Shown here: positions 1-64,000 of the stretch, piece by piece | How the letters are laid out: each line of letters begins with the position of its first letter | How positions within the stretch are numbered: position 1 is the first letter of the stretch | Source: Ulota crispa | Lineage: Eukaryota; Streptophyta; Bryopsida; Orthotrichales; Orthotrichaceae | Direction of reading: 5' to 3' | DNA: 64,000 bases | NCBI GenBank assembly: GCA_963920765.1 | Contig: OY987250.1 | Location: 17,600,409-17,664,408 of the forward strand | Program-made: the position numbers and the translations under genes | Notes under the pieces: generated by a model | Told to the model about the DNA's origin: nothing | Seen by the model: the letters and a program-made list of their open reading frames with translations, nothing else | The model's database searches: none

Positions 1-670
1 TTTGATCACTCTTATGGTAAAAAGAAATCTTCACACAAAATTGAGGTTGATTTCCTCCATGTAAGAGACCATGTTAGGTATGTGTAGGAGAATTTTCACA
101 TGAATTGGAAGAGCACAACATACTATGTCAATCCTTATAATGCCACAAGCAAATGAGATTTGCTAATACATGAGGCAAAATTGGAGGCATTAAGTACATT
201 TCAAAAATCTGAATTATAATGAACCAAATGGTGAAAACTAAGGAATCTTAATTTACTACAGCTTGGAAAAGAAACTTAAAAAAATATCCAAATTGCTCAA
301 AAAATTAAATTTTCAAATTTTATAAGGGGCAAATGGAAAGCAAGGTTGAGCGTCCCCCGAGACCATCCCTTTCCACTCCACTTTGCTTTGTACAAGAAAC
401 CATACCTTGTGCCCCTAAGAACTAACCGGCTTTGAAGTCAACACCAGTTTATAGAGGAAAGGCCTTGCTCAAATTGCCCTCCTCTCTTGATTTTGATAAA
501 CTCTTGCATAACTTCTTCCTTGAATGTTGGAATGAAGAAATAATAAAATCCTTACATAGATTTTCAAATTCTCTACCTTCCATTAAAGTGTCAAAATCAT
601 ACAATCAAGTATAAATATAGGTGCATGCCCAAAATTCCAATTGTCCTCAAAGGGACAATGGTGCTTTGAG
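1..670 (-). mobile_element. Family B TTAA-flanked element, cut by window start
   Basis: Reads in reverse as family B. Its outer end near 620-670 has the 'fggcatgcccaaaat'-type block of the family (GCATGCCCAAAATTCCAATTG) followed by a degenerate CCTTT box and TTAA at 671-674. The body shares the AGAATTTTCA and CTTCTTCCTTGAATGTTGG-type blocks seen in the copies at 31-34 kb and 49-55 kb. It has no coding capacity. The other end lies outside the window. Confidence 0.6.
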
Positions 671-674
671 TTAA

Positions 675-2209
675 AAGATTCAAATATTTCTTAAAACAAA
701 AGAAAATGATTTGAACACTAGGTCAATACAAAGCATTATGTTCATACAAAATCTATAGCACTTGAAAAGGTTATTTCTTTGAAAAGGTTATTTCTTTGAG
801 GATGAGGTAATGGTTTAGATTTTTAAGAACACAAAAATGTTCCGTAAATGCTATATAGAGGAATTATTAAAAGATAGCTTTGACCAAAGGTTTTAGACAA
901 TGAACCCTATATCATAATTTAAAAAATGAAACCATTAGTGTGCTCTGCAATTTTTATCAATAAATTTGAAACACTTCATTCAAATCGGTTTTATTTATCA
1001 TATGATTCTGACTATTTTTATACCGATTTTTGAGATAGGATACAATATGTTGCCTTTTTTTTTTTTATGAATAATGGATTTAGTTTTGAGATGTGTGGTG
1101 GCTCCACAAAAATCACACTGTCAGAGACTCGCTTGAGTAGTAGACCAAACACCTTTTCTCTCTAAAAAATGTCCCGTAGTGTACCAAGCCTTGTCACAAG
1201 TGTAGAGAACATTTCCAGGTGAATAGTTTCTCAAATTCTAATTGACCCCACAAGAAAATAGAACCCGAGAGGACATCATTTTGTTGATTTGGATATCATA
1301 ATTTGAACATTTTGAACAAAGTTGTATTGATTAGAATGGGCTAGTGTTGATTAGGATCAGGGGTTTTTTTTCAGGCTTTTAAAAGTCAAAAAGCTACAAA
1401 AAAAAAATCCAAGCTACAAACCTATTCAAAAAAATTAAGAAAAAATAGTGTCTTGGTGTCAGATGTTGCTCAACATTTCAAATTTAGATGCCTGTCTTGC
1501 ACTAAAAATAATAACATGTTGATATTTGTAACCAGTCAATTAGAAACTTAGGCAAAAAAGTTACCTTGGTCTTCATGCCATGTGGAGCCATATCATTTGA
1601 AAATCAAGCCTCTCCTAAATTTTTTTGGGACAAGGCCTCTTTTATTATAGATTTTTGAGTTTTGTAACTCATGTTTTCATTAAATTCATTCTTACAACAC
1701 CAATTTTTGGTTTTTGAAAAAATTAATCTCAATCAGCAAGCTCAAAGTATAAATACTTGCAGCCTAATTTTGTACTTAAAAAAATCTTGTGTAGTCATAT
1801 CTGCACTGTTAAAATTTACCAGGTGGCCTAAGAAGCTGCTGGTCCAAAACCAAAACAAAAAAAAGCCCTAGTTAGGATTGCTTGATCTGGGTTCTATTTC
1901 CTACTAGTGTTGGAAGTTCTACACTATATCAATCACGCATGACTTTTTTTAGACGTAACTAATTTAAAACCTCTTGAATGTGGGAGTAAGCAAGAGAATA
2001 CAAGGTTTCAAAAGGCGCGGAAGACGGTCTATTGCGCCACTAAAAAATTCACTCTCAAAACTACTTCTCAGACTTTTCAATGTATGTTGCTTAGTATTTG
2101 GTGTTGTACAATGGTGTACTATGGCCTCCAAGCTAGTTTTGTTCACCCGGTTTTACCCTTCAAATTTATTGGTATTTTATAAAATAAAATTAGTATTTTA
2201 GAATCTTGT
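675..2209. other. AT-rich intergenic DNA, no gene seen
   Basis: This is low-complexity AT-rich sequence with many A and T runs. The open frames are short and match nothing I recognise. No clear terminal repeats were found. Confidence 0.5.
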
Positions 2210-2470
2210 TCCATTAATTTTTAATTCTTACTCAAACCCAATCAAGCATACCAATTTTTGAGTTTCAAAAGTCCAAAATCATGTTTTTGGTGAATTGTTT
2301 TACATAATATACATGGTTTTACATGATAAATGATTAAAAAAATTGGTAATAAATTTTTGAGATTTGATTGCATGGATGCTTAGGAAACATCCACACACAT
2401 CTTTTCTTTTAACAAGCTTCTCCAAAAAAATTATAATTCCTTCTATGTAGATTTGGATGATAAATGCTCA
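2210..2470. repeat. Half copy of foldback family P
   Basis: This matches the left arms of the foldbacks at 47588 and 59024: the order CAAGCATACCAA, GGTGAATTGTTTTA, TTTTTGAGATTTGATTGCATGG and then CACATCTT is conserved. The mirrored right arm is absent, so this is a truncated or half element. Confidence 0.6.
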
Positions 2471-2646
2471 CGGTCTCTCAAACTGTTCTCTTGACACTCA
2501 ACTTGAGTGTGTCAAGCAATGGCCCTTGAAATCACTATTCATTCTAAGTTTAGTGAGCTCTATCTTCTTTTCCACTTGATGATTGGTCAAATAACTATTT
2601 GTGTGGCCAAATGACTACTTGTGGAGGACACTTGAAGAGCAAGGGT

Positions 2647-2963
2647 AAAGTAGGAGGCTCTGAAACCATCCACCTTCTCAAATATACGCCCTTTGTACAT
2701 GTCGTTTTTTATAAGCTTGTACAATGCACAAGTAGAGTATATTTGAGGACATGGACGGTTTTAGAGCCCTATGTCACTTCAATTTCAAAATTTCATAACT
2801 AATTCCACAAAACTCCAAAAAATATGAAACAATTTGGGTTAGATGCCAATTCCTCTCGTCTCTCAAGGAAAATTTACTGAAAAATATTTCAATTAGTTTC
2901 ACCTCCCAAAATTCAAATTCAGTTTCAGCCCTTAGACGATAGGTTTATGAGCCTCCTACCTTA
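2647..2963 (+). mobile_element. Small TIR element, family H, copy 1
   Basis: The ends are complementary: AGTAGGAGGCTC on the left and GAGCCTCCTACCTTA on the right. The interior (TGAAACAATTTGGGTTAGATG, then CAAATTCAGTTTCAGCCC) reappears inverted at 46236-46550. It has no open frame of note and is non-autonomous. Confidence 0.6.
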
Positions 2964-3956
2964 GAGGACAAAAAATTTGAGGGCTCTCCAAACGCAAATG
3001 GAAACACTCTGCTCGCATCTCGTCATGGATTGCTCGCAAGGGTGCGGATGCTCTATCAAGCATGAACCTAAACAAAGTGACACCCATTCCGCGGTCCTAA
3101 AAAGCCACCTAGGTACCTTCAGAACTTTAATTCCATTTCATTTTCATTCGTTTTGCAAAACCAATCACTCTTTAGGACTTTCCAAGATAACACAGGATAG
3201 CATTGCATCATAAAAGTAGCCCACCACATTTTCGAATGCATGTGCACATAATAAATGCCCTAGCAAGTGAACTACCAATGGGGTTTAGGGGCTCAAATCT
3301 CAATATCCCCAAGCCCCACCAAGCCATCATGGAAATATCTAAAAGGACAAAGTAAGGCCAAGGTTCCTTTCCCTTATCAATGAGCTTGTTAAAAGTTTCA
3401 CCAACGAAGTATGTAATCATCATAAGGTCCAAATTGTTTGATGCATGAACCCATCAACGATGTTGGAGTTATGTGGATTCTGGGGTTATCCACGGAGTGA
3501 AGGACCATGCCCACGCCCACAAATCATGCCGAAACCAAAGGCAAAGTTGATTTAGCGGTAAAACATGAATGCGGTGAAAATCAATCCTTTCTGGTAGATT
3601 GTGGCCATAAATGACAATATGAGGGTTTTATGGGCTCATAAGAGTCCTTTCTTGGGAGGGAATGCCCCCATCAGCTTTTAATTTTTGGTTTTTCCATGGT
3701 AGAGCGACACGCACCCCACCCTACCAGCAGGTAAGGAAAATTTGGATAGAGTTTGACAGGATTAACGACATGTGAACATTCATCCAAGAAGTCTACTAAT
3801 ATTAGTAGCTTTCATCCAAAAACTGGCGAATCTGGTGCACACTTGGGGAGGACTTTGACAAATTCATCCATTTTTTGGGGAAATTTTCTATTGTTAGGAG
3901 TACCACTCAGGTTTGGAGGTAAGATTTTGGCAAATTTTTGCCAAGAAATTAAATGT
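2964..3956. other. Intergenic DNA, no gene seen
   Basis: This stretch is slightly less AT-rich than its surroundings. It has no recognisable protein, RNA gene or terminal repeat pair. Confidence 0.4.
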
Positions 3957-4371
3957 TGCTGCACATAAACTTACGTTGATGTGGGGCTAGGGTGGAAAAG
4001 CTTAGGTTTTTTCCAAACAAGGGTAATAGTAACAATTTGTCCCATATTTTGTTGTTGCTCAATTATATCCTCCTACAAGGTCTTAGACTAAAGCAAGAAA
4101 CCCCATATTCGATCAATATGGAGTTGTCAGTTATATATGGAGTGTATCTGGACCAACACAAAGTCCAGATACACTCCACAAATAATTGACAACTCCATAT
4201 TGATCGAATATGGGGTTAAGATCTCTAAATCCAAACATGATTTCAAACTTCTCAAATCCAATCTCCCAAATATAAATATTTAAACTCTCACATTTTCTGA
4301 CTGGTGAAAACATTGCTTTTCCACCCTGGCCCCACATCGACCTATGAGCAGTAAATTGAGCCCTCTTTTGA
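3957..4371. mobile_element. Foldback-like element, family L, copy 1
   Basis: The outer arms pair: GATGTGGGGCTAGGGTGGA near 3978 with TCCACCCTGGCCCCACATC near 4319, followed outside by GCAGTAAATTGAGCCC. The same arm motif occurs at 4970-5232, 35083-35506 and 53063-53342. The centre holds a second, more perfect hairpin, listed separately. Confidence 0.6.
4101..4215. repeat. Near-perfect hairpin inside family L copy
   Basis: The left arm 4101-4153 begins CCCCATATTCGATCAATA. It pairs almost perfectly with the right arm 4163-4215, leaving about a 9-base loop. The only visible differences are in the middle of the arms (ATATATGG against ACAAATAAT). It could be a nested foldback or a small-RNA hairpin. 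No expression evidence is available. Confidence 0.75.
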
Positions 4372-4969
4372 GGAGTACCATCCAACAATACACTGGGTAT
4401 TTTTCGTGCAGTAACTTACTCTGAATTCTGAACACTTACCCCTCTTAGTAATTTTCATGCTGTAAATGGCAAAACTCAAAAGAGCGCAATTTTCATCAGT
4501 TGTGTGGTGCACCATATTGACATTCCCCATTGAATTAGGGAATTGATATATGTGCATCGGGTTTTTGTTATATGTACATCGGGGTCAAAATGACCAATCA
4601 AGGATAGCCCACACCAAACTAAACTGGTATTTCAAAATTGGCATTTTGTAAAACATTGGTGACAACTTTTACTTCTATGTGGAAAAGTAGATTCTTTGAT
4701 TTGTTATGTCTATTTTTTTGGTTTATTCAAAACAAGCATTTTTGAGAGTTCACACATGGAAAGATTTATCTTTAAAAGAATATTAAATGAAACCTTGGAA
4801 AAGTGATTGTCTCCTAATTTTCCAAAAATACAAGTTACTTCCTCATCCATTTCAAACCAATTGTTGTGATTTGTGTGGCCCTGGCATCAATAATCAATTA
4901 GCCCTCCCTTTGGCCTTGTCGCTCTCCCGTGCCTACTCTCCTCTCCCCCTCCCTCCTTGCATTGGTTCA
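4372..4969. other. Intergenic DNA, no gene seen
   Basis: AT-rich sequence with a short CT-rich patch near 4910-4960. Nothing recognisable was found. Confidence 0.4.
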
Positions 4970-5232
4970 ACACATTGTTGTGGGGCTAGGTGGAAAAGGT
5001 CTAAAATTTCACTTGCCAAAAAATATTAGAGTTTAGATATTTATCAAGGGATTGGATTTGGGAAGATTGAACTCACACTTGGAATCAAAATCCCCAGTTT
5101 AGAACCGCAAATCACAATTGAATAATGCAAAATAGGAGGCAAATTATTAATTTTACCCTTGATTGTAAAGAAAGTTGAGCATTTTCACTGTTGCCCCACA
5201 TCGATGTATGTGCGGTAAAATGAGCCCATCGC
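4970..5232. mobile_element. Diverged family L copy 2
   Basis: The left arm TGTGGGGCTAGGTGGAAAAG (4979 onward) faces a right end GCCCCACATCGATGTATGTG followed by CGGTAAAATGAGCCC. The left outer end is degraded compared with copies 1 and 3. Confidence 0.5.
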
Positions 5233-5427
5233 CCCATCCTAACTTGTTGGGGGCCAAAATATATATATGTTCAGAAACATGTTAGAATAATCTATGTGAA
5301 ATATGGTTGGGACTTGGATCCTGAGTTGGGTTCTTGTAGACCTAAGTTTTTTCCAGTAGCACGGGTCCCGCTATTCTTTGCACCATAAATTCCAAACAAA
5401 GTTGCCCAAAAAGTGTTGTTATATTGT

Positions 5428-6915
5428 GGGAATTGCTAAATCCACCACAGCTTTTGCTATATCTACCACATGGCCCATCACTCGAGACAACACACCAGAG
5501 GCCCACCCCATACCACACACTCATTTTCATTCCGCTTTTTAATCTACGCACCAGAAAATAAAAAATTAAATTGGTTTTTAACAGATTGATTATAGTTTCA
5601 CTCAATTTTCTTCTCATTTCATGTGGCTGACTTTTAGTTGCTTCTTGGCTCTCCCTGTATATTATTTAGAAGTTCTTTAAAGACAAAAAAAGAAAATTGA
5701 TATGGGCACACTCGGGGTTTGATATATGCACACTTCTTGGGGTAAATTTTAGATTTTTACCATCAAAAAGCTGAGTTTGAATACTTTGAATTCAAATTTG
5801 GACTTAGATACCTTAATTTATTCTAGGGCAATAAAGGAGGTTACAATTGAATAACACCCAATGTAACAGTTTAATCATTTTAAACAAACAAAAGTAAAAG
5901 TAATATTTCCCCCTAGCTAAGCTTTTACATTGGGTGTTATTCAATTGTAACCTCCTTTAATGCTCTAGAATAAATCAAGGTCTCTCAGTCCAAATTTGAA
6001 TTCAAAGTTTTCAAATTTAGCTTTTTGATGGTCAAAATCTAAAATTTACCCCAAGGGGTGTGCATATACCAAACCCCGGGTGTGCATATACCAAACCCCG
6101 GGTGTGCATATACCAAACCCCGGGTGTGCATATACCAAACCCCGGGTGTGCATATACCAAACCCCGGGTGTGCATATACCAAACCCCGGGTGTGCATATA
6201 CCAAACCCCGGGTGTGCATATACCAAACCCCGGGTGTGCATATACCAAACCCCGGGTGTGCATATACCAAACCCCGGGTGTGCATATACCAAACCCCGGG
6301 TGTGCATATACCAAACCCCGGGTGTGCATATACCAAACCCCGGGTGTGCATATACCAAACCCCGGGTGTGCATATACCAAACCCCGGGTGTGCATATACC
6401 AAACCCCGGGTGTGCATATACCAAACCCCGGGTGTGCATATACCAAACCCCGGGTGTGCATATACCAAACCCCGGGTGTGCATATACCAAACCCCGGGTG
6501 TGCATATACCAAACCCCGGGTGTGCATATACCAAACCCCGGGTGTGCATATACCAAACCCCGGGTGTGCATACACCAAACCCCGGGTGTGCATACACCAA
6601 ACCCCGGGTGTGCATATACCAAACCCCGGGTGTGCATATATCAATTCCCTTTTTTTTCTTTAAAGAACTTCTAAATAATGTACAAGGAGAGCCAAAAAGC
6701 ACTTAAAAGTTAGCTAAATGAAATGTGAAAAAAGTTGAGTGAAACTGTAATCAATTGGTTAAAAACCAATTTAATTTTTTATTTTCTAGTACGTAGATTA
6801 AAAAGCTAGATGAAAATGAGTGGTGTGCAGGCGAGGGTGGGCCTGTGGTGTGGTGTCTCGGGTGGTGGGCCATGTGGTGGATATAGCAAAAATTGTGGTA
6901 GATTTAGCAATTCCC
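5428..6915. mobile_element. Large foldback element with asymmetric arm
   Basis: The element starts GGGAATTGCTAAATCCACCA and ends with the matching GTAGATTTAGCAATTCCC. The inner end of the left arm (GGAGGTTACAATTGAATAAC at 5836) pairs with the inner end of the right arm (5925-5955), leaving a loop of about 58 bases (5867-5924). The arms match along most of their length, for example AGAAGTTCTTTAAAG on the left and CTTTAAAGAACTTCT on the right. The left arm is about 440 bp and the right arm about 990 bp, because a 22-bp unit present about once on the left (near 5705-5740) is expanded to about 26 copies on the right. Open frames through it are repeat artefacts. A TATATTGT-like sequence lies just outside both ends but does not give a clean target duplication. 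Confidence 0.85.
6058..6642. repeat. 22-bp minisatellite, about 26 copies
   Basis: The TGCATA core recurs exactly every 22 bp from 6061 to 6633. The unit is GTGTGCATATACC followed by AAACCCCGG. The copies are essentially identical; copies 24 and 25 (6567 and 6589) share TACACC for TATACC. Because 22 is not a multiple of 3 and the unit has no stop in any frame, long open frames appear on both strands. These are not genes. Confidence 0.95.
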
Positions 6916-7265
6916 TATATTATATTGTAGGTTGAGAGCAACTTCAGCACAAATTTATTTTCTGAATTTAGGCAATATATTTCAAATACTATTCTTCAAA
7001 AATGTCCAATGTAAAAATAAATAATTAAATAAATAAATAAACATAATGTCAAACATTATAGAAGTCATTTAATTAAGATTAGCTAATTTTGAAAAGATTA
7101 GACTTATTTTAGAAGGGCTCAATGCCTCAATCTATTATAAACTATGTACCAAGGGTTAATTGCCAAGTAATAATAGTTTTTTTTTCTAATGCCTAATATT
7201 TAAGAAAGTATAATCTCTAGTGCCAAATCAAGATTTTATGGAAAAATATTTTATTAAATGATCAT
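6916..7265. other. AT-rich intergenic DNA
   Basis: Very AT-rich sequence with AAATAAATAAATAAATAAA near 7020-7040. No feature was recognised. Confidence 0.4.
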
Positions 7266-7581
7266 AAGGTAGGAATACCCATAGCGTAAGTTTAAGGCTT
7301 TTGAACATGATGATTATGAAAAAACATCTAGAAAATTATAGGATCCTATTAGCAACAAGAAAATAATGAGTTTGCCCTTTCAAATGTATTATTTGGATAT
7401 TGTGAGAATAAGCTGTGAATTTTTAAAGAGAAAACTGTCATTGCATCCATAACCAACACTAAGGTTTCATGTTCACAAGTTGTACATTCTTGTCATTACA
7501 TCTATTTGTTTCCATAGATTTTTCAAGATTTTAGATGTGATGGTCATGAGGACAATAACGCTTATGGATGTTGCTACCTTA
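7266..7581 (+). mobile_element. Family G TIR element, copy 1
   Basis: It begins TAAGGTAGGAATACCCATAG and ends TTATGGATGTTGCTACCTTA. The interior (TTTTGAACATGATGATTATG, then AAACATCTAGAAAATTATAG) matches the copies at 18567, 24773 and 61494. It is non-coding. Confidence 0.7.
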
Positions 7582-8458
7582 CAACAAATATGAAACTCTC
7601 CTTCTTTTCTTTATGAAACTAGTAAACAAGGTGCAATGTGGTAGATTTAGCAAAAAGTGTAAAAACTTTAAAAGCTCTCTGTAATTACGGAAAGCTTCGC
7701 ATTGGCTAGCGAAATTGAAGTTAAAATCTAGAGATGATATAAAAATAAAAGGTAAAAATCCACACGAAATCCATGTCAGATAGCGGCGCCCTCAAAATCT
7801 GTAATTTGGTATTTGGTATTTTAAAGGGCACTTCCCGACTGCCGTAGTAGCACACAATATTGTTGGTGACACGTGTCAACTGTTGCATTAGTGGCTGATT
7901 CTCACCCCAAGTTTGGAAAAACACACGAGGACTTACTGAAATCTCAGGCGCAAAACAGCTGCTAAATTTGGAAATATGCAGAATCCTGCTTTTGCCACCA
8001 AAGTGGGAAAAAGATGTTGTAGTGTAGGAGCATGTTCTATTAAAAATTAAGCTTTTTCTCTGAAGGCCAGAGCCACACCAAAATACAACGCCACTTTGTA
8101 TAAAAAAAAACCAAGTGGTGGCACTTACTTCTTTGTGTAAATTTGAGATCCCTTGAATTTTCACTATTCACACTCATATTTATGATCGATTTGAAATTGG
8201 TTATTTTGAGAATTTAGAAATTGTTGTTTTCAAACTCATGCCTGTGGATGGTGGAGAGATTATTTCTAATAAAAGTGCACATGGAACCTTGAGCAAATTT
8301 GGTTGTCCCTAAACACTCCAAATAAATATTTAACTCCTGCATTTGTTTCAAGTTGGCTAGCTACTTGGGCTTGTGTGGGCCTAGCGTGAGGAATCCTTGT
8401 CTTGTGTGGAAATGCAGCCAGTTTTGTTTTTGAGCTCACCATCAGGCCAGTGCTCATC
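7582..8458. other. Intergenic DNA with one unexplained minus-strand open frame
   Basis: On the minus strand, 8164-7721 is an open frame of 147 codons in sequence of more mixed composition than its surroundings. It has no family motif that I recognise and no convincing splice context, so I do not call it a gene. A fragment of the GTGGTAGATTTAGCAA foldback end lies near 7638. Confidence 0.3.
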
Positions 8459-8461
8459 TTA

Positions 8462-8894
8462 GGCCCCTTTACACTAGAGCCGAGAAGCCGTGGAGAGCAA
8501 AATTTCAGTCAATGAAAATTTCAAGAATTGAGGAGACCAAGAAACTCCACTTTAGATGGGATTTTTTTCCAAGAGACAAGAGAAGGAGAAGATGAGGCAG
8601 ACAACACTTTTGTCCTCCATGGCAATGAAAAAGCACAAGCAAAGGGTCTCCGGACTAATAGTTAGGCCCACCTAAAAAGGTGGGCTTGACTATAATTCCG
8701 GAGACCCTCGCCTAATTTTTTTTATAAAGAAAATAAATAAATAAAAATACTAAAAAACTATTTATATACATTGCCTCTTCTCACTTTACACTTCAACAAG
8801 ATGTCTCTACCTCCAAAGGCCGGCCTCTCAAAGGCAAGCTCTAGCCCATGGAGGATTTTCTTCACAACTTCTCGGCCCTAGTGTAAAGGGGGCC
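8462..8894. mobile_element. Tourist-like element with TTA duplication and nested hairpin
   Basis: The ends GGCCCCTTTACACTAG and CTAGTGTAAAGGGGGCC are complementary, and TTA flanks both sides (8459-8461, 8895-8897). Inside, 8644-8708 is a second hairpin (GGGTCTCCGGACTAATAG pairing with CTATAATTCCGGAGACCC). A three-base TWA target duplication and short TIRs fit PIF/Harbinger-type MITEs. Confidence 0.7.
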
Positions 8895-8897
8895 TTA

Positions 8898-9871
8898 GTA
8901 GGAAACATAATGGAAGAAGTAGATTAGTTGTAATCTAAAAAAATGACATGAATGGAGAGCAATTCAACCATTGAAACTTAGCGAACAACTAGGTCATTTG
9001 ACCTTTTTATAGTTAGAAGTGTATAATGATGATAAGCACCTTATTAGTGCTTGGGTTTGAACTCATGACCATCTCATTAGTGAGACAAAACAAAAAGCAC
9101 TTAACCATGGCAGCAAACGCTTAGAAACATAATACATCATGTTTATTGCTAAGACATTGTTTTATTATTATTTATGTTTTTTAAAGTTTTCAATAAAAAT
9201 AACGGTTCCTGATTTTTTGTTTTGTTTTTGGATTTAGAGTTGGATTGATGAAACTAGTGCTTTACATCCTTAGAAGAAAAGAAGATCAGACAAACTTCCA
9301 TGTGTTGGCAAACCTATAAGTTAACACATTTGCTAAAGTTGGTAAAGTATGTTCATATATTGGCTAGCAAAAGCTTCCGTCATCATTTTCACATGAGCAA
9401 AGACAAGAGAAGTATGTTCTGTATTATTTTTAGACAGTTAATAATCTAGAATAAACACTCTTCAGTTTTGTAACAAGGTCCCCCATGAGGAATTTTCTTC
9501 TATTTCTTTTTGTTCAAGTTTCTTGCAAATTATACACATACACACAAATGAAACATTCCAAAATTACTTTTTGATGATTATCACACACCATAATTGAAAT
9601 TAATTTCCATTTGTTCTCATTGGAGGAAGTTTCAAAAACAACAATTACCTTCTATGGCATGACAAAATCAATTAGTAGACTTAACCAAGATCTTAGTAAG
9701 CAATTTTTTATAAACCACAAGCCTAATCTATGAATCTTGCTAACAAAGTTTGTTGGTTCTTCTAGAACTAAATTGTTTCACTTTTGGACATAAACATCAA
9801 TCAACTCTTAGTCTTTTTCTATATTACTAAAATCAATTACACATTAAACATCAGTCTAAGCAATATAAAAA
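8898..9871. other. Intergenic DNA, no gene seen
   Basis: AT-rich sequence. A short motif near 9045-9120 (GGGTTTGAACTCATGACC) recurs in diverged form near 57573-57640 and probably marks an old dispersed repeat. Confidence 0.4.
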
Positions 9872-10276
9872 GGGAATTTCTAAAGCCACACCCAAAATTG
9901 CAAACGTCACACCCAAAGTATGTGTTTGAGCATGAAATGTGAGATTTTTATGCTGATTTTTTTGATTTGGATTAAAAGATTTGTTACACCTCTATCATTC
10001 TAAGGCTATATTCAAAAACATGGAGGTGGTTGAATTAGAAACAAAAATATAAGGCATTTGAATTACTTAAAGCAAAAATACATCGGAAAAATTGCAATAG
10101 TGCAATAAAAGTTTGACAATATTTTGTATTTGTTCTCTTTCTTTCAAAGAGATGGTAATGTCCTAATTGAATGAATGATGGATCACTTGAATTGAAAAAA
10201 ATAGTATTAAATCCTCACATTACATGCTCATAGAGGTGTGATGTTAACAATTTTGGGTGTGGCTTTAGCAATTCCC
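9872..10276. mobile_element. TIR element with GGGAATT ends
   Basis: It starts GGGAATTTCTAAAGCCACAC and ends GTGTGGCTTTAGCAATTCCC. The TIRs are about 30 bp, and a second inner block (CATCACACC-type) is also mirrored. The outermost bases match those of the foldbacks at 5428 and 29027, suggesting related termini. There is no coding capacity. Confidence 0.75.
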
Positions 10277-10843
10277 TATAAAAATTGCCAAACATAACAC
10301 CATTCACCAATGTCTCATATTATATGCAAATAAAAAATAACCCAACTGTTTAAAACAAAAACAAAGTAGTTTTTTTTGTTGACCCACATGGGTAAACAAA
10401 ATTTTCCCTTATTAAATGGTGGCCCTTTCATTATATTACTCTTAATTGTATCCACTAACAGATATTGGTGTTCTCCTCCTCCTAAACAAAAGATTGGATT
10501 TCCACCTCTCCATAACATTATAATATTCTATAACATTATAAAATTCTACCTTTTGAAGTTCTATGTAAACCCAAAAGTACTGCAAAAGTATGTTGCAACA
10601 TTTTGCTTATTGAATTTGTTTTAATCCTCCTCCATAAAGAAAAGCTCCGCAACCATAGGGTGGCTATGCTCTAAATCTCCACCACATGCCGAGCAATTCC
10701 CTACACCAATAATGATATTTTGTGTTATACTGCTTATAGAATTATTTATCCCATCAATTGACTCACTCCATTACTCATTTAATTGATAGTTAATGTTTCA
10801 AATTGACTATTGGGTTCACGTTGGATACTATTTAAGTGCATGC
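10277..10843. other. Intergenic DNA, no gene seen
   Basis: AT-rich sequence. The motif GAGCAATTCCCTACACC near 10691 resembles one end of the GGGAATT elements, but no partner end was found. Confidence 0.35.
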
Positions 10844-10846
10844 TAA

Positions 10847-11381
10847 GAGCATCTCCACTAATTGGCTCTGGTCTATGATTTATTGTGGTTTTAGGGTTGT
10901 TTCCAATTTTAGAGTGTCCAATGTTGACATGGTGATGGCAAATTTTTGCCCAACCACTCCAAAGAAGGTTATGGGCACTCTCAACTACCATGGTAGTTTT
11001 CATTTGTAGCGTGTTTGAATCATGGCTCTGACACTTTTATTTATTGCCTTGATGGTTGGTGAGGCTCCAATTTATTTGCCATCAGTTCTCTAAAGTCTAA
11101 ACTATTGACTTGCCCATGCTGTCGTGGCAAAAATGCCTAGAGCATCCCATGCTGCCGTGGCAAAGATGTCTAGAGCATCCCATGTTGCTATGGCAAAGAT
11201 GCTTGGAGCATCCAAAAATTGCATCTATTTTTGGCATAGCTTTTAATTCCAAACCTTGTAATGCGTCCTCTTAAACTCAATCTCGTGAACACAGGAATTA
11301 TATAACATGCCCATTCTCCATGAAGGGGTCAAGTTGAGCCATATGGTGTGTCATTCCATTGGCCAACCGGTGGAGATGCTC
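10847..11381. mobile_element. Tourist-like MITE (family I, copy 1)
   Basis: The ends GAGCATCTCCACTAATTGG and CCAACCGGTGGAGATGCTC are complementary and flanked by TAA on both sides (10844-10846, 11382-11384). Within it, 11113-11213 holds about three tandem copies of a 33-bp unit containing CCCATGCTGTCGTGGCAA. Copies with the same ends lie at 40058 and 56698. Confidence 0.8.
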
Positions 11382-11534
11382 TAAACCATTATAATACTAA
11401 TTTACAACTTTAGGTAGAAATTTTGTTGACAAATAGTGATGATGTTGACAATTAGTGTTGATAACACTAGTACTGTGGTTGACATTCAATGTCATTGTTC
11501 CTAATTATCTTTGCCAACATCATATGTATCATTC

Positions 11535-11678
11535 CACTAGAAGAAAAATATGTCATAAATAACTAGTTCACAACGACTACAAATGTCCTAAACTACTGTG
11601 ATTGACTCATTGTATAATCGTTTAGGACATTTGTAGTCATTGTAAACCAGTCATTTAGGATATGTTTTTCTTCTAATT
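11535..11678. mobile_element. CACTA-like hairpin MITE
   Basis: It begins CACTAGAAGAAAAATATGTC and ends TATGTTTTTCTTCTA. The inner arms GACTACAAATGTCCTAAAC and GTTTAGGACATTTGTAGTC pair. The terminal AGTG on the right has decayed. A half copy lies in intron 1 of the PARN gene (41584-41655). Confidence 0.65.
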
Positions 11679-11687
11679 ATTGGGGTA

Positions 11688-12210
11688 GCTTCGTAGTAGG
11701 AGTCAAGGCCATGAAAACTTGGGGCCATTTTGACCAAAATTTTAGTCCAAATGGTCTCAAGAACAGCCCCAAGCGCCTATTATATCCAACTCTCTTATGT
11801 GTAAAGGCTTTGAGGCCAAAGAGTTGAGACCACTAGAGTGAAATTTGAAAATTTCAAGAGAAAAGGGATAAAAAAAGAAACAAAGGATAATCATTGATAT
11901 TTTTACTCCATCCTACAATGTTGAGTATCTCAAAAAAAATGATTTTTATTGAAAAATTCATATTTTAATAAAATATGATAAGGGGCCTGCCAAAATTGGC
12001 TTCACATTTGTAGGAGACCCAATTTCTAAAGTTGGGATTATATCAAATCCTGTCTCTTAAATATTAAAATATGTTCTAAAAAATTAGCCTTGCCTCCTAG
12101 TGTAAAGGCCTTGAGGATGGTTTCAGGATATGAAGCAACGAGGTTCTAGTATTGGGCATGTCAAATGCTGGAAACAAGCCTTGACTTGTAGTATAAAGCG
12201 GCGCTTAGTG
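11688..12210. repeat. Possible diverged TIR element
   Basis: Left CGTAGTAGGAGTCAAGGCC and right CCTTGACTTGTAGTATAAAG are partly complementary about 500 bp apart. The interior is AT-rich and unrecognised. It may be an old element. Confidence 0.35.
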
Positions 12211-13531
12211 CATTGATCTTGATTTTTGCATTAATTTACTTGTACATTTATTCGTGTCTTTCTTGCTTGGAAAAAAACTTGTAGTACAAGACTAAATCAA
12301 ACATTCCCCCAAAAATAAATTCAAGTCACTCCCAAAGTTTGGGTAGAATCGGCAGTTAGTGTATTCTCAACCGATTGATATTCCAAAGAAATCGGTTGGA
12401 ATTTTAAATTACCAGATGAAAACCAGTACTTTTTTTTCCAAAATTCCTAGTTACAATATATAGAAATTTTACAAGAAATAACCAGTGCATGCAAGTGAAA
12501 ATCCAGTTGAAATTGGGAAATGCCGGATTTCAACCTGTGAAGCTAAAATTTCTCACCCAACACTGGTCACTCCACGTAACCACTCCCACTAGTACAAAAA
12601 AACAAAAGTAAAGAAAGCAAAAAATGGAAGGAAATAACAATCCCAAATTGGTTGTAAACTCAGGAGTGAAACATCGACCGGCTATCAAAATATTTGGCCC
12701 AAAAGCACAAATGGTAAACCGAGTAACCAACTTAATTAAAAATCATGGAATACATGTTGCCACTAATGTTAAGTAGAATAAGATAAAAAAAACAAACAAT
12801 CATACAATTCCTGGCTGGCTTTCTTGAAAGGCCACTGGAATCAACAAATCGTCTTGTTAATGTCCAAAAAAGGCGATTTTAAAAACGAAAGCTTCGTCTA
12901 TATCTGGAATGCCTTTGAAGTAGCCCAATAAAAAACACTTAAAGAAATTGAATAAAAAAAAAGAAAAGTGGGCAAGGGGGGGATTGTACCGGTACTATTG
13001 CAGATACACCGTTGTACGTACAAATATTCGGTACGTAGCGCGTATGCGTCGGGAATAGGCGGGCCGAACATACTCGATCACCATTCACGAGGCAGCAGGA
13101 TTTTATGAAAATTTTGACGCCTAGTTATAAACAGCAATGCCATTAATGCGTGTTCCTGTCATTCTCCCAATTTAGCCTGCTTGTTTGAAAGTCCCTCCGT
13201 GTACCCGGCAACCGCCTCGCTTGCAGCTCCTCCCCCGGACCCCACACTCTTTATTACGTCCTCTCTCCTCCCTACCAAGGTCCCTCTCTCTCTCTCCTCC
13301 CAAATCTCTCCCCAGATTACTGTCTCTTTGTAGTAGCCTTGAATTTTACCGTCTTTCCGTTGCGGTTGTGTCAACTTGGTATCTCCGGAGTTGTTGGATG
13401 CCAAACCTGGTGGCGAGTATGGAGTCCGGAGTGTTGAGGCGGTGAAGAATTGGACAAGTTTTACAGGGATTGTGCTCAAGTGGCCAATGCTGGAATTTGG
13501 AGGAGGGTGGTAGTGAGACGTGGGAGGGATC
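12211..13531 (+). promoter_or_regulatory. Upstream region and 5' leader of the MOCO-sulfurase-like gene
   Basis: The AT-rich flank gives way to GC-richer, non-repetitive DNA at about 12990. A strongly CT-rich leader (13250-13320, with a run of TCTCTCTCTC) precedes the proposed start at 13532. A transcription start cannot be placed. Several short upstream ATGs are present (for example 13450 and 13470) and could act as upstream frames. Confidence 0.4.
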
Positions 13532-15649
13532 ATGTTTCACAAGTTTGGCAAGCTGCGATCCGGGTTACGTGCTCACGCTCTGGTATGTTTTTGAGCCGAG
13601 CTCACATTGGCTGCAGTCTCTCGCCAATCGGAGCTTTCTGTTGGCTCAGTTTTGTGTGTGTGTCTTTGTTACGTTTCCGGTGATGGGTTTTGTGGCATGA
13701 GATTTATGGTGAGAGTTGTGATGGGATTTCAGGTCGAGAGTGACAATGAGCGACCCATGTATCCGCCGCAATCTGGCACCAAGAAGCATACGATACGAAG
13801 CATTTTGAGAGGCGAGGATCCGGGGTACGCCACCGAGAGCTTATCCCGAGCGACCACGATGAAATCCGTGGCGTCGAAGAAGCTGCATCGGAGTAAGCAC
13901 ACCATCGACACGACGCTGATTCCCGCGTCGCAGGAGTCAGCGAGACGTCCGCGGAGTCCTGTTTCTGTCGCTAGCAGGAAGAGCGTGGAATTCATCAGGG
14001 AGCACACTCAACCCAAAAGCTGGACAGCGGAAGTGGCGAGCGCGGTTCACGATAACGGCGACAGTCGTCGCAAAAGCTGCGAGCCCGTGTTGAGATCCCA
14101 GCCCCGCTATGGTGACCACTCAGACCGGAGCTGGACGTGCGAGTCATCGTCGTCCACCACCGACGACGACGAGCACCTCGAGCGGTCCATGTCGGATCAG
14201 TCGGAAGCAGAAGGCAGTGCCGACGAAGACTCGGAGTACGCCGATGCGGAGGAGAAGTTCCTGCAAGCGAACACGGCGTTTTTCGAAACACTCGCGCTGG
14301 AGAACATCCGGCGCGACCAGTATCCGAAGCTGGCGCTGCACCGCCACGTGTACATGGACTACGCGAGCCTGGCGCTCTCGTCGCGGTTCCAAATGGAAGA
14401 GCACATGCGACTGGTGATGGCGGGAGGGCACATGTTCGGGACGAAGTCAACTTCTGTGACGGAGTACGCGGCTATGGCACAATCTAGGTTGTTGAAGATA
14501 CTCCACACCAGTCGGTCGGTGTACACAACCGTCTTCACGACGGGGCTCAAAGCTTCGTACCGCTTGGTTGCGAACGCGTATCCGTTTCAAAAGAACAGCC
14601 CTATGTTGTTGTGTCAAGACAACCATGACGCGGTGAACCAGCTGATTGCGGCGGCAGTGAAGGCGGGAGGGAAACCTGTCATGGCGCCCTTGGAAGAATC
14701 CGACCTGTCCATGTCCAGAGCGACCATTCGGCCATTGATGAAGCGGCACATGTTCCAACCTGGCGGCAGCTTGTTCGTCTACCCCGCGCAATCCAGCCTC
14801 ACGGGTATTCGCCACTCCATGCATTGGATTGTGAAGGCGCGCAAATCCGACTGGCACGTTCTGCTCGATGCTTCAACCCTTCTACCAACAGGAAATCTCG
14901 ATTTGTCGCAACATCAACCGGATTTCGTCCTTGGATCCTTTCAGAATATAGTCGGGTATCCTTCGGGTATGGGGTTTTTGCTTGTTAGGCGAGCGAGCTT
15001 CACGGTGTCATCGCATGCGAACGCCATCGGTCTGACGCCGAAGCCGTCGCCGAGCAACGCGAAGTATGTGCACATCGTTGCGGAAGACGAGAGCCTGTCG
15101 AAGTTGTCGTTCGCCGGGCTTGATCTGGGACTGCAGCACTTGCAATCGGTCGGCCTGGACGACATCGCCACGCGCGTTTCGGCGCTCGCGACCTGGATGG
15201 TGCACAAGCTCAAGGGACTTCGGCACATCGACCCGCCTGATTGGAGCTTGGCGAACGTGTACAGTCCCTACATGGCGGAGAATCGGGGGAACATCATCTC
15301 GTTCAACGTGCTTGACAGTACCGGTGAGGTCGTTTTGCCGACGCTGGTGCAGCGATTGGCGGCGAAGAACCAGATCACTCTCGCAGTGGGATCGTTCCAC
15401 AACCCCGGGGTTGCGAATCTGCTTGGATCCGTGAAGGAGAGGGTGAAGAGCATCGGTGTCTTCGAGCAGATGCCGAAGTTCCATTGCGTCCAAGTGTCGC
15501 TTGGCCCGATGTCGAATTTTGAAGATGCTTACCGTGTGTTGCAGTTCATCACCAAGTTCCGAAACCAGGACTACGTTTCCATGGCGGCCCTTGGGTTTAT
15601 GGAAGAAGCGCAGCTTTCTGCTCTCTCGCAATTGGACGACGACAGATAA
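13532..15649 (+). CDS. MOCO-sulfurase-like PLP-fold protein, two exons
   Basis: The proposed model is exon 1 13532-13582, intron 13583-13732 (GTATGT...TTTCAG, phase 0) and exon 2 13733-15649, giving 655 residues. Without splicing, the start at 13532 meets a stop at 13592; the open frame itself could also start at 13607. The N-terminal ~190 residues are Ser/Arg- and then acid-rich and look disordered. From about residue 200 the sequence follows the class V aminotransferase-like N-terminal domain of molybdenum cofactor sulfurase: VYMDYASLALSSRFQ (Tyr224 region, in place of the YLDHAG-type motif), an Asp in LLDASTLLPTG (Asp396, the PLP-ring-binding position) and GSFQNIVGYPSGMGFLL. In that last motif the Schiff-base Lys of SFYK-type sulfurases is replaced by Asn422. 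There is no C-terminal MOSC domain. It belongs to the plant family of MOCO-sulfurase-like 'PLP-dependent transferase' proteins of unknown function, and catalysis by the usual mechanism is doubtful. Confidence 0.88.
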
Positions 15650-17684
15650 GAATTAGGGTTCTCATCATCATCGCCTTCCTCAGCAATGTACCATGAAAAC
15701 CTGTTGCGTAATTCTGCCAGATCTCACCGCCTGTTGTAAAATATGTGGTCGAATGTCGGAGAGTGCTATGCCGCACCAAGTTTGCACATGTACTGTACAT
15801 CATTTTTGCTCGACCACAGACAGAGCCGGCGGCGTCCCCCGAATGTTACGATATTCTGACCATCACAGAAAAAGGCTTGCCGATCTGCGAGACGCCGCTG
15901 CTCTTGCAAGAGCGCTTGCGAACGCCGAAGTCGTGAACCATAAGAGCCAGCACGCAAATCTGCTTCCTCCGTTGCAGGCTTTTGTCACTTACGATCGACC
16001 GCTGAGCTGGTGACGGGGAAAAGCTGAGCTGGCGATGGGGAAGCTGAGCTGGCGCTGAGATCATCAGCACGCCGAGTGTAGTTACCTGGTATAGTGTCCC
16101 CTGCCGGGGTTCAACTGGCAATTCAGGAATGATATCAATATTTTTTTGCTTCATTCCTTCTGTAAAATTGCTATTCTTTGTATCAATATTCAGCCACATA
16201 TTCCTGACAATTTTGGGTCCCAAAGTCACTTGTGTGCTTGAGTTCAGAATTGTAGAACAAGTGTGCTCACTTGTGAGTTTTTATTCTAAGGCGTTGTATT
16301 GTTGATGTTTGCTTCTATTGACTTGAAGTAGTAGGTGTTTGTCTTTTTTTAAATTTCTAGAGTGTTTTTCTCAGCCTTGTGTGTAGGTTATCAAACTTGT
16401 AGAAAGAATTGGATTTTTTTCTCACTTTACTTTTCGCAATCACGAAAATTGTGTCATTAATATTATGTGGTTACTAGTATTGTGTGTTCAGTTGATTTGA
16501 TCCTTCTATGGATACACTGATCAGTTCTCACACCGCCCTTTCTCATCTGAGCGCAGTTCTAAGTTCCAATGGATTTTGCAATCTGTTCCCTTGTTTTTAC
16601 AGAGATGTGTTCTAGTAATTGGTTGAGAATCTATGAGGCTAGAGATTTTGTTGTTGGAAAGAAATTGTTAGTAGTGTGGGCTAACAACAGGTTTGGCCAA
16701 AAATGATTCTATAGAAATGGAAGTTAAAATGAATGGGAGATCATTTTTCAAAATCAGATCATTTTTACAGTAAAATACTTAATGAAAATTTTCCAGTTTT
16801 AAAATCTGTATTTGTGTGATATGTAATGAACCTGCTATTCACCTACACTAAGGGCTGCTTCAAACTTTGTTGAGAGGTCAAAGAAATGGGTTGAAAATAG
16901 GTAATAGAATATTGTTTCTGACATCTTTGGCTACCCTTAGTGTGAAGTCTCTAGAGGCCAAGTCCAAAGACCAAACTTTTGGTAATGAGCTTTCACGGCC
17001 TCTCAACTTGAATGGCCATGGTGTGAAGTTGCCAAGCCCAAACTCCCAGGCCATAGCATTTATTAGACCTTCCAAATCTAATGGCCAAGACCTTGTAAGC
17101 ATTTGATTATTTTATGAAAACAATGTGATGGCCTCTCAACCATAGTTTGGGTCTCCATTTTTACTTGAGCCAAACTTTTCTTAGAGGCCGTTGCTTTAGA
17201 TGATAAAGTGCTACCATGTAGGCATTTGGAGGATGACGGCTTTTGGAGTTTGACCTCTAGTGTGAAGGGTCGAGAGGCCAAACTCTTGATTCCTTGCAAT
17301 CTGATTGGTGGAACCAACAACCTCTTGACCTTTGGCCATAGTGTGAAGTGACCTTCAATAGTGCACTGAGGTTGTCTCACATTAAGTTCTTCAAATTTTA
17401 CACTATATAAATACTTATTGATATTACAATAAATTTTATTAATGTTTTTTGCTATAAACAACTTTCAACAACATTAAGGACTTGATAGCAACAACGTTGT
17501 GGAAAAATAAAATAACTTTATCTAGGTTGCAAATCATGCAAATTCCTAATATTTAGAGATTGATATGTAACTTCAAGTGGCCAAGCAATGAGTCATGAAA
17601 TAAATTGCAAAAGTAACTTAAATGCATCATTTAGAGTACAATATACATGTAATTGTGAGTTATTAAAAAAAGATGTCATCTCTT
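15650..17684 (+). other. 3' flank of the MOCO-sulfurase-like gene, then intergenic
   Basis: 15650 to about 16260 is still GC-richer and probably holds the 3' untranslated region. It contains three copies of a unit of about 20 bp, AAGCTGAGCTGGCGATGGGG-like, at 16001-16056. From 16300 the sequence is AT-rich. 16850-17360 carries several AGAGGCCAA-type blocks in both orientations and may be an old TIR element. No further gene was seen. Confidence 0.4.
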
Positions 17685-17688
17685 TTAA

Positions 17689-18332
17689 CCCCTCACTGCC
17701 CAAGGGGCCCAAACTGGGCCCCTTTGAATTTTATTCAAAGATTTGTAACATTTTTTCAAGATTTTTTTTAGTGATTATTATTATTTTTAAATTCATATTG
17801 AAGTCTAGTTTTAGCATCAAGAGTTTGATTTTGAAAATGAATTAAAATAATTTCTCTATTCAAGATTTTGTGCAAGGGTGTCCATTGCAAATCTTCACTT
17901 TCTAGTGTTGAAGGATCATGGAAATGAGCCTCAAGTACACTAGAACTTGAAGAAAAAATCACATTAAAAATTCAATTCAAAAAATTGTAGAATAGATTTT
18001 GAGAAGCCGTAAATTGATTGGGGTTATGCATGTTATACTTTACATACTCATATTTTTTTGGTAACCTCAATTTTAGGTTTGAGATGAAAATTGAAGATTG
18101 AAAGACTTCAAATCACTTTTGCAATTTTAACACCCTCATGGTCAAACATTATAATCTTTCAAGCTATAAATGATATTGTTGTGATTTCCTTTCCTATGTG
18201 ATTTATAACATGTCTATTTTGAATTTGTATAGTTACCTTTAAAAAAAATTGAAAAGATTGATCAAAATGCCAACATTTGTTCACTTTCAAGCAAATTTTG
18301 AGATACTCAAAAATATCATGGGCGGTGAGGGG
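17689..18332 (+). mobile_element. Family C TTAA-flanked element, copy 1
   Basis: TTAA at 17685-17688 is followed by CCCCTCACTGCCCAAGGGG. The right end is GGGCGGTGAGGGG followed by CTAA (decayed TTAA). The body blocks CAAGATTTTGTGCAAGGG, GAAATGAGCCTCAAGTAC and CACTTTCAAGCAAATTTTGA are shared with copies at 21749, 53702 and 55527. Its length is 644 bp and it has no transposase. Confidence 0.8.
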
Positions 18333-18566
18333 CTAAGATGCAAACTCATTTCTGCAAACACAACTTTAAACTAAAATTTATCTTAGGAGGTTTTTTCGTA
18401 TATCTGCTTTAATAATTCTTCTAAATTGCAAATTCTACCAATGTTAGGCTAGACTGCTATATGATACACTTGCCCAAAAGTATTTCAAATATAAAATTAC
18501 AAACCATATTAAAAATCAATCAACCCAACACGGGCTGGTTGGCGACACGGGCTGGTTGACAATCAG

Positions 18567-18894
18567 TAAGGTAGGAACACTCATAAGCGTTAGTGTAAGG
18601 GTTTTGAACACGATTACTATTAATAAACATCTAGTAAATTATAAGATTTTATTAGCAACAAAAAAATAATTAGTTTGCACTTTTGAATGTATTATTTGGA
18701 TATTGTGACAATAAGTTGTGAGTTTTTAAAGAGCAAATTGCCATTGTACCCATAACCAACATTAAGGTTTCATGTTCACATGTTGTACATTCTTGTAATT
18801 ACATCTATTTACTTCTACAAACTTTCCAAGATTTTAGAGGTAACGGTTATGGGGACACTAACACTTATGGGTGTTCTTACCTTAAGTGTTAAAC
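18567..18894 (+). mobile_element. Family G TIR element, copy 2
   Basis: TAAGGTAGGAACACTCATAA on the left faces CTTATGGGTGTTCTTACCTTA on the right. The interior matches the other family G copies, including GGTTTCATGTTCACATGTTG. It is non-coding. Confidence 0.75.
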
Positions 18895-20003
18895 CCCAAG
18901 TTTTCTAGCTAAGGTAGACAAACCCATATCAAGGTTTGGGGTACCTCTTGGTTTTGGAAAATTCCAAAAAAAAATCAATAAGGTTAGCTTTTCAACAACC
19001 TATCATGAAAAGTAATTTTTGTGAAAAGGGCAAAGCTGCAACTCATAGGGTCTCTGTAAGCAACTCTAGACTAACCTTGAAACTGCTTGGATGTGTTTCT
19101 ATAATGGCACTTGACGGTCCCAATCCCAATACTCCCAAAGCAGCTTAGCAACTATTATGTGGCAAGATTTGCTTGAGCAAGCAATGTTCATTGCTCCACT
19201 TTGGATTCATTAGTGGACAATGAACACCTCAAAAATAGGGTGCAAAATTAGAGAGCAGTTGAGAATGGGTGTTTCTACATTACTAAAAAAAATCATTGTT
19301 GCAAGTGAAAATGCGCCATGTATGGTGTCAGAGTTCATCCGGACTGTTATGAATAGCCGCATGGTCATAGGGTTAGATATTATGAGTTTCATCAAAAACC
19401 AGTCAAGGTCCGGGAGATATTTGAGTTTTTTCAGCTGATTTCCTTTTATTTCCCGTGTTAAACCGGTTTATCAAGGAACTAATTTGGCTATTTTCTCTAT
19501 TTCATACTATGAATAAAGATTGTAAACCAATTTTCAATTGACTTTAATAAATTGCAATTGCAAATGGTTTTTTCTCATTTTAACTGGCTAGCTTTTAACT
19601 AGTTGTCATTACTTCCTGTACTATAGAGACCACCATTACACTATGCTCATATTGATATTTAATGTTGGTAACACTAGTTACAAAGTTCCACAACATTATT
19701 AGTGTTATTGACATGGCACTACATGTCAAGATAAACATTATTTGTCAATTAAATTTCCAACTAAAATTGTAAATTAATACCGCAATAGTTTAGCATGCAT
19801 TAAAGAAGTTTTCAACATCAACACTAATTATCAAAATGAAGATCAGCTATAAGTTAAATGAGAATTAGAGTGAACTTTATGACAAGGTAAATAACAATAA
19901 CTAACAAAACACTAAACTTTTTTATCATTTTAGGTCTTTTCAAATATTAGGTTTATAAGCAAGTGTTCCAAGAAATTCAAATAGGACCAAGGAAATCTTT
20001 CAA
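18895..20003. other. Intergenic DNA, no gene seen
   Basis: AT-rich sequence. 19395-19620 is rich in ACCGGTTT/AACTGGC-like motifs resembling the hAT-like module at 24311. 19655-19800 shares blocks, inverted, with 11390-11500. No gene was recognised. Confidence 0.4.
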
Positions 20004-20882
20004 CACCTAAAGGACCACGGCCTTTATTTTGTCAAAAGACACTCATAACTGCCACTTCTATGGCAAAGAGTAAAAAGTTTGAAAATTGGTCTTTTGCATT
20101 TCTAACCATAGGATCTTGTACTAGACTAGTATAAAAACATGTTGTACAAAATTCAAGAACTTTGACCGCATAGATTGGAAGATATATGCATTCAAAATGT
20201 AAAAAAACAAGGATTTTTGCACCCTGCATGACTAGATTATTTAACTATGAACTTTTGAACTTAAATTTCTTGCACCACATAGTTTGGAACTTTATTTTTT
20301 TGTGGTGGGAAGTTGAGTTGGGAATCTTGGGAAAAAATTTATAAAAAAACTTGATTTTCATTCCATAAAAAACATTAGGTAGAAGAAAGTATGAAATTGA
20401 ACAAAAACTTAAATTGTTAGTAACCATGCAATGGAATTGAAAAGCAATAATCCCAATGGTAAGATTGTTCTAGACTGCAAACTTCATCCTTTCTAACAAT
20501 TTTTTTTGTTTATAAGTTATTTTTTCAAGAAGATGCTTGAATTGCCCAAAAAGCAAGATCGTCCATAACTTTCTCATAACTAGTCCAAATGGAATGAATA
20601 AAAGTTGTAGATGTAGACAAAGATATACTCTATGAGAAAAAATAAATTAAAAAAAATTCAAGTTTTGTTAAAAAAAAATTGCTGCCCGGACTCCCCAAAT
20701 TTGTGCTTATTTGGGCATAACTTTTGCTTCGTGGCATGGATTGGAAGAAAAAGCATATTCCCCAAAAGTTAATGTGTCTTCCAATTTTCAAAAGAATTCA
20801 AAAAATCAGGATAAAAATTGAGGCCGTAGATACTTGCTCAAAATCCTATTTGTCCCTCGTAGGAACAATGGTCCTTTAGGGG
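20004..20882 (-). mobile_element. Family A TTAA-flanked element, copy 1
   Basis: The left end CACCTAAAGGACCACGGCC follows TCAA (decayed TTAA). The right end TGGTCCTTTAGGGG precedes TTAA (20883-20886). The whole element is the inverse of 25261-26202, sharing for example TTTTGTCAAAAGACACTCA and TTGTCCATAACTTTCTCATA-type blocks. It is 879 bp and non-coding. Confidence 0.8.
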
Positions 20883-20886
20883 TTAA

Positions 20887-21744
20887 GCACCACAAATTTA
20901 CCTCATTTTGACAGGGACTACCTTTTACACTAAAAAATATTGAGTGAAAAGTGGATGAAATTGTCAAATCCTTGTCACGGAAACACCAGGTCTGCTTCAA
21001 TTTGGATGGAGCATATTAATATTAGCTAAGTATATGGGTGAATGTGCACAAATGAGATGATTTTTTTTTCATTTTCCAACACTTACGTTCATTCTAGGGT
21101 ACGTGTTGCTCAATGAATGGAAAATAGAAGTAAAATCCCTGAACGGAACCATTTGCCTCACTGTAGCCGTTTCTACTCTCAATGAAGGGGGTTACCGAAA
21201 TAACAATGATGATGCTGTAAAGTTATTACAGCGAATCCGAAAATTTACCGTTAGAGTGGAAGACGTTGCATGATAGACAGTTACACTAATTGAGAAGTAA
21301 TTTGTAGTAGCAGTGCAAGATAGGCACGGTCAGTGTGCAGGGAGATTTTGGGCTTTTACGGCAGAAAGCCTACATTTCTCATTTCATTTTCATCCGGTAT
21401 TCCAGTGGATGCACCGGCTATTCCCTCCATACTTACACTATATTTAGAAAAATTTCAAAAATTAATCGGTTTTTAATTAGTTGATTTAGATATCAATTGA
21501 TTTTTCGCACATTTCATTTGGCTATCTTTCTATTGTTTTTCGTCTCTCCTCTAAATAGTATATTTTGTGATTTTTGTGTCAACGGAAAGCCCTCAATAAT
21601 CTGCCTTTATCTATGAAAATTGCAAACTACCAAATAAGAGGAACTCTTTTTTATCAACTAATTCAAAAATAGTTACTTTGAGAATTTATGAACACACCAG
21701 ACAAGAGACCGAATGACCAAAACTACCATGAGAAGTAGATAGTA
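20887..21744. other. Intergenic DNA with a hAT-like module
   Basis: No gene was seen. 21328-21560 resembles the hAT-like MITE at 24311-24534 (CAGTGTGCAGGGAGATTTTG, CCTACATTTCTCATTTC, then CATCCGGT...GTGGATGCAC). Its right end is truncated. Confidence 0.5.
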
Positions 21745-21748
21745 TTAA

Positions 21749-22397
21749 CCCCTCTGACGCCCAAGGGGCTCAAATTGCACCCCTCTCAATTTCATTCAGA
21801 GATGGGCAACGTTTGCTCAAGATTTTTTTTTAGTGGTTATTATTATTTTAATTTCTCATTGAAGTCTCAATTTAGCATCAAAAGTCTGATTTTGAAAATG
21901 AATTACTGTGATTTGTGTATTCAAGATTTTGTGTGCAAGGATGTTCATCGCAAATCTTCATTGTTTAGTTTTGAAGGCTCTTGGAAATGAGCCTCAAGTA
22001 CATTAGAACTTGGAGAAAAGATCACATTAAAATTTTAATTTAAAAAATTGTAGAATAGATTTTGAGAAGTTGTAAATTGATTGGGGTTGTGCATGTTATA
22101 CTTTACATACTCATATTTTTTTGGTACTTTCAATTTTAGGTTTGAGATGCAAAAAGAGGATTGAAAGACTTCAAATCACTTTTGTAGTTTTAACACCCTC
22201 ATAATCAAACATTATAATTTTTCAATCCATAAATGATTTTGTTGTGATTTCTTTTCCTATGTGATCTATAACATGTCTACTTTGAATTTGTACGGTTGCA
22301 CTTCAAAGAAAACTAATCAAGTTGATCATAATGCCAACATTTTGTTCACTTTCAAGCAAATTTTGAGATACCCAAAAATACTAGGGACATTGAGGAG
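21749..22397 (+). mobile_element. Family C TTAA-flanked element, copy 2
   Basis: TTAA 21745-21748, then CCCCTCTGACGCCCAAGGGG. The right end is GGGACATTGAGGAG followed by TTAA 22398-22401. The body is collinear with 17689-18332. It is 649 bp and non-coding. Confidence 0.8.
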
Positions 22398-22401
22398 TTA
22401 A

Positions 22402-22877
22402 GAGCATCATCAACTCAAAACAATGATGAGACTCTATCATTTCTTTTGAAGGAGTTGGTTGTGTGGGAGTTGAAGGTATTTTTAGGGTCTCGATGGAATC
22501 AAGGCAATGCAAAACCATGACAAGGCCCAGTCAATATGACCTTCCTACATTGCAGATTCGCTCGTTTGTCAATGCCCTCAGTAGTGTGTGCTCAAATGTC
22601 ACATTGGCTTCTTTGCAACAACTCTAAGTTCTCATGCGCTAGACAAATGCTACATTGACTTCTTTGCAGTAATTCTAAATTCTCATGCCCTAAAAAGAGT
22701 TTTGCATAGGAGCCACTATGGCACAAATGCTTTGAATTGGCAAGTGTACAGTGCCTGAAACTGTGACAAGAGTGGGCAAAATCAACGTGTTATTGAGATT
22801 AGAATAATTTTGAATGAAAAAAGTGCAAGAACAACCTATCCTCAATCCCATCTAGTATTTCCGGGTTGACAATGCCC
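22402..22877. mobile_element. Probable Tourist-like MITE on a TTAA boundary
   Basis: The left end GAGCATCATCAACTC and the right end GGGTTGACAATGCCC are imperfectly complementary (about 11 of 15). TAA flanks both sides (22399-22401, 22878-22880). The left TAA is part of the TTAA that ends the family C copy, so this element seems to have inserted at that boundary. Confidence 0.55.
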
Positions 22878-22880
22878 TAA

Positions 22881-24158
22881 GAAGAAGCATTTATGTTACT
22901 AGAAAAAATTCCTGAAGTCCTTATTAAACCATGAAGGACCAAGCGTTTGTTTTACGGACACTTGTGAACTCGGGTAAGGTCATGATCTATGATTTCATTG
23001 GATGTTCTTAAAACTGTTACACATGGTGCAAATATGTATTTTTCAAGTGGAAATGTAAATTTTTCCCCAATTGGATGCCCGATTCAAAAATTATGCTGGC
23101 CAAAAATTAAGGCAGTTTGAGTAGTTTTGGCATCTTTGGAGAATCTTATGCTAAAACTCTCATCATCTTTTGAAATTTGGCATGTATGTAACTAAAAAAA
23201 CATAATGTACAATTGTAAAAAAAATAAAAATGAACTCTCACATCACATTTTGAAGGGAACCAAATTTTGTTAACCATGTTTGGGCAGTTTCAAGAAAAAA
23301 CATCTTCTCCTAAATTCAAGCCTTATGATTTTGCTATTTATAAATTCAAAGTTTTTGGAATTTTTTTTCATATTTCAAATGTTTGTCTCTAAATTTCTGC
23401 CATTCCAATTTCAAATAAATGACTTCCTCATTGCACAAGAAATTATGAAAAAATGACTAGCGTATTGCCAATTCACTTAACCTCATTGCATTGCAAGGTG
23501 ATTTAGAATAAGATAAATTCTATATTTGCATGAATGAACCTAGCATCATATACTTATGAATGGTCAAAAACCTCAATTTTGTGTAGAGCAAAGTTTAAGT
23601 CTATGATTGTTCAAATTCTATTGACCTTGATGTTTTACAAGAATAAAAAAATTTGATTTTCTCACTTCAAACGTTATAATCTTTCAATCCATGCGGTCAA
23701 ATAGGCTCAAGCTTTTAGATAAATATTTTACCATACTTTTGAACCGCTGAAATTCCCAAACAAAAATTCAATTTTCATTGTTGATTAATATACCAAGAAA
23801 ATGCAGTTTTTGATAATAGGGGTAGTCACGGTTGAGTTTGAGCATTCTCAATCTTCACGGAAAACTAATGTGCCGGGTTGTCTGCGACTCACGCAAGGCT
23901 AGTTCCATGAAGATTGAGAAAAAAAATTCTCCTCCCCTAAGCGTGGAGAAATGGCTTGAGAATATTATTTGCATGAGAACTCTTACCATGGTCCTTCTAT
24001 TTACTTGCTCGTGAATTGCTTTTCACCCTTACTTTTTTTGCTCCTCCAATTGGTGGCCGTGTTGCCTTCCTCTAAGTAAAACATTCTCCATTCTTCATTC
24101 TTCATTCTCCATCACTCACAAAAGGGGTGTCACACCTCCTTCCATGAAGAAGTGCTAA
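22881..24158. other. Intergenic DNA, no gene seen
   Basis: AT-rich sequence with only short open frames. Nothing recognised. Confidence 0.4.
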
Positions 24159-24641
24159 CACCATATTAGGTAAATTGGGAAAAACAGTACTTTTTGGGAC
24201 TTTTGAAGGTTTTAGGTGATCACCTAAAGCCAAGCTTAGCTTTTTTTGGGTACACGTGTTGTTACCTCAGAGGAGGAATTTGTGAGGGAAAAAATCTTAG
24301 TGGCTTAGACCAATGTGCGGGGAGATTTTGAGCTTCTTTGGCAAAAGCCTACATTTCTCATTTTCATCCGGTTTTTTGAGTGGATGCACTGGCTAATCCC
24401 TATATACTTACTCTATAAGTAGAAATTTTCCAAAAGTTTAATCGGTTTTTAGCTGGTTGATGTAGGTTTCAACCGGTTTTTTCACATTTCATTCGGCTAA
24501 ATTTCTATTGTTTTTTGGCTCTCCTTGTACATTGGCTTAGACTAAATCTGATACCTTCAAATCTGGTTTAAGGTGACTTCTCTAAATCCAGGTGACATAC
24601 AAATTGGGACCCCCCGTTTTCCCAATTTACCTAATATGGTG
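24159..24641. mobile_element. Family N TIR element carrying a nested hAT-like MITE
   Basis: It starts CACCATATTAGGTAAATTGG and ends CCAATTTACCTAATATGGTG. The same ends bound the 245-bp copy at 37571-37815. The extra length here is due mainly to the nested element at 24311-24534. No coding capacity. Confidence 0.8.
24311..24534. mobile_element. hAT-like MITE with 8-bp target duplication
   Basis: GCTTAGAC occurs directly on both sides (24303-24310 and 24535-24542). The element runs from CAATGTGCGGGGAG to CTCCTTGTACATTG, with short imperfect TIRs. An 8-bp duplication plus CA(A/G)TG-type ends is characteristic of hAT elements. It is 224 bp, so non-autonomous. Confidence 0.75.
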
Positions 24642-24737
24642 TTTGCTTCCATTGACTCCTACATTCACTCAACCATTTCTTAATCTTCACGGAAATCTCA
24701 ATCTCAACTCAACCATGACTACCCCTAATATTTCTAG

Positions 24738-25080
24738 AAAAAATCCTTTGATCCTTTAGGGGTTAAGGTAGGAACACCCATAAGTGTCAGTGTCCCCGTA
24801 ACCGTCACCTCTGAAATCTTGGAAAATCTGTGGAAGTGAATAGATGTAATGAAAAGGATGTACAACACGTGAACATGAAATCGTAAAAGTGATTATGGGT
24901 GCAATGGCAGTTTGCTCTTTAAAACTCACAGCTTATTCTCTCAGTATCCAAATAATACATTCAAAAGTGCAAACTCATTCTTATATGTTTCTAATAAGAT
25001 CTTATAATTTACTAATTGTGTATTAATAGTCATCATGTTCAAAACCCTTAGTTTGACGTTCATGGGTGCTCCTACCTTAA
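24738..25080 (+). mobile_element. Family G copy 3 abutting a family B end
   Basis: 24738-24772 is a right-end fragment of a TTAA element (GATCCTTTAGGGG). Its TTAA (24773-24776) is directly followed by the family G end GGTAGGAACACCCATAAG. The matching right end CATGGGTGCTCCTACC is followed by TTAA at 25077-25080. The family G interior is in the usual order. Confidence 0.65.
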
Positions 25081-25491
25081 CCCTTAAGCGCTCCATCGAC
25101 AGTATACTGTTGATGGGGCCCACAACTTCATCTCATTTAAAAAAAATTGTAGAGTGAAAACAGCCATGGTTGGGCCTCATCATTAGAGAATGTAGTCCTT
25201 TTCAAATCCTATGGTCACTTTTTTTTGGATGTAATTTTTCCAAGCTGTGGTGGCCATTAACCCCTAAAGGACCATTGTCCCTATGGGGGACAAATGGGAT
25301 TTCGGGCAGGTACCTACGGCCTCAATTTTTGTCCTAATTTTTTGAAACCTTTTTTGAAGATAGAAAAACACATTAGCTTTTGAGGAATATAGTTTTTATT
25401 CCAAGTTGATGCCAAGGAGCAAAAATTATGCCCAAATAAGCACAAATTTGGGGACCAGGGGTAGCAAAAAAAACTTCTTATAAAAATTTGA

Positions 25492-25532
<41 letters not shown>

Positions 25533-26252
25533 CTTATAGATTATATCTTTGTCTACATCTGAAGCTATGATTCATTCCATTGGGACTAGTTATGAGAAAG
25601 TTATGGACAATCTTGTTTTTTGGGCAACTCAAGCATCTTCTTGAAAAAATAACTTATAAACTTCATTTTTGAATGCAGGTTTAACATTTTTTCAAAAAAT
25701 TTTGTTTGAGAGGGTGAAGTTTGCTTTCTAGAACAATCTCACCATTGGGATTATTGCATTTCACTTCCATTGCAAGGTTATAAGCAATTTAAGTTTTTGT
25801 TCAATCTCATACCTTCTTCTACCTAATGTTTTTTTTAAAGTATGGAAATTAAGTATTTAATAAAAAAAAATTCCCAACATTCCCAACTCAACTTCCCACC
25901 ATGCAAAAATAGAATTCCAAACTCCATGGTTCAAAATATTTAAGTTAAAAATGTTCAAAGTTAAAAAATCTAGTCAAGCAAGGTGCAAGAAAAGATGTTT
26001 TTTACACTTTAAATGCATATATCTTCCAATTTGTGCGGTCAAAGTTCTTGAGTTTTGTATGACACATTCTTATAGTAGTCTAGCACAAGATCCTACGGTC
26101 AGATATGCAAAATGCCTAATTTTCAAACCTTTTTATTCTTTGCCATAGAAATGGCAATTTTGAGTGTCTTTTGACAAAATAAAGGCCATGGTCCTTTAGA
26201 GGTTAAACCCCCATTTTCTCCTAAATCCAAAATAACTTTGGGCGCTCAAGGG
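25081..26252 (+). mobile_element. Family D-type element split by a family A insertion
   Basis: The left part 25081-25256 starts CCCTTAAGCGCTCC after TTAA. The right part 26207-26252 ends GGGCGCTCAAGGG before TTAA (26253-26256). Together they are about 222 bp, close to the 239-bp family D copy at 55284. The family A element 25261-26202 sits between them with TTAA on each side, as expected for insertion into an internal TTAA. Confidence 0.6.
25261..26202 (+). mobile_element. Family A TTAA-flanked element, copy 2
   Basis: TTAA 25257-25260, then CCCCTAAAGGACCATTGTCC. The right end is GGCCATGGTCCTTTAGAGG, then TTAA 26203-26206. It is collinear (inverted) with 20004-20882. A 39-base T run (25494-25532) accounts for much of its extra length. 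No transposase. Confidence 0.85.
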
Positions 26253-26256
26253 TTAA

Positions 26257-27209
26257 ATTAAGATACCTACTCAAATTTCCTCAAGATAACTTCTCTACTG
26301 TACCTTCCTTTGAAGGTACTTCAAAATACCTTCTCTCTGGATGCAAAGCCTCCTCCCAGCGGTCTAGAACCAGCAAAGTTGCAAGCAGTAGGTGCTCAAA
26401 TTGACGTCTTCGAAGGAGTCCAACAATCTACAGCCTCTCTCGCAGGGGCGTCAACAAGCGGACTCCGACGGACTTCGATGTCCATGTTCTACTGAAATAT
26501 CTAATTGGCCGGGCAGGGCATGTTGGTTTGTTATTCTTTTATGTTACTGTACCTGGTCCTTCAATTCATGCCGACTGGCATTGCCTGTGCCGGCGTTTTT
26601 GATTGCGCATATTTTGACGTTTTCAGCTCAAGATATGAAGACGGACGTCACAAATCTGCTTCCTTACGAAGTCAAAGTACTTCGCCTCGTCAGTTAGTAC
26701 AAGACCAGATAACGCTCGGATCGTACATTTGTTTTTTACATAAAGCGAGTCTGCCATGCGGTATTTAATCATATTCTAAGGTCAATCATCTTTCCTTAGT
26801 TGTTTCCTTTTATGCGAGCGGAGATGCAGCGGGATTTGAAGCGTTAATCACATAAGCAGGATGTAGGTCACACTGTGCTCTACCGTATTTGACGTTTTGG
26901 CGGGCGAAACTTGACGCGTGGTTTGGAATGATAAGAAAAACATCCTCTTCTTAAATCCAGTATGTTTCTCATCGTTAAGTTTTCAAGCTTTTGAAGTAAA
27001 TTACGGCCTTCTACTTCTAGATTCCGTTTGAGTTTTCTGTCGGCGACTGCAGAGCGTTCTTGTTAGGAAGTTTAAAGATTAATGGTTAAATTTGTCTGCA
27101 CAAAGATTCCTCTGTCGTGCACTAATTGCTTGGTCGCAAGAAGCTTGCGATTTTTTTTGCCTAAAATCTTGGATCGAGGTTCGTTTATCGCTGTTTTCTT
27201 GGTGTAGCT
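26257..27209 (+). promoter_or_regulatory. Upstream region of the first calmodulin-like gene
   Basis: Non-repetitive, GC-richer DNA from about 26300 to the start codon. Open frames of 60-100 codons near 26310-26768 match no family I know. The stretch probably holds promoter and 5' leader, but no transcription start or TATA box can be placed with confidence. Confidence 0.35.
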
Positions 27210-27734
27210 ATGGCGTTCTTGACAGATTGTGAAACGGTAGTTAGGAAACCGTCGCAGGAGTTTATGACCGAACTGTCGGATGCATTTGAGTTTTTCGATT
27301 TAAACGGCGACGGAAAGCTGTCGCTGAAAGAGTTAAGCGCCGTGGTGCGATCCTTAGGGGACGATGTTGCGGAGGAGGACCTCCAGAATCTGATCAAGCG
27401 CGTGGACAGCGACGGCGATGGCCAGCTTGACTTCTCCGAGTTTATTGATTTGAACACGCAAGCGAGTTGCAGCAGTTCGGAGGAATCCGAGGAAGTCGAA
27501 ATCCATGCTCTTGTTGGAGTCTTCAACAAGTTCGACGTCAACAAAGACGGTTTCGTCTCAGCCGAGGAGCTTCACGGCGTCTTGGTCGCGTTTGGAGACG
27601 ACAGATTCTCGCTGGAGGAGTGTCGGTGCATGATCAAGAGCTTGGATGTAAACAGTGACCATGTGATGAGCTTGCCCGAGTTTCAGGCTCTCATGAAAGA
27701 CGGAGGATTAGAGCTTTCAGCAGCGGCCTCGTAG
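27210..27734 (+). CDS. Calmodulin-like protein, four EF-hands, intronless
   Basis: 174 residues. Four EF-hand loops are visible at residues 30-41 (DLNGDGKLSLKE), 66-77 (DSDGDGQLDFSE), 109-120 (DVNKDGFVSAEE) and 146-157 (DVNSDHVMSLPE). The first three are canonical, with acidic positions 1, 3/5 and 12 and Gly6. The fourth has His at position 6 and Met at position 8, so Ca2+ affinity there may be reduced. A Ser/Glu-rich linker (about 86-97) separates the two EF pairs. The start GCTATGGCG has G at +4 and is the first ATG of the frame. No signal peptide or lipidation motif is evident, so a cytosolic or nuclear Ca2+ sensor is likely. The paralogue at 35995 shares the layout and the CRCMI block before loop 4. 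Confidence 0.93.
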   Translation: MAFLTDCETVVRKPSQEFMTELSDAFEFFDLNGDGKLSLKELSAVVRSLGDDVAEEDLQNLIKRVDSDGDGQLDFSEFIDLNTQASCSSSEESEEVEIHALVGVFNKFDVNKDGFVSAEELHGVLVAFGDDRFSLEECRCMIKSLDVNSDHVMSLPEFQALMKDGGLELSAAAS

Positions 27735-27895
27735 CCTACGAGGGCTCGCATGTAAGTTAGTGAAATTTCTGGCCATAGCTATGTGAAAGAGAGCAGGAAA
27801 TCAGTTCCTTTTTTGACTCCCAGAGGTGTATGATATTTTGATGATGTGATTTCCAGATTTGTCACTTCCAAGTGTCGTAGACTAAGGGCCTCCTT

Positions 27896-28061
27896 CCATG
27901 CTCACCCGGTGGCCATGCTCACCCGGTGGCCAGTCAAACTAAAAATACTACACCAATGATTGGTCGTATCGGGCTTCAGAAAATCTGGAGCCCGATCCGA
28001 CCAATTATTGGTGGAATATTTTTAGTTTGACCGGCCACCGGGTGAGCATGGAAGGAGGCCC
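27896..28061. mobile_element. Hairpin MITE 160 bp downstream of the calmodulin-like gene
   Basis: GGGCCTCCTTCCATGCTCAC on the left pairs with GTGAGCATGGAAGGAGGCCC on the right, flanked by TAA (27893-27895, 28062-28064). The arms meet near a TCTGGAGCCCGAT/ATCGGGCTTCAGA centre, so almost the whole element folds back. The left arm has a 17-bp tandem duplication (CATGCTCACCCGGTGGC twice). It may lie in the 3' untranslated region of the gene. Confidence 0.85.
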
Positions 28062-28140
28062 TAAGTTACAATTTCCATGCAGCCAAGGTGCCAAAACATA
28101 TCGTCAATTCAAAATAAGCATAGCTCAATGCCACATTTAA

Positions 28141-28891
28141 CCCCTAAGCGTCCATGCCGTTTTTTCCAAAATTAGGGTTTTGGGAAACCTACAACTTTGA
28201 TTTATTGTATCTCAATCTGCTGGATGATTCACAAAAAATGACCATTGAAAATAGTGGAACACCTAATTAGGAAATGGCTTGCAAATTTTGGGAACAATTG
28301 ACTGTGGGAGATGAGAGATTATAACATTTGAGTAAACAACATGTGATGGCAAAATATCAATTTTTGGTAGGTAGTTGCTATTTTATGATTTTTACAAAAT
28401 TCTATAAGCCCCTTATTTATCTCAAATTTTGTGAGCAACAAGATTAGATGTGAATGCACACACTTGTAAATTTATTGAAGATTGCACTTCTTTTTATGTC
28501 AAGTTTTAGGGCTTCAAATTGCTATTGCACAAAAAATGATGACAAGCATAGTCGGTGATAGTTGCCATAATAAGGATCTAGAACATGCTTGAACCTGTGC
28601 CAACAAATTTCCCACCACCACAAAGCACATGCAAGGAAGCTTGCAATAATTATTGATGAATTGTAGCTTGTAAAACAATGCTTACTACCATGTCCCATAA
28701 AGTGCTTCACCCAATTAAGACTCATGAGGGGCACTTGTATTTTTCTTGCCTTGCCATTACTCCACTTGCATGGGCCACCTGAATACCTTGATAATTGTAA
28801 TTTATAGCAAGGTCAAAAAATTAGATCAATACCTCAAACATGTATGTGAAATCATGTGAGGACCATTTTGGTCCTCTCGGGCGTTTAGGGG
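28141..28891 (+). mobile_element. Family E TTAA-flanked element
   Basis: TTAA 28137-28140, then CCCCTAAGCGTCCATGCC. The right end is TCGGGCGTTTAGGGG, then TTAA 28892-28895. It is 751 bp with no transposase. The interior is unlike families A to C. Confidence 0.75.
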
Positions 28892-29026
28892 TTAACTAAA
28901 GATGTATTGTGCATATAATTATGAACTTCATATGTCCCTAAACATTAAAGATTTCATAATTTTTTATATATTCTTCCCTAGATTTTGCATGTTTTTCAAT
29001 TTGGACATATTTCTTGATGTTTTCTT

Positions 29027-29160
29027 AAAGGGAATTGATCTATGTACCACATCCTTTTTACTATTCTACCACACCTACTAAAATATTCTAAATATAGGTC
29101 ATATATAGTATGTCTAGTAGAATAGTAAAAAGAGTGTGGTACATATATCAATTCCCTTTA
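29027..29160. mobile_element. Small hairpin element with GGGAATT ends
   Basis: AAAGGGAATTGATCTATGTA pairs with TACATATATCAATTCCCTTT. The arms continue through CTTTTTACTATTCTAC/GTAGAATAGTAAAAAG, leaving a short loop. The terminal motif resembles the elements at 5428 and 9872. Confidence 0.8.
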
Positions 29161-31661
29161 TAAAAATCTCCTAACCTTTTGCAAGTACCTCCTACTGTTT
29201 TGCAAAGCAAAACATCTTCTAAACTATTATTTTTGATGGACTTTGGATAGTCCATATTTAGTTTGATGTGGCATCTTATTAGGTCTTCACTTGGATAATA
29301 ATGTTGTGTTTGAGTTTATAATAAATAATGACATTTAATAATAGGAAACCGCAAAAAAAAAAAATATCTAAAATAATCCATCTTGCTAACAAAGGAAATG
29401 TTATGATTTTTTTATAAAATGGAGGTACTAAAAATTAACATAAACTAGAATAGAAGGTTTGTAGCTGAAACACCCAAAGATTTCATGATTGTTATAGGTT
29501 TGATAGAAGCTCATATTTTCTTTGGGGGCAATTTTTGAATTCTACAGAAATTTTTGTTTTGATGAGTTTCACCTAATTTATATATCAACACATGAGGTAT
29601 TCTCTCTCTAATTACCACAAGAAAAATTGTCCAAATTGATCAAATGTGTCCTAATTGATTAAATGTGTCCAAATTGACAAAAAAATAACGTCTAAATTGA
29701 CCTAAAAATGTCCAAATTCACATTGTTCCTTGTACCGGTTCAAATTTATTCTTCTCTGAAATTGGACATCCTCAATTATGGGCATTTGATCCTTTGACAT
29801 TAGATTGTTTAAAGAAATCTAGAATCAAATTCTAACTATTAGAGATAAATTGGTGAGTCATATTTACATTCATCATGTAATAGTTGATGTGGCGTTGTCA
29901 ATTTGAGCGAGGTAATAATTGATGGAAGGTAACATCTTCTAGATTTTCAATAATCAATTTTTTTCAAAGCACCAAGTGCCTAAATGACATCACCTCAATC
30001 ATTTCTTTACCAATTACTATATTCAACAATTTCTTTGAACAAAATAATAATGTACAGAGTTCCAAGACAAAGGATGGTTGATGGGCAGTAGAATTCCAAG
30101 ACAAAGGATGGTTGATGGGCAGTAGACAATCTTTCAATGTATTAGTTCTACAATAAAAGACAAGTTGACCCAAAGAAAGTCTTACTCCAAAAACAATTAC
30201 GAAATACTTTTTAAACATGTGATTTCATCCTAATATGACATGTGGTAGCCTTTTACCTCATACCAAGCAGTTTACACAACATGCGGGAACAAATTCCAAT
30301 TTGGAATAGGTAATAAATTGGTAATGGCCGTGTGAGATGTGCTATCCTTAAAATCTTGCTATCGTAGATATTCCAAATAGCAACTTCAACACATTCAATA
30401 CATATGAGAAATGAATGTATATTATTCCTTGTAATATTACTTCCTAAAAAACGCTTTCTTTGAAATTCACCACTTCTGTCTTGAAGTTGTATTTTATTTT
30501 AATTACTTAATCATATTATGCTAATAAGTTGTTTTTATTACTGTGGGTGTTAAGGTTGTAAAGTTGAATCAAACGATCATTATTGCATAAAGTAAGGCCA
30601 TAATAAAATTAGATATAAAATTAGAATGTCTGCGTTTAAGGGCTTCATTCAAGGATATTTGAGCTCAAGAGAAGGCCCTTATGGGAAGGAGTGATTGTAG
30701 GGGTCAAAAGTATTAAAATTTAGTGTCCTTTTTCATATCATACAAGACTAATCCCAAATATCCACTTGCAACTTGTAGTTTGTAAGGACAGTACAGAGGG
30801 ATGGGCTCAATGGGAGTAGGTGGGTTCCAATCATGCATGCGTAAATTAGCCATATTGTACCCAATTGAGCTTATCACTCATACCATTTAAGTTTACTAAA
30901 AACAAACAATGACTTCATTAATTAGCAATGATCAAAATGGTACACACTAGAGGTCCTTACATGGTCATTATTATATTATAATATTGTTTCCATCATCAAA
31001 TCCTTTTGTCATGTAGCATGGTACATTTGGGTATTTCATAGTTCACACAAGGTAGAGACCCTTGTATAGGTACCTTACCTATGCTTCTCTTACCTAAATA
31101 AATATGGTCCTGTGTCAAGATTAGGGACCTTCTATTGAGCTCGAATATCCTCTAATATTTGTATTATGCAGGGAGGGAGGTAAAAATTTGGACCTATTGT
31201 TCTTGCTTAAAAGTTAAAACTAAATATCCAAACACATGTTTTAAAAGTATTTAGACACTTTACAATTATGATCTAAGACAAAATAACAAGACACAACTTG
31301 ATGAGCCCATATGATGATTATATGTTGTGCTATCAGTGTTGTTGGATCTTGAATGTTTAAGAATATATTTATGAATCTTGCATCATTGAATGAAAAAAAC
31401 ACCAAAGTCTTCATCTCGCATCTATATCATAATTCTTATATTTAAGAATGGATGTTAAAAGAAATTTGGTTATACTTGCCACTAATGAATTATAAACCTT
31501 GAAACTTTGACAACTCCAACAAATTGATATCATATTAAATAAATATTAGAAAATTTAGGTATTTAGAAAATGATCAAACAGCATGAGAGACAGCGTGCAA
31601 TTAAACATAGCACCAAACAAGATAATTGTGAAATAAAAACTTATTATGGAAAACGTTGTAT
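29161..31661. other. Intergenic DNA, no gene seen
   Basis: Long AT-rich stretch. The only structure I see is a 34-bp direct duplication at 30060-30127 (unit starts TTCCAAGACAAAGGATGG). Confidence 0.45.
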
Positions 31662-31665
31662 TTAA

Positions 31666-32528
31666 CCCCTAAAGGACCATTGTTCCCTTCGGGAATAATT
31701 GGGATTTCAGGCATGTACCTATGGCTAAACCACTTTGTGTGATTTTTTGAAACTTTTACTGAAGGTGAGGAATTCAAAAATCTACATGTGCATCTAATTT
31801 TTTCTTCACTCTGACATTTATTGAAGAAGTTATGCATGAAAATTTAGAAAATGCTACTCCTCGGGCAACCAAAAACTTCTTTGAAAATTTCAATTTTTCA
31901 AATAAAAATCTAATATAGGTTCTTTAGACTTATATAAACGTGGGGAGCTTTGAATCATTCAATAGATATAAGAATAACCGCCACATATTAACGGCCATTT
32001 AATCTTCTTGGAGCAACACCCAACTACCCAACTAATGAAACCAAGCCTATTACTAGTATAGATTATGACCGTTGGGATTTGCATTTTTCATTTTAATAAT
32101 TAAATTCTTAACAATTTAGTAATTTGACTCATTCTCTACTTCTTTTTACTTACTATTTTTTCCCATGTGTTGTATAGTTCCAATTGATTTGAAAATTCTC
32201 CCACACATACCTAACTTGGTCCTCTACATGAATAAAATGAACTACAACTTTGCATAGAGTAGTTATTTTGCTCTAAGAGTGGTCAAATTCTTTTGAAATT
32301 TTTGGGCTGCAGGAAAAAAAGCTTTTTTCCTCACTTTGAAAGTAAATTTCTCACTCAATCTTCTCTGGATTGAGCTCATTTTTTTACCACAAGTACCTCT
32401 TGTTGTCTACTGTAAGATCTTATGGTTGGATTTTCTTTTAAAAAAAATTTCCTACCATTCCACTTGCTCCCCCAAAAGTGATGTTTTTCTGCGTTTTTCA
32501 CAGAAAAAATGGCTTGGTTCTTTAGGGG
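31666..32528 (+). mobile_element. Family B TTAA-flanked element
   Basis: TTAA 31662-31665, then CCCCTAAAGGACCATTGTTC. The right end is GCTTGGTTCTTTAGGGG, then TTAA 32529-32532. The inner family blocks GTGTGATTTTTTGAAAC and CATACCTAACTTGGTC are present. 863 bp, non-coding. Confidence 0.8.
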
Positions 32529-32532
32529 TTAA

Positions 32533-33291
32533 TCCCCTAAAGGCCCAATTGTCCCCTTGAGGGACAAATGGATTTTGGGCATGTATTACAACTAAACTAG
32601 TTTGTGTGATTTTTTGAAACTTTTATTGAAGGTGGGAATTCCAAGATCTACGTGGGCATCTAATTTTTTCATCATTCCAATAGTTGATGAAGAATTTATC
32701 AAGATTTTTTTGAAACTAGGTAAGAAGGGGCAATTTGGGCAGGGGCCGTAGGGCCCCTCCTTTGTAAATGGGTGTTGACTCTAAAGAGGGTCAGCCCTTC
32801 CGGGCACAAGGTGTGGACACTTGGGCAAAGAGGAGTGGAGTGGAAGGTGCCCATCTTGGCAAACTCTCAAACCTCCATTCCTTTTGCCCCTTGTAAAAAT
32901 TTTTGTTGTAGTTTTTTGAGTTTAAGGTTTGAGTATTTAGTTTTTGATCAATTTTTTTCCAAGTTGTGGTGGGCGAAGAGCCCTCTCCTACATAGAAAAC
33001 TTAAATCCTGACTTTGCATAGAGCAATTTTTTTGATATAAGAGCGGTCAAAGGCTTTTAAATTTTTAGGTAGCAAGGAGAAATTCTTTTCTTTTCACTTC
33101 AAATTTCAATACTTCATTCCTCTGCTTCTAGTATGAGCTGATTTTTTCCCACTAGCACCTCCCATAATCCAAGGCACAATCCTACCATTAGAATTCCCAA
33201 AAATAAAAAAATCTATACTTTTCTACTCATTCCCTCAAAAGTGGCAGTTTTTTGTGATTTTCACAGAAAAAAGAGCTTGGGCCTTTGGGGG
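32533..33291 (+). mobile_element. Family B TTAA-flanked element, abutting the previous one
   Basis: It shares the TTAA 32529-32532 with its neighbour, then reads TCCCCTAAAGGCCCAATTG. It ends GCTTGGGCCTTTGGGGG, then TTAA (33292-33295). Same orientation and same body as the neighbour but with an internal deletion (759 bp). Confidence 0.8.
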
Positions 33292-33576
33292 TTAAAACAT
33301 TGATGCCTAAGAACCGATTTTGGCTTTTTTATTTGTTAGGCATGTTGTTATAAAGCCAAACAAATTTGTCAAATTTGTTTTCTTGATCTTTTGCCTGATG
33401 TACAATTTAAAGAAGTAGTTGTGGAGGATTGCAACATAAATTGTACTTTATATTTCGACTCAATAAACACAATACATACAGTACAGTACAGCTATCTTTT
33501 CTTTATGTGAGGTGCTTTCTTGATCTAAACCTAAATAATTATTGTTTAGCAAAGTCTTTTGATCAAGTCATATTAA

Positions 33577-34496
33577 CCCCTGCCGAGCTGTCCCCCGGGG
33601 GACAGTTTTTCATTTCGGGCCTGTACCTATAGCTAATTTACTTTTTGTGATTTTTTAAAACTTTTATTGAAAGTGGGGAATTCTAAGATCTATCTGGGAA
33701 TTTTTTTTTTGTCATTTTGACATTTGACGAAGAAGTTATGCAAGAATTTCTGCTATCCGAGGGAGGGAGGGCAATTTGGGCAGCCCAAAAACTTCTTAAA
33801 AAGTTGAAATTTCTAAAAATAGAAATCTGAAATTGGTTCTTTAGATCTTTTTCATATGTGGGAAGCTTTGAATCATTCAACTTCAATCAATGAGATGAAG
33901 GTAATGAGATGTTTTAGTTTGTGGGCAGTTATGGATTCTTTACTCTAAATTAAACTTTGAAGTCCTTTATTTTCCATAATTTTTAATATTTTGGAAAAAA
34001 AACTAAACCGAAGGAAGTAGATTGTTTATCACAACATATGGGATTTTCATTTTTTCATTTTAATAATGAAACTCTTAACAATTTAGTAATTTGACTCATT
34101 CTCTACTTCTTTTTACTTATTGTTTTCCCCCATGTGTTGTATAGTTCCAATTGATTTGAAAATTCTCCCACACATACCTAACTTGGTTTGTTACATGGAG
34201 AAAATAAACCTCAATTTTGTGTAGAGTAATTTTTTCATGTAAGTGTAGACAAAGGCTTCTGAAGTTTTTTGGATAGCTCAAAAAAAAACTTTTTTTTTCA
34301 CTTTAGATGTAAATATCTCCCTCCTCTCCATCTAGAATGACCTGATCTTTTCCCACAAGTACCTCTTCTAGTTTAAGGCAAGATCCTATGATTGGATTTG
34401 CAAAACAAACTTTATTTCCTACTTTTCTACTCATTCCCCCCAAAGTGACAATTAACAGTGATTTTCACTAGAGAAAACTGCTTGGGCCTTTAGGGG
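33577..34496 (+). mobile_element. Family B TTAA-flanked element
   Basis: TTAA 33573-33576, then CCCCTGCCGAGCTGTCCCC. The right end is GCTTGGGCCTTTAGGGG followed by TTGT, a decayed TTAA. The body is collinear with the other family B copies. 920 bp, non-coding. Confidence 0.75.
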
Positions 34497-34499
34497 TTG

Positions 34500-35082
34500 T
34501 CATATTAAAAACCTCAAAGTGATAAATCGTACTAATTCAACTATATTCAAACTTGGAATTGTGAAGAAAAAGAACACTCTCAAACTTCGCACTTACAGAT
34601 TCTTATAAAAATCTACAAAAATTCAGAAGGAAAATAAAACATGGCCTTGTGTGGGACCATGTACCTCTTGTGTACATTTTTCAAAGGGGATCCAACATGA
34701 GATGGCTATGGAATGTGGCTGTGGAATGGCGACCGGCCAAATCCTAAGCTAAACTTTTTACGAAGAGGACGAGAGGTTTCTAGGTGGTGGACTTCTGCCC
34801 CTCTTCCACGAATCCAGGGCGTCGGCGGAGTCAAAACCTCCGGGCCACTGGTGTCAATGCACCGGAGTTGTCAAGCTTCGTTTTCTTCGACCCAGCAGCA
34901 CCGATCAATGCCGACGCCGCAAATTCTTCGTCGTCAGGGGCTAGAAAAGTTTGACTCACGTTCGGAGGTGGAGAAACGCGTCCACCTCCACAGCTCCACT
35001 GCCACCTCTGCCGTCTGGAGTGGACTCTGGAGTTTGCACATCTCTCCGTCCACAGTTCCATTATTAGAGATGAAGCCCCTTT
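34500..35082. other. GC-rich island of unknown nature
   Basis: 34700-35075 is markedly GC-richer than its surroundings and open in more than one frame (153 codons on plus, 34713-35174; 76 on minus, 35061-34831). No protein family was recognised. It could be a decayed gene fragment or an unannotated exon. Confidence 0.35.
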
Positions 35083-35506
35083 TCGGCTCAGTTTACTTTA
35101 CAGCACATACGTCGATGTGGGGCCAGGGTGGAAAAGCACGGTTTTTTCAACAGTTACAGAATGTGAGAGTTTAGATAATTACCACCAGATATTGAATTTG
35201 AGAATTTTGAATTCATGTTTGAATTCAAAGACCCTCTGCTTTAGGGCATCCTTCTATGTGAGGGGGTGGCCGGCCAAGTTATTTCTGGCCCACCACCGAT
35301 TAGGGTAGGCCAGAAAGAACTTCACCAGCCACCCCTGAAAAGATGCCCTTAATCGAGGAGGCGAGGAGCCCTGAGGAAGATACAATTGAACCAAAAAAAC
35401 AAGGGGCAAATTTTTACTATTACCTTTGTTTGGAGAAAACCTGAGCTTTTCCGCCCTAGCCTCACAGGCCACAGCAACGTATGTGCTGTAAATTGAGCCC
35501 CTCTTT
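35083..35506. mobile_element. Family L element copy 3 with nested hairpin
   Basis: The left end GGCTCAGTTTACTTTACAGC, then ATGTGGGGCCAGGGTGGA, faces the right end TTTTCCGCCCTAGCCTCAC with GCTGTAAATTGAGCCCC. 35244-35348 is a nested 105-bp hairpin (GGGCATCCTTCT...AGATGCCC) flanked by TTA on both sides. Confidence 0.7.
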
Positions 35507-35994
35507 TGTCTACAAAACCTCCGAAAAAACCGGCTCTGCTGACAAATGACAACCCCGGTTGCACGATCGCCACTAGTCAACCCCGACTATCTTTGTAGGG
35601 TTTGACACTGACGAAAACGATCTAGAGTGGAAATCTTTTTCACACTTGCTCGGATGTGCCAGTGAGTCAGAAGCCCCCACTCCAGATTCTCGGTCCCACC
35701 GCAGCCGCAACGATCTCGCATTTCGTCGCCTACAAGTCTAGATCGAAGCGTGTAAACGCCCAGAGCCGTCACGAGCTCGTTTGCGGGCTCGTTTGCTAGC
35801 ACAGCTGTGCCACAGTTTTCTTGCTGAAGCGCATAAGATCGCAGATGGTAGTGTTTAAAACTCCATCGTCACGCAATTGAACTGCAGCTCGACGTTCCAG
35901 TGTCCACTTGAAAGAGACCCGAGCAGCTAGAATTAGCTAGTGGAGCGGCGTCTGTGTGTGGACGGAGTACGCGAGGACGGTGCCTTATATATCG
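35507..35994 (+). promoter_or_regulatory. Upstream region of the second calmodulin-like gene
   Basis: GC-richer, non-repetitive sequence leading to the start codon. TTATATAT lies only a few bases before the ATG, so it is unlikely to serve this start as a TATA box. No transcription start can be placed. Confidence 0.35.
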
Positions 35995-36516
35995 ATGGCG
36001 ACGTGCATAGACCTGAACCTGTCGCCGCAGCTGGTGCAGGAGCTGACGGACTCTTTCCGGTTCTTCGACCGCAACGGCGACGGCCGCATCTCCAAGGGCG
36101 AGCTGGGCGCCGTGGTGCGGTCGCTGGGGCAGAAGGTGAGCGACACCGAGATCGACCAGCTGATGCGCGAGGTGGACACGAACGGCGACGGCTTCATCGA
36201 TCTGCAGGAGTTCATGGACTTGAACACGCGCGCCTCGGTGCTCGCGCCTGCGGATGCGTCGGGTGCCCGGTCGAGTGGAACCCCTGTGGACGACGACGCG
36301 GCCATGTTGCAGTCGGCGTTCAACGTGTTCGACGTGGATAAGGACGGGTTCATCTCCGCCGACGAGCTGCACTGCGTGCTCGTGGGGTTCGGCGACGACT
36401 CCGTGTCGCTCGACGATTGCCGGTGCATGATCCAGTGCGTCGATGAGGATGGCGACCACATGGTTAACTTCCGGGAATTCGTGGCTCTTATGCACTCCGG
36501 ATCCTTTCGCTTCTGA
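35995..36516 (+). CDS. Calmodulin-like protein, four EF-hands, intronless
   Basis: 173 residues from the first in-frame ATG (TCGATGG context). The frame is open upstream of 35995 but has no ATG there. EF-hand loops are at residues 25-36 (DRNGDGRISKGE), 61-72 (DTNGDGFIDLQE), 113-124 (DVDKDGFISADE) and 150-161 (DEDGDHMVNFRE). The first three are canonical. Loop 4 again has His at position 6, as in the paralogue at 27210, though its acidic positions are better kept. An Ala/Ser/Asp-rich linker (about 80-101) joins the EF pairs. The coding sequence is very GC-rich. A soluble Ca2+ sensor is the likely role. The two genes, about 8 kb apart on one strand, probably arose by local duplication. Confidence 0.93.
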   Translation: MATCIDLNLSPQLVQELTDSFRFFDRNGDGRISKGELGAVVRSLGQKVSDTEIDQLMREVDTNGDGFIDLQEFMDLNTRASVLAPADASGARSSGTPVDDDAAMLQSAFNVFDVDKDGFISADELHCVLVGFGDDSVSLDDCRCMIQCVDEDGDHMVNFREFVALMHSGSFRF

Positions 36517-36707
36517 AGCTGCTGCGCCGGTGTACGCAATCTGCTCACGTATTTGCTACGTCCCGTCCCAATTGCAGGCCCCTGAAAGACCACCCGGTAA
36601 ATTTTGCTCGCAATGGCGGGTCTCAGAACGCCGACAGGCTGACATATTTTGAGGGTGCAAAATTGCCATGTGTGCAAAACTGCCATGTATTATTGATGGA
36701 CTACACT

Positions 36708-36985
36708 GAATATTGCATTTAGGTTGCCACATTACTGTAGAAAGTTGCCTAGTGACTCACTGCTGAGTGCTGGCCATTCGAAGGCGCATGCACTAGACAT
36801 TAAGATATCACATGATTTACAACCTGGATGATGCTAGTTTGTTATTTTGCAGCTTCGGTGTGGTTGCCAAGCTCTTTAAAATTGCTAAGTGTAGAGTTTA
36901 TTGATGAAAATTATTGTAGTATCAGCATTTATGTAGTGTAGAATGTGAAGAAATTAGTGTGGAGGCAACCTAGACGCAATATTCA
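36708..36985 (+). repeat. Diverged family Q element downstream of the calmodulin-like gene
   Basis: The ends TATTGCATTTAGGTTGCC and GGAGGCAACCTAGACGCAATA mirror each other and match the units at 58320-58914. The inner GGCGCATGCA and GAAATTAGTGTGG blocks are also shared. It starts 190 bp after the stop codon and could be part of the 3' untranslated region. Confidence 0.6.
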
Positions 36986-37570
36986 GAGTAGATATTTTCA
37001 GGAGGGTGATTGCCGCACCTTCTACCCTCCTAGTGCTTCAAACTCTGGAGAACGAGCTTATTCGAAGCGAATAGAGCTCCAAATATGACGATTTTCAAGT
37101 GCTGAAATGGGTTAAGGAGTGGTCAAATGAGACCTGTAGCTCTAAATTCTAGGAAGGAAATAGATGTGTGGTTTAGTTGGGTCACTCTGGTTATCAGCTA
37201 GTGACTCCACACTGCTCTCACTGGTTCCTCAAAACTGAATCTTTACTAAGACCACCAGTTTTGGTGAAATCTTGTCATTTTAACGAATATGGGGTCGTCG
37301 CTGAAGTGCAGGCGGTTTACCTTCCGATCATCTCCATGGATCAGAAAAAGTATGTTGTACTGCTTCTGTAGATTTACAGGAAGGAGAGGTTTTGGAGGTG
37401 ACGCTGTGGCAAGAATTGTATATTATGTAGTGCAGAGAATTCATGAATAGTTGGATTATTTTTGCTACTCGATCTCTCAATCCATGAATGTTTCGAGTGT
37501 TGTTTATTTGTAAATTGCACCCATCTCACCGGAGTGGTAAGCGGTACCTAAAAAGAGAAAATATGATAAA
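36986..37570. other. Intergenic DNA, no gene seen
   Basis: Mixed-composition DNA. Only short open frames, with none recognised. Confidence 0.35.
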
Positions 37571-37815
37571 CACCATATTAGGTAAATTGGGAAAAACAGA
37601 GGTATCATTTTGTACTCCACCTTAATACAACAAATATAAGTATAGCTATAGCTCAAAGTTGAAAAGTATTTGAAATTTTTGTATGCAATCATTGAGACTT
37701 CAATATTATACAATAAATTGCATGATTTTTTTTTTGTAATATACTAAATTTTACATAATGACAGAAATAGTGAAAGTCCCAAAATGTACTCTTTCCCAAT
37801 TTACCTAATATGGTG
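37571..37815. mobile_element. Family N TIR element, copy 2
   Basis: CACCATATTAGGTAAATTGG and CCAATTTACCTAATATGGTG are exact mirror ends. The interior is AT-rich. 245 bp and non-coding. Confidence 0.85.
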
Positions 37816-39749
37816 TTGATATGGTTTGGATTTAGTAGATATGGCTGGAAAATGATGTGATATTATTGTTTTCTCATTGATAGTAACGTAAAAACCACTA
37901 TGAAAGAGGTAGTATTGAAGTGAGTAATACCCATTACAGTAATGCTTGGAGAAGGTCAACCTTTGTAAGAGAAACGTTTGGATAGTGTGAAGGGTTGCTC
38001 TCTTTTTTGTGTTCTAAGCCCGACTGACTTAATGACTGAGTGTTTGTTTATGCTCAATGATTCAATATAGTCAATGTTTTTTTCTTCCCCAAGGCATTGA
38101 CCTTATCCAAGCATCACTCATCACAATCCTTAATATGGGGAAAAATCCAATTTCAGGACTTTTGAATTTTATGCTTTTGGAAAAATGTTCAAAAAATATT
38201 GTATTGAGGATGTAAGTCATGTAACAACTCAAAAGTCCCTAAACTAGATTTTTTTTTTCTAAATTAATGAGTATTGCATTGGTGTAAGGGTGAAAGTTGT
38301 CAAAGAGATAAAAAGACTTTGGACTTTGGAGACCTTGATTCTTCCCTATATTCTATACATGGGTCAAAGATATAAGGAACTCTTTTCAAAATGTTATGCA
38401 TGTGTGTCCTTGGAAGTAGCAGTTGTGGTTTTTGAATGTTTTGTAAGCGTGTTTGAAACTATTCTCATTATGTTGTTGGAATGATGTTTTAGATTTCAAT
38501 CATTTGCATGTTATAGCTTATAGGTTTCCAAACATTTTTTTTGCAATTATTTTAGAGTTGAAAAAGTACAAGAATGATTTAGCTACAACAACCTAGATTT
38601 AACTATAGGAACTTCTAGGAGTTGGTTGCAATTGCAACACAACTACGTCAATTATATTCTTGAATTGACTATAAAACCAAAACTTACAGTTTTACCTTAA
38701 ATGGAAAGTATTAGGAGACACATTTGTGAATAAAACAAGGTATCTTCAAAAGATGAATGGTGCTTTGTTCAAAAATGTTGGGTTGGTTGAAACACTGTAA
38801 CATAATAGAATTTACATTTATCAAATGGTTTGAATAGTATTTTATCAACAAAATAATTTCTAAACTTATTATGGTTTTGATAAAATACTATGCATTATAA
38901 AGTTTTATATTGTTGCATTATAGATGACATTTTCTATAAAGGTTTACTCTAATTTGAAACTCTAAACCCTTTCATGTTCTTTGTTCATCTTAATTTATAG
39001 TACTCATATAAAGACGCACTTCAAAATATGTGCCAATTTACAAGAATTTAGATTAGCCCCTAAAACCACCACATGTTTCATTTAGCGTGTTGTCCATAAT
39101 ATTTGATTATAAATAGAAAATTTTGAAGTTGATAAACATGGACCTTTTAACAAATGAATAAAGTGGGAAAAAAAACCAACACCAATCATATGATACAAGC
39201 ATTCACAAAAAAAGAACATGAATAATTGAATACCAATGCAAAGATTGTTGTCTACAATCATCATAATCAAAATAGTATTTAAATATTGCAATCAACCATA
39301 AATAAAATTTTCTTACATTAGTATGAAGTAACTTATAAGTAGGCCTCACAAATTCACATATTTCTTGAGTTAGTGAGAGCGTTATTAGTGCCAAGCACAA
39401 TGATTGAAGTGTTTGAATTGATTCTCTAATAAACAAACCATGTTCTACCATAAGAACTAGTGGTGATGGGTCAAATGTCACATAATCTATGTCTATTTTT
39501 CAATAGAAATTAGACTATTTAGTAAGTTGTTTGGCCTAGGCTAGCTATAGTGGATCCTTTTTATTAGACGCTTTAAAAAAGTAAACTTACCATGCAAAAG
39601 TTTTAAGAAACCAACATAAGAAGCCTAGTAACTTGTTAACATTCATTCATTATTAAAATTTGAATCTTAGTCTTATTTGATAGAGTTGAGGCAAAAATAA
39701 CTTAGAAGATTAGTTTAGGAAATAAGTTGGACTTGGAATTGGGTTTGGG
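37816..39749. other. Intergenic DNA, no gene seen
   Basis: AT-rich sequence. Short open frames only, none recognised, and no clear terminal repeat pair. Confidence 0.4.
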
Positions 39750-39753
39750 TTAA

Positions 39754-40053
39754 CCCTTGAGCTCTCCGGTGGCAATGTTTTTGAAAAATGTCCACGTTTA
39801 ACTCTTATCCTCTTCTTAATGGTATAGTCAAAGGACTTAAACTTTTAATGTTTTTGAAAAGTGTCCACGTTTGACTCTTATCCTCTTCTTAATGGTACAT
39901 TCAAAGGACTTATACTTCTTCATGTACCTCAAGGCATGTGTCTACTACCACTCAAAAAAAATTCAAGCTATTTGACTGTACTTAGGTAATAGTTTATTGG
40001 ACTAAGTACAAAAGGGTATGGATTTGATTGCATATGGCATGGGGGCTCAAGGG
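39754..40053. mobile_element. Family D TTAA-flanked element
   Basis: TTAA 39750-39753, then CCCTTGAGCTCTCC. It ends GGGGGCTCAAGGG, then TTAA 40054-40057. Inside is a 73-bp tandem duplication (units start at 39774 and 39847, AATGTTTTTGAAAA). 300 bp and non-coding. Confidence 0.75.
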
Positions 40054-40057
40054 TTAA

Positions 40058-40474
40058 GAGCATCTCCACTAGCCCAGAGAAAAATAGACTCTCCAAAGAA
40101 ATTTTGGAGGGGTCGTGGAGGCAAATGTGCTCAGGCAATCATCCCAATGTCCACCGGTTCACTCCAATTTCAACGCGCCATGTGATCAGTTGGTTTCTAT
40201 TTCTGATTAAGTTGTGCTTTGCCTGCCACACATACATGTAGGACCCATGGATAGGAGTGTATGGTGAGTAGTTTGTAAAAAGAGACAAAACCATTCCATA
40301 AATCCAGCGTGTTATAAAACATCGCAGTCTCTGCAGCTCCCCATACGCGACGCTTTGTTTAATAAGGCCGCTCAAAAATCTGAACAAAGTGTGTCATTGG
40401 TAGAGCTAAAAATCATGTACAGTGACTTGCTCACTTGCTCAAACCCCATCTTTGCTCAACCGGTGAAGATGCTC
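40058..40474. mobile_element. Tourist-like MITE (family I, copy 2)
   Basis: GAGCATCTCCACTAG on the left and CAACCGGTGAAGATGCTC on the right, with TAA on both sides (40055-40057, 40475-40477). Its left TAA is the end of the TTAA of the preceding family D element. It lies about 260 bp upstream of the PARN start. Confidence 0.8.
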
Positions 40475-40736
40475 TAAGAACTAGTGTACCTCCAACAAAC
40501 TGCTCGTTCATTATGATTTATGACACCTATTCTCTCTTCTTCGTCAACCTAATGGCCACGGGGACCAACGGTCCGTTCACACCCGATGGCTATGACCGGC
40601 GGACGTCAACTGAAGGATCACCGACGCTGGTTCTCCAAACCCTAACTTCTGGGCTCTGCGGGGTTTGGGTTTGGCGGTGCGTGTGAAGTCCCCGCGTCAG
40701 AGCTGCGGAGAATGCGAGGCCGGTGAAGTGTTCAGG

Positions 40737-43700
40737 ATGTGCTTGAGGCCATGGCTACGGCCACGCACGCTCTCCTCCCTTCGCCGTTCACTCTCTCTCG
40801 AGATAGCACCGGGTTTGCAGGCCAGTAGTTTGATACATTACCGCTGGCTTGGCGGTAGTTTTTTTTCAGCGTTCGATGGAGACTTCAGGTGGCGAAGGAG
40901 CAGAGACCCAAGTTTGAGAAGTGGAAGTTTTAGTAATGGAGGAGGTTACGGAGAAATTAGGGTTAGGGTTGAGGGACAGAGGAGAGGGATTTCTGGGAGG
41001 GCAGGAGGAGGTGGAGGCGGAGGAGGAGGGCGAGGTGGAGGAGAAGGAGCGGCAGGTCTGATATCTATGGCCAATGTGACACGACGCAATTTCGCAGAGT
41101 CGCTGGAGCATCTGAAAATGCACCTCGCAGGGGCCGATTTTGTGGCGATCGATTTGGAGATGACGGGCGTGGAGAGCACGAAGTGGCGACGTAATTTGGA
41201 GCTCGACAGTCACGAAACCAGGTAAGCAGCGATCGTGTTATCTTTCTTCAAAATTAGCAAAATCACTACAGCTTTTAACTATTTATAACAGTAGAGCAGT
41301 CCGGCCTCGTTTGTAGAGAACTTCTAGATCAACGTATAATCAGTAGAAAATTTTAAAAAACATTTCAAATCACTACAGAGAACTCTGCATATCGAACTAG
41401 AAAAAACCAGAGCAATTCAGAATAAGGTTTGCAAAGATTGTCGAATTGTTTTCAATAAGAAATCTAGATTATTTTCGTGAACAGTTCCAAGGTTGTTAAG
41501 TGAGACAGCTGCGTAAGAATGTTGTATTGATAGCCGTTTAGTAATTTAGATTTTGCTGCAATATTTGTAGCACCTCAATCGAGTCATTGTATAGTTGTTT
41601 TGTTTAGGACATTTGCAGTTGTAAACCAATTGCCTAGAACTTGTTTTTCTTCTAATGTAATGCATAATCATTTTGGTTCTCTTTTGCCTCATGAAGGAAA
41701 ACCCAAAATCAAAATTTGTCTTCACAATGCTACTCTTCATTACTTTGTTGGAATACTTTGTTAAGAGGGGCGCTTGGTGTATTTATATTTGGATATTTGG
41801 ATATGGGCACACAATTTGCACTTTTGTTGCTTCAACTTACACCAAAAAAGTTTAGAAGATTTTGGAACGGGCGCTTGGTGTTCCATATTTGGGGCCTTCT
41901 TTATTGCTTCAACTTCCACCCAAACGTTCTACAAGGTTCTAGAAAATGGCACGGAGTCCAAATCCTCCCACTGAGCTCAACACGTTTTTTAACTCACTTT
42001 TGACACTTTTTCTGTTCTAGCCATGTGGTTTAAAGTTAGTGCAATTTTACTGCAGGTACCAGAATCTGAAGCATTCTGCTGAGAAATTTGCAGTGTGGCA
42101 GTGCGGGGTGTGTCCGTTCAAGTGGAACGAATCAGGGAAGAAGTGGATCGCGTACCCGTACAATTTCTTCGTGTTTCCTCGGAATGAGTTGCAACTGGAG
42201 CTTCCAGCGCGGAGTTTCTTTGCGCAGACGAACTCCCTCGAGTTTTTAACAAAACACCGGTTTGATTTCAATGCGTGCATTTATGATGGAATCTCGTATC
42301 TATCGCATGAGCAGGAGGCAGCTGCGAGGGTGTTGGTAGGGTTAGTACCTGGCAAGCAGTCTCTTCCTGTACAACATGAGTCTGACTATCCATTGACGAG
42401 ATCAAACGATGCCACATTCTTTGAGAAGATTCGTTCGCAGATTGGAAAATGGCGTGATGAGCTGCTGCACAATCGCCAGAAGTGGCAAGTGACAAATGCG
42501 AAGTTGATAAATCCTAGTAACTCGTCTTTGGAAGAAAAAAATTCAAGCAAAGACGTCAATATGGGATTATCTCTAGGAAGCTTACGACCTTCACTTACCA
42601 TTGATGTTACCAGTCACCACCAGGCACGACTCGTCAAGCAGGTGCAGTGATTTTGTTAAGCTTTTTCAAGTTCAATGCAATCTTCAACTTTTAACAGCTA
42701 TTTCTAGTAGATTATTCAATCATTCTGTAGCAGCTTATTACATTTGGTGTGTTTCTGGCTCCTGTTGGCATTTTTTGAAATAGATCTTACACTTTTGAAT
42801 GAATAAGTGTTTCTTTGATGAAGTTAGCCTGGCTAAGCTTTGTGCAAATGTGTTTTCACTGAGCAGGTAATTCGAACGCATTTTCCCGATCTCGTCCCCG
42901 TGGTGACTGCAAAGGGAGGCAGTGGTCCACCTGAGCGAAGCCGAATCCGCGTTATCTACGTTTCCTCGAAGGAAGACATGGCCAAGTTTTTACAGGAGTT
43001 GGCAGATGAGGAGCGAGGAGCGTTGGAGGCGCGCGTGTCGCACGCTGTGGGATTTCGCAAAGTGTTGGATGCAATTGTGGCCTCAGGTCTTTCTGTTGTA
43101 GGTCATAACTGTATTCTCGACATGGCACACATTTATTCCAAGTTTTTTGGCGCTTTGCCTGCGACAGCCGCAGATTTTTCTTCTTCGTTGCGGCAGCAAT
43201 TTCCATGTATTGTGGATACGAAGTATCTTCTAAGAGCAGAGCCAACGTTGCGGGGGATTTTAGCCAGCCGGAGCACTTCTTTAGCCGTTGTATTTACTCA
43301 TATTTGTCAGGGATTTGCGGACAAGGCAGTTGCCTCAGGCAGGTTCTCTTTTGGAAAAGGGAAGATTCTCAACACTGCATTCACGAAAGTGGCAGTTGAA
43401 GTGTCGGAAGAGTTTCAACGCTATGGAGGTGCGAAAGACACCGGATTGAAACATGAGGCTGGCTTCGATGCCTACATGACAGGTATACCTTTTCATTTGT
43501 ATGCCACTTTTGGTGTTTGTCTTTTCATGATACTGTTGTCGTTACAAGCACTCTTTTCGCCTTACCTCGTTCAGATGTCTTGATGAACTCCTGCGAGTGA
43601 TTCGTTTGTATTTATCTTACGATGTCTGTTGTTCGATCCAGGTTCTGTTTTTGCTCAAGCTTGTCACCTACTTCAAGTTGATGCTCACGTGGTTCAAAAA

Positions 43701-44417
43701 CTTCCGGAGGCTGTGAAGGCCGGAGAACAGGGCTTTGCAAGTTATGCAAACTTGTTGGCATTAGGATGGGTAGGCAACATGGTATTAGACCTCTCTGCCG
43801 GGAAAGAAGCCATTGGTGTGAAAGCTCTCCGGGGTCCCACGTCCTCTGCAGATCGGCATCTAGGTCATGCCACAGTTGCACTCGTATGGGGATTTCCTTC
43901 TGGCATCAATGAGGCTGAAATAAGGCTGCTTGTGCATAAAGTTTTCAACGCGGAGCGAGGCTTCCCACGCGTGGATGTCACAATTGTGGACGACAGCTCA
44001 GCTTTTTTGTATTTCAGAGATCCTCTTCACATGCTCCTATTTTTAAGGTTGATGCAGGGGCCCCTTGCTTCTAACTCAATTCCTCCAAGCTTTAGAGCAG
44101 CTCCCTATCATGCTTACGAGCATCTTTGCAGGTCACCTTTGACGACGGAGCGGTTGGCCGACTCGGCCGATATTTTGCAATTGGAACGTCTTTATCCTCA
44201 ACAGGCTTCAGCTAGTGTCCTTATTGATGACATAATGCGTGGCAAGTTCCACAAAGAGACAAATGAGTATGCCAGCCTAGAACTCAATCCTACACAGGGA
44301 AACGGTGTGCATCCTCTGAGCGATCAAGATATGGAAACTAATGGTCTACACGAACCGCACGAGGCTAGACATGTGAAAGAAGCAACACAGAGCGATTCGA
44401 GGATTGGAGTACAATAA
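40737..44417 (+). CDS. PARN: Poly(A)-specific ribonuclease PARN homologue, four exons
   Basis: Exons 40737-41221, 42056-42641, 42867-43482 and 43642-44417 join in frame into 820 residues. The introns are GT-AG (GTAAGC...CTGCAG, GTGCAG...GAGCAG, GTATAC...ATCCAG). The product is a DEDD-family deadenylase: Asp139 and Glu141 in VAIDLEMTG, Asp442 in VGHNCILDMAH, and His553 and Asp558 in KHEAGFDAYMTG, so all catalytic positions are present. The plant family blocks SAEKFAVWQCGVCPFKW and FFVFPRNE follow exon 1. Residues about 636-705 look like the C-terminal RRM-like domain. The first ~85 residues are Arg/Ser-rich with few acids, fitting a mitochondrial presequence as in Arabidopsis AHG2/PARN, followed by a poly-Gly stretch. 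A second in-frame ATG at 41067 (MANVTRRNF) would give an untargeted 710-residue form. An overlapping 25-codon frame (40751-40828) with a better start context competes with the first ATG. Confidence 0.92.
41584..41655. repeat. Half CACTA-like MITE in PARN intron 1
   Basis: GTTTAGGACATTTGCAGTTG followed by CTTGTTTTTCTTCTA matches the right arm of the hairpin at 11535-11678. The left arm is missing. Confidence 0.6.
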
Positions 44418-46235
44418 CCTAGGGTTTATTTTTGCAGCTGAATGAGAAATTCTTTCAGATCTAAAGAACTAGCCGCAGGTAGGCCTTTTTTGTTAATCAA
44501 ATGCACCAGCGGCTATTCGAGGATTTATTTTTGTTCTTCTGGCTGCTGCTCAACATCTTCTGTACAAAATTCCGAGTCAACATTTCATATAGCCTTTCTC
44601 CAATTCATGGAAGCTTGCTGAATCCTGTAAGGGAGGCTAGCGCTATCATTCTTTATTAAAGTTGGTGTCAGCAGATACACCACTTTTGCTGAATTATTTT
44701 GAAGATGCCGTTCTGAAGAAGTCCATGACGAGTTCGACAGCTTACGAGGGTGACATATGTGGAAGAAGGAACCAGCGTTGGTGCAACTTGGGCCTTCATG
44801 AATTTACAAGTACTCAGTCTTCACTTATTCCTTGATTGTTTGCTAACTTCTAAAGTGCTTGATGGTTCACTGCTTTTGTTGGTTCTGATTTAACAAACCA
44901 CACAGTTTGGTGCATTGCGTAGCATATCCAATCAACAATTGTACATGGGAAATGGGATTATCATTCAGTGTCTACTGTCTCTCCTGTACCAGTAACCTAC
45001 AAGAATTGAAGCTTTGTTGGTCCAGTTCTCTGTTCTGAACTTTTAGATTGATTCTAACTAAACTTTTGTGGGATGGTGTTTCACTTTTCAGCTCATTCGA
45101 TTTTGAAGCCCACTTTGACGACGTGAAACATTCAGCCATTGGAACTTAGCAAAGGATGAAGACTCTATGGAGTGTAAGGCTTTGCATTTACCAGAGGTAA
45201 GCACCCAGCTGTAGGTAGAGGCATCTAATCTGAGAGCATCAATATATGAATGGAAAGAGATTCCAGAAATATTGTGTCATCCTCGCAGGGACACAATTGG
45301 CTTTTCTTCAATGTATTGCATTCTTTTCGATGTTCAATCTTTGTAAAGTACATGTGTATGTGCTCCACTGATTTGATTTCATATTCAAACTTTTGTTTAA
45401 TGTTTTAGTTTCCCAACCTTTGGTGACAAACTTTGTAAGATGCTCTTTTGGTTTTGAATTACCTGGTCACTTGGAGATGTCTATTCGTCTTGACAGTCCT
45501 TCACAAAAGACTCACAGTAAGATTCAAAATCCCACCTTTCTCATCACCTCCCAACACCCTAAACTGGAAAAAGTTAGATTTTCAGGTGAAATACGTACTC
45601 TTGAGAACAGTTACAGAAAACTTGGGGTCTCAGGTACTCCAAAGATTAGATTAGGGAGAACTAGCGATGAGAGTGTCGATAATGAAAAGAAAAGAAAAGA
45701 ATATCAGTTTGAGTATTGAGAAATAAAAATCAACTATTGTTTTAAGAGAAATTATAATTGTGGTTGAAACCGAAGCATTATCCAAGTTGGGTGTGTGAAA
45801 AATTAGTTAAACATGAGAAATGCAAGGTTATTTACTCCACCAAAATCATCACATGTTGTGGACTCCAGAATATTCAACACGTAGTATTACTTTCCAACTT
45901 TTGCTTATTATTGTGGAACATCATTTTTGTAAGTATTTCAAATCAAGCTTTTTTGAACTGCAAATCTTAGGATTTGAGTTCTTGCTTGTTATGGTGATTT
46001 TTAGCACTAGACAAATTATTTTGGGCCACAATAATTATGAGCCCAAAATAGTTATTCACTCACAATATATAGTGATTTCAGTGAATTTTTTTTTAGAACT
46101 CCTTGTGTATTGCTCAATTCAAGATTTTTTTTATTTTTCCTTTTGGAAAAGAAATAGCTATTTTAAGTGGATTTGGCATACTTAAACTTTCTCATATTTA
46201 CCTTACAAATGTGGTCTCCAAATTTACTTGAACAT
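44418..46235 (+). other. PARN 3' flank, then intergenic
   Basis: 44418 to about 45360 is mixed-composition DNA likely to include the 3' untranslated region. A donor-like CCAGAGGTAAGCAC at about 45190 leaves room for a spliced 3' end. A 108-codon open frame at 45393-45719 is not recognised. 46019-46049 is a small hairpin (TTTTGGGC...GCCCAAAA). Confidence 0.35.
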
Positions 46236-46550
46236 ATAAAGGAGGCTCATGAATGGAGCATCTAAGGGCTGAAACTGAATTTTGGGTAGGTGAAACTTCT
46301 TGAAATAATTTTTAGTAAATTTTCCTTGAACGACAAGAAGAATTGGCATATAACTCAAGTTGTTTCATATTTTTTGGAACTTTGTGGAATTAATTATGAA
46401 ATTTTGAACTAGAAAGGCCATCGGGCTCTAAAATAGAGCACCTCCTCAAACGTACATTGCATGTATGTTGTTGCAGGGCTATGAAAAACATGTACAAACA
46501 TAGTACAGTACATTTGAGGAGGTGCTCCATTTTAGAGCCTCCTACCTTAG
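46236..46550 (-). mobile_element. Small TIR element, family H, copy 2
   Basis: Starts AAAGGAGGCTCATGAATGG and ends TAGAGCCTCCTACCTTAG. The interior is the inverse of 2647-2963. It holds an inner pair CACCTCCTCAAACGTACA and TGTACTGTACC-like facing GTACATTTGAGGAGGTGC. Confidence 0.65.
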
Positions 46551-46978
46551 TGTATGACACTTATAATCAACAATTTTTGAATTTGAATAGATAGTTTACT
46601 ACTCAATAAGACCATCCAGATGAAGCTTGAGTTCTCTTCTTCATGTTAGTGAAATTACTTTTGAACTAATGGATATATGTGTTGTGTTTTAGTGTTTCTT
46701 GTTGTGACAATAGTTGCTTGTTATAAATGTTACTATAAGATCAAATTTTGCATGTTTTGTGTTATTTTTCTTTTGCATCATTTTAAAATTAAAAATATCA
46801 AAAAAATGTGAACTTTTTTCTTTAGTCAAGATTTTGGGTATTCAAGCATCCCAATAATTCACCTCCTTGCACAAGAATACATTATAGTTTTTGTTTAGTA
46901 GTTTGCTTGCATTGTGTACATAAAGAAGATTGAAAGATCTTTGATCCATGCCTAAGTCTCTATTTTATTCCTCATGTG

Positions 46979-47186
46979 CACTAAAAGAAATCTATGTTTT
47001 AGGTGACAAGTCCAAAAGTTTTACAACAAACTTTAGGTGATATTTATGTTGACATCTAATTGTTTTTATGTCAACAATAACATCCAATGTAAAATCTTGA
47101 AAACATAAACATAGTTAGATGTCAATATAAAATCTACTTCAAAAATTTGAGCTTGTCACCTAAAACTCATATTTCTTTTACAAGTG
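46979..47186. mobile_element. CACTA-like hairpin MITE
   Basis: CACTAAAAGAAATCTATG, then TTTTAGGTGACAAG, on the left faces CTTGTCACCTAAAA, then CATATTTCTTTTACAAGTG, on the right. The arms run most of the way to a centre near 47085. CACT...AGTG termini are typical of CACTA elements. About 208 bp and non-coding. Confidence 0.7.
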
Positions 47187-47587
47187 GTTGTTTCTTTACT
47201 ATAACTAGTCATGTATGCTTGTCCATCCTCTATAGTTGCTCCTTATTCTTTACTTAAATTTAAGGTTGCTCCACCAAAATGTAGAAGTGTTTGTTCAAAG
47301 GTTTATCCCAAAATCTTCTAATTTTTCATGTACCAATTCTTTTCCCTATTAATCAAAATTTGTATGGATCCAAAGTCTTCTAATGTCAAGATTGTGTAGC
47401 TTTTGGAACTTATACTCATTTTTGTTGCATCTTTAGCAAGAATTGAACCTTCCCTAGCCCCTCATTCTCTCGACTTTCAGAGCGCAATACATGCCTCAAA
47501 CCTCGGATCAGTTGGATGAGCTCCAAATATTTTTCATGACAAGTTTCATGTAACTTGTACACATCCAACTTTGGTTGAAGGAGAGTT

Positions 47588-48446
47588 AGCAAATTGTACA
47601 GTCGGGTACCGAAGACTTACGAATTGCTAATATAAGCCACTCAGCTTTTTTCCATTTTGGTAGGAAAATTTATCATTGCATTCGTATGCAATATAAAGCA
47701 AGTGTATCAAATTTCAATTTTTGAAAATTAAAACTCCATTTTTGGTGAATTGTTTTGTAAAAAATTTATGGTTTTACATGATGATTTATTGAAAAATATT
47801 GGTGATAAATTTTTGAGATTTGATTCCATGGATATGTAAGAATCATTTGTATGCACATCTTCCATGCTAAAAAAACACTCTCTTAAGTAACAAGAATTTT
47901 ACCAACAAAAGATTCAATGAAACTTATGATAGGCCCAAATTTTGTAAAGTATGTATTTTTGTTTTTTAACTAGCTTTTCATCAAGTAAACAAAATATGAT
48001 GTTTAGATATACAAACTTAGTTACAATGCTTGAGTCAAACAACAAAATTTGATTTTCATAAAAAAATATGTATTTTACAAAATTTGGGCCTATCACAAAG
48101 TTTCATTAAATCCTTTGTTGGTAAATTTTTTTGTTACTTAAGGGGGTGTTTTTTAGTATGGAAGATGTGCATATTGATGTTTCCTACATATCCATGGAAT
48201 CAAGTCTCAAAAAGTCATCACCAATATTTTTCAATAAATCATCATGTAAAACCATAAATTTCTTACAAAACAATTCACCGGAAATGGAGTTTTAATTTTC
48301 AAGAATTGAAATTTGGTACAATTGCTTTATATTGCATAAGGATGCAATGATAATTTTTTCCTACCAAAATGGATCAATTATACACAAAAAAAAATTGACT
48401 ATCTTATATTAGCAATTTGTCACTACCTGACTATACATCCTTTGCT
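47588..48446. mobile_element. Large foldback, family P, copy 1
   Basis: The arms mirror about a centre near 48015: GAATTGCTAATATAAG faces CTTATATTAGCAATTTG, CCATTTTTGGTGAATTG faces CAATTCACCGGAAATGG, and ATAGGCCCAAATTTTG faces CAAAATTTGGGCCTAT. About 860 bp. The right end is immediately followed by the TTAA of a family B element. Non-coding. Confidence 0.85.
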
Positions 48447-48451
48447 TTTAA

Positions 48452-48990
48452 CCCCTCAAGGACCAAGCTCTTTTTTTCGTTGAAATCACTGAAAACTACC
48501 CCTTTTGGGGGAATTAGTAGAAAGATATGATTATTTTTTTTATTTGGAAAATCCAACCATAGGATCTTGCTCTAGATTATGGGAGGAACTTGTTGGAAAA
48601 ATATTAGGTCATTTCAGATGGTGAGGAGTGAGATATCAACATTTGATGTAAAGAAAAAAGTTCCTTTCCTTGCTGCCCATAAATTTAGAACCATTTCACC
48701 ACTCAAATAGCAAAAAATTGCTCAACTCAAAGTTGAGGTTTATTTTCTCCATGTAGAAGACCAAGTTAATTCTGTGTGCAAGAATTTCCAAATGAATTTG
48801 AGATGTAAACTATACTTTAAAAAAAAACTGGATGCTAGAAGGTCCTGAAATTTGCAATTACACTATGCAAGGTTGGAGGCTTTTTGTAAAATTCAGAAAC
48901 TTGATTTACATTAATCTAAAAAGTAAAAAGTAAGGGCTCTTAGCCCATGACAATTTGGGAAAATCAAGAATTAAAAAAAAAAATACACAA
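48452..48990 (-). mobile_element. Truncated family B element
   Basis: TTAA 48448-48451, then CCCCTCAAGGACCAAGCTC. The body follows family B but stops before the distal end. The next TTAA (48996-48999) belongs to the neighbouring full copy. Confidence 0.65.
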
Positions 48991-48999
48991 ACCCCTTAA

Positions 49000-49944
49000 C
49001 CCCTAAAGGACCAAGCCCTTTTTCTTTGAAAATCGCTGAAAATTGCCACTTTTGGGGGAATGAGTAGAAAGGTAGGAAAAAAAGTTTTTTTGAAAATTCA
49101 ACCATAAGATCTTGCCCTAGACAACGTGAGGTACTTGTGGGAAAAATTTCAGCTCATTCCAAAAGTAGAGGAGTGAGATGTTGACATTTGAAGTGAAAAA
49201 ATAACTTTTTTTCCCTACTGCCCAAAAATTTCAGAAGCCTTTGACAACTCCTATATCAAAAAAATTGCTCAACGCAAAGTTGAGGTTTATTATTCCCATG
49301 TGGTAGATAAAGTTAGGTAAATGTGGGAGAATTTTCAAATGAATTGGAGGTGTGGATCATACTTTGTAAAATCATGCAATGCCGTAAGGCCATGAAATTT
49401 GCATATACACTAGGCAAAGTTGGAGGATTTATGTAAAATTGAGAAATCTCAATTACTTTGATCCAAATGGTAAAAACCAGTAAACCTTAGTCTATTACAA
49501 CTTAGAAAAAAAAAGTAAAAAAAAACACAAAGAGCTCAAAAAAGGAAAGCAACAAATTTTACAAGAGGCAAAAAAGAATGGAGGTTTGGGAGTCCCATAC
49601 CTACCCGCAAACTAAAACTTCACATAAATTTCATCTCATTAATAAAAATTGAATGATTTAAAGATTCTCACATTGTATAAGTTGAAAGAACCAATTTCAG
49701 ATTTTTATTTTAAAAAATGCAATTTTGATTTATTTTTTTGGGTTGCCTGCCTTCCCCTTTTTCAGAAATTCATGCATAACTTCTTCAATAAATGTTGGAA
49801 TGAATAAAAAAATTAGATGCGCACGTAGATCTTTGAATTGCCCACCTTCAATAAAAGTTTCAAAACATCACAAAAAGTAGATTAGTTATAAGTACATGCC
49901 CAAAATCCATTTGTCCCCCAAGGGGGCAATTAGTCCTTTAGGAG
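49000..49944 (-). mobile_element. Family B TTAA-flanked element
   Basis: TTAA 48996-48999, then CCCCTAAAGGACCAAGCCC-type. It ends GCAATTAGTCCTTTAGGAG followed by CTAA (decayed TTAA). 945 bp. Its sequence is nearly identical, inverted, to 51629-52574. Confidence 0.85.
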
Positions 49945-49948
49945 CTAA

Positions 49949-50323
49949 GAAAAGAAAATGTTAAATTTTACAAGGGGCAAAAGGAATGGAGGATTGGGAG
50001 TCCCGCAAGACAAGCTCCTTCCTCTCCACTCCCCTTTACCCAAGTATCCACACCTTGTGCCCGGAAGGGCTGACCCTCTTTAAAATCAACACCCACTTAC
50101 AAAGAAGAGGACCTGCTTGAATTGCTCCTCTTCTCCTAATTTTGATAAATTCTTGAATAACTTCTTCAATAAATGTTGAAATAAAGAAAAAATTAGATGC
50201 ACTTTCAGATTTTTGAATTCTTCATCTTCCATTAAAATTTCTATAAATCCTACAAAGTAGTTTAGCTATAAACACATGCCCAAAATCCTTTTGTCCCTCG
50301 AGGGAGCAATGATCCTTTACAGG
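49949..50323 (-). mobile_element. Truncated family B element
   Basis: Only the outer ~370 bp is present, from AAATTTTACAAGGGGCAAA to GATCCTTTACAGG, then TTAA at 50324-50327. Its last part is also repeated after the assembly gap. Confidence 0.65.
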
Positions 50324-50706
50324 TTAATTGACAAAAGCAAGTGCTACACAAAACAAAGCCTCACGTTGAGTTGTTGGGTGTTTTTGTCACTCTTGGTCGT
50401 TGGCACCCTCGGAAACATGGGACATTTTAGGATTTTTCATTGGCCAAACGACGTGCATCCTAGATTGCAAGCAAGTAAGGGGAAAAAATGTGTAAAATCA
50501 TCTAATTGTGCACATTCAAGTGTAAAATTGGTTTCTCTTTATAAATTTCATCCGAAATCTAGCACATGTGATATGTCTTGGCAAAGTGTTCGTCAATTTT
50601 ATCCACTTTTCACCCAAATTTTGTAGGATAAAGATTGCAAGTGTCAAAATGAGGTAAGGTAGCCGTACCCTATTTGGACCATGAACTTAATGTGGTCCAT
50701 ATGTAC
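50179..50706 (+). repeat. 528-bp direct duplicate, left copy
   Basis: Identical by eye to 50907-51434 (offset 728) and ends exactly where the N run begins. It includes an open frame of 116 codons at 50276 that reappears at 51004 and is not recognised. This is probably one locus represented twice. Confidence 0.9.
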
Positions 50707-50906
50707 NNNNNNNNNNNNNNNNNNNNNNNNNNNNNNNNNNNNNNNNNNNNNNNNNNNNNNNNNNNNNNNNNNNNNNNNNNNNNNNNNNNNNNNNNNNNNN
50801 NNNNNNNNNNNNNNNNNNNNNNNNNNNNNNNNNNNNNNNNNNNNNNNNNNNNNNNNNNNNNNNNNNNNNNNNNNNNNNNNNNNNNNNNNNNNNNNNNNNN
50901 NNNNNN
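50707..50906. other. Assembly gap of exactly 200 N
   Basis: A round-number run of N, so the true gap size is unknown. The left contig stops in the left arm of a foldback (see 51391-51598). Confidence 0.98.
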
Positions 50907-51434
50907 AAATAAAGAAAAAATTAGATGCACTTTCAGATTTTTGAATTCTTCATCTTCCATTAAAATTTCTATAAATCCTACAAAGTAGTTTAGCTATAAA
51001 CACATGCCCAAAATCCTTTTGTCCCTCGAGGGAGCAATGATCCTTTACAGGTTAATTGACAAAAGCAAGTGCTACACAAAACAAAGCCTCACGTTGAGTT
51101 GTTGGGTGTTTTTGTCACTCTTGGTCGTTGGCACCCTCGGAAACATGGGACATTTTAGGATTTTTCATTGGCCAAACGACGTGCATCCTAGATTGCAAGC
51201 AAGTAAGGGGAAAAAATGTGTAAAATCATCTAATTGTGCACATTCAAGTGTAAAATTGGTTTCTCTTTATAAATTTCATCCGAAATCTAGCACATGTGAT
51301 ATGTCTTGGCAAAGTGTTCGTCAATTTTATCCACTTTTCACCCAAATTTTGTAGGATAAAGATTGCAAGTGTCAAAATGAGGTAAGGTAGCCGTACCCTA
51401 TTTGGACCATGAACTTAATGTGGTCCATATGTAC
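50907..51434 (+). repeat. 528-bp direct duplicate, right copy
   Basis: Starts at the first base after the gap with AAATAAAGAAAAAATTAG and copies 50179-50706 to the last base before the gap. Confidence 0.9.
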
Positions 51435-51598
51435 ACAAGTTGTACATTTCAGATCTCAAATCTAAGCAAATTATAGATAGCTTATTTTTGAGTCTTAAAA
51501 AATTAGCTATCTATGTCTTGCCTATATTTGATATTTGAAATGTGTAACATGTGTACATATGCACCACATTAGGTTCATGCTCCAGATTGGGTATGTCT
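51391..51598. mobile_element. Foldback element of about 205 bp
   Basis: GGACCATGAACTTAATGTGG faces CCACATTAGGTTCATGCTCC, and CATATGTACACAAGTTG faces AACATGTGTACATATG. The centre is near 51495. The partial left-contig copy ends in this left arm. Confidence 0.75.
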
Positions 51599-51628
51599 AT
51601 CTCAAGATGATGGCAAATTTTGTTTTAA

Positions 51629-52574
51629 CTCCTAAAGGACCAATTGTCCCTTTGGGGGACAAATGGATTTTGGGCATGTACTTATAACTAATCTACTTTT
51701 TGTGATGTTTTGAAACTTTTATTGAAGGTGGGCAATTCAAAGATCTACGTGCGCATCTAATTTTTTTATTCATTCCAACATTTATTGAAGAAGTTATGCA
51801 TGAATTTCTGAAAAAGGGGAAGGCAGGCAACCCAAAAAAATAAATCAAAATTGCATTTTTTAAAATAAAAATCTGAAATTGGTTCTTTCAACTTATACAA
51901 TGTGAGAATCTTTAAATCATTCAATTTTTATTAATGAGATGAAGTTTATGTGAAGTTTTAGTTTGCGGGTAGGTATGGGACTCCCAAACCTCCATTCTTT
52001 TTTGCCTCTTGTAAAATTTGTTGCTTTCCTTTTTTGAGCTCTTTGTGTTTTTTTTTACTTTTTTTTTCTAAGTTGTAATAGACTAAGGTTTACTGGTTTT
52101 TACCATTTGGATCAAAGTAATTGAGATTTCTCAATTTTACATAAATCCTCCAACTTTGCCTAGTGTATATGCAAATTTCATGGCCTTACGGCATTGCATG
52201 ATTTTACAAAGTATGATCCACACCTCCAATTCATTTGAAAATTCTCCCACATTTACCTAACTTTATCTACCACATGGGAATAATAAACCTCAACTTTGCG
52301 TTGAGCAATTTTTTTGATATAGGAGTTGTCAAAGGCTTCTGAAATTTTTGGGCAGTAGGGAAAAAAAGTTATTTTTTCACTTCAAATGTCAACATCTCAC
52401 TCCTCTACTTTTGGAATGAGCTGAAATTTTTCCCACAAGTACCTCACGTTGTCTAGGGCAAGATCTTATGGTTGAATTTTCAAAAAAACTTTTTTTCCTA
52501 CCTTTCTACTCATTCCCCCAAAAGTGGCAATTTTCAGCGATTTTCAAAGAAAAAAGGGCTTGGTCCTTTAGGGG
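51629..52574 (+). mobile_element. Family B TTAA-flanked element
   Basis: TTAA 51625-51628, then CTCCTAAAGGACCAATTGTC. It ends GGGCTTGGTCCTTTAGGGG, then TTAA 52575-52578. Near-identical inverse of 49000-49944. 946 bp and non-coding. Confidence 0.85.
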
Positions 52575-52578
52575 TTAA

Positions 52579-53062
52579 ATAAAGGGTTCCCTGCTCTGAT
52601 AAGGTAGAAGTTCCTAAATATGACATTTTGTTAAATCAATTCATTGGGAGTGTGCATCAAGATTTTGAGATTGTAGGAGGGTTAGGGAACCAACAAAGAC
52701 TACTAAAAATTTATTTTTGGAATTTTCTGAGATTGTATGAATAAACTGCAAATTGTTGAAGGTAACTACCTAGACTTACCTATTGTGGACTCTAAACCCT
52801 TATTGAAATGGTTGTATTGAAATGAAAAGCGACAACACAAAGACCATGTAACATGCAATCCTAAATTTCCACCTACACAATTTGTGTTCCTATACTCAAT
52901 TATGATGTGAGCTTACATGCATGTCTGAGTTGGGTGTCTACCATGTGTGATTATGCATTAATTGTAAATGTCCAAGAACGAATGGTGTCACAATTAGGTG
53001 CTTCTACTTTACATGGGAACTTGGGAAGAAATAAAATAGGGGCTGCCAATGACCTTTAGGGG
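52579..53062. other. Intergenic DNA, no gene seen
   Basis: AT-rich sequence; nothing recognised. Confidence 0.4.
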
Positions 53063-53342
53063 CTTAGTCTACTGCACATATGTCGATGTGGGGCCTGGTT
53101 GAAAACCTCCAATATTTTCACAAGTAATTATTTGTCCCCTGTATTTGTATTATTCAATTATATTTTCCTCTATATTCTAAATTGATGAAGTGTCTTTGAT
53201 TTCAAAAATGAATTCAAAACTCCATAACTCAATCACTAGATGGCAATAGTTAAACTCTCACAAATTTTTAGCAAGTGCAAAACTTGAGGTTTTCCACCCC
53301 GGCCCCACATCGACGCATGTGCAGTAGACTGAGCCACCTTTA
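53063..53342. mobile_element. Family L element, copy 4
   Basis: GGCTTAGTCTACTGCACATA, then TCGATGTGGGGCC, faces GGCCCCACATCGACGCATG, then TGCAGTAGACTGAGCC. The shortest and best-mirrored copy of the family. Confidence 0.75.
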
Positions 53343-53697
53343 GGGGTTGAGGAAGCCATTGCCAAAAAGGGGCAACATTCAGGAGAAGATTCTATTTTAA
53401 ACTTATTTAAAATGGGGCTGTAAAAATAGAATCTTCCAGGTGGCCTTTGTGGCAATAATAGACCCAATATTCCGGACCTCATAGCAGTTGTCCTCTGGTA
53501 GTTACGTTTCGTGGAAGGTAGCTTGTTGTCGCTTTTTGAGCTCCCTGTAGATCTGGGGCACAGGTTTTAATTTTCTGGCAAATTCTGACAGGTTTTTTTC
53601 TGGAAATACTCCACTTTCGAGGGAACAACGTAGTAAGAATTTGTCAGAAAACTATACCCTGATCTAGGCAGGATTTTTGTAATTTTATCCTGTTTCC
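53343..53697. other. Intergenic DNA, no gene seen
   Basis: Contains an internal inverse pair (AGAAGATTCTATTTTAA with TAGAATCTTCC) but no gene or element call. Confidence 0.35.
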
Positions 53698-53701
53698 TTA
53701 A

Positions 53702-54345
53702 CCCCTCAACGTCCGCAGGGCGGTTTTTACGCCTGTCTGAACTTTGTTTAAGGATGTCAAAAGTTTTTTCAAGATTTTTTTTGTGGTTATTATTATATCT
53801 AAATTTTTGTTGAAGTCTAGTTTCAACATAAAGAGTTTGATTTTGAAAATGTGTTAACATGATTTGTCTATTCAAGATTTTGTGCAAGGGTGTCCATTGT
53901 AAATCTCCACTTTCTAGTGTTGAAGGCTCTTGGAAATGAGCCTCAAGTACACTAGAACTTGGAGAAAAAATTGTATTAAAAATTCAATTTAAAAAATTGT
54001 AAAATAGATTTTGAGAAGCCGTAAATTGATTGGGGTTATGCATGTTGTACTTTACATACTCATATTTTTTTGGTACCCTCAGTTTTAGGTTTGAGATGCA
54101 AAAAGAGGATTGAAAGACTTCAAATCACTTTCACAATTTTAACACCCTCATGATCAAACATTATAATCTTTCAATCCATAAGTAAAATAGTTGTGATTTC
54201 TTTTTGTATACAATCTATAACATGTCTACTTTGAATTTGTACGGATACATTTCAAAAAAATTGATAAGATTGATCAAAATGCCAGCATTTTGTTCACTTT
54301 CAAGCAAATTCTGAGATACTCCAAAATTCCAGGGGCGTCGAGGGG
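53702..54345 (+). mobile_element. Family C element, chain member 1
   Basis: TTAA 53698-53701, then CCCCTCAACGTCCGC. It ends GGGGCGTCGAGGGG, then TTAA 54346-54349. The body is collinear with 17689-18332. 644 bp. Confidence 0.85.
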
Positions 54346-54349
54346 TTAA

Positions 54350-55279
54350 CCCCTAAAGGACCAAATGTCTCCTTGGGGGAAAAATGGACCTTGGGCATGT
54401 ACCTATGACTAAACTAGTTTTTATAAAATTTTGAAACTTTTGAGGCTGGTGGGGAATTCAAAGAGATATGTGCACATCTAATTTTTTTTCTTCATTTTGA
54501 AATTTATTGAAGAAGTTATGCATGAATTTCTAAAAAACGGGGAGGGCGGGCATTCCGGGCAGCCCAAAAAACTTCTTTAAAATTTGCACTTAAAAAAATA
54601 AAAATCTGAAATTGATTCTTAAGATTTTTATATATGTGGAAAGCTTTGAATCATTCAATTTTGATTGATGAGTGAGAAGTTTTAATTTGCAAGCAGGTAT
54701 GGAACTCCCAAACCTCCATTCCTTTTGCCCCTTGTTAAATTTGGTTTTTTAATTACTTTTTTGAGTTTTTTTTCCAAGTTGTAGTAGACTAAGATTCCTT
54801 GGTTTTCACCATTTGGATCAAAGTAACTCATATTTCTCAAATTTACAGAAATCCTCCTATCTTGCCTAGTGTATATGCAAATTTCATGACCTTACAACAT
54901 TGCAATATTTATAAAGTATGATTCACACCTCCAATTCATGTGAAAATTCTCCCCACACATACCTAACTTGGTCTTTTACATGGAAGATATAAACCTCAAC
55001 TTTGCGTAGAGCAACTTTTTGGATATTGGAGTGATCAAAGGCTTTTGAAATTTTTGGGCAACAGGGAAAAAAACTTTTTTTGCATTTTGGATGTCAATAT
55101 CTCAATCCTTTACATCTAGAATGAGCTGGTTTTCTTCCACAAGTACCTCCCATAGTCTAGGGCAAGATCTTATTGATGGATTTTCAAAATAACTTTCTTT
55201 CTTACCGTTATACTCATTCTTCCAAAAGTGGCAATTTTCAATGATTTTCACAGAAAAAATGGGCTTGGTCCTTTAGGGG
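54350..55279 (+). mobile_element. Family B element, chain member 2
   Basis: It shares TTAA 54346-54349 with member 1, then reads CCCCTAAAGGACCAAATGTC. It ends GGGCTTGGTCCTTTAGGGG before TTAA 55280-55283. 930 bp. Confidence 0.85.
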
Positions 55280-55283
55280 TTAA

Positions 55284-55522
55284 CCCCTGAGCGCTAGCAT
55301 AATTTCACTCAAATCCAAACCCTTTGGAACTCATTCCAATCAAACTATCACCTAAAAGAGATCCATAAAAATTGACCGTATTGATTGGTAGTGAACATAG
55401 GCTTGGAGCTCTAAGGAAAAGGACACGTCCTTTCACCATACCATTGAAAAGATTATAACGGTCAAATAAGGAAATTTTTCAAAAATGAGAGGCCCTATTT
55501 TGGCCCCTTGGGCGCTCAAGGG
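55284..55522 (+). mobile_element. Family D element, chain member 3
   Basis: CCCCTGAGCGCTAGC at the left and GGGCGCTCAAGGG at the right, between the shared TTAA sites 55280-55283 and 55523-55526. 239 bp. Confidence 0.8.
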
Positions 55523-55526
55523 TTAA

Positions 55527-56172
55527 CCCCTAAATGCCCAAGGCCCTTTTTGAGCTTCTAGGAATTTGCTCTAAACTAAACAAAAAGCCAACATTTTGAT
55601 AAGTTTTATTATTATTTTTTAAATTGTAACCGTACAAATTCAAACTAGATATGTTAGAAACCACATAGGAAAAGAAAACACAACAATACCATTTATGGAT
55701 TGAAAGATTATAATGTTTGATCAAGAGGGTGTTAAAATTGCAAAAATGACTTCAAGTCTTTCAATCCTCTCTTCAAGTGTCAAATCTAAAATGTTGGTCA
55801 CCAAAAAAATATGGGGTTGAAGGACATAACATGTATAACTCCAATCCATTTACAAATTTTTAAAATCTCTTTTACAAATTTTTTAAGTGAATTTCTAGTG
55901 TGAATTTTTCTCCAAGATCTAGTGTATTTGAGGCTCATTTTTATGAGCTCTCAACACTAAAAAAGTCAAGATTGCAATGGACACCCTTGCACAAAATCTT
56001 GAACAGAAAATTTGCAATCAATAATTTTCAAAATTGAGTTTTTGATGCTAAAACTAGACTTCAAAAAGAATAAATTTTAATTACTAAATATTAAAAATAG
56101 TAGCTTAGTTAGGTTTTATTGAACTCCAAAATATTGTTTGCACCAAAATGTGGTGCCTTGGGCATTTAGGGG
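55527..56172 (-). mobile_element. Family C element, chain member 4, inverted
   Basis: CCCCTAAATGCCCAAGGCCC on the left and GGTGCCTTGGGCATTTAGGGG-type on the right form a good TIR pair. The body is the inverse of 53702-54345. 646 bp. Confidence 0.85.
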
Positions 56173-56176
56173 TTAA

Positions 56177-56425
56177 CCCCTAAGCAATAAGCGCCTAGTA
56201 AACAATATACTGTCTCTCCAAAAGCTAGGTCAACACAAGTGTGACTGATGTTAATTCATTGCTTCTTTGGTCAAACCACCTCCAATCAAGCCCATCACAA
56301 TGGAGATACTTTCTACTAACAATTTGTGTGGCCAAATCTTGTAGATTGTATTTTTCAATACACAAGGGGTACTTTGATTGCAAGTAGGTTAGGTTTTCTT
56401 GGTTTCAAGTCTAGGCGCTTAGGAG
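56177..56425. mobile_element. Family F TTAA-flanked element, chain member 5
   Basis: CCCCTAAGCAATAAGCGCC after TTAA 56173-56176; right end TCTAGGCGCTTAGGAG before TTAA 56426-56429. 249 bp. Confidence 0.75.
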
Positions 56426-56519
56426 TTAATTGCAATTTGCAAATACTTCTGAGGATATCTACTAAGAATCTCTCACATGGGCATGTTGCATGAAGAGTTG
56501 AGGACATTAGAGTTATCCT

Positions 56520-56663
56520 ATAAGGTAGACGTACTGTTTAGCAAGCGGGTCTAAATTCCAACCCCTTATGTATTTAGGATATTCATTTCAGAACTAAAAT
56601 GAATATCGTATGTACATAGGGTTGGAAATCTTAAATGCTCGCTAATGGGTGCTCCTACCTTAA
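56520..56663. mobile_element. Small hairpin element
   Basis: ATAAGGTAGACGTACTG on the left, TGGGTGCTCCTACCTTA on the right. The inner arms TTCCAACCCCTTATGTA and TACATAGGGTTGGAA pair. The ends resemble family G. Confidence 0.6.
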
Positions 56664-56697
56664 GCATCGTTATCCGGGTTCTAAGTTATGAGATTAA

Positions 56698-57009
56698 GGG
56701 CATCTCCACCAGTCCAGATCGTTCAAAGTTTTCTATATGGTTTGGTGAGGCCTGAAGGCTCTCAATCTCCACCCATGCTCTTTGAAAAGGTGGCCCTACA
56801 CTCCAACACACCCCATAAATAAGCAGTTGGCCACTTATCTAGGGAAGTAGAGGATAAAGCTCACTAAACTTAGGGTGAATAGTGCATGAATAGTGGCTTG
56901 AAGAGTGGCTTGCTAGACTTGCCAAATAAGAGAGTTTGAGAGGGTTTTGAGAGGGGCATGACTACTTTTCATCCACTTGAGCAAGCCCAAGCCACCAGTG
57001 GAGATGCCC
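56698..57009. mobile_element. Tourist-like MITE (family I, copy 3)
   Basis: GGGCATCTCCACCAGTCC on the left and GCCACCAGTGGAGATGCCC on the right, flanked by TAA (56695-56697, 57010-57012). 312 bp. Confidence 0.8.
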
Positions 57010-57054
57010 TAAGTTCTGGAAGCCTGTATGAAGGATATGTTGGGATTGTGTAAG

Positions 57055-57206
57055 GTAAGGGCATCACAAGAGTGCATTATCACGTTTAAACCATTGTGAA
57101 TGAGGGCGCAACCCAAGTAACTAGTGGCACAAACATGAGAATGCACTCATTGCACCATTGTTCATAGTGGCTTAAACGTGAGAATGCACTTGTGTGATGC
57201 TCTTAC
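57055..57206. mobile_element. Hairpin MITE
   Basis: GTAAGGGCATCACAAGAGTG faces CACTTGTGTGATGCTCTTAC, and inner ATCACGTTTAAACCA faces TGGCTTAAACGTGA. About 152 bp. Confidence 0.75.
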
Positions 57207-58319
57207 CCTATGTAAAAGTTACATGAACAAAATCCCAACACATGTCTATTTCAATGGCAGAAGTGGTGTTTTGCAACGTGACACCACTCCAATTTTTGTT
57301 GTTAGTGTTACAAAGCGTAACAATAATCCGTGATTTTTGTTGTTACTTTCATAATTATAAAGGCAACTACAAACACAATTTTTTTATCTTATTGCTGCTT
57401 ACAATTCAACAATTTATGTCTAGATGGCAAATTCCATATTAGATGCATTTGTTAGGAGATAGGCCATATAAAAAATCAACATCTTCTAGTAAAGAATTTT
57501 CATATTCCCATATGACAACAAGGTCATTTGAACCCACTATATCTAAGTGTTGTACAACAATAAGCATCTTGCTAATGCCTAGGTTTGAGCTCGTGACCAT
57601 TTCATTAGTGTGCCACTGCCAAAGCTACACCCAAGACATCTAGTATATTGTTAGTTGGTGAAATGTAAAAAACACTAGTTGGACTTTGAAATGATCAGAT
57701 AAAAGATAGCCACATTTTTAAAAAATGTTTAATTTTGCTATAAATAAAGGCAACATCTAATGTAGGCATGTGATTAAACCAATTGAAAATGGAAAGTGAA
57801 GGACATTAGCAAGAAAAATTCAAAAACTTCTACAAACAATAGTTAAATACCTCTACTTTACAATACAATGCTTGCCAAAAGTTTTTATAGATTTATTTGT
57901 TTAACCCTTAAAGAACAAGGAGGATGATTTTTGTCTACTGCAAATTCTTACAACGCAATGAAATTGCAATTACCAGCCCTTCCTTTAAGAATTAATTCAA
58001 AAATGCTACAAAAAAAAGAGAGGCTCCTAGGTCTTTATTTGGTTGCAATTGTCATCAAGTACTGTTTTATATATTTTTGCAATGAGTTAGAGGCTAAATG
58101 TTGAATTTTCATTACAAGAATGTGAAATAGGTGCATTGGGGAGATTTTATTTAGATAGATTAGTTATGGAATAGGTGACATCTAATGTCGATGAAGTTGA
58201 AGGATAACTTCAATAGTTTTTACAACAGATAGTTTACGTTTTTCAGAATGAGTAGAGACCTCCACTTGAAACGTTACCCTTAAGTTATTTATTTTTCCTT
58301 ATAATGTTACTCAAAGAAA
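57207..58319. other. Intergenic DNA, no gene seen
   Basis: AT-rich sequence with short open frames near 57242-57643, none recognised. TTAACCCTTAAAGAACAAGG at 57901 looks like one end of a TTAA element, but no partner end was found. Confidence 0.4.
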
Positions 58320-58914
58320 CCTACACTAAATAGTGCATTTAGGTTGACTTACCTTGGCAAAGTTACTTCATGATTCATCTTTGGTCATTTGGAGGGGCAT
58401 CCAACTCTCTTTATGTTACAATAATTTTTGATTTTGTCTAAAGTTTAGGCTCCTTGCTTCCTAAATTTGATACTTGTTGTTGCATCCAACCTTTGCTTGC
58501 TTTTTCCTTTATTTATCACACTAAGCATTAACAAAAGGTATTGTAATCATGGTAAACATTTAAATAGTGTGAAACGTCGAGAAACTAGCATTGGGCAACC
58601 TAAATGCACTATTTGGTGTACATCAAATAATGCATTTAGGTTGCCTTAACAATTAGGTTGCCTCACCTTGACAAAGTTACCTCATGATACACCTTGAACC
58701 ACCTAGAGGCGCATGCAACTCTCTTTAGGCTACAACAATTCTTTGTTTTGTGTAAAGTTCCAACTTTTGTGCTCCTTGACTTTGGCCCTTGTTGCTACAC
58801 CCAACCATTGCTTGCTTCCTCCAATGTTTATCACAGTAGCAACATTAAATATTTAAATAGTGTAAAATATCAAGAAATTAGTGTGGGGCAATCTAAATGC
58901 ACTATTTGGTGTAC
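58320..58914. repeat. Two tandem family Q elements
   Basis: Two units of about 295 bp lie head to tail. Each starts AATAGTGCATTTAGGTTG-like and ends CAACCTAAATGCACTATTTG-like. Shared inner blocks include CAACTCTCTTTA and CATTTAAATAGTGT-type. The junction is near 58617-58627. A third, diverged copy lies at 36708-36985. Confidence 0.75.
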
Positions 58915-59023
58915 TGTAGTATCTTTGAGCAGCTATTTTAGAAACGGGTTTGACAAATATTTGTTTAGCAACATTCATTTAAAGAAAAAAGCTGACTATT
59001 CTATCCCCAAAACAAACAAAAAA

Positions 59024-59900
59024 TGTATAGTGGGATAGAACAAGTTTTATTCCACCCCATTCTATTGTTCAAAGGACTTAGCATTTTATAGAATGCAATT
59101 GGCTTTTTTGTATCTTGTATCACAAAGCTTTAATTCCTACACAATCTTAGTCAAGCATACCAAATTTGAGTTCCAAAAAACCAAAACCCTATATTTAGTG
59201 AATTATTTTAGATGAAATTCATGGATTTATACAATAGTTAATTAAATAACATTGGTGATGAATTTTTGAGATTTGATTGCATGGATATATAGTAAACATC
59301 CATAAGCACATCTCTTTTTTTAACAAGCATCTTAAAAAGGTTTCAAATTTCCCTCTATAGAGATTTTAATGTTGGGGTGATCATGACCAAATTTAGTAAA
59401 ATATATTTATTTGTTTTTTAATTAGCTTTTGGCAGAATAATCAAATCATCATGCTCAAAGCTACAAACTTAATCATAATGTATGAGTCAATTAGCAAAAT
59501 CTAATTACCATAAAGAAATATCTATTTTACTAAATTTGGTTAAGATCACTTCAACATTGAAATCTCTATAAGGGGAATTTTGAGACTTTTGGGGGATTTT
59601 TATTTGAAGGACAAATGTGCATATGGATATTTTCTACATACCCATGCAATCAAATCTCAAAAATTCATCACCAATGTTTTTTAATCAATTATCATATAAA
59701 TCCGAGAATTTTATCTAAAATAATTCACCAAAATTAAAATTTTGGTTTTTTGGAACTCAAATTTGGTATGTTTGATTAAGGTTGTGTAAGTATTGAAAAT
59801 TAGTGATACAAGATACAAAAATCCAATTGCATTTTATAGAATGCTAAGTCCTTTGAACAGTAGAGTAGGGCGAACTAAAACTTATTCTACCCCACTGTAC
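59024..59900. mobile_element. Large foldback, family P, copy 2
   Basis: The arms mirror about a centre near 59460: GCATTTTATAGAATGCAATTG faces CAATTGCATTTTATAGAATGC-type, GATACAAGATACAAAAA faces TTTTTTGTATCTTGTATC, and CATCCATAAGCACATC faces the GTGCATATGGATA region. The outer ends are GTATAGTGGGATAGAAC and TTATTCTACCCCACTGTAC. About 877 bp and non-coding. Confidence 0.85.
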
Positions 59901-61493
59901 TTGTAAACTGTTGCATGGACCCAAAAGAAGTATGGTAGTCAAAGGCAACACTTCAGCATGTGATGGAAATCTTCAAATAAACTGTTAAATGAAATATGCG
60001 CATTGTACAACATGGGTAGCGTGTTACCTGTAAAAATTCGTGAGGACATATGCTAGTCAATGGGTTCAAAAGCTTTTCCTTTTTAACTTTGCAATGTGGG
60101 GAGTACGAAATGATTACTTGAAACATGGAATCTCAGTTTTTTTTCTTACCTCACCAATTTAAAAAGCATCTTCTACCACAACCTCTCATTGGAGTATGAG
60201 AATCCTTCTTGTTTGGGCCATGGGTTTGGATCCGGAAACATTTTTTTATTCAATCCAGCAATGCAGAAAGGACGGTTCACACTTCACACCACGATCCAAG
60301 CTGTTCAAATTTTCAAAGCTTGTTGGTTGTCATGTTGAAAATTGCATGGGACTTATAGCTTTACATCGTGTCCCATCACTCACATGTTCCATATCTCAAT
60401 TCACTCACAAACGCCAACACAACACTTATTTTAGAAAGTTTTGGCACCAAGGATGTGGAGTTTTGCAATCAAGCATAAAAAAAAGAACTTGCATTGAGAG
60501 CCAAGACTCCAAAATAAATGTATAAAATTTTCAAGCCTTTTTGTTTGACATTTCTTTTTGTCCATTCCAATTCAACAGACTTGGGGATGGTGTTGGATTG
60601 CTACATGTAGTCTTGTAAATGTGGGACATGGAATATAGTATGAAAACTGTCAAAGACCCAACTATCTCAAGTCCCACCAAATTTTGCAAAGCATTGTTGG
60701 TGGGAAGGCGAAAAAAAACAAAACTTATAACTTTGCATTGCATCCTAATTCCCAAGTTTCAAGCCTTAATTCAAGTAGAAATGCCTACGTGACATCACTT
60801 TTTTGGAAACACAGCACCAAACAAGTAGAACTTCTTTCCAAAAGTCAAGTCAATCAAAGATGAAGGGGACTCCTAAATTCGCAGCATACATACTCTTAAT
60901 ACAAAAGAGCTCAAGGTTTATCTTAGGTATACTTGTAATGAGTACTTTGAAAAAACATAATTCATGCAAAAAACACTCAAAAAATCAATTCAAAAGGAGG
61001 TTGTGCTTTAAAAAAATAAAAGATTCACGGGATGAAATGAAAAATAGGATAATCTTACCAAAATGACAGAGAAGTACCACTTATTTTGAAAGAAGTGTGA
61101 CAAAGGCTCAACCAAAGCACCTCATAGAATCCAAAAATACCCCCCTCTTATCCATGAAATTACAAAAAATTCTTTGAGATTAAAAAAGGATATGAAGAAT
61201 TGAATCTACACACTTTAAAAGGTGTATCAAGAATGGAATAGGATTCCCCTCACTCTGGTTTTCTCTTGAAAAAATTAAGTTAGAGATCCTTGTCTACGTC
61301 ATATTGCAACATGCAAATCTAAGGTGATTTTAATATGAAAATACACTAATACCAAAGTTTGTATTAATCGATTTTTTTTAAAATTTGAAAAGATGTTGCA
61401 ACTTTTGAGATTTTGAAATTAAATTTAAATAAATAGAAATAATTCAGATTAAGGATATTCTTGAATTGGTGTTTAAATGGTGCTTAAGGTAGG
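59901..61493. other. Intergenic DNA, no gene seen
   Basis: 60196-60760 has weak inverted similarity (TTGTTGGTTGTCATGTTG, GTGTCCCATCACTCACATG and their partners near 60600-60740), perhaps an old foldback. The open frames of 87-109 codons here are not recognised. Confidence 0.4.
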
Positions 61494-61803
61494 AAAATCC
61501 ATAAGCGTCAGTGTCCCATAATCGTCACCTTTGAAATCTTGGAAAATCTGTGAAAGTGAATAGATGTAATGACAAGGATGTACAACATGTGAACATGAAA
61601 TCTTAAAAGTGGTTATGGGTGCAATGGCAATTTGCTCTTTAAAAATTCACAACTTGTTCTCACAATATCCAAATAATACATTTGAATGTGCAAACTCTTT
61701 TTTTTTTCTGTTCCTACTAGGATCATATAATTTGCTAGTTGTTTATTAATAGTCATTGTGTTCAAAACCCTTAAATTGACGTTTATGGGTACTCCTACCT
61801 TAA
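61494..61803 (+). mobile_element. Family G TIR element, copy 4
   Basis: TTAAGGTAGGAAAATCCATAA on the left, TTATGGGTACTCCTACCTTAA-like on the right. The interior is collinear with 24773-25080. Its right TTAA (61800-61803) also starts the next element. Confidence 0.75.
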
Positions 61804-62037
61804 CCCATGAATGGCTTGAAAGCCCTTTGCGGCCGAATGTACAATCGTATGTATAAACATATTTGAGCTACTTTGAGGGCTTTCCAAGTTTTTTTATACA
61901 CCCACCATCACACAACCCTTCAATATATATGATTGTAACACTTAATTTCCAACTCACTTTTTAATATTGGTTACAACCATATTTGGTATCGTATCTCCAA
62001 AACCCAAATCTCCAAAGCCCAAGGGCTCTTCAGGGGT
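61804..62037. mobile_element. TTAA-flanked element related to family D
   Basis: CCCATGAATGGCTTGAAAG after TTAA; right end CCCAAGGGCTCTTCAGGGG followed by TTCA, a decayed TTAA. About 234 bp, non-coding. Confidence 0.6.
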
Positions 62038-62049
62038 TCATATGACAAC

Positions 62050-63878
62050 GGCACGGGGTCTTGTGCGGGAGTAGCCTTCAGTCACTTTGATTTACCTTCA
62101 GTTGACTGCACGAGCCGAAACCCCTGTAGAATGGATAGGGCGAGATTCATCCAACAAATGTTCATCTATTGGATGAATGTGTGGTTTAGCGTCCGTCGTC
62201 TTCCCGGAGCCAAGTGAAGCCAGGGCGCAGCCCTAAAAGCAAGCAGAGAGCGGGACGGAAGCTTTTTGCATCGCCCGAATTCGCATCATCCGGGGCGGCA
62301 CTCCGACATCCAACGCTCTTCTCACAATCCTCAGGTTCATCACCAGATCTGCACTCAGGTGCACTCACAGATTCACTTTTGTTGCACCAAGCAACCGACC
62401 CGGCGTCGACGACGACCACGAGCTCACGGAGAATGTTGTTGTAATGGCGCATGGAAGCAATTTATCGACCAGGTCGATAGGGACGGTCGAGGAGCGCATC
62501 ATCTAGGTCAGTGACGCAATAGTTTCAGTTTCTTTTCTGCGAATTTCTCGATTTTTGTCTTTTTTGGAGACATTTTTGAATTTGAGGTGCTTTTTCGTTG
62601 CTTGCTTTCGAGTAGTTTCTTCCATTCCCGCCCCTCGGTTCCCGCTACGCCTGCTGTCCGGTCTCATCCAGGTTGTTGTCTAATCGCTCAGCTCGGATTG
62701 GACAAAGAATTTTGAGCTTGGAACATTTAGTGACTGATTGTAGAGTTTATTCTGGATTTGGTTTAGAGCTCGTTGTTTGCGATCGCTCTGACGCGATTCA
62801 AGCCATTTTTGTGCTACTTTAGGGCCAGTGTTGCTGAAAGTTAGTGCGGAGAGATTATATTTGAGGTGCAGAGTTTAGAATTTGGAGGTTGAGAATGAGG
62901 ATCTCAAACGGAGCCACTGGTCGTTCGTTGCATTGGCGATGGTGTGGCTGTTTGATCTCGGGACGTCTCTAGAAGTCGAGGTTTAAGACCAGTTGCCTTT
63001 TACGGTGGAGTTTCGTGAAGAGTGATGCTCTCTAGCTCGTTTTGCGGTACGATTTGAACCTGTGTGTGTCTGGAGGTTGTCCGTGAACTCCTCTCTTGAA
63101 GGCTTTTCCTTGTTGGAATCAAATTCATTAAACAGGGAGTGATTCGGTTTGGACGACTTCATTGTAGAGCTCTTTGTGTGTTCGATTTTGAGGTCGTTGT
63201 TTGCTGACGCTTCGATAAGCCGCTTTCGCAACTCGTACTATCTGAGGTTTAGTGATGATACAAGAAAGTACTGGTAGATTATTGCGAGGTGCGGAGTTTA
63301 GAGCCGCTTTTGGAGGTGTCGACAGGGGCCGAGGTTGGGAACGAGTATCTCCTTCGCAGGCTTTGGATTGTTCTTTGCTGGGACGGCGGTGATCTCGCGC
63401 AGTTTTTGATAGATGAAGCATAAGAGAGTGTTTTTTCTTTTTAAGTAGGTAGGAGCTGCTCGGAAGAGCCGATGCATTACCTAATTTTGTGGTGGGCTTT
63501 GAAGAGGTTTGGAATCTTTGTATTCATCACTCGGGTTGTCTGTGAGCTTCCAATCTGAGGCATATCGTTACTGGAAGCAAATTCGTTTTATAGAGAGTAT
63601 CAGGGTTTGGACGCCTGGATCGGCACTGGCTCTTGAGAGGAGGAGGAACTAGAGTAGGGGTTCGATTTACTATTATTGTAAATGGTTTTTAATCTGTGTC
63701 AATGTTTGATTCTATTAATAATTCGAGGTCTCCTTGAGGTTTAGGGAATATGATCTCGTCCTGACAGAGAGACTGCTGCTTAGGTTGAAGAGTAGACTTT
63801 ATCAAACTGGAAATGGTTGAGCTAAACTGTTATTATCTGTCTTTTATTGGAGTATTCGCTCAGTGTGACCTAGTTTTG
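62050..63878 (+). other. GC-richer, non-repetitive region; probable 5' part of a gene
   Basis: No mobile element and no long open frame with a recognisable domain. Candidate splice sites include a donor-like CTAGGTCAGTG near 62506 and an acceptor-like CTCATCCAGGTTG near 62670. The composition matches the leaders of the other genes in the window. It is probably a long 5' leader with intron(s) of a + strand gene beyond 64000. Confidence 0.4.
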
Positions 63879-64000
63879 ATGTTGTTGCGGACTTTTTTTT
63901 CCGTTATTATGATTATGGTTCCAGAGGCAAAGGAGAAGAACTTGACTTCAATTTACGTTCGTGATGTTTCAGGGAGCAATTACACAAGGTTAATAATTAG
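63879..64000 (+). CDS. Possible start of a coding region running off the window
   Basis: A frame stays open to the last base, including LTSIYVRDVSGSNYTRLII after an ATG at 63909 or 63915 (or further upstream at 63879 or 63813). The composition of the last ~30 codons looks coding, but no family is recognised. A TTCCAG at 63919-63924 could instead be an acceptor opening an exon. Confidence 0.3.
   Translation, partial: MLLRTFFSVIMIMVPEAKEKNLTSIYVRDVSGSNYTRLII

Follow-up and report, generated by a model that had tools for sequence, protein, structure and literature searches.

piggyBac, a workhorse of animal genome engineering, is known chiefly from animals, fungi and protists. The T. ni piggyBac carries a 19 bp palindromic internal repeat near its tip, according to the available portion of PMC7351741. 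As far as the accessible parts of the plant papers go, a Ceratopteris repeat table gives piggyBac 1,230 elements and 122,417 bp (PMC6890710), a Stellaria table gives it 60 elements and 2,318 bp (PMC13180808), one paper names it among plant superfamilies (PMC10794571) and another states that it has been isolated from plants too (PMC10813416). The initial annotation had considered piggyBac unusual in land plants; the trace entries of the two tables agree with this view, but the other two papers name the superfamily for plants. Among the papers that our literature searches listed, none had native piggyBac elements of plants as its subject.

The window analyzed here is a stretch of 64,000 nucleotides of Ulota crispa DNA (contig OY987250.1, positions 17,600,409 to 17,664,408). 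Gene families and an LFY domain mark the host as a land plant. Its elements are almost certainly non-autonomous members of the piggyBac superfamily with short CCC inverted repeats, fixed in a land-plant nuclear genome. This assignment, first suggested from the termini, is now supported by PF13843 matches, by B2-type ends around a transposase and by empty sites having a single TTAA. Twenty two-ended elements, TTAA-bounded and CCC-starting, were paired in the window, in keeping with the minimum of 20 given earlier, and comprise 14,655 bp (23% of the window and 33% of the span 17685-62041). That span, taken over from the initial annotation, fits the data, with one truncated main-family copy lying outside it at 1-676, and each of the seven examples singled out there proved to be an end of a paired element, the coordinates being those of the first base after TTAA. 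Several families are indeed present, although their number becomes about eight (A, B1, B2, D, E, F, G and that of E21) rather than six or so. The elements are 0.24-0.95 kb in size, longer when nested, and their longest stop-to-stop frame is 96 amino acids. As reported at the outset, no transposase was recognized inside them: Pfam searches of ten frames picked from the 67 of at least 50 amino acids gave only matches under the curated cut-offs. An Rfam scan of the window gave no match at gathering scores. Non-coding copies and thousands of tips accord with the MITE label first applied, but the label is loose because the main families A and B measure 0.65-0.95 kb. Tips mostly begin CCC or CC[C/T]T, as is typical of piggyBac, with some decayed (CTCC, CACC, ACCA).

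The elements lie on the plus strand unless stated otherwise. E01 (17685-18336), a non-autonomous family A element, has the TIR pair CCCCTCACTGCCCA/CCCCTCACCGCCCA, 86% identity to E03 and E16, and a right end reading TTAG inward. E02 (20000-20886, minus strand; family B1; TIR CACCTAAAGGACC/CCCCTAAAGGACC) is 85% identical to E06, and its left TTAA is now TCAA. Paired ends together with within-family homology identify E03 (21745-22401; family A), E06 (25257-26206; B1) and the B2 elements E08 (31662-32532), E09 (32529-33295), which has a TTAA in common with E08 and one extra T after its left TTAA, and E10 (33573-34500), the right TTAA of which has decayed (ACAA inward). E04 (22924-24766; family F) has B-like tips at both ends, F-like stretches elsewhere (e.g., in loci L015 and L024) and apparently another repeat inserted at 24159-24641. 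E06 is nested in and splits E05 (25077-26256; family D; TIR CCCTTAAGCGCTCC/CCCTTGAGCGCCCA). E07 (28137-28895; family E) has the TIR CCCCTAAGCGTCC/CCCCTAAACGCCC, whereas E11 (39750-40057; family D) was recognized by its paired ends and is 86-90% identical to a copy in locus L016. On the minus strand, E13 (48996-49948; B2) is inserted in and splits E14 (48448-50327; B2), the former giving a paralogous empty-site comparison and the latter recognized by paired ends, within-family homology and that comparison. E13 is nearly identical to E15 (51625-52578; B2), the query for our genome search: the two differ by four substitutions and one indel over 945 aligned bases (99.5% identity) and have different flanks. 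Five elements then form a chain in which neighbors share TTAA sites: E16 (53698-54349; family A; paired ends), E17 (54346-55283; B2; paired ends and within-family homology), E18 (55280-55526; family D; paired ends), E19 (55523-56176, minus strand; family A; paired ends) and E20 (56173-56429; family G; TIR CCCCTAAGC/CTCCTAAGC). The E19 tip CCCCTAAATGCCCAAG is close to the tip pair CCCCTAAATGCCTAA found around the L016 transposase. E21 (61800-62040), of a further small family, ends TGAA on the right and is 79% identical to a copy in L021. The truncated copy at 1-676 (minus strand; B2) provided an uninserted relative for the E13 comparison.

TTAA appears to be duplicated upon insertion, and clean empty sites contain one TTAA. 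Element ends read TTAA in 35 of 40 cases (the exceptions being TTAG twice, TCAA, ACAA and TGAA), a count partly selected on TTAA; the unselected figure is that TTAA precedes 12 of the 15 matches found by TIR alone with at most one mismatch. Among 18 B2 copies outside the window, the best-scoring of 9,742 candidates, TTAA was present at the left end of 12 and the right end of 17. The initial annotation had called for comparison with orthologous empty sites; those we found are paralogous. They gave one TTAA for two genome copies, that of L036 (relatives at 58913-58619 of the window and in L028) and that of L032 (relatives at 9867-10286 of the window and in L047), but in the relatives of the E13 site one TCAA occupies the corresponding position. 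There were also irregularities: the relatives of L038 read TTCAA, L045 shows an offset of one base, and GCCAA and TAAAAA were found in two relatives that match the L036 site less well. Palindrome scores near the tips of the 40 ends averaged 4.9 versus 3.8 in shuffles, with many ends having none, and four ends scored seven or more, compared with 1.25% for shuffles and 2.0% for random segments, a modest effect seen mostly at one end. Covariation in the B2 ends was also considered, and was dropped upon inspection of the end alignment by eye only.

Transposase genes are plentiful elsewhere in the same genome. The 275 Mb assembly contains at least 120 PF13843 (DDE_Tnp_1_7) matches, the best with an E value of 1e-73; all of those listed exceed the curated cut-off and many cover nearly all 349 positions, whereas 14 control genomes gave no match. 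Stops interrupt 110 of the 120 listed matches. In the first 50 of the 120, TAG (104) was more frequent than TGA (57) and TAA (25); uncontrolled for codon use, this tally hints that methylated CAG and CGA sites have decayed. An open frame at L010 aligns with the transposases of T. ni piggyBac (PDB 6x67, E value 4e-20) and piggyBat (9c0f, E value 6e-17), its third catalytic aspartate being asparagine. The L015 frame (4324-5415), read directly, contains TIDE, TLDN and GVDVADQ plus a cysteine-rich tail; by comparison with the L010 alignment we take the three to be piggyBac motifs. All three catalytic aspartates are kept in this fragment, which has the DDD triad and C-terminal cysteine-rich domain characteristic of piggyBac. 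Several diverged transposase lineages are present (identities near 68, 48 and 38%).

The initial annotation had proposed searching for a longer member that encodes DDE_Tnp_1_7 and shares these ends. One was found at C7:11814404-11822436 (8.0 kb, L049 plus L015), where a transposase fragment lies between both B2-type ends in the correct orientation. The left end is 87% identical to B2 over 53 columns and the right end 84-86% over 58-59 columns, and near the right end more pieces, 71-82% identical, are collinear with B2 for about 250 bp. B2, the only family for which similarity around a transposase was recognized to extend past the tip, has a DDE_Tnp_1_7 transposase in a stretch sharing these ends. 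A further inward-facing tip lies in the stretch; we interpret it as belonging to a nested F-like element some 0.9 kb long, with tips at L015 positions 1017 and 1942, and the limits of the stretch are therefore our interpretation. Inward tip pairs with 12-14 of 14 identities flank 5 of 20 transposase loci, whereas 5 of the 20 have no tip pair within 9 kb; stretches with paired ends around transposases are about 5-8 kb long. The five pairs are only a modest excess over a swap control (mean 1.74 and largest value 6 in 500 shuffles), because one family's tips resemble those of another, and given this control we set aside tip similarity between loci as weak evidence. Our searches, all of which used piggyBac transposases, DNA of the elements or tip patterns, revealed no autonomous relative of another class.

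If the repeats were unrelated and TTAACCC stood beside them by chance in AT-rich DNA, about 11 occurrences would be expected in the window, but 33 were observed (mean 10.8 and maximum 19 in 100 dinucleotide shuffles). Moreover, TTAACCCCTAAAGGACC with up to three mismatches gave 26 matches versus 0.17 expected, and nine left tips face a right tip at 200-1300 bp versus 0.23 in 60 first-order Markov sequences (maximum 3). The tip TTAACCCYTNANNGNCC occurs 31,318 times in the genome versus 9 in the control. Together with the homology within families, the TTAACCC and tip counts refute this reading, the probability of which is negligible. PIF/Harbinger (Tourist-like) elements with 3-bp TTA or TAA duplications are extremely improbable as the source of these ends. 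TAA-flanked elements with GRGCATCTCC tips are present in the window (10847-11381, 40058-40474 and 56698-57009), and we take these to be of the PIF/Harbinger class. However, TTA on the left plus TAA on the right is no direct duplication, equal flanks require four bases, and the clean empty sites have TTAA once.

Elements of TA-target type (Tc1/mariner, Stowaway-like) with ACCCC...GGGGT tips and an incidental preference for TTAA would give identical letters at any single insertion, as T-TA-A. We consider this very unlikely, as the first T is retained in 13 of the 15 matches found by TIR alone (P 2e-5 against a T frequency of 0.32), whereas the AGGTAGG repeats of the window do vary at that base, and as the transposase found is that of piggyBac. 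Kolobok, another superfamily that duplicates TTAA, would share this target and is reported from a chlorophyte and from rhodophytes in the accessible part of PMC9587614. The same portion gives its termini as 5'-RR and YY-3', but the window tips start CC or nearly so, with decayed exceptions, and the enzyme encoded between the same ends is a DDE_Tnp_1_7 transposase, in a genome searched with piggyBac models. There is hence very little probability that these are Kolobok elements, and we retain the piggyBac assignment.

By known piggyBac chemistry, a DDD transposase would have bound the element tips, excised the element via hairpin ends bearing TTAA overhangs and inserted it at another TTAA. Short copies lacking a gene would thus have been moved in trans, and would have drifted apart afterwards. 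The genome search with E15 gave 9,742 first-look candidates, and the 40 scored are 86-100% identical over nearly the full length; scaling from the window gives very roughly 39,000 elements, about 10% of the genome. Five junctions at which back-to-back elements share one TTAA occur among the 20 elements versus 0.99 in simulations that picked TTAA uniformly (P 0.0017). Genome-wide, 2,017 of the 31,318 strict tips share their TTAA with a CCC tip that points the other way; the expectation near 2% is rough arithmetic, and therefore we claim no mechanism for the chains. New insertions may often have landed on the border TTAA of older copies to build such chains, a true preference being only a possibility. 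The 18-mer tip was absent from viral contigs, a set from which records near this genome may be left out. We lean slightly toward the broader view that piggyBac became a leading DNA transposon class of a land-plant lineage, perhaps the mosses. In this view, short copies numbering in the tens of thousands would occupy about one-tenth of the genome, the transposases would form many diverged lineages, one or more movements (E13/E15) would be recent, and chains would have grown because new copies prefer the border TTAA of old ones.

With tens of thousands of piggyBac ends in a land plant, it becomes directly testable how these elements spread in plants, whether they arose by vertical descent or by transfer, and how they are silenced; such a plant may also yield transposases suited to plant cells. 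Routine annotation would miss such elements if the repeat libraries for plants contain little piggyBac, as the available portions of the two tables suggest.

Elements of this kind are already known; what is surprising is how numerous they are in a land plant. In the accessible part of PMC2872659, the coral CMITEs and AmiPB1-6 (Acropora) likewise have TTAA duplications and 13-14-bp CCC tips, and the short non-coding CMITEs share their genome with piggyBac transposases; the left tip of E16 matches the CMITE family III tip given there at 12 of 14 positions. The CMITEs of that source are about 100 bp long, animal, and have internal regions common to families, whereas the elements here are 0.24-0.95 kb, from a plant, and mostly lack such common regions. 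T. ni piggyBac (PDB 6x67/6x68) and piggyBat (9c0f) resemble the present system in having a transposase that is homologous for much of its length, DDD motifs, a cysteine-rich tail and the TTAA target. Unlike them, the transposases here lie in paired-end stretches of about 5-8 kb, fall into several diverged lineages and have stops in 110 of 120 listed matches. The Ceratopteris and Stellaria tables, in their available portions, list the superfamily by name for a land plant but show no ends or transposases, whereas complete elements plus transposases are found here.

The initial annotation had described at least 20 TTAA-flanked, CCC-starting elements and proposed that they are piggyBac-like MITEs in a plant; the number was upheld. 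On both strands of the window TTAACCC occurs 33 times versus 10.8 expected, and the longer tip TTAACCCCTAAAGGACC (≤3 mismatches) occurs 26 times versus 0.17 expected. Facing left and right tips 200-1300 bp apart number nine, versus 0.23 in Markov sequences. Combining the tip scan with self-alignment of the window paired 20 elements, which cover 23% of the window and have TTAA at 35 of their 40 ends. The grouping into families stood, but the families exceed the six or so first proposed: A (four copies of ~650 bp), B1 (two copies), B2 (seven copies of 0.76-0.95 kb), D (three copies), and E, F, G, and E21 (one copy each). Identity is 71-86% among family A copies and 59-83% in B2 pairs, except for B2 elements E13 and E15, which differ by four substitutions and one indel over 945 aligned bases. 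As these near-identical copies have different flanks, they indicate one recent movement. The longest stop-to-stop frame within any element is 96 aa, and a Pfam search of 10 of the 67 element frames of ≥50 aa (nested copies counted twice) found no transposase, in agreement with the earlier statement that the window has none.

The 9-mer TCATATTAA adjoins both ends of element E10 (33568-33576 and 34500-34508) despite the lost right TTAA, and could be either a scar of repair or coincidence. The 528 bases ahead of a 200-N gap (50179-50706; gap 50707-50906) recur exactly at 50907-51434, and thus the gap resembles an unmerged contig overlap rather than lost sequence. This creates a spurious second copy of one B2 end.

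The genome (274.8 Mb in 157 contigs, the window being C9:17600409-17664408) was searched with PF13843 (DDE_Tnp_1_7), the piggyBac transposase domain. Scoring 116 of 528 first-look candidates gave at least 120 matches, a lower bound, with a best E value of 1.3e-73. Among the matches listed, PF13843 was found on every one of contigs C1-C11 and 10 of 120 were stop-free. A protein search of the genome using one transposase piece gave 130 matches having identities near 68%, 48%, and 38%, levels that indicate several transposase lineages. An open frame at locus L010 aligns with the known structures of piggyBac and piggyBat, and the frame at L015 has three aspartate motifs plus a cysteine-rich tail. 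Locus L023 (3750-4244 plus 4512-5441; C1:1180709-1182337) contains a stop-free two-piece piggyBac gene with DDD motifs. Most of its relatives near 68% identity carry stops; its closest downstream tip is 2 kb off and no upstream tip lies within 3.8 kb. This could be either a domesticated gene or a younger copy. In-frame stops in the first 50 of the 120 listed matches were TAG (104), TGA (57), and TAA (25), raw counts, uncontrolled for codon use, of the kind expected if methylated CHG and CG sites were decaying.

In 9-kb stretches read around 20 of the PF13843 matches, inward tip pairs of 12-14/14 identity surround five transposases (L011, L016, L017, L018, and L026) and bound spans of 5.0-5.7 kb. 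When tips were exchanged between loci, a mean of 1.74 and a maximum of six pairs were obtained versus the five observed, and thus tips alone are weak evidence. The long-stretch tip at L016, CCCCTAAATGCCTAA, resembles family A, and that at L014, CCCCTGAGCGCCCC (pair identity 11/14), resembles family D. A stronger link of short and long elements is provided by L049 and its downstream neighbor L015, which form an 8.0-kb stretch bounded by TTAACCCCTAAAAGCCC and the mirror of TTAACCCCTAAAGGCCC. Identity to B2 is 87% at the left end (53 columns) and 84-86% at the right end (58-59 columns), with the ends oriented as in B2 and the transposase in between; at the right end short B2-collinear pieces extend ~250 bp inward. 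An extra inward-facing tip within the stretch (L015 1942) is interpreted as one terminus of an F-like copy nested there, with its other tip at L015 1017. The L049-L015 stretch is the kind of longer, transposase-bearing member sharing these ends that the initial annotation had proposed to seek, and with PF13843 transposases in the same genome the piggyBac-like assignment gained support: the window elements are almost certainly non-autonomous piggyBac elements.

To avoid selection on TTAA, the tip was scanned without it. TTAA precedes 12 of 15 such matches (≤1 mismatch) and its first T is kept in 13. TTAA stands at 12 left and 17 right ends of 18 B2 copies from outside the window, which scored best among 9,742 candidates. 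Joined element flanks were also compared with uninserted paralogous relatives, and a single TTAA was seen for some elements but not for others. When the flanks of all 20 window elements were searched, only E13 was informative: its relatives align across the junction, ungapped there in three of five hits >100 bp, all three with TCAA. The flanks of E04, E08, E09, E18, and E19 matched only their own neighbors or copies at shared TTAAs, and those of the other 14 gave no spanning match. Joined flanks of 20 genome loci gave spanning matches for five. The L036 empty site has one TTAA in the window (58913-58619) and in L028, with two weaker relatives reading GCCAA and TAAAAA, and that of L032 has one TTAA in the window (9867-10286) and in L047. 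L030 is the same site as E13, the L038 relatives read TTCAA, and the L045 comparison has a 1-base offset.

Genome-wide counts are 7,555 for the exact tip TTAACCCCTAAAGGACCA (control 0) and 31,318 for the pattern TTAACCCYTNANNGNCC (control 9); the window has 16 of the latter, versus 7.3 per 64 kb as the genome average. A rough scaling, with one window as its basis, gives ~39,000 elements, 28.7 Mb, or 10% of the genome. Elements E16-E20 (53698-56429) are consecutive, with one TTAA common to each adjoining pair, and E08/E09 is another such pair. The 20 elements have five shared-TTAA junctions; a simple simulation gives 0.99 (P 0.0017). Genome-wide, 2,017 of the 31,318 strict tips have a neighboring CCC tip in this back-to-back arrangement.

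Other repeats are present in the window. A ~320-bp family with tips AGGTAGGAACACCCATAA (7267-7579, 18569-18882, 24766-25077, 61487-61800, and at 56660) is flanked by TA with a variable preceding base, and thus is probably TA-targeting; two copies adjoin CCC elements at a common TTAA. TAA-flanked elements with tips near GRGCATCTCCACYAG (10847-11381, 40058-40474, and 56698-57009) resemble PIF/Harbinger (Tourist-like) MITEs. Another repeat (24159-24641 and 37571-37815) has exact 21-bp inverted tips, CACCATATTAGGTAAATTGGG. A tandem array (6021-6700) with open frames of the PNPGCAYTKPRVCIYQTPGVHI type in several reading frames is surrounded by inverted copies (5428-6915).

The assembly has ten contigs of 15.8-41.4 Mb plus one more, the eleventh, whose length is 5.1 Mb or greater. 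Genes in the window code for two EF-hand (calmodulin-like) proteins, for a class-V aminotransferase-like protein that presumably resembles a plant family, and, in pieces, for a PARN-like ribonuclease of the CAF1 family; the EF-hand, class-V aminotransferase, and CAF1 families also occur outside plants. SAM_LFY matches number six in the genome, of which one is strong (E 1e-27) and the other five are weak; to our knowledge LFY occurs only in land plants and closely related algae.

Published accounts cover coral piggyBac MITEs (PMC2872659), Kolobok termini (PMC9587614), the piggyBac mechanism (PMC7351741), and animal piggyBac tips (PMC10813416), the abstract of the last giving insects, fungi, and plants as sources of isolated piggyBac. 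Repeat tables of a fern (PMC6890710) and an angiosperm (PMC13180808) have PiggyBac lines, and PMC10794571 names PiggyBac among plant superfamilies. Four moss papers (PMC9247546, PMC11704416, PMC9631980, and PMC7466625) gave a count of zero for piggyBac, and passages of PMC10619864 have only "piggybacking". A land plant with piggyBac elements this abundant was not found in the literature searched, which covered few subscription papers and no preprints. In that literature the abundance is the unreported part, and the kind of element is already known.
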